Shown: positions 1-64,000 of the stretch, in pieces | How positions within the stretch are numbered: position 1 is the stretch's first letter | Layout of the letters: each line of letters opens with the position of its first letter | Translations under genes and position numbers: made by a program | The notes under the pieces: generated by a model | Database searches by the model: none | Seen by the model: the letters and a program-made list of their open reading frames with translations, nothing else | Told to the model about the DNA's origin: nothing | Assembly (NCBI GenBank): GCA_036971615.1 | Contig: JAYKKR010000019.1 | Location: forward strand, 186,001-250,000 | Reading direction: 5' to 3' | Source of the DNA: Amyloporia xantha | Lineage: Eukaryota > Basidiomycota > Agaricomycetes > Polyporales > Adustoporiaceae | Length of the DNA: 64,000 bases

Positions 1-404
1 GCGTGCACGTGCATCCCACTACCCGCTGCACGCTCTGATTTACATATTACAGTTTTGCTATAGTGTAACCCATAGACACCCAGTAGCTAATAAAATAAAT
101 TCATATTTTTTCCGAATTTTTGTGTGTTTTATTGTGTTTTATTGATCTTAAATGTGTATATGTGCCTAAAAAAGCACATTCTACCATATATTACATGACC
201 CTAGACTCACGGATTAGACAGCTACCCGATATAGTAATAAGCCGCGATGCCGGGGGTGCCCTACGGCGAACGCTAGGAGGCCCCGGAGGGTCCGGAGATA
301 CCCCAGAAGCTGATGCACCAGCAGCCAGGCAGAAACGCTGCCTGGTGCATAAGCGTCCGTAGGCCTATCCGTCAGTTGGTGCACCAGGTATACATAAGTT
401 GGTG
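1..404. mobile_element. End of a GC-rich-type foldback element, cut by the window edge
   Basis: The last 100-200 bp match the right end of the 3.96-kb elements at 16619-20579 and 48599-52564. They share the subterminal hairpin built on TGCACCAG / CTGCCTGGTGCA, the block around GGCCCCGGAGGGTCCGGAG, and the terminus ACATAAGTTGGTG. The element stops at 404. The other end lies outside the window, so neither its size nor a 7-bp target duplication (expected CGCTCAG at 405-411) can be confirmed. The part at 1-200 is AT-rich and does not obviously match the other copies. Confidence 0.75.
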
Positions 405-1165
405 CGCTCAGGTCCTCTGAAAGGCGCGATGAGTTCAGGTGAGTTTCGCGCCAGTCTAGTGTGATGACCATTTTCATTCATTCACCTGGAATAAACCATT
501 GGATTGGACACTGGCATTCCCAGGTATAACGGCAAAGCGCATATGGGTTGCTACCCTTGTTGGAACGGTCAGGACCCATGGGGGTTGCGCAACAGTGCTC
601 CTTTGAACCTAATTTACTTTGAAGGCACCGGAAGCGATCGTGCTCTGCATATACCAGCAGTCGACATTACAATGAGCCGGGTCTAAGATGCTGCAGTACG
701 AATGTTTGTTATTGTCGTAATGAATATTATTTCGTCGTGTCGCTGGATTAACATTGTTCACTTGTCGAAGAAGCAGAGGGAATCTAACATTCTGCCGAGT
801 CCTCAGACAGTTCTCATACAAACATTGCATTCTCTGTAGTGCAGCTTTTTTAGATATCTCCAATTATTACCCAACTGCCGAGAAAAACAAGGCACAACAC
901 AGCCGCCAGCACTCCAGACAGAGAACTCTCTGTTGCGAATAATGGCGGTTGAGTTGGGCCTTCAAACTCGAGCTGCATGACGGATAGCTGGGACGGCATT
1001 TGTTTACAAGCTTCATGGCAAAAAGAAGCCAGTATCGCACGTTGATAATGACATGTTGCGTATTCCGTTGTAGACGACATCGGGGATCCAACGTCATGCC
1101 ATTCTGTTCGAAGCGAGGAGTACGAGATGAAAGTACGCTTGCTTTTGGTTCCGTTGTGTAGACGC
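405..1165. other. Host DNA left of the retrotransposon; possible tail of a disrupted minus-strand gene
   Basis: No complete gene is visible. On the minus strand an open frame runs into 1165 and continues in frame from the sequence right of the retrotransposon (20865 onward), as if the element landed in an exon. Around 850-950 a minus-strand frame encodes a hydrophobic stretch (SLSGVLAAVLCLVFLGSW) that could be a membrane helix, but it is in another frame and would need an intron or frameshift. This is inference only. Confidence 0.25.
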
Positions 1166-2246
1166 TGATACGACCTACGAAACCCTAACCCCTAACCTGG
1201 GTGCGACCTAAAGGGACTAGAGACGGATTATAGTCTAGTGAGAGGGGAGTTAGCAGCAAGGTGTCCCACGGTTCGAGTGAACTCGAGAAACGCCTTCGAA
1301 GATGATACAAATGCTGGGGAACGATACGATGTAGCTCGACACGTCGTCGAAGCTACTCGAAGGCTGTGTAAGGTTAGCGAGACGCGGTGGAGACAATCGA
1401 AGCTCGGTAGAACTCTTCGATGTATCGTAGAAGAAATAGAAACACTTTCGACGGAGAGGACTTAGCTAGAACGCGGTTCGAGACGCAACGCAGTTCTTCG
1501 ACGATAGTCGAAGTCGATCGTAGGATCAAAGGTTCGTCAAAACGGTATCGACGAACAGACGCAGTAGACGAGGTTTCGAGGTTACGCGGCGAAGAACGAA
1601 GTGACGCAGTAGAAGACTTAGACGCAGGGCAAACTCGACTTATGAGCTCTGAACTCGAGGGGAAAAAGGAACTTGTATTTGGGAGAGAAATACGACATGT
1701 TTTATACTACGAAACGGAACACTACGACTATCTAGAGTGGCACACTAGTACGAGTGGCTTTGCATTGTCCTACACGAGTCTGCCTCACTGAGTGGCACGT
1801 ATCAAGTCCATCGGTAGAGTGATGTCATGCCGAACGCAGAAATGAAGAGGTACATACGAGACACTTCAGACCGATATCCGTCGTCGAAGGCACGCCGTGA
1901 GGCTCGATACCTAATCAGGAAAGACCGGACGCGTCGGTGTGGCACGAAGCGATGCATGCGCTGTACGAGCGGCGTCAAGTGGCACCACTGTCCGCCGAAT
2001 GCGGGAGATGGCCTAGGATCTAGGAATGAGACATCGGAACGACCGCGCCGAGCTTCGAGCAAGCATAGCGAGCGGTCGAGGACGTCGAAGAGCGTCGAAG
2101 GGTACTGGGCGTCGAGGGTAACGTGCGTAGCATCGAAGGACGTCGAAGGCGAAATCGAAGGCGTTCAGCGTTGGGCCGAAGTGTCGGGCGGGATGCGATT
2201 GCCAAAAAGAGCTGTATCGGGGCCCAGAGGGGCTTGGCGCCTATCA
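1166..2246 (-). repeat. 3' LTR of the Ty3/Gypsy element
   Basis: It is nearly identical over its full length to the copy at 15817-16618 plus 20587-20864. It begins TGATACGACC and ends GCCTATCA. On the element's sense strand, the end of the LTR carries two telomere-like units (TTAGGGGTTAGGG). The LTR is unusually rich in TCGA/TCGAAG words. The few differences from the other copy are point changes (for example ACTAGAG versus AATAGAG near 1218) and one extra A in a run near 1540. Confidence 0.95.
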
Positions 2247-2257
2247 TCTCCTCCTTA
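2247..2257 (-). other. Polypurine tract next to the 3' LTR
   Basis: Read on the minus strand this is AAGGAGGAGA directly followed by the LTR start TGATA, the expected position and composition for the plus-strand primer of reverse transcription. Confidence 0.7.
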
Positions 2258-2390
2258 TTGAAATTTGGACCGTCCTCGGTCCTCCACGTGATGCGAGAAG
2301 CGTGATGATCGTGAGTGGATCAAAGCGGCATGGCAACCCGTGTCGGTTTCGAACGTCTCGTGGTCGGCGCTAAACGCTGGTCGAAAAGGG

Positions 2391-2398
2391 GATATAAG
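2391..2398 (+). promoter_or_regulatory. TATA box for the antisense gene
   Basis: GATATAAG lies 88 bp upstream of the ATG at 2486, just outside the 3' LTR, and points in the direction of the antisense gene. It suggests that the gene has its own promoter rather than using the LTR. Confidence 0.5.
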
Positions 2399-2485
2399 CT
2401 GGGTGGACTTAGCCTCATTTTCCCCAGTCCATCGTTCCTTCGTCGCCACCTCACCGCACTACATCATCTACTCGCTGCTTCCATC

Positions 2486-4683
2486 ATGTCTGCTGCTTCG
2501 ATGACCTCTCGATCTGCGACTCCTGCCGTCGCCTCACGCTCTCAACGCGCTCTCGAACGACTTGTCAAGGCCCTTGACAACCCACCTACCAACGTGGAGG
2601 CCGTAGAGGTCTTTGAGGCATGGGCGCAGGACGTCGTGCTGCTTTTGGTAAGTGATGTAGCCCTTCGAAGTCTCCGTCGACTTATTGCTTTCCAGGATAC
2701 GTATCACAAGGCCCTTGGGTCAATTACTGACGCCGAGCTCAAAGGTCGCGTCACGACGGTCGTCGGTGAACTCGCCGAACGTGCGGTGGAGTCGTGGTTG
2801 GGGTGGGCTCGCCCCGACTGGCCGGCCCTTGCCAGCGCAATTGACGCGGTCCTCAAACGCCGCGCCGATGAAGAAAAACGGCTTGCCGAAGAGGAGGCAC
2901 GCAAATGCGAGCAAGCCGCCGAAGCCCGCCGCCTGGACGACGGACGTCGAAAGAAGGCTGAGGAAGAACGTCGCGAGCAAGAGGCTGCCGACGAGGAGCT
3001 GGCGCGAATCGCGGCCGCCGAGGGTTTGGTCGAAGAGTCCGCCGCGCCTGGCGATTCGAAAGGCAAGGGTCATGCTGCCGATGAAGAGGATGTGATCGAG
3101 TTATTCGACGATCCGGTCGTAAGTCCAATTCTTTGTTCCTTTGACTCGCGACTGATTTCGTTACTTTTCGTAGAAGACTCCCAAGGCCGCAGAGCGGGCG
3201 CTGCCGATGGTCGAGGCGGAGAGGGCCGCGATCGCCCTGGCAAAGCGGCAAGGCGGACAGAAGGTAAGCTCTCTGTCGTCCCTGTCCTCTGTTCGTGTGC
3301 TGACACTTCGCCCGTAGTGCGACCGCTGCGTCGCATACCGTAGCGCGCCCGTCGAGTGCGTGTGGGTCGACGGGTCGGTCTCGTGCGAGAAGTGCACGCA
3401 GACGGTTCAGGGGTGCTATTACGACGGTGTAAGTCGAGACGGTGCGCCGTCCCGTGTGCGAATGTGTTCGTCTGAGGGGCTATAGAGGAGCTGCGAGCTT
3501 CCAAATAAAAGTGATCTGGTGGTGGTGAGTGTGTAAATGGTGGAATGGTGTCACAGACCCGGTTCTATGCTCGGAAAGTGCTCGTCCTAGTAGTTGTGCC
3601 GCTGTACTATGTCGAATCCCGGTGGAAGCCTCTGTCTCTAAAACCTAGAAGGTGCCCGCTGGCACTTGATCGCTCCCCTCCGCCGCGTGCAGAGAGCCTC
3701 AGTATCGCAGTATCGCAGTGAAAGTCGTATAGAGTGCCTCTGCAACTCTACACTAAACCCGGTGAGAGAAGTAGAAGAACGCAGTTTGCCCTGCCGCTTG
3801 CAGAGCCCCGGTGTCGCAGTATCGCAGTGTCTCAGTATCACAGTGTCACAGTAAAAGACGTATAGAGTGCCGCTGCAGCTCTACACTAAGCCCGGTAAGA
3901 GAAAGAGAGTCTATTGCCCAGTAGTGAGATGTACAGGGGAGTCCTCGTAGTATGGTACCAAGGGGGAACTGAAGAGCTAGCTCCCTTCCGGCCACGTCGT
4001 CTACCCTCCGCTGACTAAGTGGAACGAAGCGGTGTCGATCCGGAAGGAAGAATCACAAAATCGGAATAAAGCGGAGGGAAGGGGAGGAAAGATAAGATAA
4101 AACACCAACACCAATTAGAGCAAAAATGCAAATAAAAGAGAATCAAACCAACACCGAAGCTGTATGGTAGACACGGAGGAGGGAGGAACAACACCTGAGG
4201 AAGAGAGAGAATGAGATGCTTGCTTGTCCGTGCTTTCACCCCCCAGCCCGATACCTCTCCTTACAACGGGGTCAACGTCCTTGGAAAAACGAAGAAGGCG
4301 CAAAACGGTGGGGGCTCGAAGAAGCGCGGTAAGTCTTCGATGATGAGGGTCGTGTTTCGACTAATCGCATTGCATTCGTAGCTCGTCCTCCGTCGCCGGG
4401 TCCGGCGACTGCGGGGTCGAACAGTGCGAAGCGCCGCCGAGTGCCGCTGCCAAAGTTGTCGCTGCCGGTCGACGGTGGTACCCGACTCGGGCTCGAGACC
4501 GATGACCTCGATTCGATGGATCTGACGCCTCGTTCGCGCACGATCGTCCGCATGATTCGGGAAGAACGCGCCCTCCTCGAAACTCGTATGAAGGTCTTGC
4601 GCGATGCCGACACCCACCTCCAGCAGATGGAGGAAGCCGCTTTAAAGGGGGCGGACTTCAAGCCGGTCTCGGACGATGAGTAG
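2486..4683 (+). CDS. Spliced Zn-cluster/coiled-coil protein encoded antisense inside the LTR retrotransposon
   Basis: Joining exons 2486-2647, 2696-3118, 3174-3263, 3318-3428, 4247-4328 and 4382-4683 gives one uninterrupted frame of 389 aa; every junction is GT..AG and keeps phase. The N-terminus is Ser/Thr-rich. Residues of about 115-175 form a charged coiled coil rich in Glu, Lys and Arg. Exon 4 holds six cysteines spaced C-x2-C-x9-C-x8-C-x2-C-x6-C (CDRC ... CEKC ... C), like fungal binuclear zinc clusters but with wider spacing. The last exon has a basic patch (AKRRR) and a second helical segment. It could bind nucleic acid, but the function is unknown. It lies tail to tail with pol, between pol and the 3' LTR. 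The introns survive because they are antisense to the retroelement RNA. The fourth intron (3429-4246) is unusually long. Confidence 0.7.
3682..3905. repeat. Two imperfect tandem repeats of about 110 bp in an intron
   Basis: Two units (about 3682-3791 and 3792-3905) share GTATCGCAGT runs, CGTATAGAGTGCC, CTCTACACTAA and CCCGGT.AGAGAA. They lie in the 818-nt fourth intron of the antisense gene. Nothing else recognisable occurs in that intron. Confidence 0.7.
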
Positions 4684-4811
4684 GCGATTGCGCAGCTCGT
4701 TTCTTGTAGGTAGTCGTAGCACTGTAGACTGTCGCGTCGAGCAGAATGAAAAAGTGGCCTGTGGCCTAGACGAAACACTGGGGGAAGTAAGAAACAAAAG
4801 GAAGCGAAATA

Positions 4812-7016
4812 CAGCTGCTTATGTACTAATGATGCACCAACATGTTGGGTAGGCCCAAACACGGTTATGCACCAGGCAGCGCATTGGCCTGGCTGTTGGT
4901 GCATCAGGTGCTAGGGGCCAAATAGGGCAGGTGTAGTGTGACAGTAGCTGGTGTCGTATGGCTTATATAAATCAGGCCAAAAGCGGAAATATACATTAAA
5001 TCTATAGCAGATGTGTATAATTCAAACTCAGCCGGTATGTAAGCATCCAAATAAGGAAGGTGGACATGTATGGGCTCATTTTGATGCTTGTAATGGTGGC
5101 TATTAGAATCTGCTGCTTATAATGGATTCTAATGAAACATATTACTATTGTATACCATTAGAATGCTTACAAATGGGGCTATTCAAATATTGTAATGAAA
5201 AATGTATCCATTCAGGCTGATAGAAGCTTGTATTGAATGCCACTGTTATACACCATTAGAATGCTTACAAATGGGGCTATTCAAATATTGTAATGAAAAT
5301 TGTATTGATGCAGGCTAACAAAATATTGTATTGGATGTATGCTTGTTATATATCAATAAAATGCAAAAAAATGGGATTGACAGGTACAGGTAAATGTGGA
5401 TTTCACATATTGGCCTTGTATGCTTGTATGCTTGTAATGCTGGGCTTGTAAGCCTTTTTCCTGATCACCCAGCCAATATGGAGCAATACAGATGCTGTAT
5501 AACCATTTTCAGCCAAAATAATTTTCATACGCACCGCGTCCAAAAACATATTTCGTGTTTTTTGGCTTAAGTAAGCAAGCTATGGTGCTCAAACAAATTT
5601 TCCCATATCACTGGAGTGATGGTCTGCGACTTTCATTTATACCATATATGGTAATTTTCACTTTTGACAAACACTCTCTGTGCCCACAGGGTATATAAGT
5701 ACACAGGACAGACATACAGAGTGTGTAACAGTCATTGAACTATGTCTAGATAAGTCTGTAACATGTGTCTGACATGAGTCTTACATTGGTCTTACATTGG
5801 TCTTACATGAGTCTTACACAAGTTTGTTTCACCACTCTTGTTCTGTGTGCACTTCAACAGTGGTCAGTCTTTCACAACAGCAACTACATACATAGCTTAT
5901 TCAATCAATTTGTACACATTGAGTATACACTGGTTTGAGTGTCCATTGATACTAGGATATGAGTGACTGAAGTGCGTACACAAGCATAACCAGGGTGGTG
6001 AAACAAACTTGTGTAAGACTCATGTAAGACCAATGTAAGACCAATGTAAGACTCATGTCAGACACATGTTACAGACTTATCTAGACATAGTTCAATGACT
6101 GTTACACACTCTGTATGTCTGTCCTGTGTACTTATATACCCTGTGGGCACAGAGAGTGTTTGTCAAAAGTGAAAATTACCATATATGGTATAAATGAAAG
6201 TCGCAGACCATCACTCCAGTGATATGGGAAAATTTGTTTGAGCACCATAGCTTGCTTACTTAAGCCAAAAAACACGAAATATGTTTTTGGACGCGGTGCG
6301 TATGAAAATTATTTTGGCTGAAAATGGTTATACAGCATCTGTATTGCTCCATATTGGCTGGGTGATCAGGAAAAAGGCTTACAAGCCCAGCATTACAAGC
6401 ATACAAGCATACAAGGCCAATATGTGAAATCCACATTTACCTGTACCTGTCAATCCCATTTTTTTGCATTTTATTGATATATAACAAGCATACATCCAAT
6501 ACAATATTTTGTTAGCCTGCATCAATACAATTTTCATTACAATATTTGAATAGCCCCATTTGTAAGCATTCTAATGGTGTATAACAGTGGCATTCAATAC
6601 AAGCTTCTATCAGCCTGAATGGATACATTTTTCATTACAATATTTGAATAGCCCCATTTGTAAGCATTCTAATGGTATACAATAGTAATATGTTTCATTA
6701 GAATCCATTATAAGCAGCAGATTCTAATAGCCACCATTACAAGCATCAAAATGAGCCCATACATGTCCACCTTCCTTATTTGGATGCTTACATACCGGCT
6801 GAGTTTGAATTATACACATCTGCTATAGATTTAATGTATATTTCCGCTTTTGGCCTGATTTATAAGCCATACGACACCAGCTACTGTCACACTACACCTG
6901 CCCTATTTGGCCCCTAGCACCTGATGCACCAACAGCCATGCCAATGCGCTGCCTGGTGCATAACCGTATTTGGGCCTACCCAACATGTTGGTGCATCAGG
7001 TCTACATAAGTTGGTG
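4812..7016. mobile_element. AT-rich palindromic foldback element, copy 1 (2205 bp)
   Basis: The left arm (4812-5835) and right arm (5995-7016) are near-perfect inverted repeats of about 1.02 kb around a 159-nt unique loop. No coding capacity is visible. The termini are CAGCTGCTTATGTA and TACATAAGTTGGTG, the same as in the GC-rich elements elsewhere in the window. Near each end is a small hairpin (TGCACCA..GCAG / CTGCCTGGTGCA). It is inserted at the 3' end of the integrase frame. A 7-bp duplication is imperfect: CGAAATA on the left, GGAAATA on the right, the latter set off by an extra GGGGTTG. It is non-autonomous. Confidence 0.92.
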
Positions 7017-7205
7017 GGGGTTGGAAATACGTTGCTTCGACGATATCGAGGGGAATGAGTGGGTGGGTGCCCGTAACAGCAAAATAGGGTGAGCAGCCCA
7101 TGCGCGAGTCGTGATGCGCTCAGACCAAAAGACGAAATACGCAGCTTGGGACCATTTCTTCTCATCTCCGTCGGCTGTCTTGAAGAGAGCTTGCTGCGTG
7201 CTCAT

Positions 7206-9925
7206 CAGGAAAAACCATATTGGTCCCAGGCTGCTCTGAGAGCATCCTAGAGCATCCTAAAGATCTTAAAGATTTTAGAGTACTCAGAGTAGTCAGAGTG
7301 CTCTCAAACTACATCGACATGAGATTTTTTTCTCAGGTTAACCCAGAGTAATCTTGGAGTGATCTGAGAGTGCTCTGACATGAGTCTGAGCAGTCTTTTG
7401 TTGTCTCTCATATGTTCTTATACTTTGTATTCAAGCACTCTGAGGGTTGCATTACTTGTAATCAACACGTAGCAGTATATTCACAGCTAATATACAAGAA
7501 AGCTAATACAATAGCAGCCAGAATAATTATCTACAGTGAGACGACTCAAGTTTAAAAACTCCCCATTGTCGAATCACTCATATTGATATGTTTACATGCG
7601 AGTGATAATGTTGACAAACTTCTAATGGAATATTCAATATAATGAGTATGAGACACAACATAAATACGCACATAATATCTATGAAGACAGTCTTGCAGAT
7701 GGACCAGAATGCAAGAGTATCTGATAGACGAATTCAGATTAAGTATCATTAGCTAAACTAGCATAATGATCTACTCACTTGAATTGCACTATTGGAGTGG
7801 CTTGCTCACAGTTTAAGCAAGCAGAACCTACAAAGTTACAAGACGTCAGCAAAGACTGCAGAAATGGAGTTATGAATGTGCGACTTACATGAATTATCAG
7901 AGCCAGCACCACAGAGGTTAGCTCACCATTTGTTCAAAGCGGTGGATAGCCTTTGCTGCAGCTTAGAAATGAAGGAGTGAATGAACGACAACCATACCAT
8001 GAGTATTCTCACTAAAATCTTAGACTACAAGAATGACTCACCATTTGTCACAAGTCAGAAGAAAGCACAGATGGTACTCAGTACGTGCAATATCTGATGT
8101 CAATGATAGACTTGTCAGCCTACAAGAACGACATGGAGAGACTTACTTTGCTTTGCTGTCATAAGACGACATCCAACATCAAATGTCGGAGATTAGGGCT
8201 ACTAGAATGCCAGGTAGAAGCAGTATTAGTTGTTACAGATATGGATAGAAAGAGATAGAAAGATTAGACTTACATGTGTCTGGTCCCCACAATAACCAAT
8301 GACCTGTATACTCCGTGCGGTGATGCCAGCACATTGTCTCACCTGAGGTAGAATCACTCAGAAAGGGACAGCAGCAGACTAGATATAGACCAGAGACCAG
8401 AAGGATAGTAAATAAGTGAACAAAAACAGACAGCAGTGGTAGAGGAGCATGGAAGAAGACGACACAGAGTGGTAGTGGAGGAAGATGAGAGAGAAACGAC
8501 CATGAGTGCCTAATTTGGGTGTCAGTTTGTCGCGTCAAACTGACACCTGTTTTGGGAACCCTGGATTAGGGTCAGCAGGGACTTAGACGCATTTGCACTT
8601 CTCCTCAGTCATTCCTCCTGCCTGTTCTATGTCTGTATCTGTTCTCTCTACTTGCTTGTATCTACCACACTGTGACTAGGGACTGTAGCTCACTATCTAT
8701 AGCTTCTGGGAATCTCTATCCACTGGAACTTGAGTGACCACAGACGGTTGTGGCACTGTCTCTGCTCTGCATTTTCTGGGGATTTCTGTGAGTATTCTTT
8801 CTCTATTCCTTATTCCCTAGCCTTGGGGAATAGTACCAGGACTGTTTGAGCATGCTGGGTGGAGTTTGGATGGGGTTTTGGAGGTTTTGGAGGGTTGGAG
8901 AAGGAATGGGCGCTTTTTTGAGGTTTTGATCGGATGATAACTGGGGATCCAAGGTGAGTTATCCTTTCGCTTTCATACCATTCGATTCGCATTGTCGAGG
9001 CGGTTCGGTAGAGCCCTTGCCCATCCAAATCCGTCCACCCCTTCCTTTTCTATTGCTGTTTTTCATCAAAAACATCGTCAGGTCTGTATCTCAGGAACCT
9101 GTGGACGGTTTCCTTTGATTCCTGGATAGAATGAAAGCCCTAATCATAGGCTTTCCGAAGATATATACATTTAGGGGTCTGCACATAGCTGTTCTCATTT
9201 TGTGGCCGTATGTTGAATGGCCTCCTCCTCATTCTCCCATTCTTCATGTGCATCTTCTCTATCTATCCCTGTACTTATTCTCCACACTATTCAGGTATAT
9301 AGCACTTCCTTATTCCCCTATTTATTTAGTTGGAGCCTCTTTTCATGGTCAGAGACAGAATTTCCAATACTGTGAGTCGTCTTCTCCTGTTTGACCTCAG
9401 ACCTTTGATCTTTGATCTCAGGCTTTTGACTGTCCACTGTTAGTGGAAGAAAGAGTTGCTGGATGTATGGTATAGCTATGAGGGGAGGAGGGAAGAATTG
9501 AAGTGCAGCAGTACAGAGGTCTGTACGCATATCATGCTCCTGCTACCACTCTCTGTTTATCTGATGAAAGTGCGCTCTTTTTACATCTTTCTTTATCTAT
9601 CTCATGCTTCTTTCCCTTCCCACTAGATTCTGTAGTTCACCAGCTCTCTGTACCTTTTTGTATGAATGTACGCCTCTCATATTCAATCGAGTAGTAATAG
9701 AATCCATTCACATATGATACATTCAATGATAATATGTTGTATTTTTGGAAATATATCAGAGTGATCCAAAGAACACAAGCTAGCCTGAGATGCTCTGAAA
9801 ATTCTGAAGATTCTCAGAGCGACACAAGACAACTTGAGATGCTCTGAGATAACCTGAGATAACCTGAGAAACCTCAAATATCTCAGAGTACCTGAGGTTA
9901 CCCCAGAGAAAAAGTGTTTTTCCTG
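7206..9925. mobile_element. 2.7-kb inverted-repeat element inserted in the integrase
   Basis: It begins CAGGAAAAAC and ends GTTTTTCCTG, with AT on both sides (7204-7205 and 9926-9927). Removing it, with one AT, restores the integrase reading frame (ERPHFS joined to MSTQQALFK). Both ends carry subterminal runs of short direct repeats of the type TGAGATGCTCTGAG. No transposase is recognisable. Between about 7740 and 8280 the minus strand shows a series of donor-like GTGAGT/GTAAGT sites 60-130 nt apart, suggesting a non-coding or decayed intron-dense gene. The superfamily is unclear: the termini also fit TC...CTGA between A and T, as in Helitrons, but inverted ends argue against that. Confidence 0.75.
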
Positions 9926-10663
9926 ATGCTGAAGTGCGGACGTTCGACGAGACCGTTCACCCTCGAATTGTACCCGCTGATTCGAATGTGGTTGATGTGG
10001 TACTTCTTCGAGAGGTAGTCGGCCGCCTTGATGAATGCCGTACCGTTGTCGGTGACGATCTCGCTAAGCGCGCCCCATCGACAGAGGATGTCTTCGAAGA
10101 TCCAGTCGGCGAGCGCCTTCGCTGTCTCTTTTCGAAGCATTCGAAACTCGGGATAGGTCGTAAGTGAACATCTACCTTGGACCAAGTACTTGTATCCGCC
10201 CGAGGCAGGCATGTGCATGGTGTCGATGTGTATTTTCGCGAAGATCGGGGCTGGGACTGCGACGGTTGGAGGGATAAGAATTTGTCGAACTTGGCGAGAC
10301 TGGCAGATGTGGCATGATCGAACGAACCACGCGATGTCGGCGTAATGGAACGGCCACCAGAATCGTTCGTTGACGAAGGCTCGAGTCGCGTAGATTCCTC
10401 GATGCGCGGTGCGGTCGTGGCATTCTCGAAGGATTCGAAGTCGATCGCCAGGCTTGACGACTAGCTTGTGCACGCCGTGGCTGTCTTTGTGCCAGAGGGT
10501 GTCGTTGTCGAGGAAGAACTGCATGCAATACTTGATAAATCCTTCGTAGACACTGTTGGAGATGTCGTCGGGCTTCGCTAGCGTTCGATGGAACTCGAGA
10601 ACGTCGTCGAGCTTCGCGTCGGCGAGTTGCGCTTGCTCCGATTGAGGCACTAGCTCGTAGCCA

Positions 10664-10701
10664 TCCTCCTCCTTATTGAAATCTGAGCCGTCCTCGGCTC
10701 T
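10664..10701 (-). promoter_or_regulatory. Internal copy of the polypurine tract and its upstream context
   Basis: Read on the plus strand, this stretch (CTCCTCCTTATTGAAAT followed by the small palindrome GCCGTCCTCGGC) closely matches the sequence beside the 3' LTR at 2247-2284. On the sense strand it is a purine run inside pol, between RNase H and integrase, at protein segment NKEEDGYE. Its position resembles the central polypurine tract of lentiviruses and Ty1. That role is an inference. Confidence 0.5.
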
Positions 10702-13700
10702 GTCATTGGTTAAGATGGCAAGCGAAGGGACGGGTGGGAGGGGCTGAATTTGGTGCACGAACGAATGCATCTGGTCGATCCAGTCGTCGAACTCTTCGTC
10801 GACCTCGTCTTCGATGATATCGCCGGGCTGAGCCGTTCGTCGAGAGAGGCCGTCGGGGTCGTGCATTGTACCGGGGACGTGAACGAGAGTAAAGTGGAAC
10901 GTGAGTATCGAGACGATCCAGCGATTGATGCTTGCGCTGGGGGCTATGTCCGGATTCTTCAGCATACCCTTGATGTACCTGGCATCGACTTCGACGATGA
11001 GGTTTCGAACGCCGATCAGGTAGAGTCGGAGGGAACGTAGCGCGTGGAATAGGCCGTAGATCTCGAGCTTCGGCTGCGAAAACCTTCGCTCGCGATCGTT
11101 GAGTGTGATCGAGCCGAACCGGTTGTAGTAGCGGACTCGAGTATTGGCTTCGTCGCACTGACAAAGGTGATATCCGACAGCGATGAACGAGGTATCGACA
11201 GCGAGGATGACGGGGGAGGGGGAATCATAGCTGATTGCTCGAAGTGCGGGGGAAGAGAGTAGCGCGTCCTTGAGATCTTCCTGCACCGCGATTTGCTCCG
11301 GACCGAACTCAAACTCGACGTCCTTTCTTGTGAGGCATACGAGCGCGTCGGCGCGGTGAGCGAAGTTGCGGATGAAGATTCAGACGACGCTGATGGTTCC
11401 GAGGAACGCATGAACGTCGGAAAGTGTTGTGCAGGGACCCCAGTTGCAAATCGAAGCGACGCGAGAGTCGTCGGGAAGGCGTCCTTGAGAGGTGCAGCGA
11501 TGTCCTACCACCATGATTTCTCGAGCGATGAGGACACTCTTTACTCCAGAAAAGGTTCCTCCTGCGTAGCGCATTCGAGTGACGACGCGGTTCATGTTCT
11601 CGAAGTGCTCCCACACGAAGCGTCGAATGCCGTGGTTCGAAGGTAGGCGTTTGTCGTCGTAATCGGATTCGGGACCTGTGACGGGAACGTCGTCGACGTA
11701 GGGCACCGTGACGTGCGGAATCTCGGGCTGTAGGATGTAGGTGACGTCGTCGTGGAATATGAGGACCGAGTTCGTCCAACCCATCGGGAGTGTTACTAGC
11801 TGCATGGCTCCGTAGGGTGTCTGGAACGTCGTAAGGTCTCTCGAAGACTCCGCGATGAGTCGTTCATCGTAGCCGACGTAGAGGTCGAGCATGCCGCCGC
11901 ATGGTCTTCCTCCGAATTGTTCTGTGAGGTATTCGGGCGTCGGCGGTACACCGGAATGTTGGATCGTAACTGCATTGAGGGGCTCGAGGGAATGAACGAG
12001 TCGAAGAGATTTACCGTCCTTCTTTACGACGCAGAACCACCGCGATCGATACGAAGAGTTCGAGGGCTCGTAGACTCCAGCAGCGATCTTTCGCTTGATC
12101 ACCGCGCAGACTTCGTTGTAGATCCCGGGCGGAATGGGGATATTCTTCTGTACCCAGGGCGTGTGAGGAATGACGGGGAAATCGACGGGAGGGAAATATT
12201 CGGGCTTGAAGCACCCGCGCTCGTCATCGGTCCATGCGAAGGCTTCGTTGTGCAAGCACATGAAGTGGTGGAGGACTCGACGTTCGTCGGGAAGCAGGAA
12301 ATCGCCGTCGTGAAGCTTCTCGGTGGTTTCGAAGTGTTCGAGAGTGTATTGACCGGTAGGCTTGAACAGCGGGGGGTCTGTCGAGAGTTTAGGCATGATA
12401 GAAAGAGGGTCGCCCTTGATGTCCCGAAGTATGCGAAATTGTTCGGGGACTGCACCAAGGACGGGTCGGGTCTTGAGAGCGACAGGCTTGTATTTCTTCT
12501 TTGTCGCGGCGAGTATCTTGTGCGTCGAAGGGGTAGAAGTCGAAGTCGTCGGAGGGAAAGGGAGGATCGAATTGGAAAACTGGGAGAGGGACTTTGTCGG
12601 ACTGGGAGCGGGCAGAGTCGAAGCGAACGGAGCTGAGAATAGAAGAGTCGAAGCCCACGTCGAAGCGTTCGACAGGGCGGCATTAGAAGCTGTATTGTCT
12701 GAAGCGTAGAGAGACTGTAAATATGATGAGACGGAGGTACATGCGGAGAGATAAAGAGACGAAACAGCGTTCGGAGTCGAGGAATCAATAGGAGAGACGA
12801 AGGAAATACTTGGTGTTACCCCATCGTAGTCGATGACTAGCGCGGCTTCTCCTTGATCATGGGGAATCAATTCCTCGAAGCGAGAAAATGCGGCTTGCGA
12901 CACCCGAAAGGATGCTGCTGGCTTCACGATCTTCCTCGCGCGTACGTCGGAATCGTGACGGTTTCGCCGGTGTTTGGGCAGAGGATCGTAATGGTCTGGT
13001 TCCCGTCCGCGAAATTCTTGACGACGCTCTGCGTGAGCACGTCGAAGGGTCGGCCGAGGAGAATGTCGTATGCTGCGTTCCGAATGACGTGAGCCTGGAG
13101 GTATAGGACGATCTCCCCGATGCGGAAGGGAACGTTTCGAATGAGCCCCAACGATCGATCTACCTCACCGTTCACCGATTGCATGTTCAGCTGGATGGTC
13201 GGATCGAATAGGAGGTTAAGGCCCAGGCAGATTTCTTCTGACATCGCTACGATCTGTGAGCGGGGGTCGACGATGCACTCGATTTGCTCTTTGTTGTCGA
13301 TCAGGGCGATGATCGAACGGATTGCGTTCGAATCTCGGGCGACAGTGAATTTGGCGGGGTACTCGCCTTGAGGGACATGCTTCAAGTACGTTTCGTAGGG
13401 GTCGGGGACGATTGTAGCACCGGGTTCTAACGTCGCGCCCGAACACGAGAGCTGGTTGATCGAGATCACCTTGTCGTCGGCGACTTCTATGATGTGGGCC
13501 GACGCAACGGGTTCCGTCGAGACTCGCTTCGGGGTGACGGCGTCGCGGTACTTGGTTCGAACGTCCAGCGCGATCGAAAGCAACTCTTCGGGGGTCAGCG
13601 TGACGGACTGCGATTTCATCGACCGCTGAAAGATCTCCTCGGCGAGCTTCGGCTGAATGATAGGGACGATGGTTTTGTACGCAGGTTCCTTGCCCTTGTC

Positions 13701-13730
13701 GTTCGAGGGCTTCGGCGGTGTTGCGAAGTT

Positions 13731-15816
13731 TCAAACGTTCGGCGGGGCGTAGGTTGCGTCGCGAGCGTTTGCGAAGGGGTGTACTGGTGGTGCGGGGGGA
13801 GCGGACGTAGTAGGCTGCGATGTGGATTGCGTGGGTGGCGAAGAAGACGGCGAGGGCGCTGCTGCAGGTATTGTCGGAGGCGGGGCCGTGCTTGTCGAAG
13901 TGCTCAAGGGTGCCGCCGCTTCCTTCGATGTACCGGATCCTGATGCTTCCGCATTCTTCGGGACCGCCATCGTAGGTTTCTTCCGCTGCAGAATCTTGAC
14001 GCCGTCGAAGACCTCCCTTCGCTTCCAAAGCTGAAGGAGTTCTCGTTCGAGCGCCTCAATCCTTCCGCTGGTGTTGAGCGTGAACGTTTGCACGGTCGAA
14101 CGGTCGTCAATCTCGAAGAGCATTGTTGGAGCGGCGGGTGCTGCGGGATTTCTTCGATGCCATTCGTATATTCGATCTCGTATTGTGAGACCAGGGATCG
14201 TTCGAGGGCAGAAGCTACCGTTCGGGAGGACGATCTTGCCTTTGGTGTTCCGCTTGCACTTGCCTTCCCGAATGTCGATCGCCGCGAACTCGCAGGTGCC
14301 TACCCTGCAGCCACGATTGCCGCAGTAGTGGCATGTCTGCTCGGTTTCGCCGTTCTCGTGGACGTGGACGTGAGCGGCGGCTTGTTGTCTCGGGGCGGGG
14401 GCGTGGTTGTGCGTAGCATGCGCCATTGGCTGGATGAGCGTCGCGATCGTCTTCGACAGGCTTTCGATGATCATCAAGATGTCTTCGGTTTTGATCATCC
14501 CGGGGGGTACCGTTGTCGAAGTGTTCGATGTCGAAGCGATAGGCTGATTAGCCGCTGTCGTAGGTGTGCTTGAAGTGCCGTGTAGAATGAAAGTGGCCAC
14601 GGCATGAATGTCTGCCATGGTGTACGGGTCATCTGCGTAGTGATCGGGGTGCTTGAGATGGAGTCGAGTCTCGAGCCGCGTGAGCAACGAGGGCTGGAAT
14701 CCGCGAAGAAACACGCGACTTTGTTCGATCGTCGAGAGTCGATTCTGTGCAATGAGGTGCTTTGTGATGGCCATGAAATCGCGGTAGTAGCAGCCTAGAT
14801 CTGCCGCGTTGTGAATCCCGATACGAGCGCGTTCTCCGATGAGCTGATCCATATCTGCCAACGACCATTTCTGCGTGTCGTCGGTGCCTGGATAGAGTGC
14901 TCGAACGTCGGCTTTCCATTCGTTGTAGCTCTTGTTTACGTCGACGAAGGACTCGATGGTTTCCCACAAGTCGGCGACGTTGATCGAAGGGTACCGAATG
15001 GCCCACTGTTTCTTGGCCACGTTGTCGGTAATCTGACACCGGGCGAACAATGCCTCGAGATCCTGGAAGTAACGCCGAAGCGAACGGACTTCCGACGGGT
15101 CGAAGCTCGGTGCCGTCGAATGACCGCGTGGGGGCATCAACGGTGGGTTCGCGTTCTGACTCATGCTCGTAGTGTTAGAAGTAGGCGCGGGGGCGTTCGA
15201 AGATGATCCGGGAACTGGGGGTACTACTGGAGCGGGGTTCGAAGAGGACGCGGTAGTAGTCGAAGGATTCGTAGGGGCAGGTGGTGCGGAGTTGGAGTTC
15301 GAAGCTGTGTTCGAAGGTGCCGATGCTGGCGGAGGTGCCAGGCTGGATGTAGGTACGACTGGAAGTCGCGAAGAAGATGCGATGGATGGCTGAGCGTGGG
15401 CGCGAAAAGAAGACGGAGTCGGAAGTACGAGATTCAAAGTCGATGAGATGGGATCCTCGGGTTCGGGCGAAGATCCGGATTGATCGAAAAGATCGGGAGA
15501 CGAAGTGGCGTAGTCGGAAGTAGTGAGGCCTAGAAGCTCGGGGGACGAAGTGCATTCTTCGGAGGTTGAAGGGATCAGTTCTTCGTCGAAGTCGTCCTGG
15601 AGTTCTTGGTCGATCTCGTCTTCTTCGTCGCGGTCGAAGTTACCGGGAATTGTCGGAGAGGGAGTCGAGAGTGTTCGAGAGGAGCTGTCGAGGTTTTCAC
15701 TGGCGCTGCGACTAGCAGCCTCACGCGCTTGCGAGCGGGTGAGTACTGGAGACGTTTTTGGAAACCCAAAAGCGGCGAATTCTTGCCTGAAATCCCCTCG
15801 CGGTGGGCTCCAGAAA
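13731..15816 (-). pseudogene. gag: Gag with an unusual zinc knuckle, ended by an in-frame TGA
   Basis: The frame is open from the LTR edge (15816) to TGA at 13733-13731, roughly 690 codons. It starts with WSPPRGDFRQEFAAFG, an acidic Ser/Pro-rich region, then the capsid-like part (residues around VRSLRRYFQDLEALF ... LRGFQPSLLTRLE). The zinc knuckle is CHYCGNRGCRVGTC: C-x2-C-x4-C-x4-C, with Cys where His is usual. After it come coiled-coil (IEALERELLQLWKRR) and Pro/Thr-rich linkers. No ATG occurs in frame before 15164. Pol follows in the same frame after one TGA codon, where Arg (CGA) would be expected, so gag and pol were probably one polyprotein. Confidence 0.85.
15796..15812 (-). other. Possible primer binding site
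   Basis: On the minus strand, TGGAGCCCACCGCGAGG starts four bases after the end of the 5' LTR and begins with TGG, complementary to a tRNA CCA end. The priming tRNA was not identified. The same bases also encode the start of Gag (WSPPRG). Confidence 0.4.
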
Positions 15817-16969
15817 TGATACGACCTACGAAACCCTAACCCCTAACCTGGGTGCGACCTAAAGGGAATAGAGACGGATTATAGTCTAGTGAGAGGGGAG
15901 TTAGCAGCAAGGTGTCCCGCGGTTCGAGTGAACTCGAGAAACGCCTTCGAAGATGATACGAACACTGGGGAACGATACAATGTAGCTCGACACGTCGTCG
16001 AAGCTACTCGAAGGCTGTGTAAGGTTAGCGAGACGCGGTGGAGACAATCGAAGCTCGGTAGAACTCTTCGATGTATCGTAGAAGAAATAGAAACACTTTC
16101 GACGGAGAGGACTTAGCTAGAACGCAGTTCGAGACGCAACGCAGTTCTTCGACGATAGTCGAAGTCGATCGTAGGATCAAAGGTTCGTCAAACGGTATCG
16201 ACGAACAGACGCAGTAGACGAGGTTTCGAGGTTACGCGGCGAAGAACGAAGTGACGCAGTAGAAGACTTAGACGCAGGGCAAACTCGACTTATGAGCTCT
16301 GAACTCGAGGGGAAAAAGGAACTTGTATTTGGGAGAGAAATACGACATGTTTTATACTACGAAACGGAACACTACGACTATCTAGAGTGGCACACTAGTA
16401 CGAGTGGCTTTGCATTGTCCTACACGAGTCTGCCTCACTGAGTGGCACGTATCAAGTCCATCGGTAGAGTGATGTCATGCCGAACGCAGAAATGAAGAGG
16501 TACATACGAGACACTTCAGACCGATATCCGTCGTCGAAGGCACGCCGTGAGGCTCGATACCTAATCAGGAAAGACCGGACGCGTCGGTGTGGCACGAAGC
16601 GATGCATGCGCTGTACGACAGCTGCTTATGTACTAATGGTGCACCATTTGATGGATAGGCCTACGCACCGTTATGCACCAGGCAGCGCTTCTGCCTGGCT
16701 GCTGGTGCATCATTTCCTGGGGTATCTCCGGACCCTCCGGGGCCCCCTAGTGTTCGCCGTAGGGTCCCCTCGGCATTGCGGCTTATTACCATATCGGGTA
16801 GCTATAGCTCTGGGTCATTACTTTTATAATGCAATATATATTTCAGGTGCCACAGGCTTACCTGGGCACCGAAAAATGTATAAAAATGATAGTAAAATCA
16901 GATTTTTTTATTTTTATTCAGTAGCTACAGGTACAGGGGTACGGGAATTTATATACGGTAATACGTCCA

Positions 16970-17960
16970 GCGAACGCGCACGGGCGGAGGGAACGGGGTA
17001 GCGCGCACGGGCAGGCACAGCGTACTGGTAGCGTGTGCGGGCCGGCGCGGCGCAGCGCGCATGGGCGGGACAGCGGGGACGGGCGGGGTTAGCGGGGAAG
17101 CGTGGACGGTAGGGGCAGCAGGGAAGCATGGACGGGCAGCGAGTACGGGCGGGGGCAGTGTGCACGGTAAGGGCTGCGTGCATGGGCGTGCGCAGCGTGC
17201 ATTCGGGCGCAGCGCATACCGGCGGGGGCAGCGCGTAAGGCAAGGGCAAAGGCAGGGGCAGCGCGTAAGGCAGGGGCAGGGGCGGCGGCAGCACGTACCG
17301 GCGGGGGCAGCGCGTAAGGTGGGTGCGAGGGTACGGGTGGGTGCGAGCATGTACGGCGGGGGCAGCGCGTACGGCGGGCGAGCGTGTACAGGCGGAGGCA
17401 GCGCGTACCGGCGCAGCGTGAGCGGCAGGGGCAGGGGCAGCGTGCGCAGGCGCGGGTGGGTGTACGGGCGGGGGCAGCGGGCGCGAGTGGGTGCACGGGC
17501 GGGGGCAGCGGGTACGGCGGTTGAGGGCAGCGTGTACGGCGGGAGAAGCGTGTACGCGGGGGAAGCGTGTACGCAGAGGCAGCGGGCGCAGCGGAGGCAG
17601 CGGGGATGCAGCCACGAGCTGCGGGGCGTGCAGCCACGAGCGGCGGGGCGTGCAGCCACGAGCAGCGGGATGGGCAGCAGACGGGCGGGCAGCGTGCAGA
17701 CGGGCGGAGCAGCGTACGGGCGGACGTGTAGCGTATGGACGGGCGTCGGACGGGCGTGTAGCAGACGGATGGGCGTGAGACGGACGGGCGTGTGACGGGC
17801 GTGCAGCAGACAGGCGGGCAGCGTACGGGCGTGCAGCAGACGGTCGGGCAGCGAGCGGACGGGCAGCAGACGGTCGGGCAGCAGACGGTCGGGCGTGCAG
17901 CAGACGGACGGGCAGCGGACGGACGTGCAGCACGCAGCACGGGGCAGACGTCGGGGAGGA
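16970..17960. repeat. GC-rich degenerate tandem array, left arm
   Basis: Short units of the type GCGTACGGGCGGGGGCAGC and GTGCAGCAGACGGTCGGGCA repeat with variations for about 1 kb. The array lacks stop codons in several frames of both strands, so its long predicted frames (Arg/Ala/Gly or Pro/Cys/Arg-rich) are not evidence of coding. Confidence 0.85.
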
Positions 17961-19129
17961 GGGGAATGGGCAGGGGAGTGAGCTTGCAGATATAAATGCT
18001 GCCCGGCTGGGGCTGCAAACAGCTGGTCAGTAACTGAAAGATATGAAAGAATCTTTGAGAACTTACCATATTGCGCTGCTCGCGGGCAGCAGCGGGACGT
18101 CGTCGACGACGTGGACGACGTCGAGGAGACGACCAACGGTGACGCGTCGCTGTTAGCGCGCACTACGGGAACAGCCGGACTACCCGATTTGGGTATGTGG
18201 CTGAAGTCCTACTCATGTTAAACAGTGAGTACAACCATTTTGAGCGGATGTATTTCGTACCTGAAGCATACATAGTACTAGAAATGTATATTATAGTCTA
18301 TACACATTTTTTTGGAAAAATTCCTCTGCTTTCTCAGAGAGATATAAATCAAATATACCTGATTTGGGCCCAGAATGACCGAAGATTGGGCTATTTTTGT
18401 GAATGGCATGAGCACTAGCCCAGCCAGCAGTGAATATTAAGTACCCTATAATAGATAGTATATAAATGTAGACTGTATTCGAGTTTGGTGGGAAGAGGGA
18501 AGCAGCTGCAGCTACAATGCTCGAAACAGCCGTGTAGTAGGCTGGCGAACATTTCGAGCCTCGAGTCGCGCCTGGCTGAGCGCGCCACCTGATTGGCTGC
18601 GCCAGGCCTCGGCCGACTCGGGGCTCGTCCTCAACTGGCAGTCTTCGTCCTGTACTCCTCATATTTGGTAAGCCTATTCTACTACTATTATATTGTGCTA
18701 ATACCAAAAATCTCGATGATTGAAGCTCTATTGAGAGCATACTAACGTTCTAATTACTATAAGACGAATATAAGACGTTTAAGACGCCTTCCACATTGGG
18801 CAGGCCGGCACTTCCCGGGCTGCCCATTGTGACGCGTCACCCTGGGGTCTGCTCGACGACGACGACGACAACGACGCCGTCGTCGTCGTCGTCCCGCTGC
18901 TGCCTGCGAGCAGCGTCCCAACGTAAGTTTATTTTGTTTCATTTTGCAGCTTTCGAAGTACTAACATCTTGCTGTTTAGTATCAATGGCGTCCGTACGCC
19001 GTGGCTTGCCATCGCGTTGGCATTCTCCCCACCCCCCCGACGCTTGCCTCGCCTCGTCCCGCCGACGCTCGCCCTGCCCGTGCTCGTTCCACCCACGCTC
19101 GTACCTTCCTCGTTCGTCCCGGCGCTGCC

Positions 19130-20170
19130 CCTGCCGTACACCCTCGCACCCGCCCGTACACCCTCGCGCCCACCCGTACACCCTCGCGCCCACCCGTACA
19201 CCCTCGCGCCCGCCCGTACGCGCTGCCCCCGCCTGTACGCCTCGCGCCCGCCTGTACGCCTCGCGCCCGTCCGTACGCGCTGCCCCCGCCAGTACACCCT
19301 CGCGCCCGCCTGTACGCCTCGCGCCCGCCCGTACGCGCTGCCCCCGCCTGTACGCCTCGCGCCCGCCGGTACACCCTCGCGCCCGTCCGTACGCGCTGCC
19401 CCCGCCAGTACGCGCTGCCCCCGCCTGTACGCCTTGCACTCGCCCGTATGCTCGCGCCCGCCCGTACGCGCTGCGCCCGCCCGTACACCCTCGCGCCCGT
19501 CCGTACACCCTCGCGCCCGTCCGTACGCGCTGCCCCCGCCAGTACGCGCTGCCCCCGCCTGTACGCCTCGCGCCCGCCCGTACGCCTCGCACCCGCCGGT
19601 ATGCTCGCACCTGCCGGTATGCTCGCGCCCGCCGGTATGCTCGCGCCCGCCTGTACGCGCTGCCCCCGCCTGTACGCCTCGCGCCCGCCCGTACGCGCTG
19701 CCCCGCCTGTACGCGCTGCGTCCGCCCGTACACCCTCGCGCTCGTCCGTACGCGCTGCTCCCCGCCAGTACGCGCTGCCCCCGCCTGTACGCCTCGCGCC
19801 CGTCCGTACGCGCTGCCCCCGCCAGTACACCCTCGCGCCCGCCTGTACGCCTCGCGCCCGCCCGTACGCGCTGCCCCCGCCTGTACGCGCTGCCCCCGCC
19901 TGTACGCGCTGCCCCCGCCCGTACGCGCTGCCCCCGCCAGTACGCGCTGCTCCCCGCCTGTACGCGCTGCCCCCGCCCGTACACCCTCGCGCCCGCCCGT
20001 ACGCCTCGCACCTGCCGGTATGCTCGCACCTGCCGGTATGCTCGCACCTGCCGGTATGCTCGCGCCGCCCGTATGCTCGCGCCCGCCCGTACGCGCTGCC
20101 CCCGTCTGTACGCGCTGCCCCCGCCTGTACGCGCTGCCCCTGCCGTACACGCTGTCCCGCTCACAAGACA
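19130..20170. repeat. GC-rich degenerate tandem array, right arm
   Basis: This is the inverted counterpart of the array at 16970-17960, built of CGCCCGTACGCGCTGCCCC, CGCCTGTACGCCTCG and GCCGGTATGCTCGC units. Frames through it on the plus strand read as Pro/Arg/Ala/Tyr repeats in all three phases. Confidence 0.85.
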
Positions 20171-20864
20171 CTGCGCCGCCCGTGCGCGCCACCCGTTCCC
20201 TCCGCCCGCGCATGTTCGCTGGACGTATTACCGTATACAGATCCCCCCACCACTGTACCTGTAGCTACTGAATCCAAAATAAAAATCTGATTTTATTACC
20301 ATTTTTGGACATTTTTCGGTGCCCTGTATCATTTTGTTTATGTTGTATATATGCTTTTTGGTGCCACACGCTTATTTGGGCCCTTGGACTACATGCCTGC
20401 CAGATATGGTAATAAGCCGCGATGCCGAGGGGGCCCTACGGCGAAAGGGAGGAGGCCCCGGAGGGTCCGGAGATAGCCCAGGACCTGATGCACCAGCAGC
20501 CAGGCAGAAGCGCTGCCTGGTGCATAAGCGTCCGTAGGCCTATCCATCAGTTGGTGCACCAGGTATACATAAGTTGGTGTGTACGAGCGGCGTCAAGTGG
20601 CACCACTGTCCGCCGAATGCGGGAGATGGCCTAGGATCTAGGAATGAGACATCGGAACGACCGCGCCGAGCTTCGAGCAAGCATAGCGAGCGGTCGAGGA
20701 CGTCGAAGAGCGTCGAAGGGTACTGGGCGTCGAGGGTAACGTGCGTAGCATCGAAGGACGTCGAAGGCGAAATCGAAGGCGTTCAGCGTTGGGCCGAAGT
20801 GTCGGGCGGGATGCGATTGCCAAAAAGAGCTGTATCGGGGCCCAGAGGGGCTTGGCGCCTATCA

Positions 20865-22256
20865 ACGCCCTCTCCGGATGATCCGGACACCTTAACGGAG
20901 CCGTCTCCTTCACCTGCGCCCTCGTCCTCGTTTTCGCGGTCATCGTCATTGTGACACAGGGGCTGACTTGGTTGATATATGCCTGAGAAAGTACGTGTAT
21001 GGTCATTCCTAGACGACCATGCACCTATCAGCAGTTTGTAAGGTCTCGATGGCATCTGATGGACACTTGAGTTAATCGAGCAGATGACCTTTTGAATGAG
21101 ATGCCGACTCGGACCTGGAGCCTTCTCGACTTCCTGTTCGGACTGAGAAACATTCTCTCGCATTCCAGGACACGCATGTCCTCCACCAGTGCAGCACCGC
21201 CGCTGGCAGGAACATCGACTGCGTAAGAGATGACTGGCGAGCATCGATGTCTGCGAGACAAGGGGCGCGAAGAAAGGCCGGCGCGAGGGAAGAGCTTTCT
21301 GCAACCAATGTTCTGCAGGCACGATGGACTGAGCCAGAAAGCGAGGAGCCCTGATATGCTCGTATCCAGGTCATTGCTCAAGATGATTGCGGGCTCAGCA
21401 TGGTGAGGAATCCGGGCCTGTCTTGAGATCCAAAGTTGTGCGTCCGCCCTGTGCACTATGTTGAGGTATGAATTGAATAGACGTGTCTTCGTGATTCTGG
21501 CTTGCCCTTGGTGTCCTCTCGTCTTATACAATACCGAGTCCCAGTTATGAGCAGACACGACGAAGGACGTCAACTTCTGCCCGAAAGATGTTGTTTGAGC
21601 AACAACCAAGGGATATCAGGAAAACATGATCAAAAGCGATCTCGTTTTGTCCGATCGCCCAGTCCGAGGAGTCGCGAGCGCACGACTCGAACCTCGTCTG
21701 CTGTATCAACGGATGAGCCTCTTGCATGACCAGACGTGCCCTGTGTACTCACGTTCATGAAAACCTGATACTGTCGCGCGAGCGCGGTGGCCAGCTCAAG
21801 CCGTGTAATTGTACCACGCCCGTTGAGAGGAATGACACGATTTGGCACGACATGTTCATAGCCAGGACACTTGTTTCGGACCATAGTGTCGGCTGAGCAG
21901 GTTAAAAAGAACTGAGAGACGACGCACGATAATTTTGAAGGTTAGTGTCTTCTGCGCCTGAGATGAGAGCACCTCGCTTGCAGGATCCTCCATTTCCCTG
22001 CATAAAACACTAGAGCTCTTAAGCAGAGCACTCATCTTGACTCCCGGTTCGCCGTGGGAGTCGATAAAATTGATGGTGAAATTACAATCAGCTGTTGGTA
22101 GTGGAAGGCGAAGGCAAATCGCCCCAGGGGTCCAGATGAATGAGGTACATCTAGCGCGTTCTTGAGGGTGGAAAATTTTGCGTTCTGCTCGGGATAGGTT
22201 AGGAGGAGGAGTAATGAACTGGTATGTGCGGGAGGAACCCGCAGTTCGATTTTCAT
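20865..22256 (-). pseudogene. Host gene fragments interrupted by the LTR retrotransposon
   Basis: A TATA motif at about 22340 precedes an ATG at 22256 (MKIELRVPPAH..., 74 codons). Another ATG at 21884 opens MVRNKCPGYEHVVPNR..., followed by a GTGAGT donor and possible later exons down to about 21030. Next to the retrotransposon, a minus-strand frame ends in an acidic stretch (DDDRENEDEGAGEGDGSV) that stays open across the empty site into 1165-1060. I do not recognise the family. The exon model is uncertain, and these may be two genes. Confidence 0.3.
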
Positions 22257-22336
22257 GTGTGCGGGGAAGGTCTTCTTTAGGAGGCTCGAGGAAGCTGAGA
22301 AACTGGGAACTGGGAGACTGAGCAACAAATCCACAG

Positions 22337-22348
22337 GTTATTTATATG
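22337..22348 (-). promoter_or_regulatory. TATA box, minus strand
   Basis: CATATAAATAAC on the minus strand lies about 80 bp upstream of the ATG at 22256, a usual spacing for a basidiomycete promoter. Confidence 0.45.
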
Positions 22349-22850
22349 TGAGCGAGAGGTACAGTGGAGGGGTGGCCACGGCGACGAGCCACATTGGTAA
22401 TACAAAGTAGGTTCCCTAAGCAACAGGTGGACAAAGAGACATGGCCAAAGTGGGTCATTCAAATAACGGCGTGTCCTGCTTTGTCTGTGGCCCAGATCTG
22501 GATAACCAAGGCGTCTAAGCCCAATACGGCAAGCAGTCTCAATGAAACCCACTCACCTGTTGTCTAAGCCCAGAACCCTCATTGTCCACTATAGCACATA
22601 ACGGTCAAATCGGCAACAAGTGATACATTTTTCACCACGAAACGTGCCATCTATTACTCTACCATATCTTGGAGGCCATTTCATCTGCCCTTTAGAGAAC
22701 ACTTGGTGTTATTCCAATAATTAGAGATCTTCGGCCCATCTCACATGTACATAGATTCAAAAGTAGCATAGTAAACACGCACATCCGTACCATGACCACT
22801 GTATTGCGTTAGGTGATGCGACCATCGTCCGCTGATTGGCCCCCAGTCAT
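22349..22850. other. Intergenic, nothing recognised
   Basis: There are only short, unsupported frames on both strands, and no repeat shared with the rest of the window. Confidence 0.5.
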
Positions 22851-23855
22851 CAGGGAAAATCTCCCTTACTTATTAGCTCTTATTAGCACTTGTTGAGATA
22901 AAAAAGCCACATAAGTCACATAAGTGTCATAAGTACTTATTATTTTACCCACTTGCTAATCGCCTCTCAGATAAGCATCATAAGTGCATAATGAGTACTC
23001 ATGAGTACTTGATAAGAACTAAGTGAGAGGAAGGAAAAACAATGTTGCTTACCAAATGGTGAAAATCATCAATTAAAGAGTGTCTTTATGCCATTAGCAA
23101 TGACAGGTTGATAACAGAAGGTTGGAATAAAAATGTAAAAAATAAGTATCTTCTGCCACCACACAGGATTGAACCAGTGACCTCTCAGAATTGATTTCCT
23201 TATAAGGCATGACCTGTAGCACTTTACCACTACACCACAAGTCCACATCTTTTCTAACTCACTCTCATCAATATAAGCCTTCCTGAGTATGATGACTTGT
23301 GTCTTTTTGTTGCTTGGCTGCTGCTATACTCCTCCATAGACATTTGATGCAATTATATCTCCACTTTATTTTTCTGGCTAAATAGAAGGCTCTCTATCAA
23401 ATGCAAGTACTTTTTGCAGTATTTTCTTTCTTAGATTGAGATAAAAAAAGAATAATTTCTTAAGGTGTATCTTTGTGACCTTGTTCAAGGAGTACAATGT
23501 AAGTCTATAAATACAAAGGCTTGTTTATTATGGTGCTCATTCTACATATCTAGTCCATACTAGTTACTAGCACAGCACAGCTGAAGTAAGTGAGCAATTG
23601 GAAGATCTCATAACAACTTTCTGAGAGTTTGATTAGCATCTTGAGATAAATTAGCACTCAATAAGAATCTGATGAGTAGGATTAGAGAAATACAAGATAG
23701 ATGAGCATTCAGTAAGAATCTGATGAGTGGAATTAGAGATGTGTGAGATAGATTAGCAGTCAATAAGAATCAGATGAGTAGAATAAGAGACATATAAGTT
23801 GGATAAGAATGGTAAGTATTCAATGAGCTCTAATAAGTAAGGGAGATTTTTCCTG
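22851..23855. mobile_element. 1.0-kb AT-rich inverted-repeat element
   Basis: Both ends carry CAGGRAAAATCTCCCTTACT and a few more matching bases (about 26 bp with one mismatch), in inverted orientation. AT lies on each side (22849-22850 and 23856-23857). The terminal motif CAGGRAAAA and the AT flanks match the element at 7206-9925. Subterminal regions are full of ATAAGT/AATAAGAATC words. It has no coding capacity and is non-autonomous. It contains a tRNA-like segment. Confidence 0.75.
23158..23243 (-). other. tRNA-like sequence with pol III A and B boxes
   Basis: On the minus strand, TGGTGTAGTGGTAAAGTGC fits an A box and D arm, and GGTTCAATCC is a good B box about 45 nt downstream; GGACTTG starts the 5' side. 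The acceptor stem does not pair well with the 3' side, and the anticodon region is degenerate. It is therefore a tRNA pseudogene or the head of a tRNA-derived SINE inside the AT-rich element. Confidence 0.5.
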
Positions 23856-23857
23856 AT

Positions 23858-25453
23858 GCCACGCAACTCTCGAGTTGTCAGTGGGTTTGAGCGGCACAGT
23901 AGACCTTAGCCATCTGCAATGATTCTTCAGGCAAAATCACCGGCGATAACTTGAATGTGCAGATTTACCTTCTTGGACTGCGACTCCAAGAACTACTAGT
24001 ATTTTGTAGGTCAGTGGTGGGCGGATCAAGGGAAGTCCACATACAGACCGACTGTGCCCAGTGCATTCGACGTTAATCGAACGGAGATAACAATGAACTG
24101 AAGGTGTTGACACAAACATTACAGTACGCACTGTCACAAGCAACTGTAGTCATCTTCCTGCCGACATCATGCAGCGACGCTACCAGTCTGAATCGATTGA
24201 CATGTCATCAAATGCTCTCCGAAAGTTATTTAAGCAATTCTTACTAATATATATTCGACATGTTGCTACAGCTCGGCCTGTTGTTGCACAACGTATTACC
24301 TTGAAATTTTCAGCATGTCTCTTGCGCGCGAGTACGGTCATGCCCCCTGCTCAGGCCCAAGTACCCAATGTCTGAAAAATATAAATTCATTCGAGCAGAT
24401 GATTTGGTGTTTTCAAGAGGTACCCCACAGGCATGGAAATAGCTCCCGCTCCTCTTGTTTGACGCTTTTATGTGGATAATGACAACATGGCACTCACCAG
24501 TTGTTCTTCTACTCTGGTGTCTGCTGGAGGTCATCTTGATCTTCGCAAGCAACTATCCCTATCTCGCGGAAGATCTTTGAGTTACTAGCTCATTGCCGCT
24601 GTATTTTACAATTAGAGTAGGAATTCATCCGGTAATCATAGCCTGTTTCTGCCTCACAGTCGTTGACAGCATTGTTCACTGCCGATGCTAGCGCTTCTTC
24701 AGGTTTAGATCGCTATCCGAGACAGCTCACAGCGAGCGGGCCCTACATGGACGTCCTCCTCACTAGCAACATCAGATAGGTTTTCCAACAGTCGAAATCA
24801 ATCGAGCACGGGGTTGTGGTCTCAACACGGTCAAGGGAAAGGTGATCGCGCGCATCCGATTCGTTGATGTCAGAGATACATACTGTCGATATACCGGCCG
24901 TAAGATAGAAGGATTATAGCCAGCACATTTACCGCTAGAAACGAACAGCGAACAGTGTCAATTGCAAGTTCATCACCAAGTAGAATGGAATCGGACGGAA
25001 TCATGCCTCGTCCATCCTCGATGGACAGGTGCAAACAACGCGTACACAAACTGGTCGCGCCGCACGTGACCTCCGTCCAAACCACTGGCAGTGCCACGAT
25101 TATGTGACTTCCGCTAACTCAAGCCGTGCCCCGCAGATTCACCCATCATCGCGATGCATTTGATACCTACAATTCTTTTCCAGTCAGAGATGCTCGCTGC
25201 TCGCTGCTTTGGTAGCTATTATCTTGATACACTTGATTGTGACCAAGTTGAAACATATCGCCATATTTCGCATAGATATCGAGGGCGTAGACGAATATCA
25301 ACCTCCATGACGACTACAATTCCTCCATGTTTGAATTCTACAGCGCAGGGTGAACGATATTGCTGTGTGAACCCCTTTCTAAAAGGCACTAGGCTTATGC
25401 AATGACCCTGCTTGCCCTTGACCCCGAACGCCACAGTTGAAGTACTAGTCCCC
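23858..25453. other. Host DNA without a recognisable gene
   Basis: The frames here are short and lack family similarity or convincing splice structure. A minus-strand frame at 25097-24870 (75 codons) is the longest near the F-box promoter and is not supported by anything else. Confidence 0.4.
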
Positions 25454-25460
25454 TATAAAA
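25454..25460 (+). promoter_or_regulatory. TATA box of the F-box gene
   Basis: TATAAAA lies 72 bp upstream of the chosen ATG at 25526. Confidence 0.6.
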
Positions 25461-25525
25461 GCAACTGGATGTTTACTATTGCCCACTTCAACATCATATT
25501 GGCTCATCCTATTTTACTCCTCACG

Positions 25526-27076
25526 ATGCAGGTTCTGTCCACCCTTTCCTATGCGAGCTATGACCGACATCATCTGTCTGCATCTGCGCGACTCCTAGAC
25601 GTACCGGACATTCTTGAAGCTATTTTTGAAGAGTTGTATGCAGGTGGGCGTGGCGTAGGCTCTGTGGCTAATATTGCCAGGGCATCTCGGCTACTCCATG
25701 GTACTGCACTTTTTGTCCTGTGGCGATGCATGGACAGCCTTGTTCCCCTCTTCAAGACCCTCCCTCAAGATTGCTGGAGTGAAGTACAACGCGATCAACA
25801 CCATACAATGCTAGTGAGTGCTATCCAAACTGTTCAAAACAGGAAACATAGATATGAAAGCTCATGATTACAGAGATTGAATACTGTGATTTCCTTCGAC
25901 CTGACGCGGTTCCAGTATTATTCGCAAAACATTCGAGAATTTCACCCGAAAAACAATGGCGATTTCGACTACGCCTCGTTGAAGCACTTCCTCAAACAAG
26001 TCCCAGGCACATTCCGCATCCTTCCTCAAGTCCGTTCAGTTTTGTTGCATGGAGACTGGACGGAATGTATCCTTCATCCGAAGGTCCTCATGGGACCGCT
26101 GATCCAGCATCTCGGCCTCAATATTGCTGGTACGGACGTGGTCGACCATGTGGATCAGTTGATCTTAGAAATGAAGCACCTATGCGCGGATGCCCAGTCA
26201 ATTCGCTTCGATGTATCAATCAATGCATCTTCCGTGAAGACCAACTTCCTGCGTACCTTGAAGCTCCTCCGGATTCGAGTGCCGCGTCTTAGAGTCACCG
26301 GCCCTGACTTTCATGCATTGCAGTCCCTCGACGTCCACCTCAGTAACTTCGACATGGATACTCTAGATCTATTTCATCGCATCGACTCCACGTGTTTTAT
26401 GAAGCTTGCTCTTGACTTGCTGTACCAACCATGTGAGGTCATGATTCGTCATCTCTTCGAGGTCCTCTATCAGTCATATCCCGCCCTTCGCCACCTGACG
26501 CTGCGGATGCGAGGGCCCGATGAAAATAACTGCTCTCCGCCATCCATTATCACCATCGATACATTGAAATATTTGCTCGGCTTGAGTGATCTTGCCACTC
26601 TGAGTGTCGATGGTGGCCATCAATCTTTGGATGTTGATGCACTCAAAACAATCGTCTCCTCGTTGCCCCGTTTGAAGACTCTTCATCTTGTCTCCAGACC
26701 TATCGTTCGTGCGCCCATTCCACTGGGGGCATTATTCTATCTCGCATATTACTGCCCTGAGCTGGAGGTCATCGAGCTTTCCGTGGACGCACAAGAAGAT
26801 CAATCACTAGATGTTCCGCTCCACTGGCAGTCGTGTTCTAAGGTGAAGTCGCTCCGGCTCATCGACTCCCCGATCGATGACACAGATTGCCGTCGTGCAG
26901 ATGTGTTCCGATTTTTGATACACCTTTTCCCTCAGTTGCGCTATGTGGGTCATCGCTCCAAGGACATCCGAACTCTTACGGAGTCAAGGTGGGATCATGC
27001 CTGGTTCCTTATTGGAGAATTTGTGACGGACTACATGATGGCAACAGGGTATGCTCAAAGCACATCAACCCTGTAG
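25526..27076 (+). CDS. F-box/leucine-rich-like protein
   Basis: Two exons (25526-25813 and 25874-27076) joined over a 60-nt GTGAGT..CAG intron give 496 aa. An F-box-like N-terminus (residues about 25-70: LLDVPDILEAIFEEL, ASRLLHGTALFVLWRCMDSL) is followed by leucine-rich segments (LRHLTLRM, LATLSVDG, LKTLHLVS, VKSLRLID), as in the large Agaricomycete F-box/LRR family. Such proteins choose targets for SCF ubiquitin ligases; the target here is unknown. The ATG at 25526 was chosen because it lies 72 bp after a TATA box and directly before the F-box. No defects are seen, and it stands alone between transposon-rich stretches. Confidence 0.85.
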
Positions 27077-28142
27077 TAGTGTTCATGCTGTCAACTTCAC
27101 ATATGTTCATCAGCCGATGATTCTATAACACCCTATTTCCAGCTAATTTGCATGAAAGTAAGGATCTACTGCATAAATCGACTCGCCAAATCTCACCAAG
27201 TTCGCTCTCAAGACGAAATACCGAGGCAGTTTAATATGTATCTACTCTACCGTGTTCTCTCTGCTCAGATAAACTCATTCCCTTGTGTCTGCTCTGTGAC
27301 CGTCTCGCCATTATCTTGGACAATTTCCCTCGTAAGCATGATGCACGTGTGTGAAGGGGAGCGGCGCGACATGCCCCGCCGAGACCTATCCATTTGGCCA
27401 CAAAGATGAGCCGAATTTACGTGAAGGACAACTTATGATGACATACCGTATCTGATGATGAGACACATCCTGACGCAAAGTATCGAGAGGATATGCATCG
27501 ACTGAGATGTGAGTCTCGACTCTGCCGAGGCCTGTGTCGCTGAGACGATGCCTGACATTCAGTCTAAAGTGTTCTGTTGAGCTCAACACGAGAAAGGGAA
27601 TCGGAAAACGTGCACTGCAAGAAGGGAGTTGACATAGACTAGTGTGCAAGAGTCAGTGTACATCCCTCATAATTGATCCATACGTCACCTACTCTTGCTT
27701 CCTGGGAGGTGCCAAATCATCCAATACAGCTTATTCTCACCTAGTGTGCTGATGAACTAGCTCGTGGATGAGTTGCCAAAATATATTCAGACACAAGACT
27801 CCTTCGACACGCACCGTCGCAAAATGAGCCAGCTGTATCAAACTAGCAAGATATCATCAGCCATGAGACCTTTAGTCAAACGCGATATCATCGTACCCAG
27901 TAAAGACACCTCGATTGATGGCATACATCATCAACTTCGAGATCAATGCCCCTGTCCTAATGTACAAACGTAAAGAACCAGTACGGCATGTTGCTCCGCA
28001 TACTTACCCTTTGAAACCTGTCTTCTGTCCCCATAGGATCCAACACAAGGAGCATGTGATAAGAGCATCCGTGACAAACGCAACGACGGTTTGAATAGCA
28101 GCAGGAACCTATTACCCAACCTTGTCGATAGAGAGCATAAAG
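27077..28142. other. Host DNA without a recognisable gene
   Basis: Several frames of 60-90 codons are seen on both strands, none with a known domain. Nothing repeats elsewhere in the window. Confidence 0.4.
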
Positions 28143-29352
28143 TGTCAGATCAGACTAACGGCTGCGTCTATCACGGCTTGAGTTGCATTGTCGCCGAGAT
28201 TGCTGAATATTGTCATGAGTTGCAATCCACAACTACGACGTAAACTCACATCCGTTCGACCGAAACTGCGTGAGTGAAATAAATTACATCGGTCTGCATA
28301 CAGTTCTGAATAATACGTACCAACGCCGCCCACTAGTAGTATATTGTATATGACTTTAAGCAATTACAGACAATCACAAGATGGACGTACCAAATGAGAC
28401 CAGTGAAAGTGCGAACTTACAGCTTCATGTCAGCGGTTACGGTACATACTCAGGAAGCAATACGGACGACAATTGAACTGAGCCATGACCGGTACCATTT
28501 TCCTTTGAGCACTTCAAACGAGTCAGTAATACTGAGGAAAAGCTAAAAATAAGGCATGACACACATCTCCAGATGGCGTGCACGAAGTAGCTAGAAGATG
28601 AGTTTTTAGCACGGCGTCTAGACATAGGAACTCCCGCACCGCAGACCATTGTACGATACAAACAGTCAGTGCCTGCGAGAACGTCAATTAGGGTTCGTGA
28701 ACGGGTAAAATAAAGTCTACAGCAAGGAAGAATTCAGCCTGCAATCAGGGTCTCAGAGCATTCTCCTTTAAGGTTCTTTTATGACTTACCGTGAACGTGC
28801 TAGAGCCTATTGCGTCAGCATGCAACTTGACCCGTGCATTTAACATAGACGCACCTCGGGAGCTTCGCTATACTTTCCAAATCTCCATGACTTGTCACGA
28901 TCCAGTGCCAGAGAAACTGTCAATGTATATCAACGAATATTTGACACTACACAATTAGAGAACTCACCGCTACGTCTAGAGCTGTTCTAACAGAATCAAG
29001 GATGCTGAGGTTTCCAATATAGACGTGCACAACCTGATAGAAGACCATGCACGCACAGCAGCACACCCACCTGGATAGCGAGAGTATCGGTAAGAGAGTA
29101 GTAATAGTAAAGGACATATAAACGCACTAGAACCTTCAAGCGCAGTCTATCCATTGGGTATTCCCGCAAGTAGTATAGAGTTTGACCGCACGAGATACCG
29201 TACTAGTATAATCTAAAGAATATATGTGATAAGTTACAGGCTGAAACCGTGTTGGACAGGGTAACGTACATTGCGGCAAAGAGCACACCGACGAAGGTGC
29301 AGCCCAAGGTATCGTTTAGGTTCACCGTTTGACTCATCAGAGATATCTCCAT
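28143..29352 (-). pseudogene. Decayed DUF6534-type membrane protein gene
   Basis: From ATG 29352, exon 1 reads MEISLMSQTVNLNDTLGCTFVGVLFAAM, the typical first helix of these basidiomycete seven-helix-like proteins. After a GTACGT..TTTAG intron, exon 2 gives YGISCGQTLYYLREYP, the conserved loop after helix 1 in this family. It is preceded by an in-frame TAG at about 29203-29205. Further downstream pieces (VFYQVVHVYIGNLSILDSV; a weak cysteine-rich end near 28440-28660) follow with small introns but no clean frame. The family is inferred from this motif only; function in the family is unknown. Confidence 0.5.
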
Positions 29353-30620
29353 TGGCTGGAAAGCACTGTTAGATATGAAACTCTCCGTTCCATTGGAAGC
29401 CCTCAAGTTGGCTAATATATGTGGGATCTACCCAGCGTGGTGATCTGTCGACTCTACCCCGGGTCATCAACGGGTATTGATTTTTTAAGCACTGACAGAT
29501 AGACAAAATCAATGATGAGGTAGGGTAGTCAGTAGGTTGCGAAATCAACCACGGTCCCCATGAGATACGCTGGTCTCATTCCCAAATAGTTCTTTTGCGC
29601 ACACTCGCCTGTTCAGTCCTACATAACGACATTACAATGCTACCATCCGGCTTAGTGTGATTCCCAAGGGAAATCTAATAATAATAAATATCTAATTGGC
29701 GTAAGCATCGTAATCAGAACCGAATATGACACATGCCATACTTCGACCTGCTACTCACCAGTACGCCGGTGACCTGATCGAGTAGAGGTCTGAGATACAT
29801 TTCGTCAGAGGGTCACCAGAAGTCGACGAGCTCAGCCCAATCTCAACCCGAGAACAATCATCATAACACCATGCTGTGACCACTGACCACCAAGAGAAGT
29901 ACTGCAAACCAGAAATCACGTTCGCGTGGGTACGAGACTGATTACGTCGTATGCAGTCTGCCACCAATTTCGTTCCTAGATTTCCAGAGCTGTAAGCCTG
30001 GATGATCCGAGAGTGAGTATGTTTGCATTAGGCGGTCTACACCGATTAGACAGTGTTCGCATGCTGTATAACACATTCGACGTTGAAGCTGAAGATGGTG
30101 GAAATGAAACGCGTCTAGTGCCTGAAGCAAGCGCCCACGGACCCTCGACGTTCAACGGCCCGGGGTTGCGGAGGATGTTGAACAGAATGTAATAGTTGAA
30201 TGTCTACTCTACTCGCGAACGATTGCACATACAGGCCGATATCATATCGTCTAGGACACGCAAGTTTCATATTCAATACAGGATAGATGAGTTGAATACT
30301 TATGAACTGAGCTTTCTCTGTAGAAGTGCGTACGTAGCGCTAGATCGCACAGATCTTCATGAAGTGCAGAAATATGCAAAGAATTTCCATAAAAGATATC
30401 ATACGTTGGCGTGCAGGTAGAACAATGATGCTCGTCTTTGCGAAGGAACGTGCACTCCGAGAAGAACAACCGGATCCTCTCCAGCCATTTAGGGTGAAAC
30501 GCTACTAGAAGCCAATTTTGGTATGCTATGAGAAAGCGCTGATCAGCCCTGTGTTCTATCGGATTCATCAGAGAAGTACCTGTTAATAATCATGGGAAGG
30601 CACGCACGAAAAGACAAATA
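29353..30620. other. Intergenic or decayed DNA
   Basis: There are only scattered frames below 110 codons, without domain similarity or splice support. Confidence 0.4.
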
Positions 30621-31402
30621 TCAGTATATGTACGGAATGAGCCTATATGGCACTCTCTTCGCCCACTCGTCCCACTGAGTTCCAAATTTCTTCCTCAACA
30701 ACGCGTCCTCAATCGGAGGGCAAACAACTGCAACCGAAATGCCGGCGATGAGGAAGGCAACATAAGCCGTCGCGGCAGCTTTCCCCCAAACCGTGTCGAA
30801 AATATGACACTCCCTCATCCACGACCCGGGGCTGGCATAGCAAATGCCGATGCCGATCATGGCGGCCCGCGCACCGGTGTAGGACGGATGGCAAACGTAC
30901 GCATAGGGTCCGGTCGTCACGAGTTGGTGGTCATCCTTCACGGTCACTTCGAACGTGAAGAAACGTCCGAGAGCGCGGTAGCACTGATAGCGAATGAATC
31001 CGCCGACGGTTGCGAGACCAACGCCGACGAGGAAGACAGACGAGACACTGATCCTACTTGCAAGGGAAACGGGACCATTGACGAGTGTCTCGAGGATCTT
31101 CTCGGAGAGCGGGTGAGAGGGATATTTCCTGGCTAGTATTACGACCACTTCCAGAAGAGCCCCTGAACAGACAAGAGTCTGTTGCACCATGCTATCAAAT
31201 GCGAGGAAATGTGATAACAGGATGAAATACGTACCTTGGCAGTGGCAGCGTAGATCCTAGCTGAGGAGGATAAATGATGTTCAGTTGGTGTAATGCCCTC
31301 CGTTGGGCGTTCGGATGCCGGAACTGGAGGCTGTGGAGGCGTCATAGCTGTATAAGTGCTCAGCGTGCCCAAGAGGAGAGCGCCGATCTTCACGAGGTCC
31401 AT
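30621..31402 (-). CDS. ICMT-like membrane methyltransferase, copy 1
   Basis: Exon 31402-31235 and exon 31178-30621, joined over a 56-nt intron, give 241 aa. The C-terminal half has the isoprenylcysteine carboxyl methyltransferase/phospholipid methyltransferase signature: LGRFFTFEVTVKDDHQLV, GPYAYVCHPSYTG, and near the end EDALLRKKFG..WDEWAKRVPYRLIPYIY. Several hydrophobic segments fit an ER membrane protein that methylates prenylated CaaX proteins with S-adenosylmethionine, although expanded fungal copies may have other substrates. In CHPSYTG, Cys replaces the usual Arg (the paralogue at 57111-57892 has RHPSYTG). The KDZ transposon ends 83 bp upstream of its ATG. Confidence 0.88.
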
Positions 31403-31485
31403 GATGTGTATTAGATGAGGGGAGAATTAGGAGGACAGAACGAAAGAGGTACACCTTACATTTATGCCGGGTGCGGCACACCATA

Positions 31486-32210
31486 CAGTCACTATAGCCT
31501 ACTCTATAGGGAGAGATATGGGTGAAATTTTTATTACTTAGTAAGGAGAGCGGACGTCGGCCGACGCCATCGCTATAGCCTGCAGTGCAGGGTCGGCCGA
31601 GACGGTATAATATAGCCTGTAGATACGGCGCGGCCGAGTGCGCCATATTTCCCTGGTATATTCTCGCCTTCAAGTAGCGTCGGCCGAGAGGGTATAATAT
31701 AGCCTTTAGATACGGCGCGGCCGAGTGCGCCATATTTCCGTAGTATATTCTCGCCTTCAAGTAGCGTCGGCCGAGAGGGTATAATATAGCCTGTAGACAC
31801 GGCGCGGCCGAGTGCGCCATATTTCTGTGGTATATTCTCGCCTGCAAGTAGTGTCGGCCGAGAGGGTATAATATAGCCTTTAGACACGGCGCGGCCGAGT
31901 GCGCCATATTTCCGTGGTATATTATCGCCTTCAAGTAGTGTCGGCCGAGAGGGTATAATATAGCCTGTAGACATGGCGCGGCCGAGTGCGCCATATTTCC
32001 GTGGTATATTATCGCCTTCAAGTAGTGTCGGCCGAGAGGGTATAATATAGCCTGTAGACATGGCGCGGCCGAGTGCGCCATATTTCCGTGGTATATTATC
32101 GCCTTCCAGTAGCGTCGGCCGAGGGCTATAATATAGCCTTTAGACACGGCGCGGCCGAGTGCGCCATATTTCCGTGGTATATTATCGCCTTCAAGTAGCG
32201 TCGGCCGATG
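31486..32210. repeat. Left terminal inverted repeat and 87-bp subterminal array
   Basis: After about 115 bp of terminal repeat, seven units of 87-88 bp follow. Each contains GCGCGGCCGAGTGCGCCATA, TATATT.TCGCCTTCAAGTAG and GTCGGCCGAGAGGGTATAATATAGCC. Units differ at a few positions. They are the mirror of the array at 55790-56420 and are likely transposase binding sites. Confidence 0.93.
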
Positions 32211-32411
32211 GTGGATGCAGTGGTATTCATATCGCGCATCATGGCGCGCCGCGCTTATGGGCCTGGTATGCCCACTGGGATGGTATTTTCATGGCGCGGT
32301 ATCGGCGCCGCCAGGTCATGTGTTCGCGTATATTGGTAAAGCAACTCAATATTCTGTGACTACATTTTGTCCTTGATGCCAACGACATCGGAGTATATAC
32401 TGTATAACGAA

Positions 32412-34119
32412 TTATATCTCGCCATTCCACATCATGGCTTCAACCCCAGTGGTCCCGTCCTGCGGTGGCTTGGCTGTGAGCAAGGATTTGATGGGCTGGT
32501 GCAGCTTCAAGATTGCGTTGGCGACGTCGATGTCCTCTTCTATACGTCGTAACCTCTCGCTCAGGGATTGCGCTTGAAGGAACATCAAGTTTTCTTCGCT
32601 TCCGCGAGGAAAACCTTCTATTGTTTTCTTTAGCGAATGGCAAATTGCGAGCGCAGTGTCATACCGAATTTAATCTCGATGGCGTTCATGGCGCTATTGG
32701 GGAGTGGCCTCTGCCATCATCAAAGTATGGATTCTCCAATTCTTTGCATATTTAAGTATGGTGAAAGGGTGAATTTCGCTGTACTTACTTGAGTCAATGA
32801 TGTCCTCGTCGTGATCCAGAATGGGAGCGAGGGCGAAGGTACGAGGGAGATCCTGGCCACGGTCTCTGAGCCGCTGACGGTGTGCCTCCAAGTCCTGGAG
32901 TGGTATCAGCATGACGATGAAGGCGATGGAGGGCTTTCACTTACCAGAGGACCGCGGGGTATGTTGTGCTCGTCCAACACCTCATTTATAATGTCAAGGT
33001 ACTGTCTATGAGTATTCAAACACAAAGGCAAGAGAAAGCGAGGCAAAATACCTGGCGATTGAGTTGGATGAGGCGCTCATCCGCCATGTCAACATCGCCA
33101 TCTTGGCTATGCGCAAGGTCGTGATCAAGTGCGCCGTCCATCCCGCCGTCCACGCCGCCGTCCACGCCGCCATCCACGACGCCATCCATAGGCGCGCCTC
33201 TATCTTCAATAGTAGAGGAATGGAGTGTCAGTAGGAAATAGGTTTAAAAACATGAGTGTGGACATACCTGGGGATGGAGTGGCCGGGAGATCCAGCTGAT
33301 CGCGGAGCTGGAGGACTGGAGACAGCGATGGCGACAAGTCGAGGTGTGCACGATGAGGGACAGGCGACTCGAAGGTAGGCTGGGCGCTGTGCACTCGCTC
33401 TGGAGATGCCTCCAGGTCAAGCTGTGGACGGTGCAACGGGGTGTTTACCTGCGATGGCGAAAGGTCCAGGGCGGATCTAAAAGGTGAGGTCTGCATTCGC
33501 GATTGCGAGGTGAAATCCAACGGTTGTCTTGATAGCGAGGTATTCGGCGGTGAGGGCGAAATGTTGAGCGATGGACGGAAGAGATCTATATCTTGGGAAG
33601 ATGCCGACTGCATTGTGGGCCTACGTAGTTGAGGGGACATTAATTGGGGAAGACGAGGTCCACACGTCTTTTTGAAGTAGGCGCGGACGGCGGTGGCGGC
33701 ATATCGAGAGGAGTGCTACGTTGTGCAGATCCCCCTGAACGTTGGCAAGGTCAGGCGTTGGCGACATAGCAAAGCGAAAGTTGAGCGGCGGCGGGGATGG
33801 CGATGGCGATGCGGACAAATCGCCAAGCGTACGCGCTGGTGGCAGAGTGCGTGAAGGCGAAGGCGAAGGCGAAGACACCACATCCAGAATTGGGCGAGAA
33901 ACATCCCCTCTGATGGGCGAGGAGTCGAAGTCCAGAGTTGGGCGAGGGACATCCCCTCTGATGGGCGAGGACTCGAAGTCCAGGGTAGGGCGAGGGGCAT
34001 CACCTCTGATGGGCGAGGAGTCGAAGTCTAGTATTTGGCGAGCTGAGGGGAGTGAGCGCAGGTTGGCGTGAGGATATCTACATGATGTGCTCACCTAGCT
34101 CGTCTGCGTGTTCCGACAT
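32412..34119 (-). CDS. KDZ-element gene: Ser/Pro-rich repeat protein
   Basis: ATG at 34119 gives MSEHADEL; a 52-nt intron joins to QILDFDSSPIRGD. Then come three to four tandem copies of a 15-residue unit (RPTLDFDSSPIRGDV) and long Ser/Pro-rich stretches (SPSPSPS). Later exons (33640-33206, about 33200-33010 with repeated VDGGVDGG, 32912-32760) lead to a helical C-terminus (SLSERLRRIEEDIDVANAI) ending at 32412. Most of the protein is probably disordered. I do not recognise a family. The 15-residue units look like repeated binding or phosphorylation motifs. It is divergent from the gene starting at 34366. Exon borders after the second are approximate. Confidence 0.55.
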
Positions 34120-34365
34120 GGTTGAAAGCAAGGCGGAAGGAATGCGGAAACGTGCCAAGTTCGTCTAGAGGCATCTAATATACCCATGAGCGCAACACGT
34201 GCGGTGCCGATCGAACGGGCGCGGATCTTTCCGCCAGGCGCCCGCCATCAACCAACGCGATGCACCGCGTGGGTCTGACTTCGTCTCTTCTTCTACCACC
34301 ACCACCACCACCACCACCGCCATCACCACAGCTGTCAAATCCCATCTCGCTTTGCTTCTACCACC
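34120..34365. promoter_or_regulatory. Divergent promoter region with an ACC microsatellite
   Basis: Only 246 bp separate the start codons of two opposite genes, so both promoters must lie here. An (ACC)n run at about 34297-34320 and a pyrimidine-rich leader precede the plus-strand ATG (context CCACCATG). Confidence 0.5.
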
Positions 34366-37141
34366 ATGTCCGCCTCCAGCATCAACAGCGACATCATCAT
34401 CGCCGCAGTGCGCCTGGAAGAGGCGCTGAAGTTTCTGCCCGGGAAGCGCGACGCGAAGTACAAGGTGTTTGAGAGCAACTTCTGGGAGGAAGTGGTAAGT
34501 GATTGTAACACAATCAGGGTGAGCACTGTGGCGCTGAGTCTGTATAATGGCGCCTCTAGCAATCGATCTTCGCGAAGATCAAGGCGCTGGGAAAACACCG
34601 CGAGGGATTACAAGTGCCGCCGCTGTTGGTCAGCGCCATGGTGCAATACACGGTGGCGTCGCACAAGAAGCGCGGAGTGGACTTGACTGCCATCAAGGTT
34701 GACGACCCCGCCATTCAAAGCCATGGCCTCTCCAAATACGTGTGGCATGGCGATTACATTGCCGAAGACCTCGGGGGCAACCTTTGGTGGAAAGGTGAGT
34801 GCACTGCGAAACCATACGCCACGTCATCACTAACGGCTCAGCAGCGCTGTTGCGCAAGCGTACGAGCGAGGTTGCGCTGGGTGGGGATGGAGTTGCGGGG
34901 CCAAGTGGGGTGACGGAGGAGGCAGAGGCAGGCGGGAGTCGAGGGAAAGTGGCGAAGAAGGGGCGGATGACGACGCAGGGGCGGCCTCTAGAAGGTCAAA
35001 GGGAACGACGCCAGCGACGGACGGCGATGAGGGTGTCGTCATCGCTGCACCAGTAACGAAGAAGCCACGGCGCGGAGGGGCTGCAACGACGAAGCCGGGA
35101 ACTAAGGCGGCATCCAAGGGCGGAGTCAAGACCACCACTGCGAAAGCGGCAGGAGAGGAAACGACGGCCGGCAAGTCTGAGCCGCGGATGAAGACGAAGG
35201 CGGGGCCATCGACGTCGAAGACGAATGAGAAGGCTTCATCGCGCAAGTCTCCTGCGGGCAAGGATGATGACGCCAGGCAGACGCGGTCGAAGGCGAAGGC
35301 GGGATCGTCAACGGGGAAGGGAAAGGGAAAGGCGAAGGCGTCGCCGGCGCCCGAAGATGACGACATGGACGAGGATGCTCAAGGCGAGAGTGAGGAGATG
35401 GAGGAGACGGAGACATTTGTCTCGGTGAGTACGTTTACCAGATGCGCGGCAAGCGATGCTGACTGACATGCCTTCAGGCGATGCCTTGCGGAAATTGCGC
35501 CAAGGCCAAAGCTGAATGCAGGCTTGCTGTCGTGGACGGTCGGCGTTGCATGCGCTGCCTGAAGCGCAAGATAGGCTGCTCGATCGTGCCACACAACCTG
35601 AGCGGCAATCCGATCAGGGGCCCCTACGGTGCAGTCCTGGCAAGCAAGTATCAGGACGTCATCAAGAACAGCCTCGCCGATGGCATCAAGCCTCCTCCAC
35701 CGCGCTGGGATGAGGAGAGGAAGGAGTTTGTGGAGGATAGAGGCAAGCGGGGCAAGGCGGCGGCGAAGGGTTCGGAATCGAAGGCGAGCGATGAGATGGA
35801 TGTGGATGAAGAAGAAGGGGAAAAGGACGATGGCAAGGCGGGTAGCGCGGATGTCGATGCGAAGGGACGACGCGGAGGTGGACAGCCAGCTGCGGGTGGC
35901 GTCAGCGACTAGCGATGCGGCTGCGTCCCGCCCAATAGCGCCGCTCCCGAAGACGTCGCTCAGCTCGATGAAGGCGTGGGTTGGGAAGCCACCTCCAGCG
36001 GTGGCTAAAGGGAAGGGCAAGGAGCGCGCGGACCGTCCTCTCCAGGAGGCAGAGGCCAGCAGCTCGAGCGATCGCTCGGCGCGGCTTGGGCTCAGGCCTG
36101 GCGAGGTAAAATGTAAGTCGGCTTCACTCTTTCTGGACGGCGCGATCAACTGACCAAGTCAATGTGTGGCTGCCAGACCACCATGGCGAGTACCACCACT
36201 ACGTAGGATTCTCCAAGGACCCCACCGCCATGGATGAAGGGCGCTACGCGCAGGACCAGGAGCTGTCTCATTTCCAGCCATTTACGGCGTACCTCACTGA
36301 GCAAGGCCACCGACTCGAGAAGAACATCAACATAATGACCGCGTGGCAAGACCGCTTCGGTAGCATGGTCGACAACTTCCAGCAGTCACTGCTCGCCATC
36401 AACAGGCAGCAGGTCAACATGACCGAGCGCATTGATAACGCCGAGGGGCAGATTGGCGGCCTACTGGAAAGAGTGGAAGGCGCGGAGCAGACTCTGCAAG
36501 ATGTGCGCTCTGAGGACTCCGTCGCTCGCATCGCCGCGCTCGAGGAGATGGTCACGGTTCTGCAGGACGATCTGCGCGCAGCCAAGGAGAACATGGCGAT
36601 GGATCGCCTTGGTGCCCAAGTCGCGAACATGGAGGTGCGCGTGGACACCTTGATGGACAACGTGCGCGATGAGAGCGAGAGGACGCGGCAGGCGATGGCG
36701 GGCATTGAGGCAGGTGAGGCGAGATTACAGGGACTCATCGCGCAGTTTGAGTCAGTGCGCCGTGACGTCGCTCGCCACAACGACGCGGAGGCCGAGACGC
36801 TATTGGACAAGGCGCATCTGTCGGTGGAGCTCGTGCAGAAGGCGGAACAGGACGCGCAACGACGGCGCAAGGCGAGGGCGATCATGGACAGCGCTCACGA
36901 GGGAGCCACTCCCATTTCGTGGTCTACCTCAGAGCGTGGCTCTGTAGGAGATCAATCGGACTTCACGAATGAAGCTCTGTCGACGCCCGCCGGTGGCTCC
37001 ACACCTTCAATCAGGCGTTTCTCCTTGGAGATCGACGACGACGAGATGGCGAGCGTGGCCGCGGAGGAGCGAGAGCCTGATGCCGCAACATCACCCGTCG
37101 CTGTCGAGGACGCCGAGATGCCTCCCCTTCGCCTTAGATAA
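34366..37141 (+). CDS. KDZ-element gene: Zn2Cys6-like cluster and coiled-coil protein
   Basis: Exon 34366-34494 (MSASSINSDIIIAAVRLEEAL) and exon 34560 to about 34794 join in frame, followed by a Lys/Ala-rich basic linker. After an intron ending at about 35478 comes CGNCAKAKAECR...CMRCLKRKIGC, spaced C-x2-C-x6-C-x9-C-x2-C-x6-C, the fungal binuclear zinc pattern for DNA binding. The exon from about 36164 (VWLPDHHGEYHHYVGFSKD, then about 220 residues of coiled coil and an acidic tail) joins over a 50-nt intron. The frame does not connect cleanly near 34955 and near 35865: either unseen introns or small frameshifts. The same combination of Zn cluster and coiled coil occurs in the retrotransposon antisense gene. 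Confidence 0.55.
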
Positions 37142-40100
37142 TTCTTTTGTAACTTCGCTGTACTTTCAAACGAATGCATTGTGTACACTCTCCAGCGACC
37201 AGTAAGATTGAGAGTGCGATGACGGCAACACCCTCGGCATCACAGTGAGCCACGGGGGCTTGCACAGGGAGCGGCACGCCATCGCCATCCTTCGCAGCGC
37301 TGAGTTCAATCATCGCCATTGAATTTAAATGCGAGGTAGTGTACATGAGAAATAGTATTCTAACGGCGACCACGCGCTTTAGTGGGTCGGGGCTGAGCTC
37401 CCTACCTGTCTTGCGCGATGACCTACGAATGGCGGGGGCAGGCTCGCCCTGCTCTTCCTCGCCATCGCTATAAGTCTCCGCCAGAGCCCGCTTTGAGCGA
37501 CCCGCCTTTTTTCGCTTTTCACGAGGTTGGGGTGGTTTCTCTGCTTCCTCCTCCTCTTCCTCCTCTTCGCTCACGCGGTGACTTCGCTTTTTCAACTTTT
37601 CCTCCTTAGCTTTTGTCTTCTGACGAGTGTGGGTGGCGACCTTCATGTCGTTGAGAGCACCCGTGATCGAGGACCCGCCTGCCGTTGGCAGTGCCTGAAT
37701 ATTGATCTCCTTTGCCTGCCGAGCTGTTTGGCGTGTCTTGCGCTTTGGCACAGGAAGTGAGGGAGAAGGACCACGATTGGCCTCGCCGTCGCTCTCGTCT
37801 TCACTGTCATGATTTTCACGGTCGGAGAAATGAACCTGTAGGCCCCTCATATCTCGAACGGGTGAGAGCTGATTCATCGCAATAGGTGGAGAGGAGGAGA
37901 AATCCATACTCCCGCGGCGGACAGTTGCGTCATTGAGCGCGATGGGGGAGGATGGTGGTGCGCGCCCTGGCGCCATTGGCGAGGAAGGCGGTGCGCCGTC
38001 AATTGATGGCGGTCTCTCTTCTAGTTGTGGACGCGGTCTCATACCCAAGGCGCGCTTAGGTATGGATGGAAAGACCGATCTTCCCGTGGTCATTAGCGGC
38101 CTTGCTGGAGGCGGTTTTCCTGTGACTGGAAACGGAAGCGAATGTTTTTGCGTGCCTCGCAGAGGTTCCGGCAACGGCGAGCTGGATTGCTGAGCTACTT
38201 GGCCATTATGCGCGTCTCGCGATCGCCTTATCTTAGGGGATGTGAGGATTGGCGCGGCTTCCTCGCCAATGCCGCTGGCGGGTCCGGCGTACGACGCTCC
38301 TGTTCCGCCCGCAGGGTTTGCAAATGGCGAGGCTTCGGGCGGAGTGGGGGAGGTGGACCCTTGTTGAGATTCCCAGTGGGCATCATGGGAGGGCGAGGTG
38401 ATGGCTTCCCTGTCTGGGAACGTGGGGCGGTGGTGGACCATATTTCAACGCCGGTGGTGGGGCCTCCAAAGGTGTTGGCTGCGCCGCGGCCGCAGTGCTA
38501 CTGCGGGTGACAGAGCTACCTTCCATGGATGGCGCGTCGCCTTGCACAGATTGTGCCTGCTTCACCAGCGCGCACAACGATGATACATGCGGGTCGAGCC
38601 TCTGGGCAATCACGGCGAAGGGTATGGCGCTCTCGCTGACATGGCGTGGAATGTCCGAAGGCGGGGCGTCGGGATCCTGGAAGGCGAACTGTGCCGCCGT
38701 CAGATCGCGGCTTATCATGGCGATCACGAGGAGCACTTGTTCAATCATGCCGACGTCCCCTGTCAGCCTGCCGGACTTGTTCAAATAAGGCTTCGAGTCG
38801 AGCCACTTCAGCACTGGATCGAGCCCATGGGCGTGGCGATGAACCATATAGGACAAGTGTCGATGCGGGTTGTGCCAGGTCGCCCAGTCGGCGCCTTCCG
38901 GTGCCCGCTTTGTCGTCTTCAGCCCACTCTATCACTCGCAAGGTAAGCCTTAGTTTACGGAGAAAAATGAAGTTACTACCATCATGCGAGGCAGCGCGTC
39001 CACGATCACGCGAAATTCTGGCGATGGCGATGCCGCCTCCAGCCATTGCTGACGCCGTCTACGTGAAAGCAGCGCCCAATTGGGGCGGCGCCTTTTGCAT
39101 CTTCGCTGTCATCATCTTCGTCGGAAGTTGACCCGACGTCGATGTCCAGATTGAAAGTCTCGTGCTCGGTGTCGTCGTCCACGGCGCTATCGTCATCGGT
39201 GCTGAGACGTTGCACGCCTTTGCCCTTGCCGCTTTTCACCGCCTTCTTTTTCTTCTTTTTGGGGCCCGCCTTGCCTTTAGCGCCTTTGGGTGCTCTCGCC
39301 GCCTCATACACAGCAGGGATTAGCTCCGAATCCTCGTCCCCCTGCTCTTCAGGTATGCCTTGAAGCGGAACGCGCACTGCCCCTTGTTTGCCTCTTGCGC
39401 CGCTCTCCAATGATGCAGGACCGCGATGATGTCCTTCCTGACCATATGCGACGGATCGTCGAATTGGAAGCCGTCTGGCACCATTCCTGCTTCTATAAAT
39501 TCAGCCCCACGCACTTTGAGCGCGCGCCAAGGGCACTTCTCTTTGGCGCTTCCTGCAGCCCGTTCTATGGCGCCATCAGCGTCTTTGTGAGCGCCGTGTG
39601 GATCAAGACTTACGGTAGTGAGTAGACAGAAAGTCTCTGATCATGGATTTCATCACAGGCAGGGATGGCGCATCCTCGCCATCCATTGGCGGTATCAACG
39701 GGAGACCGCCATCGTCGACCAGCAGCTCTCGCCGTGTGCCGCGAGACGTTCCCTCTCCGTTGTCAACGCTCGCCTCGCGATTGCTATCAAATGCCTCTGT
39801 GCTGTACTTGGCCCATTTGACCATCGTATCTGCGTGCCAATCGTCCACCTTGGAAAAGGCTTTTCCATTCTCCATCTCATCGTTGAAGTCGTGTCTGTGA
39901 AAAGCGGTCAGAGCGGTGAGAGGCGATACAAATTGCCTGCTCACTCCTGAATGACGACTCTCCCATCAGGAGATTTGTAGCTACTCAACGTAAAGATCCT
40001 GACACCATGGCGTCGGTATGCCTCTCGAGCGTATTTCCTCAGAAACGGAATGAGCTCCTTGTCCGCTTTCCTGCGTCGCCATCAGCTGCCGTTAACTTAG

Positions 40101-40635
40101 CACAAAGGTCGCGCTCCCACTCACGCCGAAGATCCAGCCTTGACCTCTTTGGCGTCATTGTTGAACGCATCCGCCTTCATCTGGTAGTCCGCCTTTGCGT
40201 CCTCATCCAGTTTGCCCCAATACTCGCTCACTACCTTGGTGTATGCGCCTATCTCCTGGTGGGCCAGACCTCGTCCTCCCGTCCTTTCGTTGGCCACCCT
40301 TAGCAGCTCTGTTTTGTGCTCCTCTTGATACATATCCCTCGCTGACCGTTTTTCGTTCCAGGGATGGGCACCTGGGGTTCTACGATTCGGTAGTGGTTGC
40401 TGAAATAGGTCCCCAGGGACTATAGAAATGTGTGAATGACGAAGATGACAATGCCATGAACTGTTGGTTTGACCTTTTTCAGGCCATTTTTATCTGTCAG
40501 CTCTGCAAATTGTTCCATGAGGATATTGACAGCCTCATCGACAATGGGTGCCCTCGCAGTGCCTTTGGTGTTGCGCCATCGCTCTATTTGCTCTGGGATC
40601 TTGTCTAGATATGCCTGCAGGATAGCTATTCCCAT
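37134..40635 (-). CDS. KDZ-element gene: HMG-box-like protein with a long disordered tail
   Basis: ATG at 40635 opens MGIAILQAYLDKIPEQIERW. The next exons read HPWNEKRSARDMYQEEHK ... GAYTKVVSEYWGKLDEDAK (an HMG-box-like helical unit), then FLRKYAREAYRRHGVRIFTL, then HDFNDEMENGKAFSKVDDWH. A Lys-rich nuclear-type stretch (KKKKKKAVKSGKGKG) follows, and finally a long Ser/Pro and charged region with EEEEEEEE and KKRSHR. Several small introns are needed and the tail is uncertain; it may be two genes. DNA or chromatin binding is inferred from the HMG-like part. It is divergent from the TET/JBP gene. Confidence 0.5.
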
Positions 40636-41083
40636 GGCGAGGACAACAAGCAGACCGAGATGCTCTCAGGATGACAGACACTTGGGCACTCCCAACTGAA
40701 CATTTGCCCAGACGTGTCTGACCTCCGGTGATACTTTCGTCCTGTTCTAACCCCGCTGATCTCTCTTACACTGCAAGCGTCCATGTCGGGGCAGACCCGA
40801 CCGGCATCCCTCCGGCGGAGCGCGGCATCTCACAGGCCGAGGCCCCGGCGTAATGGCGCCGTGGTCGAGAATCGCGGTCCACATGCCAATGACGCGCCTC
40901 GATCACCGGATCACGCCTTGCCGATCGGCTGGGCCTGATCTTGCCGGCGCTTGCTCAACGATGTGATCGACCAAACAAGTGTGCAAAGCTAATGGACATG
41001 CTGTTGCAGCATGGTCAGTAGATGGCAGATTGAGCAATAATGCGAGATGGGGCGTGTATCTCCATCCATCTCGTCTGTAAGCC
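40636..41083. promoter_or_regulatory. Divergent promoter region between the HMG-like and TET/JBP genes
   Basis: The 448 bp between two opposite start codons contain a GC-rich block (40780-40860) and no supported frame. Promoters of both genes are expected here; no clear TATA box was seen. Confidence 0.35.
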
Positions 41084-41614
41084 ATGATAGCGGGCAGCGG
41101 CTTGGAGCTCAGCGACACATTGGCAGCTTGCATGCGCGATATGTTTCAGTTTTGGCTACACAAGCTTCGGAATGCAGCCGGACAACCGAGAAACCCACAG
41201 CCTCCCACACATATCCGCGCCGATATCGTCGTCGAATGCAGCCAGATCGCGCACCAGCTCGCAAAGGCATATATCAAACCTGGTGTGTACTCTTGGATGC
41301 TGTGGGCATCTACTCATGCTGCGCTGACCGGAAAGTAGTGCGCTTATCCTGGGACATTGACCGGTATTCTGATGCTATAGGCGTGGGCAACACCGGACAG
41401 AACGTGAATCTGGAGGCGCAGCTCAAGACTAAATGGCCGCCTCTCCTCCCAGACACCACCGTGGTTCTAGATGGACCCTGCGTGCTCCTCGACCAGCACT
41501 CGCGCATCCTAGCATGGGTGCTTCCGGGCGTCCTTCATGTGAATCGCCAGGTGGGCTCATTCATCTTCCGCCATGCACCGTGCTCACTACGCTGTGTCGG
41601 CAGAGGGAGATACA

Positions 41615-44112
41615 CAGCTGCTTATGTACTAATGATGCACCAACATGTTGGGTAGGCCCAAACGCGGTTATGCACCAGGCAGCGCATTGGCCTGGCTGTT
41701 GGTGCATCAGGTGCCAGGGGCCAAATAGGGCAGGTGTAGTGTGACAGTAGCTGGTGTCGTATGGCTTATAAATCAGGCCAAAAGCGGAAATATACATTAA
41801 ATCTATAGCAGATGTGTATAATTCAAACTCAGCCGGTATGTAAGCATCCAAATAAGGAAGGTGGGCATGTATGGGCTCATTTTGATGCTTGTAATGGTGG
41901 CTATTAGAATCTGCTGCTTATAATGGATTCTAATGAAACATATTACTATTGTATACCATTAGAATGCTTACAAATGGGGCTATTCAAATATTGTAATGAG
42001 AATTGTATTGATCTAGGCTGGTAGAAGCTTGTATTGAATGCCACTGTTATATACTGTTAGAATGCTTATACATGGAGCTATTCAAATATTGTAATACAAA
42101 TTGTATTGGTCTGGGCTAATAAAATTTGTATTGGATGTATGCTTGTTACATATCAGTAAAAAGCCAAAAAAGTGGCAATTCCCAAAATGGGATTGACAAG
42201 TACATCTGCTTGTAGGCAAATGTGGATTTCATATGTTGGCTTTGTATGCTTGTATTCCTGGGCCTCTAGGCCTTTCCACTGACCACACAGCCAATATAAA
42301 GCAATACAGATGCTGTATAACCATTTTCAGCCAAAATGATTTTCATACGCACCGCGTCTGAAAACATATTTTGTGTTTTTTGGCTCAAGTAAGCAACCTA
42401 TGGTGCTCAAACAAATTTTCCCATATCACTGGAGTGATGGTCTACAACTTTCATTTATACCATATATGGTAATTTTCACTTTTGACAAACACTCTCCATG
42501 CCCACAGGGTATATAAGTACACAGGACAGACATACAGAGTGTGTAACAGTCATCGAACTATGTCTAGATAAGTCTGTAACATGTGTCTGACATGAGTCTT
42601 ACATGAGTCTTACATTGGTCTTACATGAATGTTCATGTTTCACCACCCTGGTTATGCTAGTGTACGCACTTCAGTCGCTCATATCCTAGTATCAATGAAC
42701 ACTCAAACCAGTATATACTCAATGTGTACAAAGTGATTGAATGAGCTATGTATGTAGTTGCTGTTGTGAAAGACTGACCACTGTTGAAGTGCACACAGAA
42801 CAAGAGTGGTGAAACAAACTTGTGTAAGACTCATGTAAGACCAATGTAAGACCAATGTAAGACTCATGCCAAACACATATTGCAGACTTATCTAGACATA
42901 GTTTGACTTTTACACCCTCTGTATGTCTGCTCTATGTATCTATATACCCTGTGGGCCTGGAGTAGTCTCCGTTGCTGACTAATCAGAAATGGATGACAAT
43001 CGATCCATTTCAGTAATAGTCTGCATCAAGTCGCGTCGCCCAGTAGGCCTTCGACCTTACGCCCAATTTGGAAGGAGACACACATACTGACTGCCTCTCA
43101 GACGTCCCGGCTATTGCCGTAGAGTAGCTTGAGGTGTTCATACTTCACAATAAAATGAATTTACTACTCAAATATTCATTCTTGAGGCCTTTCCAATCAT
43201 GATAGGAACAGGTACACGGTGAACATGGATGGAATCGCATTGTCGCGTACTCAGAGAGACGCATTATTTGCGCAGGCTTGGTCACCCACGTGATTCGTAA
43301 AGCCGAAGGCCTATTCCCGGTGGCCAACTGATGAAGACTAGGCCTGGAGAGTGTTTCCCAAAAGTGAAAATTACCATATATGGTATAAATGAAAGTCGTA
43401 GACAATCACTCCAGTGGTATGGGAAAATTTGTTTGAGCACCATAGCTTGCTTACTTAAGTCAGAAAACACAAAATATGTTTTCAAACGCGGTGCGTATGA
43501 AATTTATTTTGGCTGAAAATGGTTATACAGCATCTGTATTGCCCCATATGGGCTGGGTGATCAGTGAAAAGGCTCACAAGCCCAGGATTACAAGCATACA
43601 AGCATACAAGGCCAATATGTGAAATTCACATTCACCTGTACCTGTCAATCCCATTTTTTTGAATTTTATTGATATATAACGAGCATACATCCAATACAAA
43701 TTTTATTAGCCCAGACCAATACAAATTTCATTACAATATTTAAATAGCCCCATTTGTAAGCATTCTAATGGTATACAATAGTAATATGTTTCATTAGAAT
43801 CCATTATAAGCAGCAGATTCTAATAGCCACCATTACAAGCATCAAAATGAGCCTATACATGCCCACCTTCCTTATTTGGATGCTTACATACCGGCTGAGT
43901 TTGAATTATACACATCTGCTATAGATTTAATGTGAATTTCCGCTTTTGGCCTGATTTATAAGCCATACGACACCAGCTACTGTCACACTACACCTGCCCT
44001 ATTTGGCCCCTAGCACCTGATGCACCAACAGCCAGGCCAATGCGCTGCCTGGTGCATAACCGCGTTTGGGCCTACCCAACATGTTGGTGCATCAGGTCTA
44101 CATAAGTTGGTG
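41615..44112. mobile_element. AT-rich palindromic foldback element, copy 2 (2498 bp)
   Basis: The ends are CAGCTGCTTATGTA and TACATAAGTTGGTG, with the exact 7-bp duplication AGATACA (41608-41614 and 44113-44119). The arms match copy 1 (4812-7016) closely, with more internal differences. The unique loop is in opposite orientation to that of copy 1. The right arm carries its own insertion at 42963-43340. It has no coding capacity. Confidence 0.93.
42963..43340. mobile_element. 378-bp inverted-repeat insertion (MITE-like) in the foldback
   Basis: It starts TAGTCTCCGT and ends ATGAAGACTA, imperfect 10-bp inverted ends. GGCCTGGAG is duplicated on both sides (42954-42962 and 43341-43349). The symmetrical position in the other arm is uninterrupted and shows the empty site. 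The 9-bp duplication fits Mutator-like elements; the family is not otherwise recognised. Confidence 0.75.
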
Positions 44113-44921
44113 AGATACAATTGGCGACGGCCCACCTATCAACACAACTGATGCGTAAAGCCCCGGGGGTCAGTTGGCGAAACCATGAAGCATATTTCCG
44201 CGATCGATCAACCTGCACCACACCTCCGGGGACTGTCAATCTGTCTCCAGGATGGCACGCGCTGGGTCACACGGTACGCTGACGATCCCTTAACTCTGAT
44301 GACTGGCGAATGACGGCGCATACATCCAGGGCCCATTGGACCCAATGCTGCCTTCGGCGAGCTTACGCGATAAAGATGGCCAGAGTGGATGGCGATGGTT
44401 GACCGCCATCCGTGAATCAGCCGCCATCCTATCCGGCATGATGTCCATCATGCATCCCGACCTGTATGCTGCGGGACATACATGCATGGAGTCGCTTCTT
44501 GGCGAAGTGGAGTATCCCGCAATAGTAAGCGCTTGGTCTTCGATCTTCAATGGCGTTCAGGTCATCAGCAATCGCGAGACGCCGCTACACCGCGACAAAA
44601 ACTCGCGCAAGCAGTGGTTCGACCTTCTCACCACGGTAGGGAGCTACGGCGCATTGGAAATGCAGCTGGATGGTCCAAATATCGCTATAGACTACAAGGC
44701 GGGTAGCGTAGTTGCGCTTTGCGGAAAGCTTCTGCGCCATGGCGTTCAGAGATGCGATGGAGAGCGCATATGCTACGCTTATTTTATGAGGGACTCAGTG
44801 CATGCCGCGATGAATGTCAAGGCACCGCACTGGATGGAGTGGACTTATGGTTGAATACACAGATCTGTATTTGTGTCAAGTCTATGTTTGTGTATCTAGT
44901 AGGGTCGTGAATGGCGAACCA

Positions 44922-47900
44922 TCACACACATGTATTAAAGCGAGAAGCGGCATGCTCTGCCATGCGCGTCCACAGCGAAGGCCTGACGGCGCGCATAGCA
45001 TACATGACCTGGAGGCCCATAGAGGCGGGAGCACCATAGGTTCGCCTTGTTATGGAAGCTCACCTGCGTCCACGCCATCTCTGCCGTGACCATGACAAAC
45101 TCCTCCGCCCACCTATCCTTACGTGATTTTGCACGGAACCAGTTGGACGCGATGCACTGCCGCGCTGCAGTCAGCATTGCGGGCATTGGACGGACCACAA
45201 GCGCACTCACACTCCGTCAACCAGTTGGACTGCGTTGAATCGCCCTCGATGTCTACGGTCCATATCCAGGACAACTTGTCCTGCCGTGTTCCTCGGATGG
45301 AGTTGTCCAGCAGCGCGGTGATCGCCTTGAGGTCATCATGTTGAATGGCACGGAAGCGCGCTTTGATGGCATCAGTCGGATTCAGAGCGAGGATGGCGTG
45401 GCGGCTTTGACTGTAAATGCGCACGTTCTCTAGCACCGCCCTCTGCGTGGAGATGACCTCGTCCCAGGACCGGAGCTTTTGGCGCTGGCTCTTTGCATGA
45501 CGAACCGCCGTACGAAACAGCACTGACTTGTAACCAATGGCGAGGCGAATCTGATGAAGGGCGTCATTGGCCTGCCCCATGCGCAAACTCAACTCCTCCG
45601 AAGCGATGTCCTCTAAACCGCTGGCCACGACAACATCGTAGCCAAGCTGCGATGGAAGCGAAATGATGGCGCTCTCAGGCTGGATTCCAGAATCGATCTC
45701 ACCGGTGTAAATCTCATCAAGAGGATTGACATCTTCCTCCAGTGCATCCCATTCAGACCCGTCATAAGCCTCTGAGGCGCCATCCCCATCGGGCTCGGCC
45801 ACAAGTGGAATGTACGAAGCGGCTTTGGACTCGAATGTCACTATACGCTTCTGAAGGCGCTGACGGCGCTCCTCCAGCGCAAGGCGGTCCGCCACCAGCG
45901 GATGCCGGCCCATCTTCCGTTTCAGTTGGCTAATGACCAACCTAAGACCTGTTGTGAGCTTGGCACCCGATGTTCAATGACGCTACCTACTGCAATTCCT
46001 GAATCTTCATGCCCGTGGCTATCCATGCAGCTACGCCCTGATGGCGATGTTGCGATGTTTCCGTTTGCGTTAGTTGAAGTTGGATCTGCATCCGGGTGGG
46101 TGCTGCGCCACATCATTAATCATGGCCGTACCCTCTAGTGTGCACTCTCACCCTTTCTCATCTGCACGTCAAAGACATCCATCGCGCTGATTTTAGCGTC
46201 ACGCATGGCGAGCGCCTCGCCCTCAGCGGCTCGCCACTCTCCTAGCTGCTCCTCCGTGCTCGATCTCTCAATGAACTCCAACACATCCCCGCTCTCCGTG
46301 GCGCCGGCTTTGGCCTTTCGCCATTTCCTAACAAGGGTGTTCGCTGTTGAAGCCACAGTCAATCAACCTCTCCACCAATGTCAAGGTTGGCCCACCCATC
46401 CCGGTCAACTTCTTCCAATTGGAATCATTCATGTGATCGTCAATGACTTCCTTTCTATGTGCTGTGGTCATGCCGCGTGTGCTACCCGAAATGAGATTCA
46501 ACGGCGCCCAAAGGGTTTCAATCACTTCGCCATCAATCTGACCAGCACCGGGAATGAAGTTGGGTGAGTAGCGAGGAAAGCATGTGTCTTGATGGCCGTG
46601 GACATGAAACAGGCCTATTCCGCGCCGTATCTCCACGTTCGGCGGCATGTGCAAATACTCACTCTCCCCAAACCGCTTCATGAGATTGATGCCGTATTGA
46701 CACATGATGTCGTACATCACCAGCAGCACCTGGATACCCGCCATGGTGGCGAGCACCTCGCTCAGCGCGTAATCCATGTTCATCTGTCTGATGGCGGGTG
46801 TAAGTGAACAAAGGAAATAGCAAACCACTTACCTCTCGCCTTTCTGAAATCAACCACCGCATGCGGCATGAAAAACCCATGGCGCGCACAGGCCGCGGCG
46901 CCAATCCCCGTGGCTTCAAGGTTATGGCGATCTGCATTCGCCTGGTTGACGGCGCGATGATCGTGACAGAAGGATTTCTACATAGGCTATGAGCGTCCAA
47001 CGGTTCATCCACTAGGAGTCGATCACGGACCTCTTTATGCTCGATGGCGACAGCGAGATGCTTCTTGTAGGTGTCATCGCCCACCATGAAAGCGTCGCCA
47101 TCGCTGAGAATTACGTCGTCCTCTGGGCGACGCATCTTGAGATGCTCCGCGCTAAAGTTGCCGTCCATTACGATGCTCCTCATGTACTTCCATCTGCTAT
47201 CGCGTTACACATGCCGCCCAAAAACGTCTTACATGGCTCACTGTACGGGGTCATCACGCCATCCGGAAGCGAGATTCACGCCAGGCTTGGGACATGCCGG
47301 GCACCCCAAAGCGAGGCCACCAGCTGGTATCGCGTTGGAGGCGCCATGACCATATCCATGCCATTTGCGGTATTTGAGGTTTCGCCATTGGCGGGACACC
47401 CGCAGAAGCTCTCTGTAACGGTTCTAGCCCCTTCTCAACGGCGAAAACAGCTTCATATGCACATAGCGGCTTACCTGCACTGAATGCGGGAACGCGGAGT
47501 TTGTGACACGTCGAAGCTTGCTGTAGTAATTCATCCCCGAGGTTTTGCACTCCTTGTTGGTAAGCAAAAAATCATCCAACACCCGAAATGTGAACGCAGT
47601 GCGTGGCCGCTTGGTGCTCCCAGGATAGAGGCCCATGTCCAATAGTTGCAGGTCTCGAGTGAGCCTGTTATCGCACCCGACACCACACAACGTCCAGGCT
47701 ATGCATCCCCGTAACATCTACAATGGTCAAAGTGTCAAATGCGTAGTGACTTCGCGGCGCCGTCGAGTCCGCTTTGATTGGCTCTTCATCCTCTTCATTG
47801 TCCCCGGCGTCACTCACGTCGTCGTCTTCGCCATCGCTATCAGCATCCCCATCCAGCGGCGTGATCGGGGACTCCGCATCCACACATGGTTCGCCATCAT

Positions 47901-48487
47901 GCCCGAGATGCATCCGCACCCCAACCTCCCGAAGCCACGCCGGTTCGAAGAACCCATCCGCCCACTTCTCCACCCGATGCAGCGGCATGCGGCGATGCGT
48001 CAACTGCAGGCAGTCCTCGCAATACACGGGGCGCCCAAAGCATTCCAAGCAGCGCCAATCGCCATGCGCATCAGCGCATTTGCTGCATCGTCTCTCACCT
48101 GGTGGAGCTTCTAGCTCGATGATGTGGCTTAGATACACATCGCGAAGTGGAAGCCATTCGCGCATAAAGTCGTTCTGCGACTGCCCCGCCTTCGGCGTTG
48201 ACATTGAGCGACCCAAATAAGGCGACGGTACTCACCTTGTGCAGACTCTTCATCGGCATCACATCGTCAAACACCACATGCTCCTGCATCGGGTTCGGAA
48301 TATGCGTCATGAGACGCGGCTTTAGAGGGGATTTCGACGGCGATCTTGATGCGCTTGTCGGCACATGCGCACGCGGTAGCGGTGCTTCCTTGGGAACGTA
48401 TGTGACGGCGCCTCTTGCAGTTCGCCGTTCTTCGCGACGCACGAACACCGCATCGCCACTGACATGTTGCTTCTTCGTGCGGGCCAT
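44922..48487 (-). pseudogene. KDZ transposase with CxC2 cysteine cluster (one frameshift)
   Basis: About ten exons lie between ATG 48487 and TGA 44924-44922; the first intron is 48235-48181. The N-terminal half has the CxC2 zinc cluster (RRCSKCADAHGDWRCLECF, YCEDCLQLTH). Then come FTFRVLDDFLLTNKECKTSG, YRELLRVSRQWRNLK, RSIVMDGNFSAEHLK and, over a splice, the KDZ signature CHDHRAVNQAN..LEATGIGA..CARHGFFMPH. The catalytic core follows: YDIMCQY (Asp), GLFHVHGHQDTC, and GAGQIDGEVIETLWAPLN (Glu). The C-terminus has LRMGQANDALHQIRLAIG and KDRWAEEF. One extra G in the run at 47676-47678 breaks the frame at WCRC; removing it restores it. The exon junction near 47240 is also unclear. It converges with the TET/JBP gene. 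Confidence 0.92.
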
Positions 48488-48949
48488 GGCCGTATCACTG
48501 CGGACAGATGACAATTGGCTTATTGTGATCCATGACAGCTTCCTTTTCATACTGAATGGCAATCTCTCACGCCCCTGCCTCCTGATCCCTTATCAACACA
48601 GCTGCTTATGTACTAATGGTGCACCATTTGATGGATAGGCCTACGCACCGTTATGCACCAGGCAGCGCTTCTGCCTGGCTGCTGGTGCATCATTTCCTGG
48701 GGTATCTCCGGACCCTCCGGGGCCCCTAGTGTTCGCCGTAGGGTCCCCTCGGCATTGCGGCTTATTACCATATCGGGTAGCTATAGCTCTGGGTCATTAC
48801 TTTTATAATGCAATATATATTTCAGGTGCCACAGGCTTACCTGGGCACCGAAAAATGTATAAAAATGATAGTAAAATCAGATTTTTTTATTTTTATTCAG
48901 TAGCTACAGGTACAGGGGTACGGGAATTTATATACGGTAATACGTCCAG

Positions 48950-49940
48950 CGAACGCGCACGGGCGGAGGGAACGGGTAGCGCGCACGGGCAGGCACAGCG
49001 TACTGGTAGCGTGTGCGGGCCGGCGCGGCGCAGCGCGCATGGGCGGGACAGCGGGGACGGGCGGGGTTAGCGGGGAAGCGTGGACGGTAGGGGCAGCAGG
49101 GAAGCATGGACGGGCAGCGAAGGCACGGGCGGGGGCAGTGTGCACGGTAAGGGCTGCGTGCATGGGCGTGCGCAGCGTGCATTCGGGGCGCAGCGCATAC
49201 CGGCGGGGGCAGCGCGTAAGGCAAGGGCAAAGGCAGGGGCAGCGCGTAAGGCAGGGGCAGGGCGGCGGCAGCACGTACCGGCGGGGGCAGCGCGTAAGGT
49301 GGGTGCGAGGGGTACGGGTGGGTGCGAGCATGTACGGCGGGGGCAGCGCGTACGGCGGGCGCGAGCGTGTACAGGGCGGAGGCAGCGCGTACCGGCGCAG
49401 CGTGAGCGGCAGGGGCAGGGCAGCGTGCGCAGGCGCGGGTGGGTGTACGGGCGGGGGCAGCGGGCGCGAGTGGGTGCACGGGCGGGGGCAGCGGGTACGG
49501 CGGTTGAGGGCAGCGTGTACGGCGGGAGAAGCGTGTACGCTGGGAAGCGTGTACGCAGAGGCAGCGGGCGCAGCGGAGGCAGCGGGGATGCAGCCACGAG
49601 CTGCGGGCGTGCAGCCACGAGCGGCGGGCGTGCAGCCACGAGCAGCGGGATGGGCAGCAGACGGGCGGGCAGCGTGCAGACGGGCGGGCAGCGTACGGGC
49701 GGACGTGTAGCGTATGGACGGGCGTCGGACGGGCGTGTAGCAGACGGATGGGCGTGAGACGGACGGGCGTGTGACGGGCGTGCAGCAGACAGGCGGGCAG
49801 CGTACGGGCGTGCAGCAGACGGTCGGGCAGCGAGCGGACGGGCAGCAGACGGTCGGGCAGCAGACGGTCGGGCGTGCAGCAGACGGACGGGCAGCGGACG
49901 GACGTGCAGCACGCAGCACGGGGCAGACGTCGGGGAGGAG
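48950..49940. repeat. GC-rich tandem array, left arm of copy 2
   Basis: This corresponds to 16970-17960 of copy 1, with scattered one-base gains and losses that shift frames, so the array is not under coding constraint. Confidence 0.85.
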
Positions 49941-51109
49941 GGGAATGGGCAGGGGAGTGAGCTTGCAGATATAAATGCTGCCCGGCTGGGGCTGCAAACA
50001 GCTGGTCAGTAACTGAAAGATATGAAAGAATCTTTGAGAACTTACCATATTGCGCTGCTCGCGGGCAGCAGCGGGACGTCGTCGACGACGTGGACGACGT
50101 CGAGGAGACGACCAACGGTGACGCGTCGCTGTTAGCGCGCACTACGGGAACAGCCGGACTACCCGATTTGGGTATGTGGCTGAAGTCCTACTCATGTTAA
50201 ACAGTGAGTACAACCATTTTGAGCGGATGTATTTCGTACCTGAAGCATACATAGTACTAGAAATGTATATTATAGTCTATACACATTTTTTTGGAAAAAT
50301 TCCTCTGCTTTCTCAGAGAGATATAAATCAAATATACCTGATTTGGGCCCAGAATGACCGAAGATTGGGCTATTTTTGTGAATGGCATGAGCACTAGCCC
50401 AGCCAGCAGTGAATATTAAGTACCCTATAATAGATAGTATATAAATGTAGACTGTATTCGAGTTTGGTGGGAAGAGGGAAGCAGCTGCAGCTACAATGCT
50501 CGAAACAGCCGTGTAGTAGGCTGGCGAACATTTCGAGCCTCGAGTCGCGCCTGGCTGAGCGCGCCACCTGATTGGCTGCGCCAGGCCTCGGCCGACTCGG
50601 GGCTCGTCCTCAACTGGCAGTCTTCGTCCTGTACTCCTCATATTTGGTAAGCCTATTCTACTACTATTATATTGTGCTAATACCAAAAATCTCGATGATT
50701 GAAGCTCTATTGAGAGCATACTAACGTTCTAATTACTATAAGACGAATATAAGACGTTTAAGACGCCTTCCACATTGGGCAGGCCGGCACTTCCCGGGCT
50801 GCCCATTGTGACGCGTCACCCTGGGGGTCTGCTCGACGACGACGACAACGACGCCGTCGTCGTCGTCGTCCCGCTGCTGCCTGCGAGCAGCGTCCCAACG
50901 TAAGTTTATTTTGTTTCATTTTGCAGCTTTCGAAGTACTAACATCTTGCTGTTTAGTATCAATGGCGTCCGTACGCCGTGGCTTGCCATCGCGTTGGCAT
51001 TCTCCCCACCCCCGACGCTTGCCTCGCCTCGTCCCGCCGACGCTCGCCCTGCCCGTGCTCGTTCCACTCCACGCTCGTACCTTCCTCGTTCGTCCCGGCG
51101 CTGCCCCTG

Positions 51110-52155
51110 CCGTACACCCTCGCACCCGCCCGTACACCCTCGCGCCCACCCGTACACCCTCGCGCCCACCCGTACACCCTCGCCCGCCCGTACGCGCTGC
51201 CCCCGCCTGTACGCCTCGCGCCCGCCTGTACGCCTCGCGCCCGTCCGTACGCGCTGCCCCCGCTAGTACACCCTCGCGCCCGCCTGTCGCCTCGCGCCCG
51301 CCCGTGCGCTGCCCCCGCCTGTCGCCTCGCGCCCGCCGGTACACCCTCGCGCCCGTCCGTACGCGCTGCCCCCGCCAGTACGCGCTGTTGCCCCCGCTTT
51401 TAGTACGCTTGTGACTTCGCCCAGAGGTCATGCTCGCGCCCGGCGTACCATGGCGCTGCGCCCGCCCCGGCACCCACCGCGCCCGTCCGTACACCCTCGC
51501 GCCCGTCCGTGCGCGCTGCCCCCGCCAGTACGCGCTGCCCCCGCCTGTACGCCTCGCGCCCGCCCGTACGCCTCGCACCCGCCGGTATGCTCGCACCTGC
51601 CGGTATGCTCGCGCCCGCCGGTATGCTCGCGCCCGCCTGTACGCGCTGCCCCCGCCTGTACGCCTCGCGCCCGCCCGTACGCGCTGCCCCCGCCTGTACG
51701 CGCTGCGTCCGCCCGTACACCCTCGCGCTCGTCCGTGCGCGCTGCCCCCGCCAGTACGCGCTGCCCCCGCCTGTACGCCTCGCGCCCGTCCGTACGCGCT
51801 GCCCCCGCCAGTACACCCTCGCGCCCGCCTGTACGCCTCGCGCCCGCCCGTACGCGCTGCCCCCGCCTGTACGCGCTGCCCCCGCCTGTGCGCTGCCCCC
51901 GCCCGTACGCGCTGCCCCCGCCAGTACGCGCTGCCCCCGCCTGTACGCGCTGCCCCCGCCCGTACACCCTCGCGCCCGCCCGTACGCCTCGCACCTGCCG
52001 GTATGCTCGCACCTGCCGGTATGCTCGCACCTGCCGGTATGCTCGCGCCCGCCCGTATGCTCGCGCCCGCCCGTCGCGCTGCCCCCCCCCGTCTGTACGC
52101 GCTGCCCCCGCCTGTACGCGCTGCCCCTGCCGTACACGCTGTCCCGCCCGCGCAC
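51110..52155. repeat. GC-rich tandem array, right arm of copy 2
   Basis: This corresponds to 19130-20170 of copy 1. Around 51388-51480 a segment differs strongly from copy 1 (TTTTAGTACGCTTGTGACTT and following), while both sides match. Confidence 0.85.
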
Positions 52156-52735
52156 ACTGCGCCGCCCGTGCGCGCCACCCGTTCCTCCGCCCGCGCATGT
52201 TCGCTGGACGTATTACCGTATACAGATCCCCCCACCACTGTACCTGTAGCTACTGAATCCAAAATAAAAATCTGATTTTATTACCATTTTTGGACATTTT
52301 TCGGTGCCCTGTATCATTTTGTTTATGTTGTATATATGCTTTTTGGTGCCACACGCTTATTTGGGCCCTTGGACTACATGCCTGCCAGATATGGTAATAA
52401 GCCGCGATGCCGAGGGGGCCCTACGGCGAAAGGGAGGAGGCCCCGGAGGGTCCGGAGATAGCCCAGGACCTGATGCACCAGCAGCCAGGCAGAAGCGCTG
52501 CCTGGTGCATAAGCGTCCGTAGGCCTATCCATCAGTTGGTGCACCAGGTATACATAAGTTGGTGATCAACAACGGATCATATCCACGCGATCACCTTCAG
52601 ATACTTGGCCGATGCTTATCTCCGACGGATCTTCGCCATGACCTTCCCTCGAGGCGATCACCCGATCCACCATCGACTCCTCAAATTCGCCTTGCATTTC
52701 GCCTTGGCCTACCAACCCATTCACCCCACGGCGCA

Positions 52736-53490
52736 ATGGCTCTCGCCTTGAAGAATCGCGAACAGTCCCTCTCCAGCCTCATCGCTATCAACCGCCGACT
52801 GATCTCATACTATGCCTGGCGCTGCGAGCAGGCGCTAGCGACCATCATGTCTGTCGCCACCGGTAGAGACAAGGTGGCTGGCTTCGACATCACCTTGGCG
52901 CGGTGGGAGATTGGCCTCCGCATGGAAATGGTAAGCTTCGCCTTCCCCAACGTGTCTGCTCTGACGCTCAGCAGGAAGCCCTTCGCGACTGCCTTGGCCG
53001 CCTCGCCCTCGTCGGCGTCACCGACTGTCGAGCTCCCCGACGTCGTCCGCAAGATCAGCGACGCCACCGTCTTTGGGGCCGTCCCACGGATCCACGTCCT
53101 CGAGATACAGCCGTTCACGCCGCCGCCTCGCCGCCATCCTTGCAGCTACAGAAGCTGCACACGGAAACCGAGCCCGCGTGGTGGACTTGGCCAGACGACC
53201 CTCCCAGTCACCTTCCAGCATGGTGGAAGTATCCACTGCATGACAGAGTAAGTCGCCACCCCGCTCCCACCTTTTCAACACATTCATTCACATAAATTGC
53301 ATCGATTGCCGCATAGCGTCGCGGAGACACCTATCAAGTCAACTACCGCGATATGAGAGCGGTCAGCCATCGATTGGATGACGTCGAACGCCTGGTCACC
53401 CGCTTCGCCGAGAGCCGCCATCGCGATGTCGGCGACCTCACAAGGATGTTGGACGCCTTCAAAGAGGTGCTGTTGCCAGATGAGGAGTGA
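52736..53490 (+). CDS. KDZ-element gene: small protein of unknown function
   Basis: ATG 52736 gives MALALKNREQSLSSLIAINRRLISYYAWRCEQ. A GTAAGC donor at 52931 and an acceptor near 52974 lead to EALRDCLGRLALVG. A last exon (about 53318-53490) encodes RGDTYQVNYRDMRAVSHRLD...LLPDEE. The middle could be read in two frames: the unspliced frame gives a plausible ELPDVVRKISDATVFG, the spliced one leads to WWKYPLHD. The true model is therefore uncertain. No family is recognised. It is predicted to be helical with possible coiled coil at the end. It was divergent from the transposase before the foldback separated them. Confidence 0.45.
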
Positions 53491-53639
53491 GACCGGGTCT
53501 CTGCGCGCCATGTCGTAGGTGGATCTCGCCGTCGTCTGTATGTATTTCTTGTCGCTGCCTTTATGAGCACGAGTGCATGACGTCCCCAGCGTCTCCCATT
53601 TGTTCAATGGACCTTGTATTTAAGCGGCTGAATCACATT

Positions 53640-55620
53640 ACCATCCAATCATGTGGATGGCGATGCGATTCAGACGCTTAACTTCGGGGTAGCATTGACG
53701 AATGGCCGAGCTCGAGGACGCCAGCAAATCATGCTCTTTGGACATCGCGCCATGTCAAAGGTGGGTGTTTTCAGGTGGCGTATGTATCCGTTTCGTCTGC
53801 GCGGTGAGTGCATAAATGCATGACGTCCTTCTGCGCCAGCCAATTCTTCAATGGCCTTGGTATTCAAGCAGCTGAATCGGATGGCCATCCAACAATGGTT
53901 GGATGGCGATTCGATTCATCCAGGGTAGCATTGAGGAATCATGCAGGTCGAGAACGCCAGCACATCACGCCGGCTGCGCACCATGTGCCTCGCCTGCGCG
54001 CGCCATGCACGGCGCCATCGGATGGCGCATATTGCCGCTGAACGAGGCGGCTTCATCTATGACCTTCGGAGCCACAGGTATGCGGCTCTGAAGAGCATAG
54101 ATGAAGGCGCCCTGTCTGGCGAGCCATAGCGCCATCTCCCAACAGTGAGCATGAGCGCGCCATGCACGGCGCCATCGGATGGCGCATATAGCCGCTGAAC
54201 GAGGCCCTTCTTCTATGACCTTCGGAGCCACAGGTAAGCGGCTCTGAAGAGCATAGATGAAGGCGCCCTGTCTGGCGAGCCATAGCGCCATCTCCCAACA
54301 GTGAGCATAAGCGCGCCATGCACGGCGCCATCAGATGGCGCCCGTCGCCGCCGGACAGCGCAACTTCAGTCTGTGGCCCTCAGAGCCACAGGTATGCGGC
54401 TCTGAAGACCATAGATGAAGGCGCCCTGTCAGGCGAGCCATAGCGCCATCTCCCAACAGCGAGCATGAGCGCGCATGCACTTCGCCATCAGATGGCGCCC
54501 GTCGCCGCCGGACAAGGCCCATTTGACTTATGTCCTTCTGAGCCACAGGTATGCGGCTCGGAGGAACATAAGTCAAGTCTTCCTGTCTGGAGTCTGACTC
54601 ATTCATGCAAGGCGCTGTTGGATTAACCCATTAACTCCTTGCTCTCTACGTTCACCAGTGGAATCGAGTTGCCTCAGCGCCATGAGTACTCCGGATGCAG
54701 CTGATTTGTCCATCAGCATCAGGGGTACTCTCAAAACGTGGACGGCGATTCGATTCCTCTGGCTGACCCAGGGCAGCAAGGATGAAATGGCCCAGTCCAA
54801 CAGCGCCAGCACATCATAACACCTGCTGGCGCCCGTCGCCGCCGGACAAGGCCCATTTGACTTATGTCCTTCTGAGCCACAGGTATGCGGCTCGGAGGAA
54901 CATAAGTCAAGTCTTCCTGTCTGGAGTCTGACTCATTCATGCAAGGCGCTGTTGGATAAACCCATTAACTCCTTGCTCTCTACATTCACCAGTGGAATCG
55001 AGTTGCCTTCCGCGCCATGAGTACTCCGGATGCAGCTGAATTGTCCATCAGCATCAGGGGTACTCTCAAAACGTGGACGGTGATTCGATTCCTCTGGGTG
55101 ACCCAGGGTAGCAAGGATGAAATGGCCCCGTCCAACAGCGCCAGCACATCATAACACCTGCGTGCCATACGCCTCACAATGTGGCAGGCAAGGTACGTGG
55201 CGCATGGTTGCATAGCGCGTCTGGACATGGTGGCGCCATGATTCCATAGCGCATGCTGCCGCTGGAGATGGCCATTGGATCTGTGTCCCGCAGAGGGTCC
55301 AGACAGCTGGATCCTTTGAAGGACACATATCAGATGGCCCAGTCTCTGCGCGTGTCTTGGGTTGGGCGAGAATATGTATTAGATGCTGGTAGGTGGGTAG
55401 ATCCAGTTCAAATGACCTTAGCATACATGAAATATGTATAGCGGTAGAATATAGCGCGATGCTGCTGCTTGAGATGGCCATTGGATCTGTGTCCCACAAA
55501 GGGTCCACACAGCTGGATCCTTTGAAGGACACATGTAAGATGGCCCTGTCTCTGCGCGTGTCTTGGGTGGGGTGTATGGAGCCGTCGGAAATGGCCAATC
55601 AGTCCTTGCGCTTTGAATTG
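53640..55620. repeat. Tandem and hairpin repeats inside the right end of the KDZ element
   Basis: Units of about 158 bp occur three to four times from 53998 (GCGCCATGCACGGCGCCATC ...). A 333-bp unit occurs twice (54495-54823, 54828-55159). Each unit holds an imperfect hairpin with arms such as TCATCTATGACCTTCGGAGCC / GGCTCTGAAGAGCATAGATGA, ACTTATGTCC / GGAACATAAGT, or, at 55265-55345 and 55470-55548, GATCTGTGTCC / GGACACATATC. The arms differ between units but the ACAGGTATGCGGCTC loop is conserved. No coding frame is supported. Confidence 0.8.
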
Positions 55621-55789
55621 TAGTCACACCACTGACCTGACCACACACGAAACGTCGTGATGAATGACAGATTGCAAAGCCTAATGGATGGCGAGGCATT
55701 ATTATTATTATACATACAGCATGAGATTTATTGAAATGCATATAATTAAAGCGTAGAAAAGGAAACAATAGGGCGGAATATACTACTTC

Positions 55790-56488
55790 AAGGCGAGAAT
55801 ATACCACGATAATATGGCGCAGTCGGTCGCCGTGTCTACAGGCTATATTATAGCCCTCGGCCGACACTACTTCAAGGCGAGAATAGACCACGATAATATG
55901 GCGCAGTCGGCCGCGCCGTGTCTACAGGCTATATTATAGCCCTCGGCCGACACTACTTCAAGGCGAGAATATACCACAGAAATATGGCGCAGTCGGCCGC
56001 GCCGTATCTAAAGGCTATATTATAGCCCTCGGCCGACACTACTTCAAGGCGAGAATATACCACGATAATATAGCGCAGTCGGCCGCGCCGTGTCTACAGG
56101 CTATATTATAGCCCTCGGCCGACACTACTTCAAGGCGAGAATATACCGCAGAAATATGGCGCACTCGGCCGCGCCGTATCTAAAGGCTATATTATAGCCC
56201 TCGGCCGACACTACTTCAAGGCGAGAATAGACCACGATAATATGGCGCACTCGGCCGCGCCGTATCTAAAGGCTATATTATAGCCCTGGGCCGACACTAC
56301 TTGAAGGCGAGAATATACTACGGAAATATGGCGCACTCGGCCGCGCCGTATCTACAGGCTATATTATACCCTCTCGGCCGACCCTGCACTGCAGGCTATA
56401 GCGATGGCGTCGGCCGACATCCGCTCTCCTTACTAAGTAATAAAAATTTCACCCATATCTCTCCCTATAGAGTAGGCTATAATGACTG
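55790..56488. repeat. Right subterminal array and terminal inverted repeat
   Basis: Six to seven units of about 85-87 bp (ACTTCAAGGCGAGAATA, GATAATATGGCGCA.TCGGCCGCGCCG, GGCTATATTATAGCCCTCGGCCGACA) in inverted orientation to the left array, followed by about 115 bp matching the left terminus and ending at 56488. Within each unit, GGCTATATTATAGCC is a perfect palindrome that the left array has as GG.TATAATATAGCC. Confidence 0.93.
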
Positions 56489-57110
56489 AATGGGCTCGGT
56501 GCGGGGCGCCCATGATAGGCGTACTCCTCGCATGTCGCTTATTATCGGATACGCTGAGCCTAGTGCATGAGCATAACTGCACGCCTTCGCCTTCGCGTGA
56601 ATGACACATAGCGTGAGCTATAATGACAACCTGCAGTTTTCCGAGAAGTTCGGAGTTCTGAGCCCCACTCCTCCTGTCCATCAGCGTAGCTATGACATCC
56701 TCCAAATTCGCGGGTGGCCTGTACTTATTATAGTCGATCGCAAGAATCGTTTCCAAGACTAATGAGATGACCGACCAGAGGGTTCACATTCAAGGATCGT
56801 GCGATAGACATCCGAGCTTAATTGACAGTTCAATGCACTCATCATGGCAGCCTGTTAGTCTTCTGGAAATGCTATTGCGGGTTCGGGATGCCCCACAGCG
56901 CATCTGACTGTGACGCGATTCCGGTAAAAGAGCGTTCTCGTCTGTATTTGATCAGCCTGTCGCATGCGTACAACATGCCCTGAATGATCAAACAAGTTCC
57001 TCCACGATCTCGATAGAGCCCTTGAGCAATAGCACTACGTGCTGTACTCATTTCCGTTAGTGCAATCCAGCATCGACCAATCATGGGGAGAGACATACCA
57101 CAGCAGTAAT
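56489..57110. other. Host DNA between the transposon and ICMT copy 2
   Basis: There are only short frames. This should be the 3' flank of ICMT copy 2; nothing else is recognised. Confidence 0.4.
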
Positions 57111-57892
57111 TCAATATATGTACGGTATAAGCCTGTAAGGCACCCTCTTTGCCCACTCATCCCACTCTGCCCCAAACCGTTCTCTCAACAAAGCATCCTC
57201 CACATGCGGACGGACCAGAGCAACTGTTATCCTGCCCATAACAAATACCAGATAACATCCCACACCTGCTTTTCCCCATATCGTATCCAATATCCGACAC
57301 TCCCTCAGCCACGACCCGCGGCTCCCATAACAGAAACCAATGCCGAACAACGCGGCCAGCGCGCCTGTATACGATGGGTGCCGCACGTATCCGTATGGCC
57401 CGGATGTCACCAGCTGATGGTCGTTCTGGATGGTCAGTTCGAACGTGAAGAAACGACCCAGGGTGCGATAGCATTGGGAGCGAATCAGGCTGCCCACAGT
57501 AGCAAGGCCGACGCCCACGAGAAACATAGGCGAGAAAGAGATCTTGTCCGCGAGGGAAGCGGGGCCGCAGACCAGGGTTTCAAGAATCTTCTGTGAGAGA
57601 GGATGCGAGGGGTATCTACTCGCAAGTATCACGGCAGCTTCCAGAAGACCTCCCGCGCAAATGAGAAGCTGGTGTCGATGTCAGTCTCACTGGCTGAGGG
57701 AACGACTTCAATTGAGCTTACTCTGTGGGATGCAGCATATCCCCTTCAAGTTGTGATTGATGAGAATACCCGTTCGAAGATACTGATGTCTTTGGGACGT
57801 GCGGATGCAGGTACCTTAGGCTGCGGCGGCGTCATAGCATTGTACGCACTCAGCGTGCCCACCAGCAGGACAGGGAGTTTTACGAGCGACAT
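57111..57892 (-). CDS. ICMT-like membrane methyltransferase, copy 2
   Basis: Exon 57892-57770 and exon 57668-57111 (101-nt intron) give 226 aa. The second exon has exactly the length of the one in copy 1 (558 nt), and the two proteins are clearly paralogous (MTPPQP.VPAS.RP near the start, identical WDEWAKRVPYRLIPYIY at the end). It keeps the full motif GPYGYVRHPSYTG. The hydrophobic segments and family argue for an ER membrane carboxyl methyltransferase. The pair arose by tandem duplication and was then separated by the 25-kb KDZ element. Confidence 0.87.
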
Positions 57893-58804
57893 GGTCTTCA
57901 CAGTGGGTGTGTCAATCGCTTGTAGACAGACTAAGACAGTACAAGCCAGCACGCCGCAGTGTGTGACAGTGATGTTGACGCTGACGATATCATTCTGCAT
58001 GGGGCGAGTCCAGATTCGTCATTTCGCGACAGAATCTTGTGTTCATGCGCAATGAGTACCATGAACTTTACAGACTCCTAACGCCAGCAACGTAGACTAA
58101 CGCGTACGGCGGACAAGACGTAGCGTCACAATGTCGACCAGAATCAATTGACCTCGGTTTTGAATCATAGGAGCGAAGATTTAGCGCCCACAAAATCCGC
58201 GAGGACGATCACTGTAGAGTTTTATTGCCAGATAAATAATCAGAACCCATCGTTTCGATCTTCAATTGAAAACCCTTCTGGTCGAACAGGGTCGAAGTCA
58301 TAGGGTATCTCTTCAGTGAACGGCTGATTGTTAACTTTACCTCTCCTTAGCAGACCTCTCGCGCTGGCGCCCGTAGAAGGATGTAGAGGTGATTTACCAT
58401 AAAATACAAGAACCGCCGTACATTGTCTCATACGGTAAAACGATACGTCAATAGCTCATTGGCTGATACTGTACATGTCGGGTCATTCATCAGTAATTAT
58501 CCCTCTGTGTAAAGACCCAACTCGTCGTGCTCGCTGTGTACATGTCAACCTGGAATCACGCCCGGCATTCGAAACTCCTCAGGCTGAGGGAGATGACATG
58601 CTCTCGCACACGCCCGCACTAGGCCGACATGCCACCCTCGCCTTCTCTCGTCTACGTACTCCTTCGAACACCTCTAGGGCCACTTGGCGTGCCATTTTCG
58701 GAGATATGGATGGTGGCGCATGTTCTACAACCTTGTCTGTTTTGCCTAACATATTCATGGGGAGCGGTATGCCATAATAAATAAATGTGACTTTTGTACA
58801 AGGG
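57893..58804. other. Intergenic
   Basis: This is the upstream region of ICMT copy 2 and the downstream region of the kinase gene. Frames up to 100 codons have no domain similarity. Confidence 0.4.
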
Positions 58805-59640
58805 TCAGCATGCACATATTCTCGAGCTACACATGACGGTCCACGCACCAGGTCTGAAAACGCCCATGTCATCGCAAACATGAAACAGCTCGGGGCACGC
58901 TAGCTCCTGAAGGTCTGGCCGGTCCTCATGCGGTATATTGAACTCGGTCTTCTCCCACAGACAGTTGTGTGCGATGGCCCTCCCAAAGTCAATGAAGAAC
59001 AGCTTGTTCTTATTGTTCACATTTTGTACCACCATGTTACTAATTTTGATATCTCTGTGGGCGATGCCAACAGAATGTATGGCGAGGAGTCCGTCCACAA
59101 CTTGTTTCCTGTAAGTCCACTTCATTAGGGTTTGGATCGTAGATGAAGTGAGATGTCGACATACTTGATATCCAAATCTAAACTCCACAACGAATCCTGT
59201 CTGATGGGGTCGTGCGAAACGGGGGGTTCACCGCAATATTCCAGGACCATGCATTCAACAGGAAAGCCATCCACGTCGCCTCTGAATAGTCCCACAAAGC
59301 GCGGCACATATAGTCCTTGCAGCGTTTTCAGCTCGTTCTGATAGAAAGCTGCCTCCTTTCGCAGATTCATGATCGGCTTCCTGTCTTCCGCTATCTTGCA
59401 GATGACCTCGCACCGGTCGTCAGGCCCCTGGCTGACACCCTCAGGCTGCATTATGGCCCGATAGACGGTTCCTTCGTCGATCGGTGGTTTAGTAGATTCA
59501 ACGACAAATCTCTGGCAACTCTTGTAGTGGTCCCCGAGCTCGTGAACCTGGGTGGTGAGTTCATACGAGATGTTCGGCGGTTTTCCATTTTGCCCCGGCA
59601 AAGTAAGAAAAAGCTGAGCTTCGAGTGGTGGCGACAACAT
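58805..59640 (-). CDS. Small protein kinase-like protein
   Basis: Exons 59640-59165 and 59108-58805, joined over a 56-nt intron, give 259 aa. VICKIAEDRKPIMNL..EAAFYQNEL fits the N-lobe with a Lys and helix C Glu; VECMVLEYCGEPP is the hinge; HRDIKISN is the catalytic loop; FFIDFGRA is the metal-binding DFG. The C-lobe is short, ending soon after a degenerate activation segment, as in many small Agaricomycete kinase-like proteins, so activity is plausible but unproven. The ATG at 59640 was chosen because frames further upstream start only at TTG. A TATA-like TATAGTATAAAG lies about 80 bp upstream. Confidence 0.8.
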
Positions 59641-60750
59641 AACACTGATAGTAGAAGGAGTATGTAGAGGTGATTTAGATTCTGAGGTTTTGGACAACTG
59701 GATCTGTGTGGCTTTATACTATAATACTTGTGGCACCAAAAAGTAGGCTCGAAGCTGGAAAGCGAACTGGGCTGATTGCTTCCGAGATTGATCTCACTCG
59801 CTAGTACCGCCGCTTGTTCCGGCATTTCGGGCGCTGGGACGACGGCTATGCAAAATAATAAGACTAAACGACTCGTTAGAAACAAAAAGTTGTCACGCAT
59901 CATTGGTAGCCAGGGAATATGTGGTGGATGCACAACTTGAATACGTAGCGATGGACTGATGACGTTATCGCTTGTACAAATTATATCAGCAATAGGTCTG
60001 TAGCATCTCTTCTCACTCTTCGTCCGCCCAAAATAATTTAATTAAATGCACTGTTTAATAACCGTGATTAATGATCGTATTTCGGAAGTCATATCGGTGC
60101 GCAAAATTCTCTGATCTCTGACATTTCACATTCTCACTGGCACCAAATCTTTCAATATACCCAAATTGCGATGAAAGATTACCTAGAGATTAGCCTCACA
60201 TCGGCTCGCCATCTCCAGTGACTCTCCTATCCCTCTTATGGCCGGAGTTTCAGTACACTATCTACGGAGAAGATAGTACAGCTTGTGTCAACTAGATTCC
60301 GAGCTTGGTCATCACAACCAGTGTGAAAATGTGGCACTGGAGCTCGCGCATTACATCTACATCATGTTTCCAGGATAATTGATTTAGTGTGTATGTATCA
60401 AGAGCAGCGTTAATGAATTCACAAAGGCATGACTACTTGAAGAATATCAGCACTAGTTGTCGTGCTCCATCGTGGGCGGTGAGATCGTGTAATCAATCTC
60501 AGTTTTCTGAAACTCATCGCATTCGACACAATTGTTATGGCGTGGCGATTGTGGAATGGTGGCACGTCCTTGGTCTCCATGCGTGAACTGGCATGCATGC
60601 ATGCTATTTAATCTGGGAGGGCTTCGCGAAGGAAAGTGTATTATCACCCCTTGACATCACGAACACAAGCTCATACAACACTTTCTACAGCCACCGTCTA
60701 TCTCTTCCGCCTACCGTGGACAGGTATCTTCTGAATACAGCACACACACC
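59641..60750. other. Intergenic with a promoter-like end
   Basis: No gene is recognised. Near 60605 GCTATTTAATC is TATA-like and is followed by a pyrimidine-rich leader and the ATG at 60751. Confidence 0.4.
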
Positions 60751-60784
60751 ATGTCTTCCAGGTCATCAGGCCCCTCTGCCGCTA
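60751..60784 (+). pseudogene. Start of a host gene cut by an LTR retrotransposon
   Basis: ACACACCATG at 60751 opens MSSRSSGPSAA. The sequence from 60785 onward looks like an LTR, so the frame after about 11 codons belongs to the insertion. The rest of the host gene would lie beyond the window. Confidence 0.35.
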
Positions 60785-61487
60785 TGTCACGAGTTGACAT
60801 CGAGCGTTTCTTCCTTTCTATATACGGACGATTTTCTCCTTTTACTCATCGTTATTTTCCCCTCTTATTCGAACGGCCATTCCACTGTACACATCACAAG
60901 CTCCTTGTTCATGGACTTAGACGCGTCGACCATTACAGGTCACATGTTCCCTTCCCACGGACTCCGTCCCGCCTTCCCTTTATGGACGTTTACTTAAGCA
61001 CGGTGCCGGCCGACCTCGGGCCCCGCCGGGCTCCGCTCACGACATCACTTATGACTCATAGCCTGCTTACTCAGGCTGCGCACAGACCACCTGCGCACGG
61101 ACCATGTAGATAGCCTGCCCTGAACTCTCGTAGTATATAAGTAGTACGCCTCTACCTGGGGACTTCAGTTTCGACCTCTTGTCCCTAGGTAAGCCAAGCT
61201 TGCCTGTACATACTTACCATCACTTACATTTATTTATCTTGTCCCTAGCCTTAGACTTGAGCATAGCTTGTCATCGCTTCGGTAAAGACCTAGTCGAACG
61301 CCCTCGGCCTTTTAGGTTTGTTCTTCCCCTGTCGCTTGACTCTAAGTCGCGACACTAGGTCGAAACTCCCCATCGCCGCCGGCGTTCACATTTCCCCAAA
61401 TTCCTTTCCATAGGTTGGGTGGTGCGCACCTTTACTATACTTTGATTACCGTTACGATACAAAGTCGGGAACTCGGTGCTCGTGACG
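60785..61487 (+). repeat. Probable 5' LTR of a second Ty3/Gypsy element
   Basis: TGTCACGAG at 60785 and CTCGTGACG ending at 61487 are inverted ends with one mismatch, about 700 bp apart. A TATA box lies inside at 61134. The position just ahead of gag fits. The second LTR is outside the window, so borders are not proven, and no convincing primer binding site follows. Confidence 0.45.
61134..61140 (+). promoter_or_regulatory. LTR promoter TATA box
   Basis: TATATAA lies inside the LTR-like region, about 1.16 kb before the gag ATG at 62295. Confidence 0.5.
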
Positions 61488-61571
61488 CCATCCCCCGCAC
61501 GTAGACACATCGCCACCTCGTAGTGGAACGAGCTTTCAGAGACTGCACTTCAGTGGGCGTCTCTTGTTGGG

Positions 61572-63227
61572 TTGACCAACGCGTGGTCTAGATTCCTGCA
61601 GCGAAATAATCAAAGGCTGTACTGGGTCCCACGTGAATTGCGAACCACTCGAGGTTCTCTTGGGCGCCGTAGATACGTAGTCGAACGGTCTTCTTTACGT
61701 ACGCGCACCTCCCTTCCTCCATCCATCGTGGCAGAAGAACTCCACTGTCACGGACTCGTTCACGCCTTCGACACCCAGGACCAAACCGACTGCTACTTCG
61801 AGGAAAACAACTGGTTCGATTGCCCCCGGCAACCGTGTCCCAATCGAACCCCGCGCTCCATCACCGAGCCTTCCCCGAATAATCGATTTGTTCCTATCCG
61901 GCGCGTCCAACACCCTGCCGGACCCAGGAGCGAGCACGCTTCCCTCTCACGTCACACCACCCCCGCTCCCTCTCGACCTGCCACCCCTGGCTCATCTATT
62001 CCTCGACCTGGCGGCAGCGTTAGCCGCAGCCAAAGTCAAGAAGGAGGAGTCTCCCATCTCCCTACTCCCCCTGTCCCGCGAGCGAATCCACCTGCGGGAA
62101 CCCAAAGAGGAGTCGTACAGTCCGAGTCTACGCAGCCGACAGTCCCTGTCGTATCTCAGCCCGTCACCTCCACCCCGTCGTCGGCACCGCGCGGCCGTCA
62201 AACCACCCGTCCTACCCCGCGTCACACGACCGCTTCACAGCAACAACCACCGCCTCCGCCCTCGCAGCAAACTACGACCTCCCCCGCGACGGTAATGGCT
62301 GTAGACAAAGGCATTGCGAAGCTTCTCCTTCCCCAACGCTACGATGGCGAGAGCGTTGTGGAATGTAAACGGTACCTCGCCCAACTCTCGGAGTATCTCG
62401 ACTACAATACGGATCTAGCTTCCGTCAAGCTACAGGTCCAGGTCGCGATCAGTCTTCTCGACGGAAAAGCACGCGAATGGGGCACTCCGTTCCTGGCGGA
62501 CTACGTAGCTGGCCGAACTCCTTTCGCCACGCGTAAGGCCTTCACTGACGCCTTCACCGCCCGTTTCGGACATCTCGACGATGCAGCCGCCGCACAAGTC
62601 GAGCTCACCAAAATCTGCGCTCGTAACTTGCGCGACTCGAGAACTGCCGCACAGTTCTCCGCTCAATTCAAGGGTCCGGCGGACCGTTCTGGCTACGGAA
62701 AGCTGGAACTCCGTGACAAGTACCTTAGCGGCATCCCCTCGCGCATCTACCGCAAAATTGAGCTCGAGCCCTTCGATGACTGGGTCAGCGCCGAGAAACG
62801 AGTCCTCGCCGTCGAACAGATCCTGGACATAAGCCGCGCGCGCCGTCCAGATCTCAATATGTTCGCTCGTGGAGGGACTCGTACGTCACAGGGACGCCAA
62901 CAAGCCGCCGCTTCTTCTTCTACTATCGCGGCTGTTGGTGACGGAAAATTCAACGGCTCCTGTTACGGTTGTGGGAAGCCGGGGTATCGTCGGAAGGACT
63001 GTCCGTCCTGCAAGGACAAACCTTACACTCCGCGCCAGGGTGTGCGAGCTACGGTTGCTGCAAGCGCAGCAACGCCAAGCGCTCAGCCCGAACAGGCACA
63101 AGTTGTGCAGCAGACGCCGGGAGATCTCTCGGCTATGTTAGCGTCTGTGTCTGCATTGGCCAATGAAGTGAAGTCCATGCGGGAGGAACTGGGGCAGTAT
63201 CGCGCGATGAAGGAGGAGCATTTTTAA
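61572..63227 (+). CDS. gag: Gag polyprotein of the second Ty3/Gypsy element
   Basis: The frame is open for about 551 codons. The first ATG is at 62295 (MAVDKGIAKLLLPQRYDGES), giving 310 aa; the part before is Pro/Thr/Ser-rich and lacks ATG. From 62295 comes the retrotransposon capsid domain (YLAQLSEYLDYN, WGTPFLADYVAG, FTDAFTARFGHLDD, RDKYLSGIPSRIY). It is followed by the zinc knuckle CYGCGKPGYRRKDC with Tyr in the His position, and a C-terminal coiled coil (SVSALANEVKSMREELGQY). It ends in TTT TAA at 63222-63227; pol continues in the -1 frame. Confidence 0.88.
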   Translation: MTNAWSRFLQRNNQRLYWVPRELRTTRGSLGRRRYVVERSSLRTRTSLPPSIVAEELHCHGLVHAFDTQDQTDCYFEENNWFDCPRQPCPNRTPRSITEPSPNNRFVPIRRVQHPAGPRSEHASLSRHTTPAPSRPATPGSSIPRPGGSVSRSQSQEGGVSHLPTPPVPRANPPAGTQRGVVQSESTQPTVPVVSQPVTSTPSSAPRGRQTTRPTPRHTTASQQQPPPPPSQQTTTSPATVMAVDKGIAKLLLPQRYDGESVVECKRYLAQLSEYLDYNTDLASVKLQVQVAISLLDGKAREWGTPFLADYVAGRTPFATRKAFTDAFTARFGHLDDAAAAQVELTKICARNLRDSRTAAQFSAQFKGPADRSGYGKLELRDKYLSGIPSRIYRKIELEPFDDWVSAEKRVLAVEQILDISRARRPDLNMFARGGTRTSQGRQQAAASSSTIAAVGDGKFNGSCYGCGKPGYRRKDCPSCKDKPYTPRQGVRATVAASAATPSAQPEQAQVVQQTPGDLSAMLASVSALANEVKSMREELGQYRAMKEEHF

Positions 63228-64000
63228 TTCGGTCCACGCTTGCTGCCGCGCGCGCTGGACCCGTTACGAATCGATTTTCTGTACTACAAGCTGCAAATGT
63301 TTACGAAATAGATCACGGTTCTCAACATTTTCACATTCCGATACAGTTAATTGGCGAAAGACGGCAGAAAGAGGTAATTGCCATGGTGGACAGCGGTGCC
63401 ACCACTAAATTCATCCATAAACGATTCATCCAAGAGAACAACGTACGAACACGGAAGTTGGGGCGCCCCATTCCGCTATACAACATTGATGGATCGCTCA
63501 ACAAAAACGGAAGCATCACGGACGTAGCCGTGTTACAAATGCAGATAGGAGACCATATCGAGAAGATGGTATTTACGGTAACAGACATCGGGCCGGAAGA
63601 CGTCATAATCGGGCTCGACTGGCTTCGCGAACATAACCCTGATATTGATTGGGAGAGTGGCTCGTTCAAACTGGATAGGTGCCCTGAAGCGTGTCAAGCC
63701 CGAAAGGTTGGCCAGACGGAACAAGCAGCGTCTACGCGTGATACGGGGGACAGGCCCACGGCGCAGAAACGTTTGCGGAAAGCCAAATGGTCGACCAAGG
63801 GTAAGGTACGTAGTAAGGTATCACCCGAGGAGGAATCAGAGTTGGATCCAGTGGTCGAATGGAACGAAGACGACCTTCTTGAAGCCTGGGAGCGTGGTGT
63901 CAACCTCCCTGGTGCTCCACAACTGTATGTCGCAGCAGGACATACCTATTCACAAGTCCTTGCTGAAGAGGAGTACAAGAAGCGAGAGGTCAAAAGCGTC
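63221..64000 (+). CDS. pol: Pol of the second Ty3/Gypsy element, protease part (partial)
   Basis: It is in the -1 frame relative to gag and open to the window end. EIDHGSQHFHIPIQL leads into the aspartic protease active site MVDSGATTKFI, then IPLYNIDG and DVIIGLDWLREHNPDIDW, the Ty3/Gypsy protease end. A Lys/Glu-rich linker follows. RT is expected beyond 64000. The frame change could occur by slipping of Phe-tRNA on the T run before the gag stop. Confidence 0.87.

Follow-up and report, generated by a model that had tools for sequence, protein, structure and literature searches.

The analysed window is a stretch of 64,000 nucleotides, positions 186001-250000 of contig 11 in a host genome of 46.8 Mb and 60 contigs, and it contains a transposable element of 25,021 bp (31477-56497, plus strand) that reads 5'-CACACCATACAGTCA...TGACTGAATGGGCTC-3'. 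The initial annotation had placed the ends of this element at 31486 and 56488, but the true element is 9 bp longer on each side, since nine further bases outside each of these ends, CACACCATA and AATGGGCTC, are fixed in all 21 copies compared. These 21 copies were paired by their exact ends and, except for the window copy, were picked for near-standard size. The element is flanked by an exact 7-bp target-site duplication, GGTGCGG, at 31470-31476 and 56498-56504. Such an exact duplication was found in 18 of the 21 copies compared (window copy included), each time with a different sequence, and a matching duplication is absent from the other three.

The matching inverted ends that had been proposed are clearly present. 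The left inverted repeat (31477-31688, plus strand) and the right one (56286-56497, minus strand), as seen from a comparison of the inverted arms, agree at 106 positions of the outermost 112 bp, and the arms 31481-31688 and 56286-56493, each 208 nt long, are 96% complementary. The mirrored subterminal arrays were likewise recovered. The left array (31580-32215, plus strand) has a period of 87 bp and the right array (55770-56410, minus strand) one of 86 bp, with seven units each by motif count. Both arrays are rich in CpG, with observed/expected ratios of 1.46 (left) and 1.43 (right) compared with 1.03 for the whole element. Across eleven copies, a motif count that allowed at most one substitution gave 4-8 units in the left array and 4-15 in the right one. 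Judged from this architecture, the end arrays would suit a role in the binding of the transposase.

Six genes are predicted between the arrays, which fits the number originally given, and all of their borders are approximate. Our home-made gene finder yielded unstable models, probably because the copies differ by single-base lengths; such differences occur among copies, the window copy included, in the segment spanning the TET/JBP and KDZ genes, and they are either decay or assembly noise. Gene A (32440-34150, minus strand; open reading frames at 33206-33715 and 33621-34094) encodes Pro/Ser-rich repeats and gave no Pfam match. Gene B (34369-37141, plus strand), with seven exons in the model from another copy, C1, is coiled-coil-like, has a weak partial match to Zn_clus and a 45% identical homologue in a second element family (family II, see below). 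Gene F (52565-53295, plus strand) varies in frame between copies and has a family II homologue of 55% identity over its first half. The Pfam scan assigned none of the genes A, B and F to a family with confidence. Gene C (37136-40480, minus strand) combines an HMG-box-like N-terminus with a conserved middle part and a basic tail. The HMG-box match is weak by Pfam, by profile comparison with solved structures and by fold, and not decisive by any of the three. A structure predicted for a 989-aa open reading frame of gene C had a mean pLDDT of 46, and a homologue search returned one protein, 99% identical, among 7995 candidates scored.

The two remaining genes are convergent. The KDZ transposase gene (44876-48487, minus strand) was confirmed by a match to the Pfam KDZ profile PF18758 at 46331-46828 (110.2 bits against a cut-off of 26.6, E-value 1.6e-31). 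A CxC2 zinc cluster is fused to the transposase; its profile match lies above the cut-off of 27 bits in copy C1 (74.5 bits, 8.9e-21) and below it in the window copy (23.4 bits, 7.3e-5), so that the suggested check with the CxC2 profile succeeded in the former and failed in the latter. The TET/JBP gene consists of a 5' part (41137-41614, plus strand, predicted exons with an approximate start) and a 3' part (44112-44854, plus strand) that carries the HRD...H...R motif and the match to Pfam PF12851 (59.3 bits against a cut-off of 34.9, 3.5e-16), which bears out the assignment as a TET/JBP oxygenase.

The two parts of the TET/JBP gene are separated by the first of two nested inserts. Insert 1 (41615-44111, 2,497 bp) is flanked by the 8-bp target duplication GAGATACA, has a CpG observed/expected ratio of 0.42 and contains no open reading frame of 120 aa. 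It lies within a predicted exon, as judged from the reading frame of copy C1 and the insert border, and the TET/JBP gene of the window copy is therefore split. The gene was rightly listed among the cargo, but its interruption had been overlooked, and the window copy is probably without a working TET/JBP gene. It would thus depend on the enzyme from other copies; copies without insert 1 do exist. Insert 2 (48599-52564, 3,966 bp) is flanked by the 7-bp target duplication ATCAACA, consists of GC-rich repeats and is located between the KDZ gene and gene F, approximately 40-105 bp upstream of candidate KDZ start codons as read in copy C1. The same end sequences occur in both inserts and in relatives located elsewhere in the window, among them a 98% identical relative of insert 2 at 16619-20579.

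The best match of the TET/JBP exon among solved structures is CcTet from Coprinopsis cinerea (E-values 8.5e-19 for 7vpn and 7.8e-19 for 8jkk), and the HRD, the distal histidine and the arginine are in register with the HxD...H iron triad and the arginine of CcTet in both structures. All four loci aligned agree in these residues, and also in the Ser and the Asp at the positions that correspond to CcTet 331 and 337. The arginine is the 2OG-binding residue of AG-type TET/JBP dioxygenases. With the iron triad, this arginine, Asp at position 337 and Ser at position 331, the predicted protein has the features of an AG-type TET/JBP enzyme, and its exon has homologues in six proteins, the best of them 88% identical. 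According to excerpts of Kojima 2025 (PMC12730594), CcTet acts on 5mC and also on 6mA, and the TETs of Kyakuja elements retain the residues used for 6mA. The positions that Kojima ties to this dual activity are Ser and Asp in the present element, inside his range for Kyakuja.

The proposed search for further copies of the ends was successful. With up to three mismatches, the end pattern occurs at 179 sites genome-wide (95 forward and 84 reverse), and the reversed pattern used as a control occurs at none in either direction, so that the element in the window is one of dozens of copies, which are found on many contigs. Exact matches number 65 for the left end and 71 for the right end; these differ by a single base (C in the left end, T in the right end), and the copies can therefore be oriented. 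From the exact ends 53 elements could be paired, of which 38 are longer than 15 kb, one has 10 kb and 14 are short (3.5-6.2 kb). The short ones lack the TET/JBP gene, and two of three that were read possess an exact 7-bp target duplication. Empty sites had also been proposed as a target of the search, but none corresponding to the window copy turned up in the host genome, where each of its two flanks occurs once.

An original length of about 18.5 kb had been claimed for the element, and the copy sizes agree with it: 19 of the 38 long pairs measure 17.7-19.03 kb, and most of the others 19.5-37 kb. Ten copies close to the standard size were sequenced through from end to end in the assembly, and all ten are without both 41615-44111 and 48599-52564, with both empty sites visible, although selection by size (near 18 kb) partly accounts for their lack of large inserts. 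Over the parts that these ten share with the window copy, identity at ungapped positions is 99.2-99.9%, and the expansion of the element family therefore looks recent.

The full set of six genes, each on its expected strand, is present in at least 33 of the 38 long pairs. This count scored presence and strand between the paired ends, the order A-B-C-TET-KDZ-F being taken from the offsets where all genes were found, and it accepted TET/JBP and KDZ matches of any family, so that a nested element of a foreign family could substitute for the original genes in the longest copies. Taken singly, gene A is present in 37 long pairs, B in 37, C in 38, TET/JBP in 36, KDZ in at least 37 and F in 38. The KDZ values are lower bounds, as they rest on 144 of 174 matches; for the other genes 53 of 102 (A), 59 of 103 (B), 90 of 120 (C), 78 of 150 (F) and all 114 TET/JBP matches were used, and those of genes A, B, C and F left aside are mainly extra pieces of copies already entered, with a few weak or partial ones. 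Among the five long pairs short of six genes, one is without gene B and two are without a TET/JBP match. The other two are matters of pairing and of KDZ matching: a pair of 58 kb on contig 4 probably consists of mispaired ends, and the KDZ gene of one pair may lie outside the matches listed.

TET/JBP genes are not restricted to this element family. The abundance of TET/JBP and KDZ genes suggests that the host is a fungus, probably a basidiomycete of the mushroom type. Of 114 matches genome-wide 79 are above the cut-off, and in 69 of these 79 loci gene C lies upstream on the opposite strand, at a distance of 3.0-3.6 kb in 65 of them; no gene C was found at the other ten among the gene C matches used. 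A KDZ gene converges on TET/JBP from 1.9-2.4 kb downstream in at least 67 of the 79 loci. The loci with gene C belong to the family of the element itself (family I, 34 loci), to family II (10 loci, approximately 62% identity of gene C) and to more distant families, grouped here as family III (25 loci, 29-39%). All ten family II loci possess gene B and nine possess gene F, but none has gene A. Gene B is absent from all 25 family III loci, and genes A and F each occur at one of them, as distant neighbours. Between families, dN/dS is 0.08 for TET/JBP, pN and pS are 0.12 and 0.81 for the C-terminal part of KDZ, and the corresponding values for gene C are 0.25 and 0.82, whereas gene B with a dN/dS of 0.41 is under weaker constraint. 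These ratios indicate purifying selection on TET/JBP, KDZ and gene C between families, and less so on gene B. Because the trio of gene C, TET/JBP and KDZ keeps its spacing and appears to be selected in this way, it looks like the working core of these elements, with A, B and F as family-specific additions. A divergent HMG protein reportedly accompanies the KDZ-TET/JBP units of Iyer et al. from 2014.

Families I and II are approximately 70% identical at the DNA level over most of the stretch compared. However, identity rises to 96-100% in part of the KDZ catalytic region (82-88% in its intron) and to 95-99% in a stretch beyond gene F. Such patches of high identity in a background of 70% point to gene conversion or recombination between the two families. 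Family II has an 86-bp array of its own, which is about 65-69% alike that of family I, and the outermost bases of its right end are as in family I.

The copies also differ from one another in a way that bears on methylation. In the shared segments, transitions private to one copy affect 69 of 2302 CpG sites but only 13 of 5603 other C/G sites (0.0300 and 0.0023 per site; odds ratio 13, p = 3e-25), a comparison made within the copies and not with host DNA. The share of CpG transitions is 69 of 123 among private differences but 26 of 101 among those common to at least two copies (p = 6e-6). The simplest reading would be that the copies are CpG-methylated and mutating, and that CpG mutations were fewer in the lineages which kept transposing. 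The same private signal could arise from base-calling errors at modified CpG, which would also imply modification. The host genome has four matches to DNA cytosine methylases above the cut-off, two of them close together. Since the CpG decay is seen in TET/JBP-bearing copies, these are probably methylated despite the enzyme, and any protection by it would be partial at best.

Taken together, we regard it as probable that the locus represents a high-copy KDZ-type transposon of 18.5 kb before the insertions, with a 7-bp target duplication, whose TET/JBP enzyme likely oxidises methylcytosine and thereby averts silencing. The first part, a single KDZ transposon that carries TET/JBP and four further genes, had been claimed from the outset, and it is upheld by the borders, the target duplications, the Pfam matches and the presence of all six genes in at least 33 of 38 long pairs. 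Relief from methylation is a likely function for the TET/JBP enzyme on the basis of its domain, its conservation and the mutation pattern, and we infer the anti-silencing role from these. According to this model, the KDZ transposase, which includes the CxC2 zinc cluster, would bind the inverted ends and the 86/87-bp arrays and perform cut-and-paste transposition. Host cytosine methyltransferases would methylate the copies, and the TET/JBP enzyme would remove or convert the methyl marks, presumably aided in DNA bending or targeting by the HMG-like product of gene C. Genes A, B and F would be accessory. An extension of the model, in which gene C and the zinc cluster of KDZ read the CpG-rich arrays and bring TET/JBP, so that the ends stay unmethylated for the transposase, is put forward tentatively and is doubtful as it stands. 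It was suggested by the array period, which is kept in family II despite the diverged sequence, and by the spacing kept within the trio.

In weighing the anti-silencing model, we counted several observations against it. These are the 6mA activity of CcTet, the three of 21 copies without a duplication, the two of 38 long pairs without TET/JBP, the single-base length differences and the 14 of 53 paired copies that are short and lack the gene.

The TET/JBP gene and the other cargo genes might also be passengers that ride on the KDZ transposon without any benefit to the element. This would go well with the patchy occurrence of the additional genes outside family I (gene A near 0 of 10 family II and 1 of 25 family III TET/JBP loci, B near 0 and F near 1 of the 25), with the weaker constraint on gene B and with the fact that the short derivatives multiplied too. 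Passengers would, however, be expected to scatter and decay, and gene C, TET/JBP and KDZ have kept their orientation and a nearly equal spacing even where gene C is only 29-39% identical, with strong purifying selection on TET/JBP and KDZ. We therefore consider this explanation unlikely.

Another alternative is that the enzyme modifies the DNA of the element, with oxidised cytosine or 6mA serving as lasting marks or for recognition by the transposase, and does not relieve silencing. The activity of CcTet on both 5mC and 6mA and the matching residues in Kyakuja and in the present element are in line with it, as are the CpG-rich end arrays and the accumulation of oxidised methylcytosine at transposons of Coprinopsis and Laccaria, as described in excerpts of PMC12730594. 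On the other hand, the sequence gives no direct sign of such a role, and no glycosyltransferase or other modifier was detected among the 20 ORF pieces scanned, which makes it quite improbable. A cluster of host genes, or a segmental duplication, with repeats at its edges by chance would explain why some copies are near each other (four of the six paired copies on contig 12 lie within 175 kb). Its probability is negligible, however, and it is ruled out by the target duplications: all 21 copies compared have identical borders, but their flanks differ, as does the 7-bp duplication wherever there is one, and the copies are spread over many contigs.

This element family makes it testable whether a transposon-borne TET/JBP enzyme protects its own element. 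There are dozens of copies whose borders are fixed, at least one of them with a split TET/JBP gene, as well as short derivatives that lack the gene and a second family, and the CpG signal lends itself to comparison among all of these. The present study further lists the genes of the unit in full and gives its true termini, which are unlike those of two published Laccaria families.

The clusters of Iyer et al. (2014, PNAS) reportedly likewise combine KDZ, TET/JBP and an HMG-like gene. In comparison with these clusters, the trio found here lies together with three further genes in a delimited element, for which target duplications and copy counts are given, and the spacing of the trio has been measured across divergent families. 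The initial annotation took the linkage of TET/JBP and KDZ as known, and TET-positive KDZ units are indeed published (PMC12730594, in excerpt). Its statement that a complete unit can be delimited also holds true, but the delimiting is not new in itself, because the same excerpts describe complete TET-positive Kyakuja, Zisupton, Plavaka and other elements, for which escape from silencing is proposed.

The element shares with the TET-positive Kyakuja elements of Agaricomycotina the KDZ transposase, the AG-type TET/JBP, the 7-bp target duplications and the CA at the start, and in both the TET keeps the HxD, Ser or Gly at CcTet position 331 and Asp at 337 (PMC12730594, in part). However, the two Laccaria Kyakuja families described there lack terminal inverted repeats and have the termini 5'-CA..TG-3', whereas the present element ends in ..CTC and has inverted repeats of approximately 210 bp and 86/87-bp arrays. 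As Kyakuja is defined by transposase phylogeny and such termini may or may not be a trait of the branch as a whole, the element is assigned here to KDZ in general rather than to Kyakuja. The KDZ assignment is based on the PF18758 match above the curated cut-off, the CxC cluster in copy C1 and the inverted ends with a target duplication. Zisupton elements have 8-bp duplications (PMC12730594, in part), in contrast to the 7 bp found here. The Cryptococcus elements KDZ1-KDZ3, which have been shown to move, are also large, with inverted repeats 139-241 bp long and a CxC cluster, but two of them are only about 10-11 kb long, the cluster is CxC1 and not CxC2, and their duplications have 4-8 bp (excerpts of PMC12810828, in which TET/JBP is named just once, within the title of a reference). 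The catalytic residues of CcTet from Coprinopsis cinerea (PDB 7vpn, 7w5p, 8jkk) align with those of the element's enzyme, and Kojima places CcTet close to the AG-type transposon TETs (PMC12730594, in part). CcTet is an enzyme studied in vitro, whereas the gene described here sits in a delimited transposon and is split in the window copy.

A giant transposon of the Starship type was also considered and rejected, since no DUF3435 tyrosine recombinase captain was detected among the 20 ORF pieces scanned out of 59 listed ORFs of at least 120 aa, and the element has a KDZ transposase in its place. A search of open-licence papers gave no account of the element, its six-gene content, the CpG-rich 86/87-bp arrays or the patch exchange with family II. 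The unit is a well-sampled KDZ transposon with an AG-type TET/JBP gene, which is a published kind of element, and the unit itself is new.

Two families in this genome, the element's own family and a sister family, are otherwise about 70% identical, but a patch of the KDZ catalytic region (window about 46300-47500) is 96-100% identical between them. Besides the window, this inter-family comparison involves the stretches L050 (at 8100-8701) and L055. The intron lying within it shows 82-88% identity between the two families, and a second inter-family patch, located beyond gene F, reaches 95-99%.

When window 44104-48605 is compared with ten copies of near-standard size from the same genome, numerous short length differences are observed, which are often confined to a single copy. 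These may represent assembly noise in repeats and not real frameshifts. The reading frame of gene F (window 52565-53295) seems to differ between copies; protein identity is 78-82% in many of them, even though the DNA from 52565 onward is about 93-99% identical. The interval that separates gene F from the right array holds additional repeat blocks (window 53992-55572) with spacings of about 157 bp and 334 bp.

The element ends are also retained in three short derivatives, L052 (3.5 kb), L053 (6.3 kb) and L054 (6.2 kb), whose interiors do not match a full element copy. L053 additionally retains gene A and part of gene B, and L054 carries right-end sequence at both termini.

Both nested inserts (41615-44111 and 48599-52564) share their ends, CAGCTGC..GTTGGT, with further copies of one transposon family elsewhere in the window, at 16619-20579 and 4812-7015, and this family produces target duplications of 7 to 8 bp. 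The copy at 16619-20579 is 98% identical to the second insert. Outside the left end of the element, an ATG recognized by eye on the minus strand lies about 70 bp downstream of the insertion (window about 31402 and below) and starts a putative reading frame that possibly resembles a signal peptide.

Across the whole genome, 79 matches to TET/JBP exceed the Pfam cut-off, compared with the 47-74 TET-JBP genes that PMC8889193 quotes for Coprinopsis and Laccaria.
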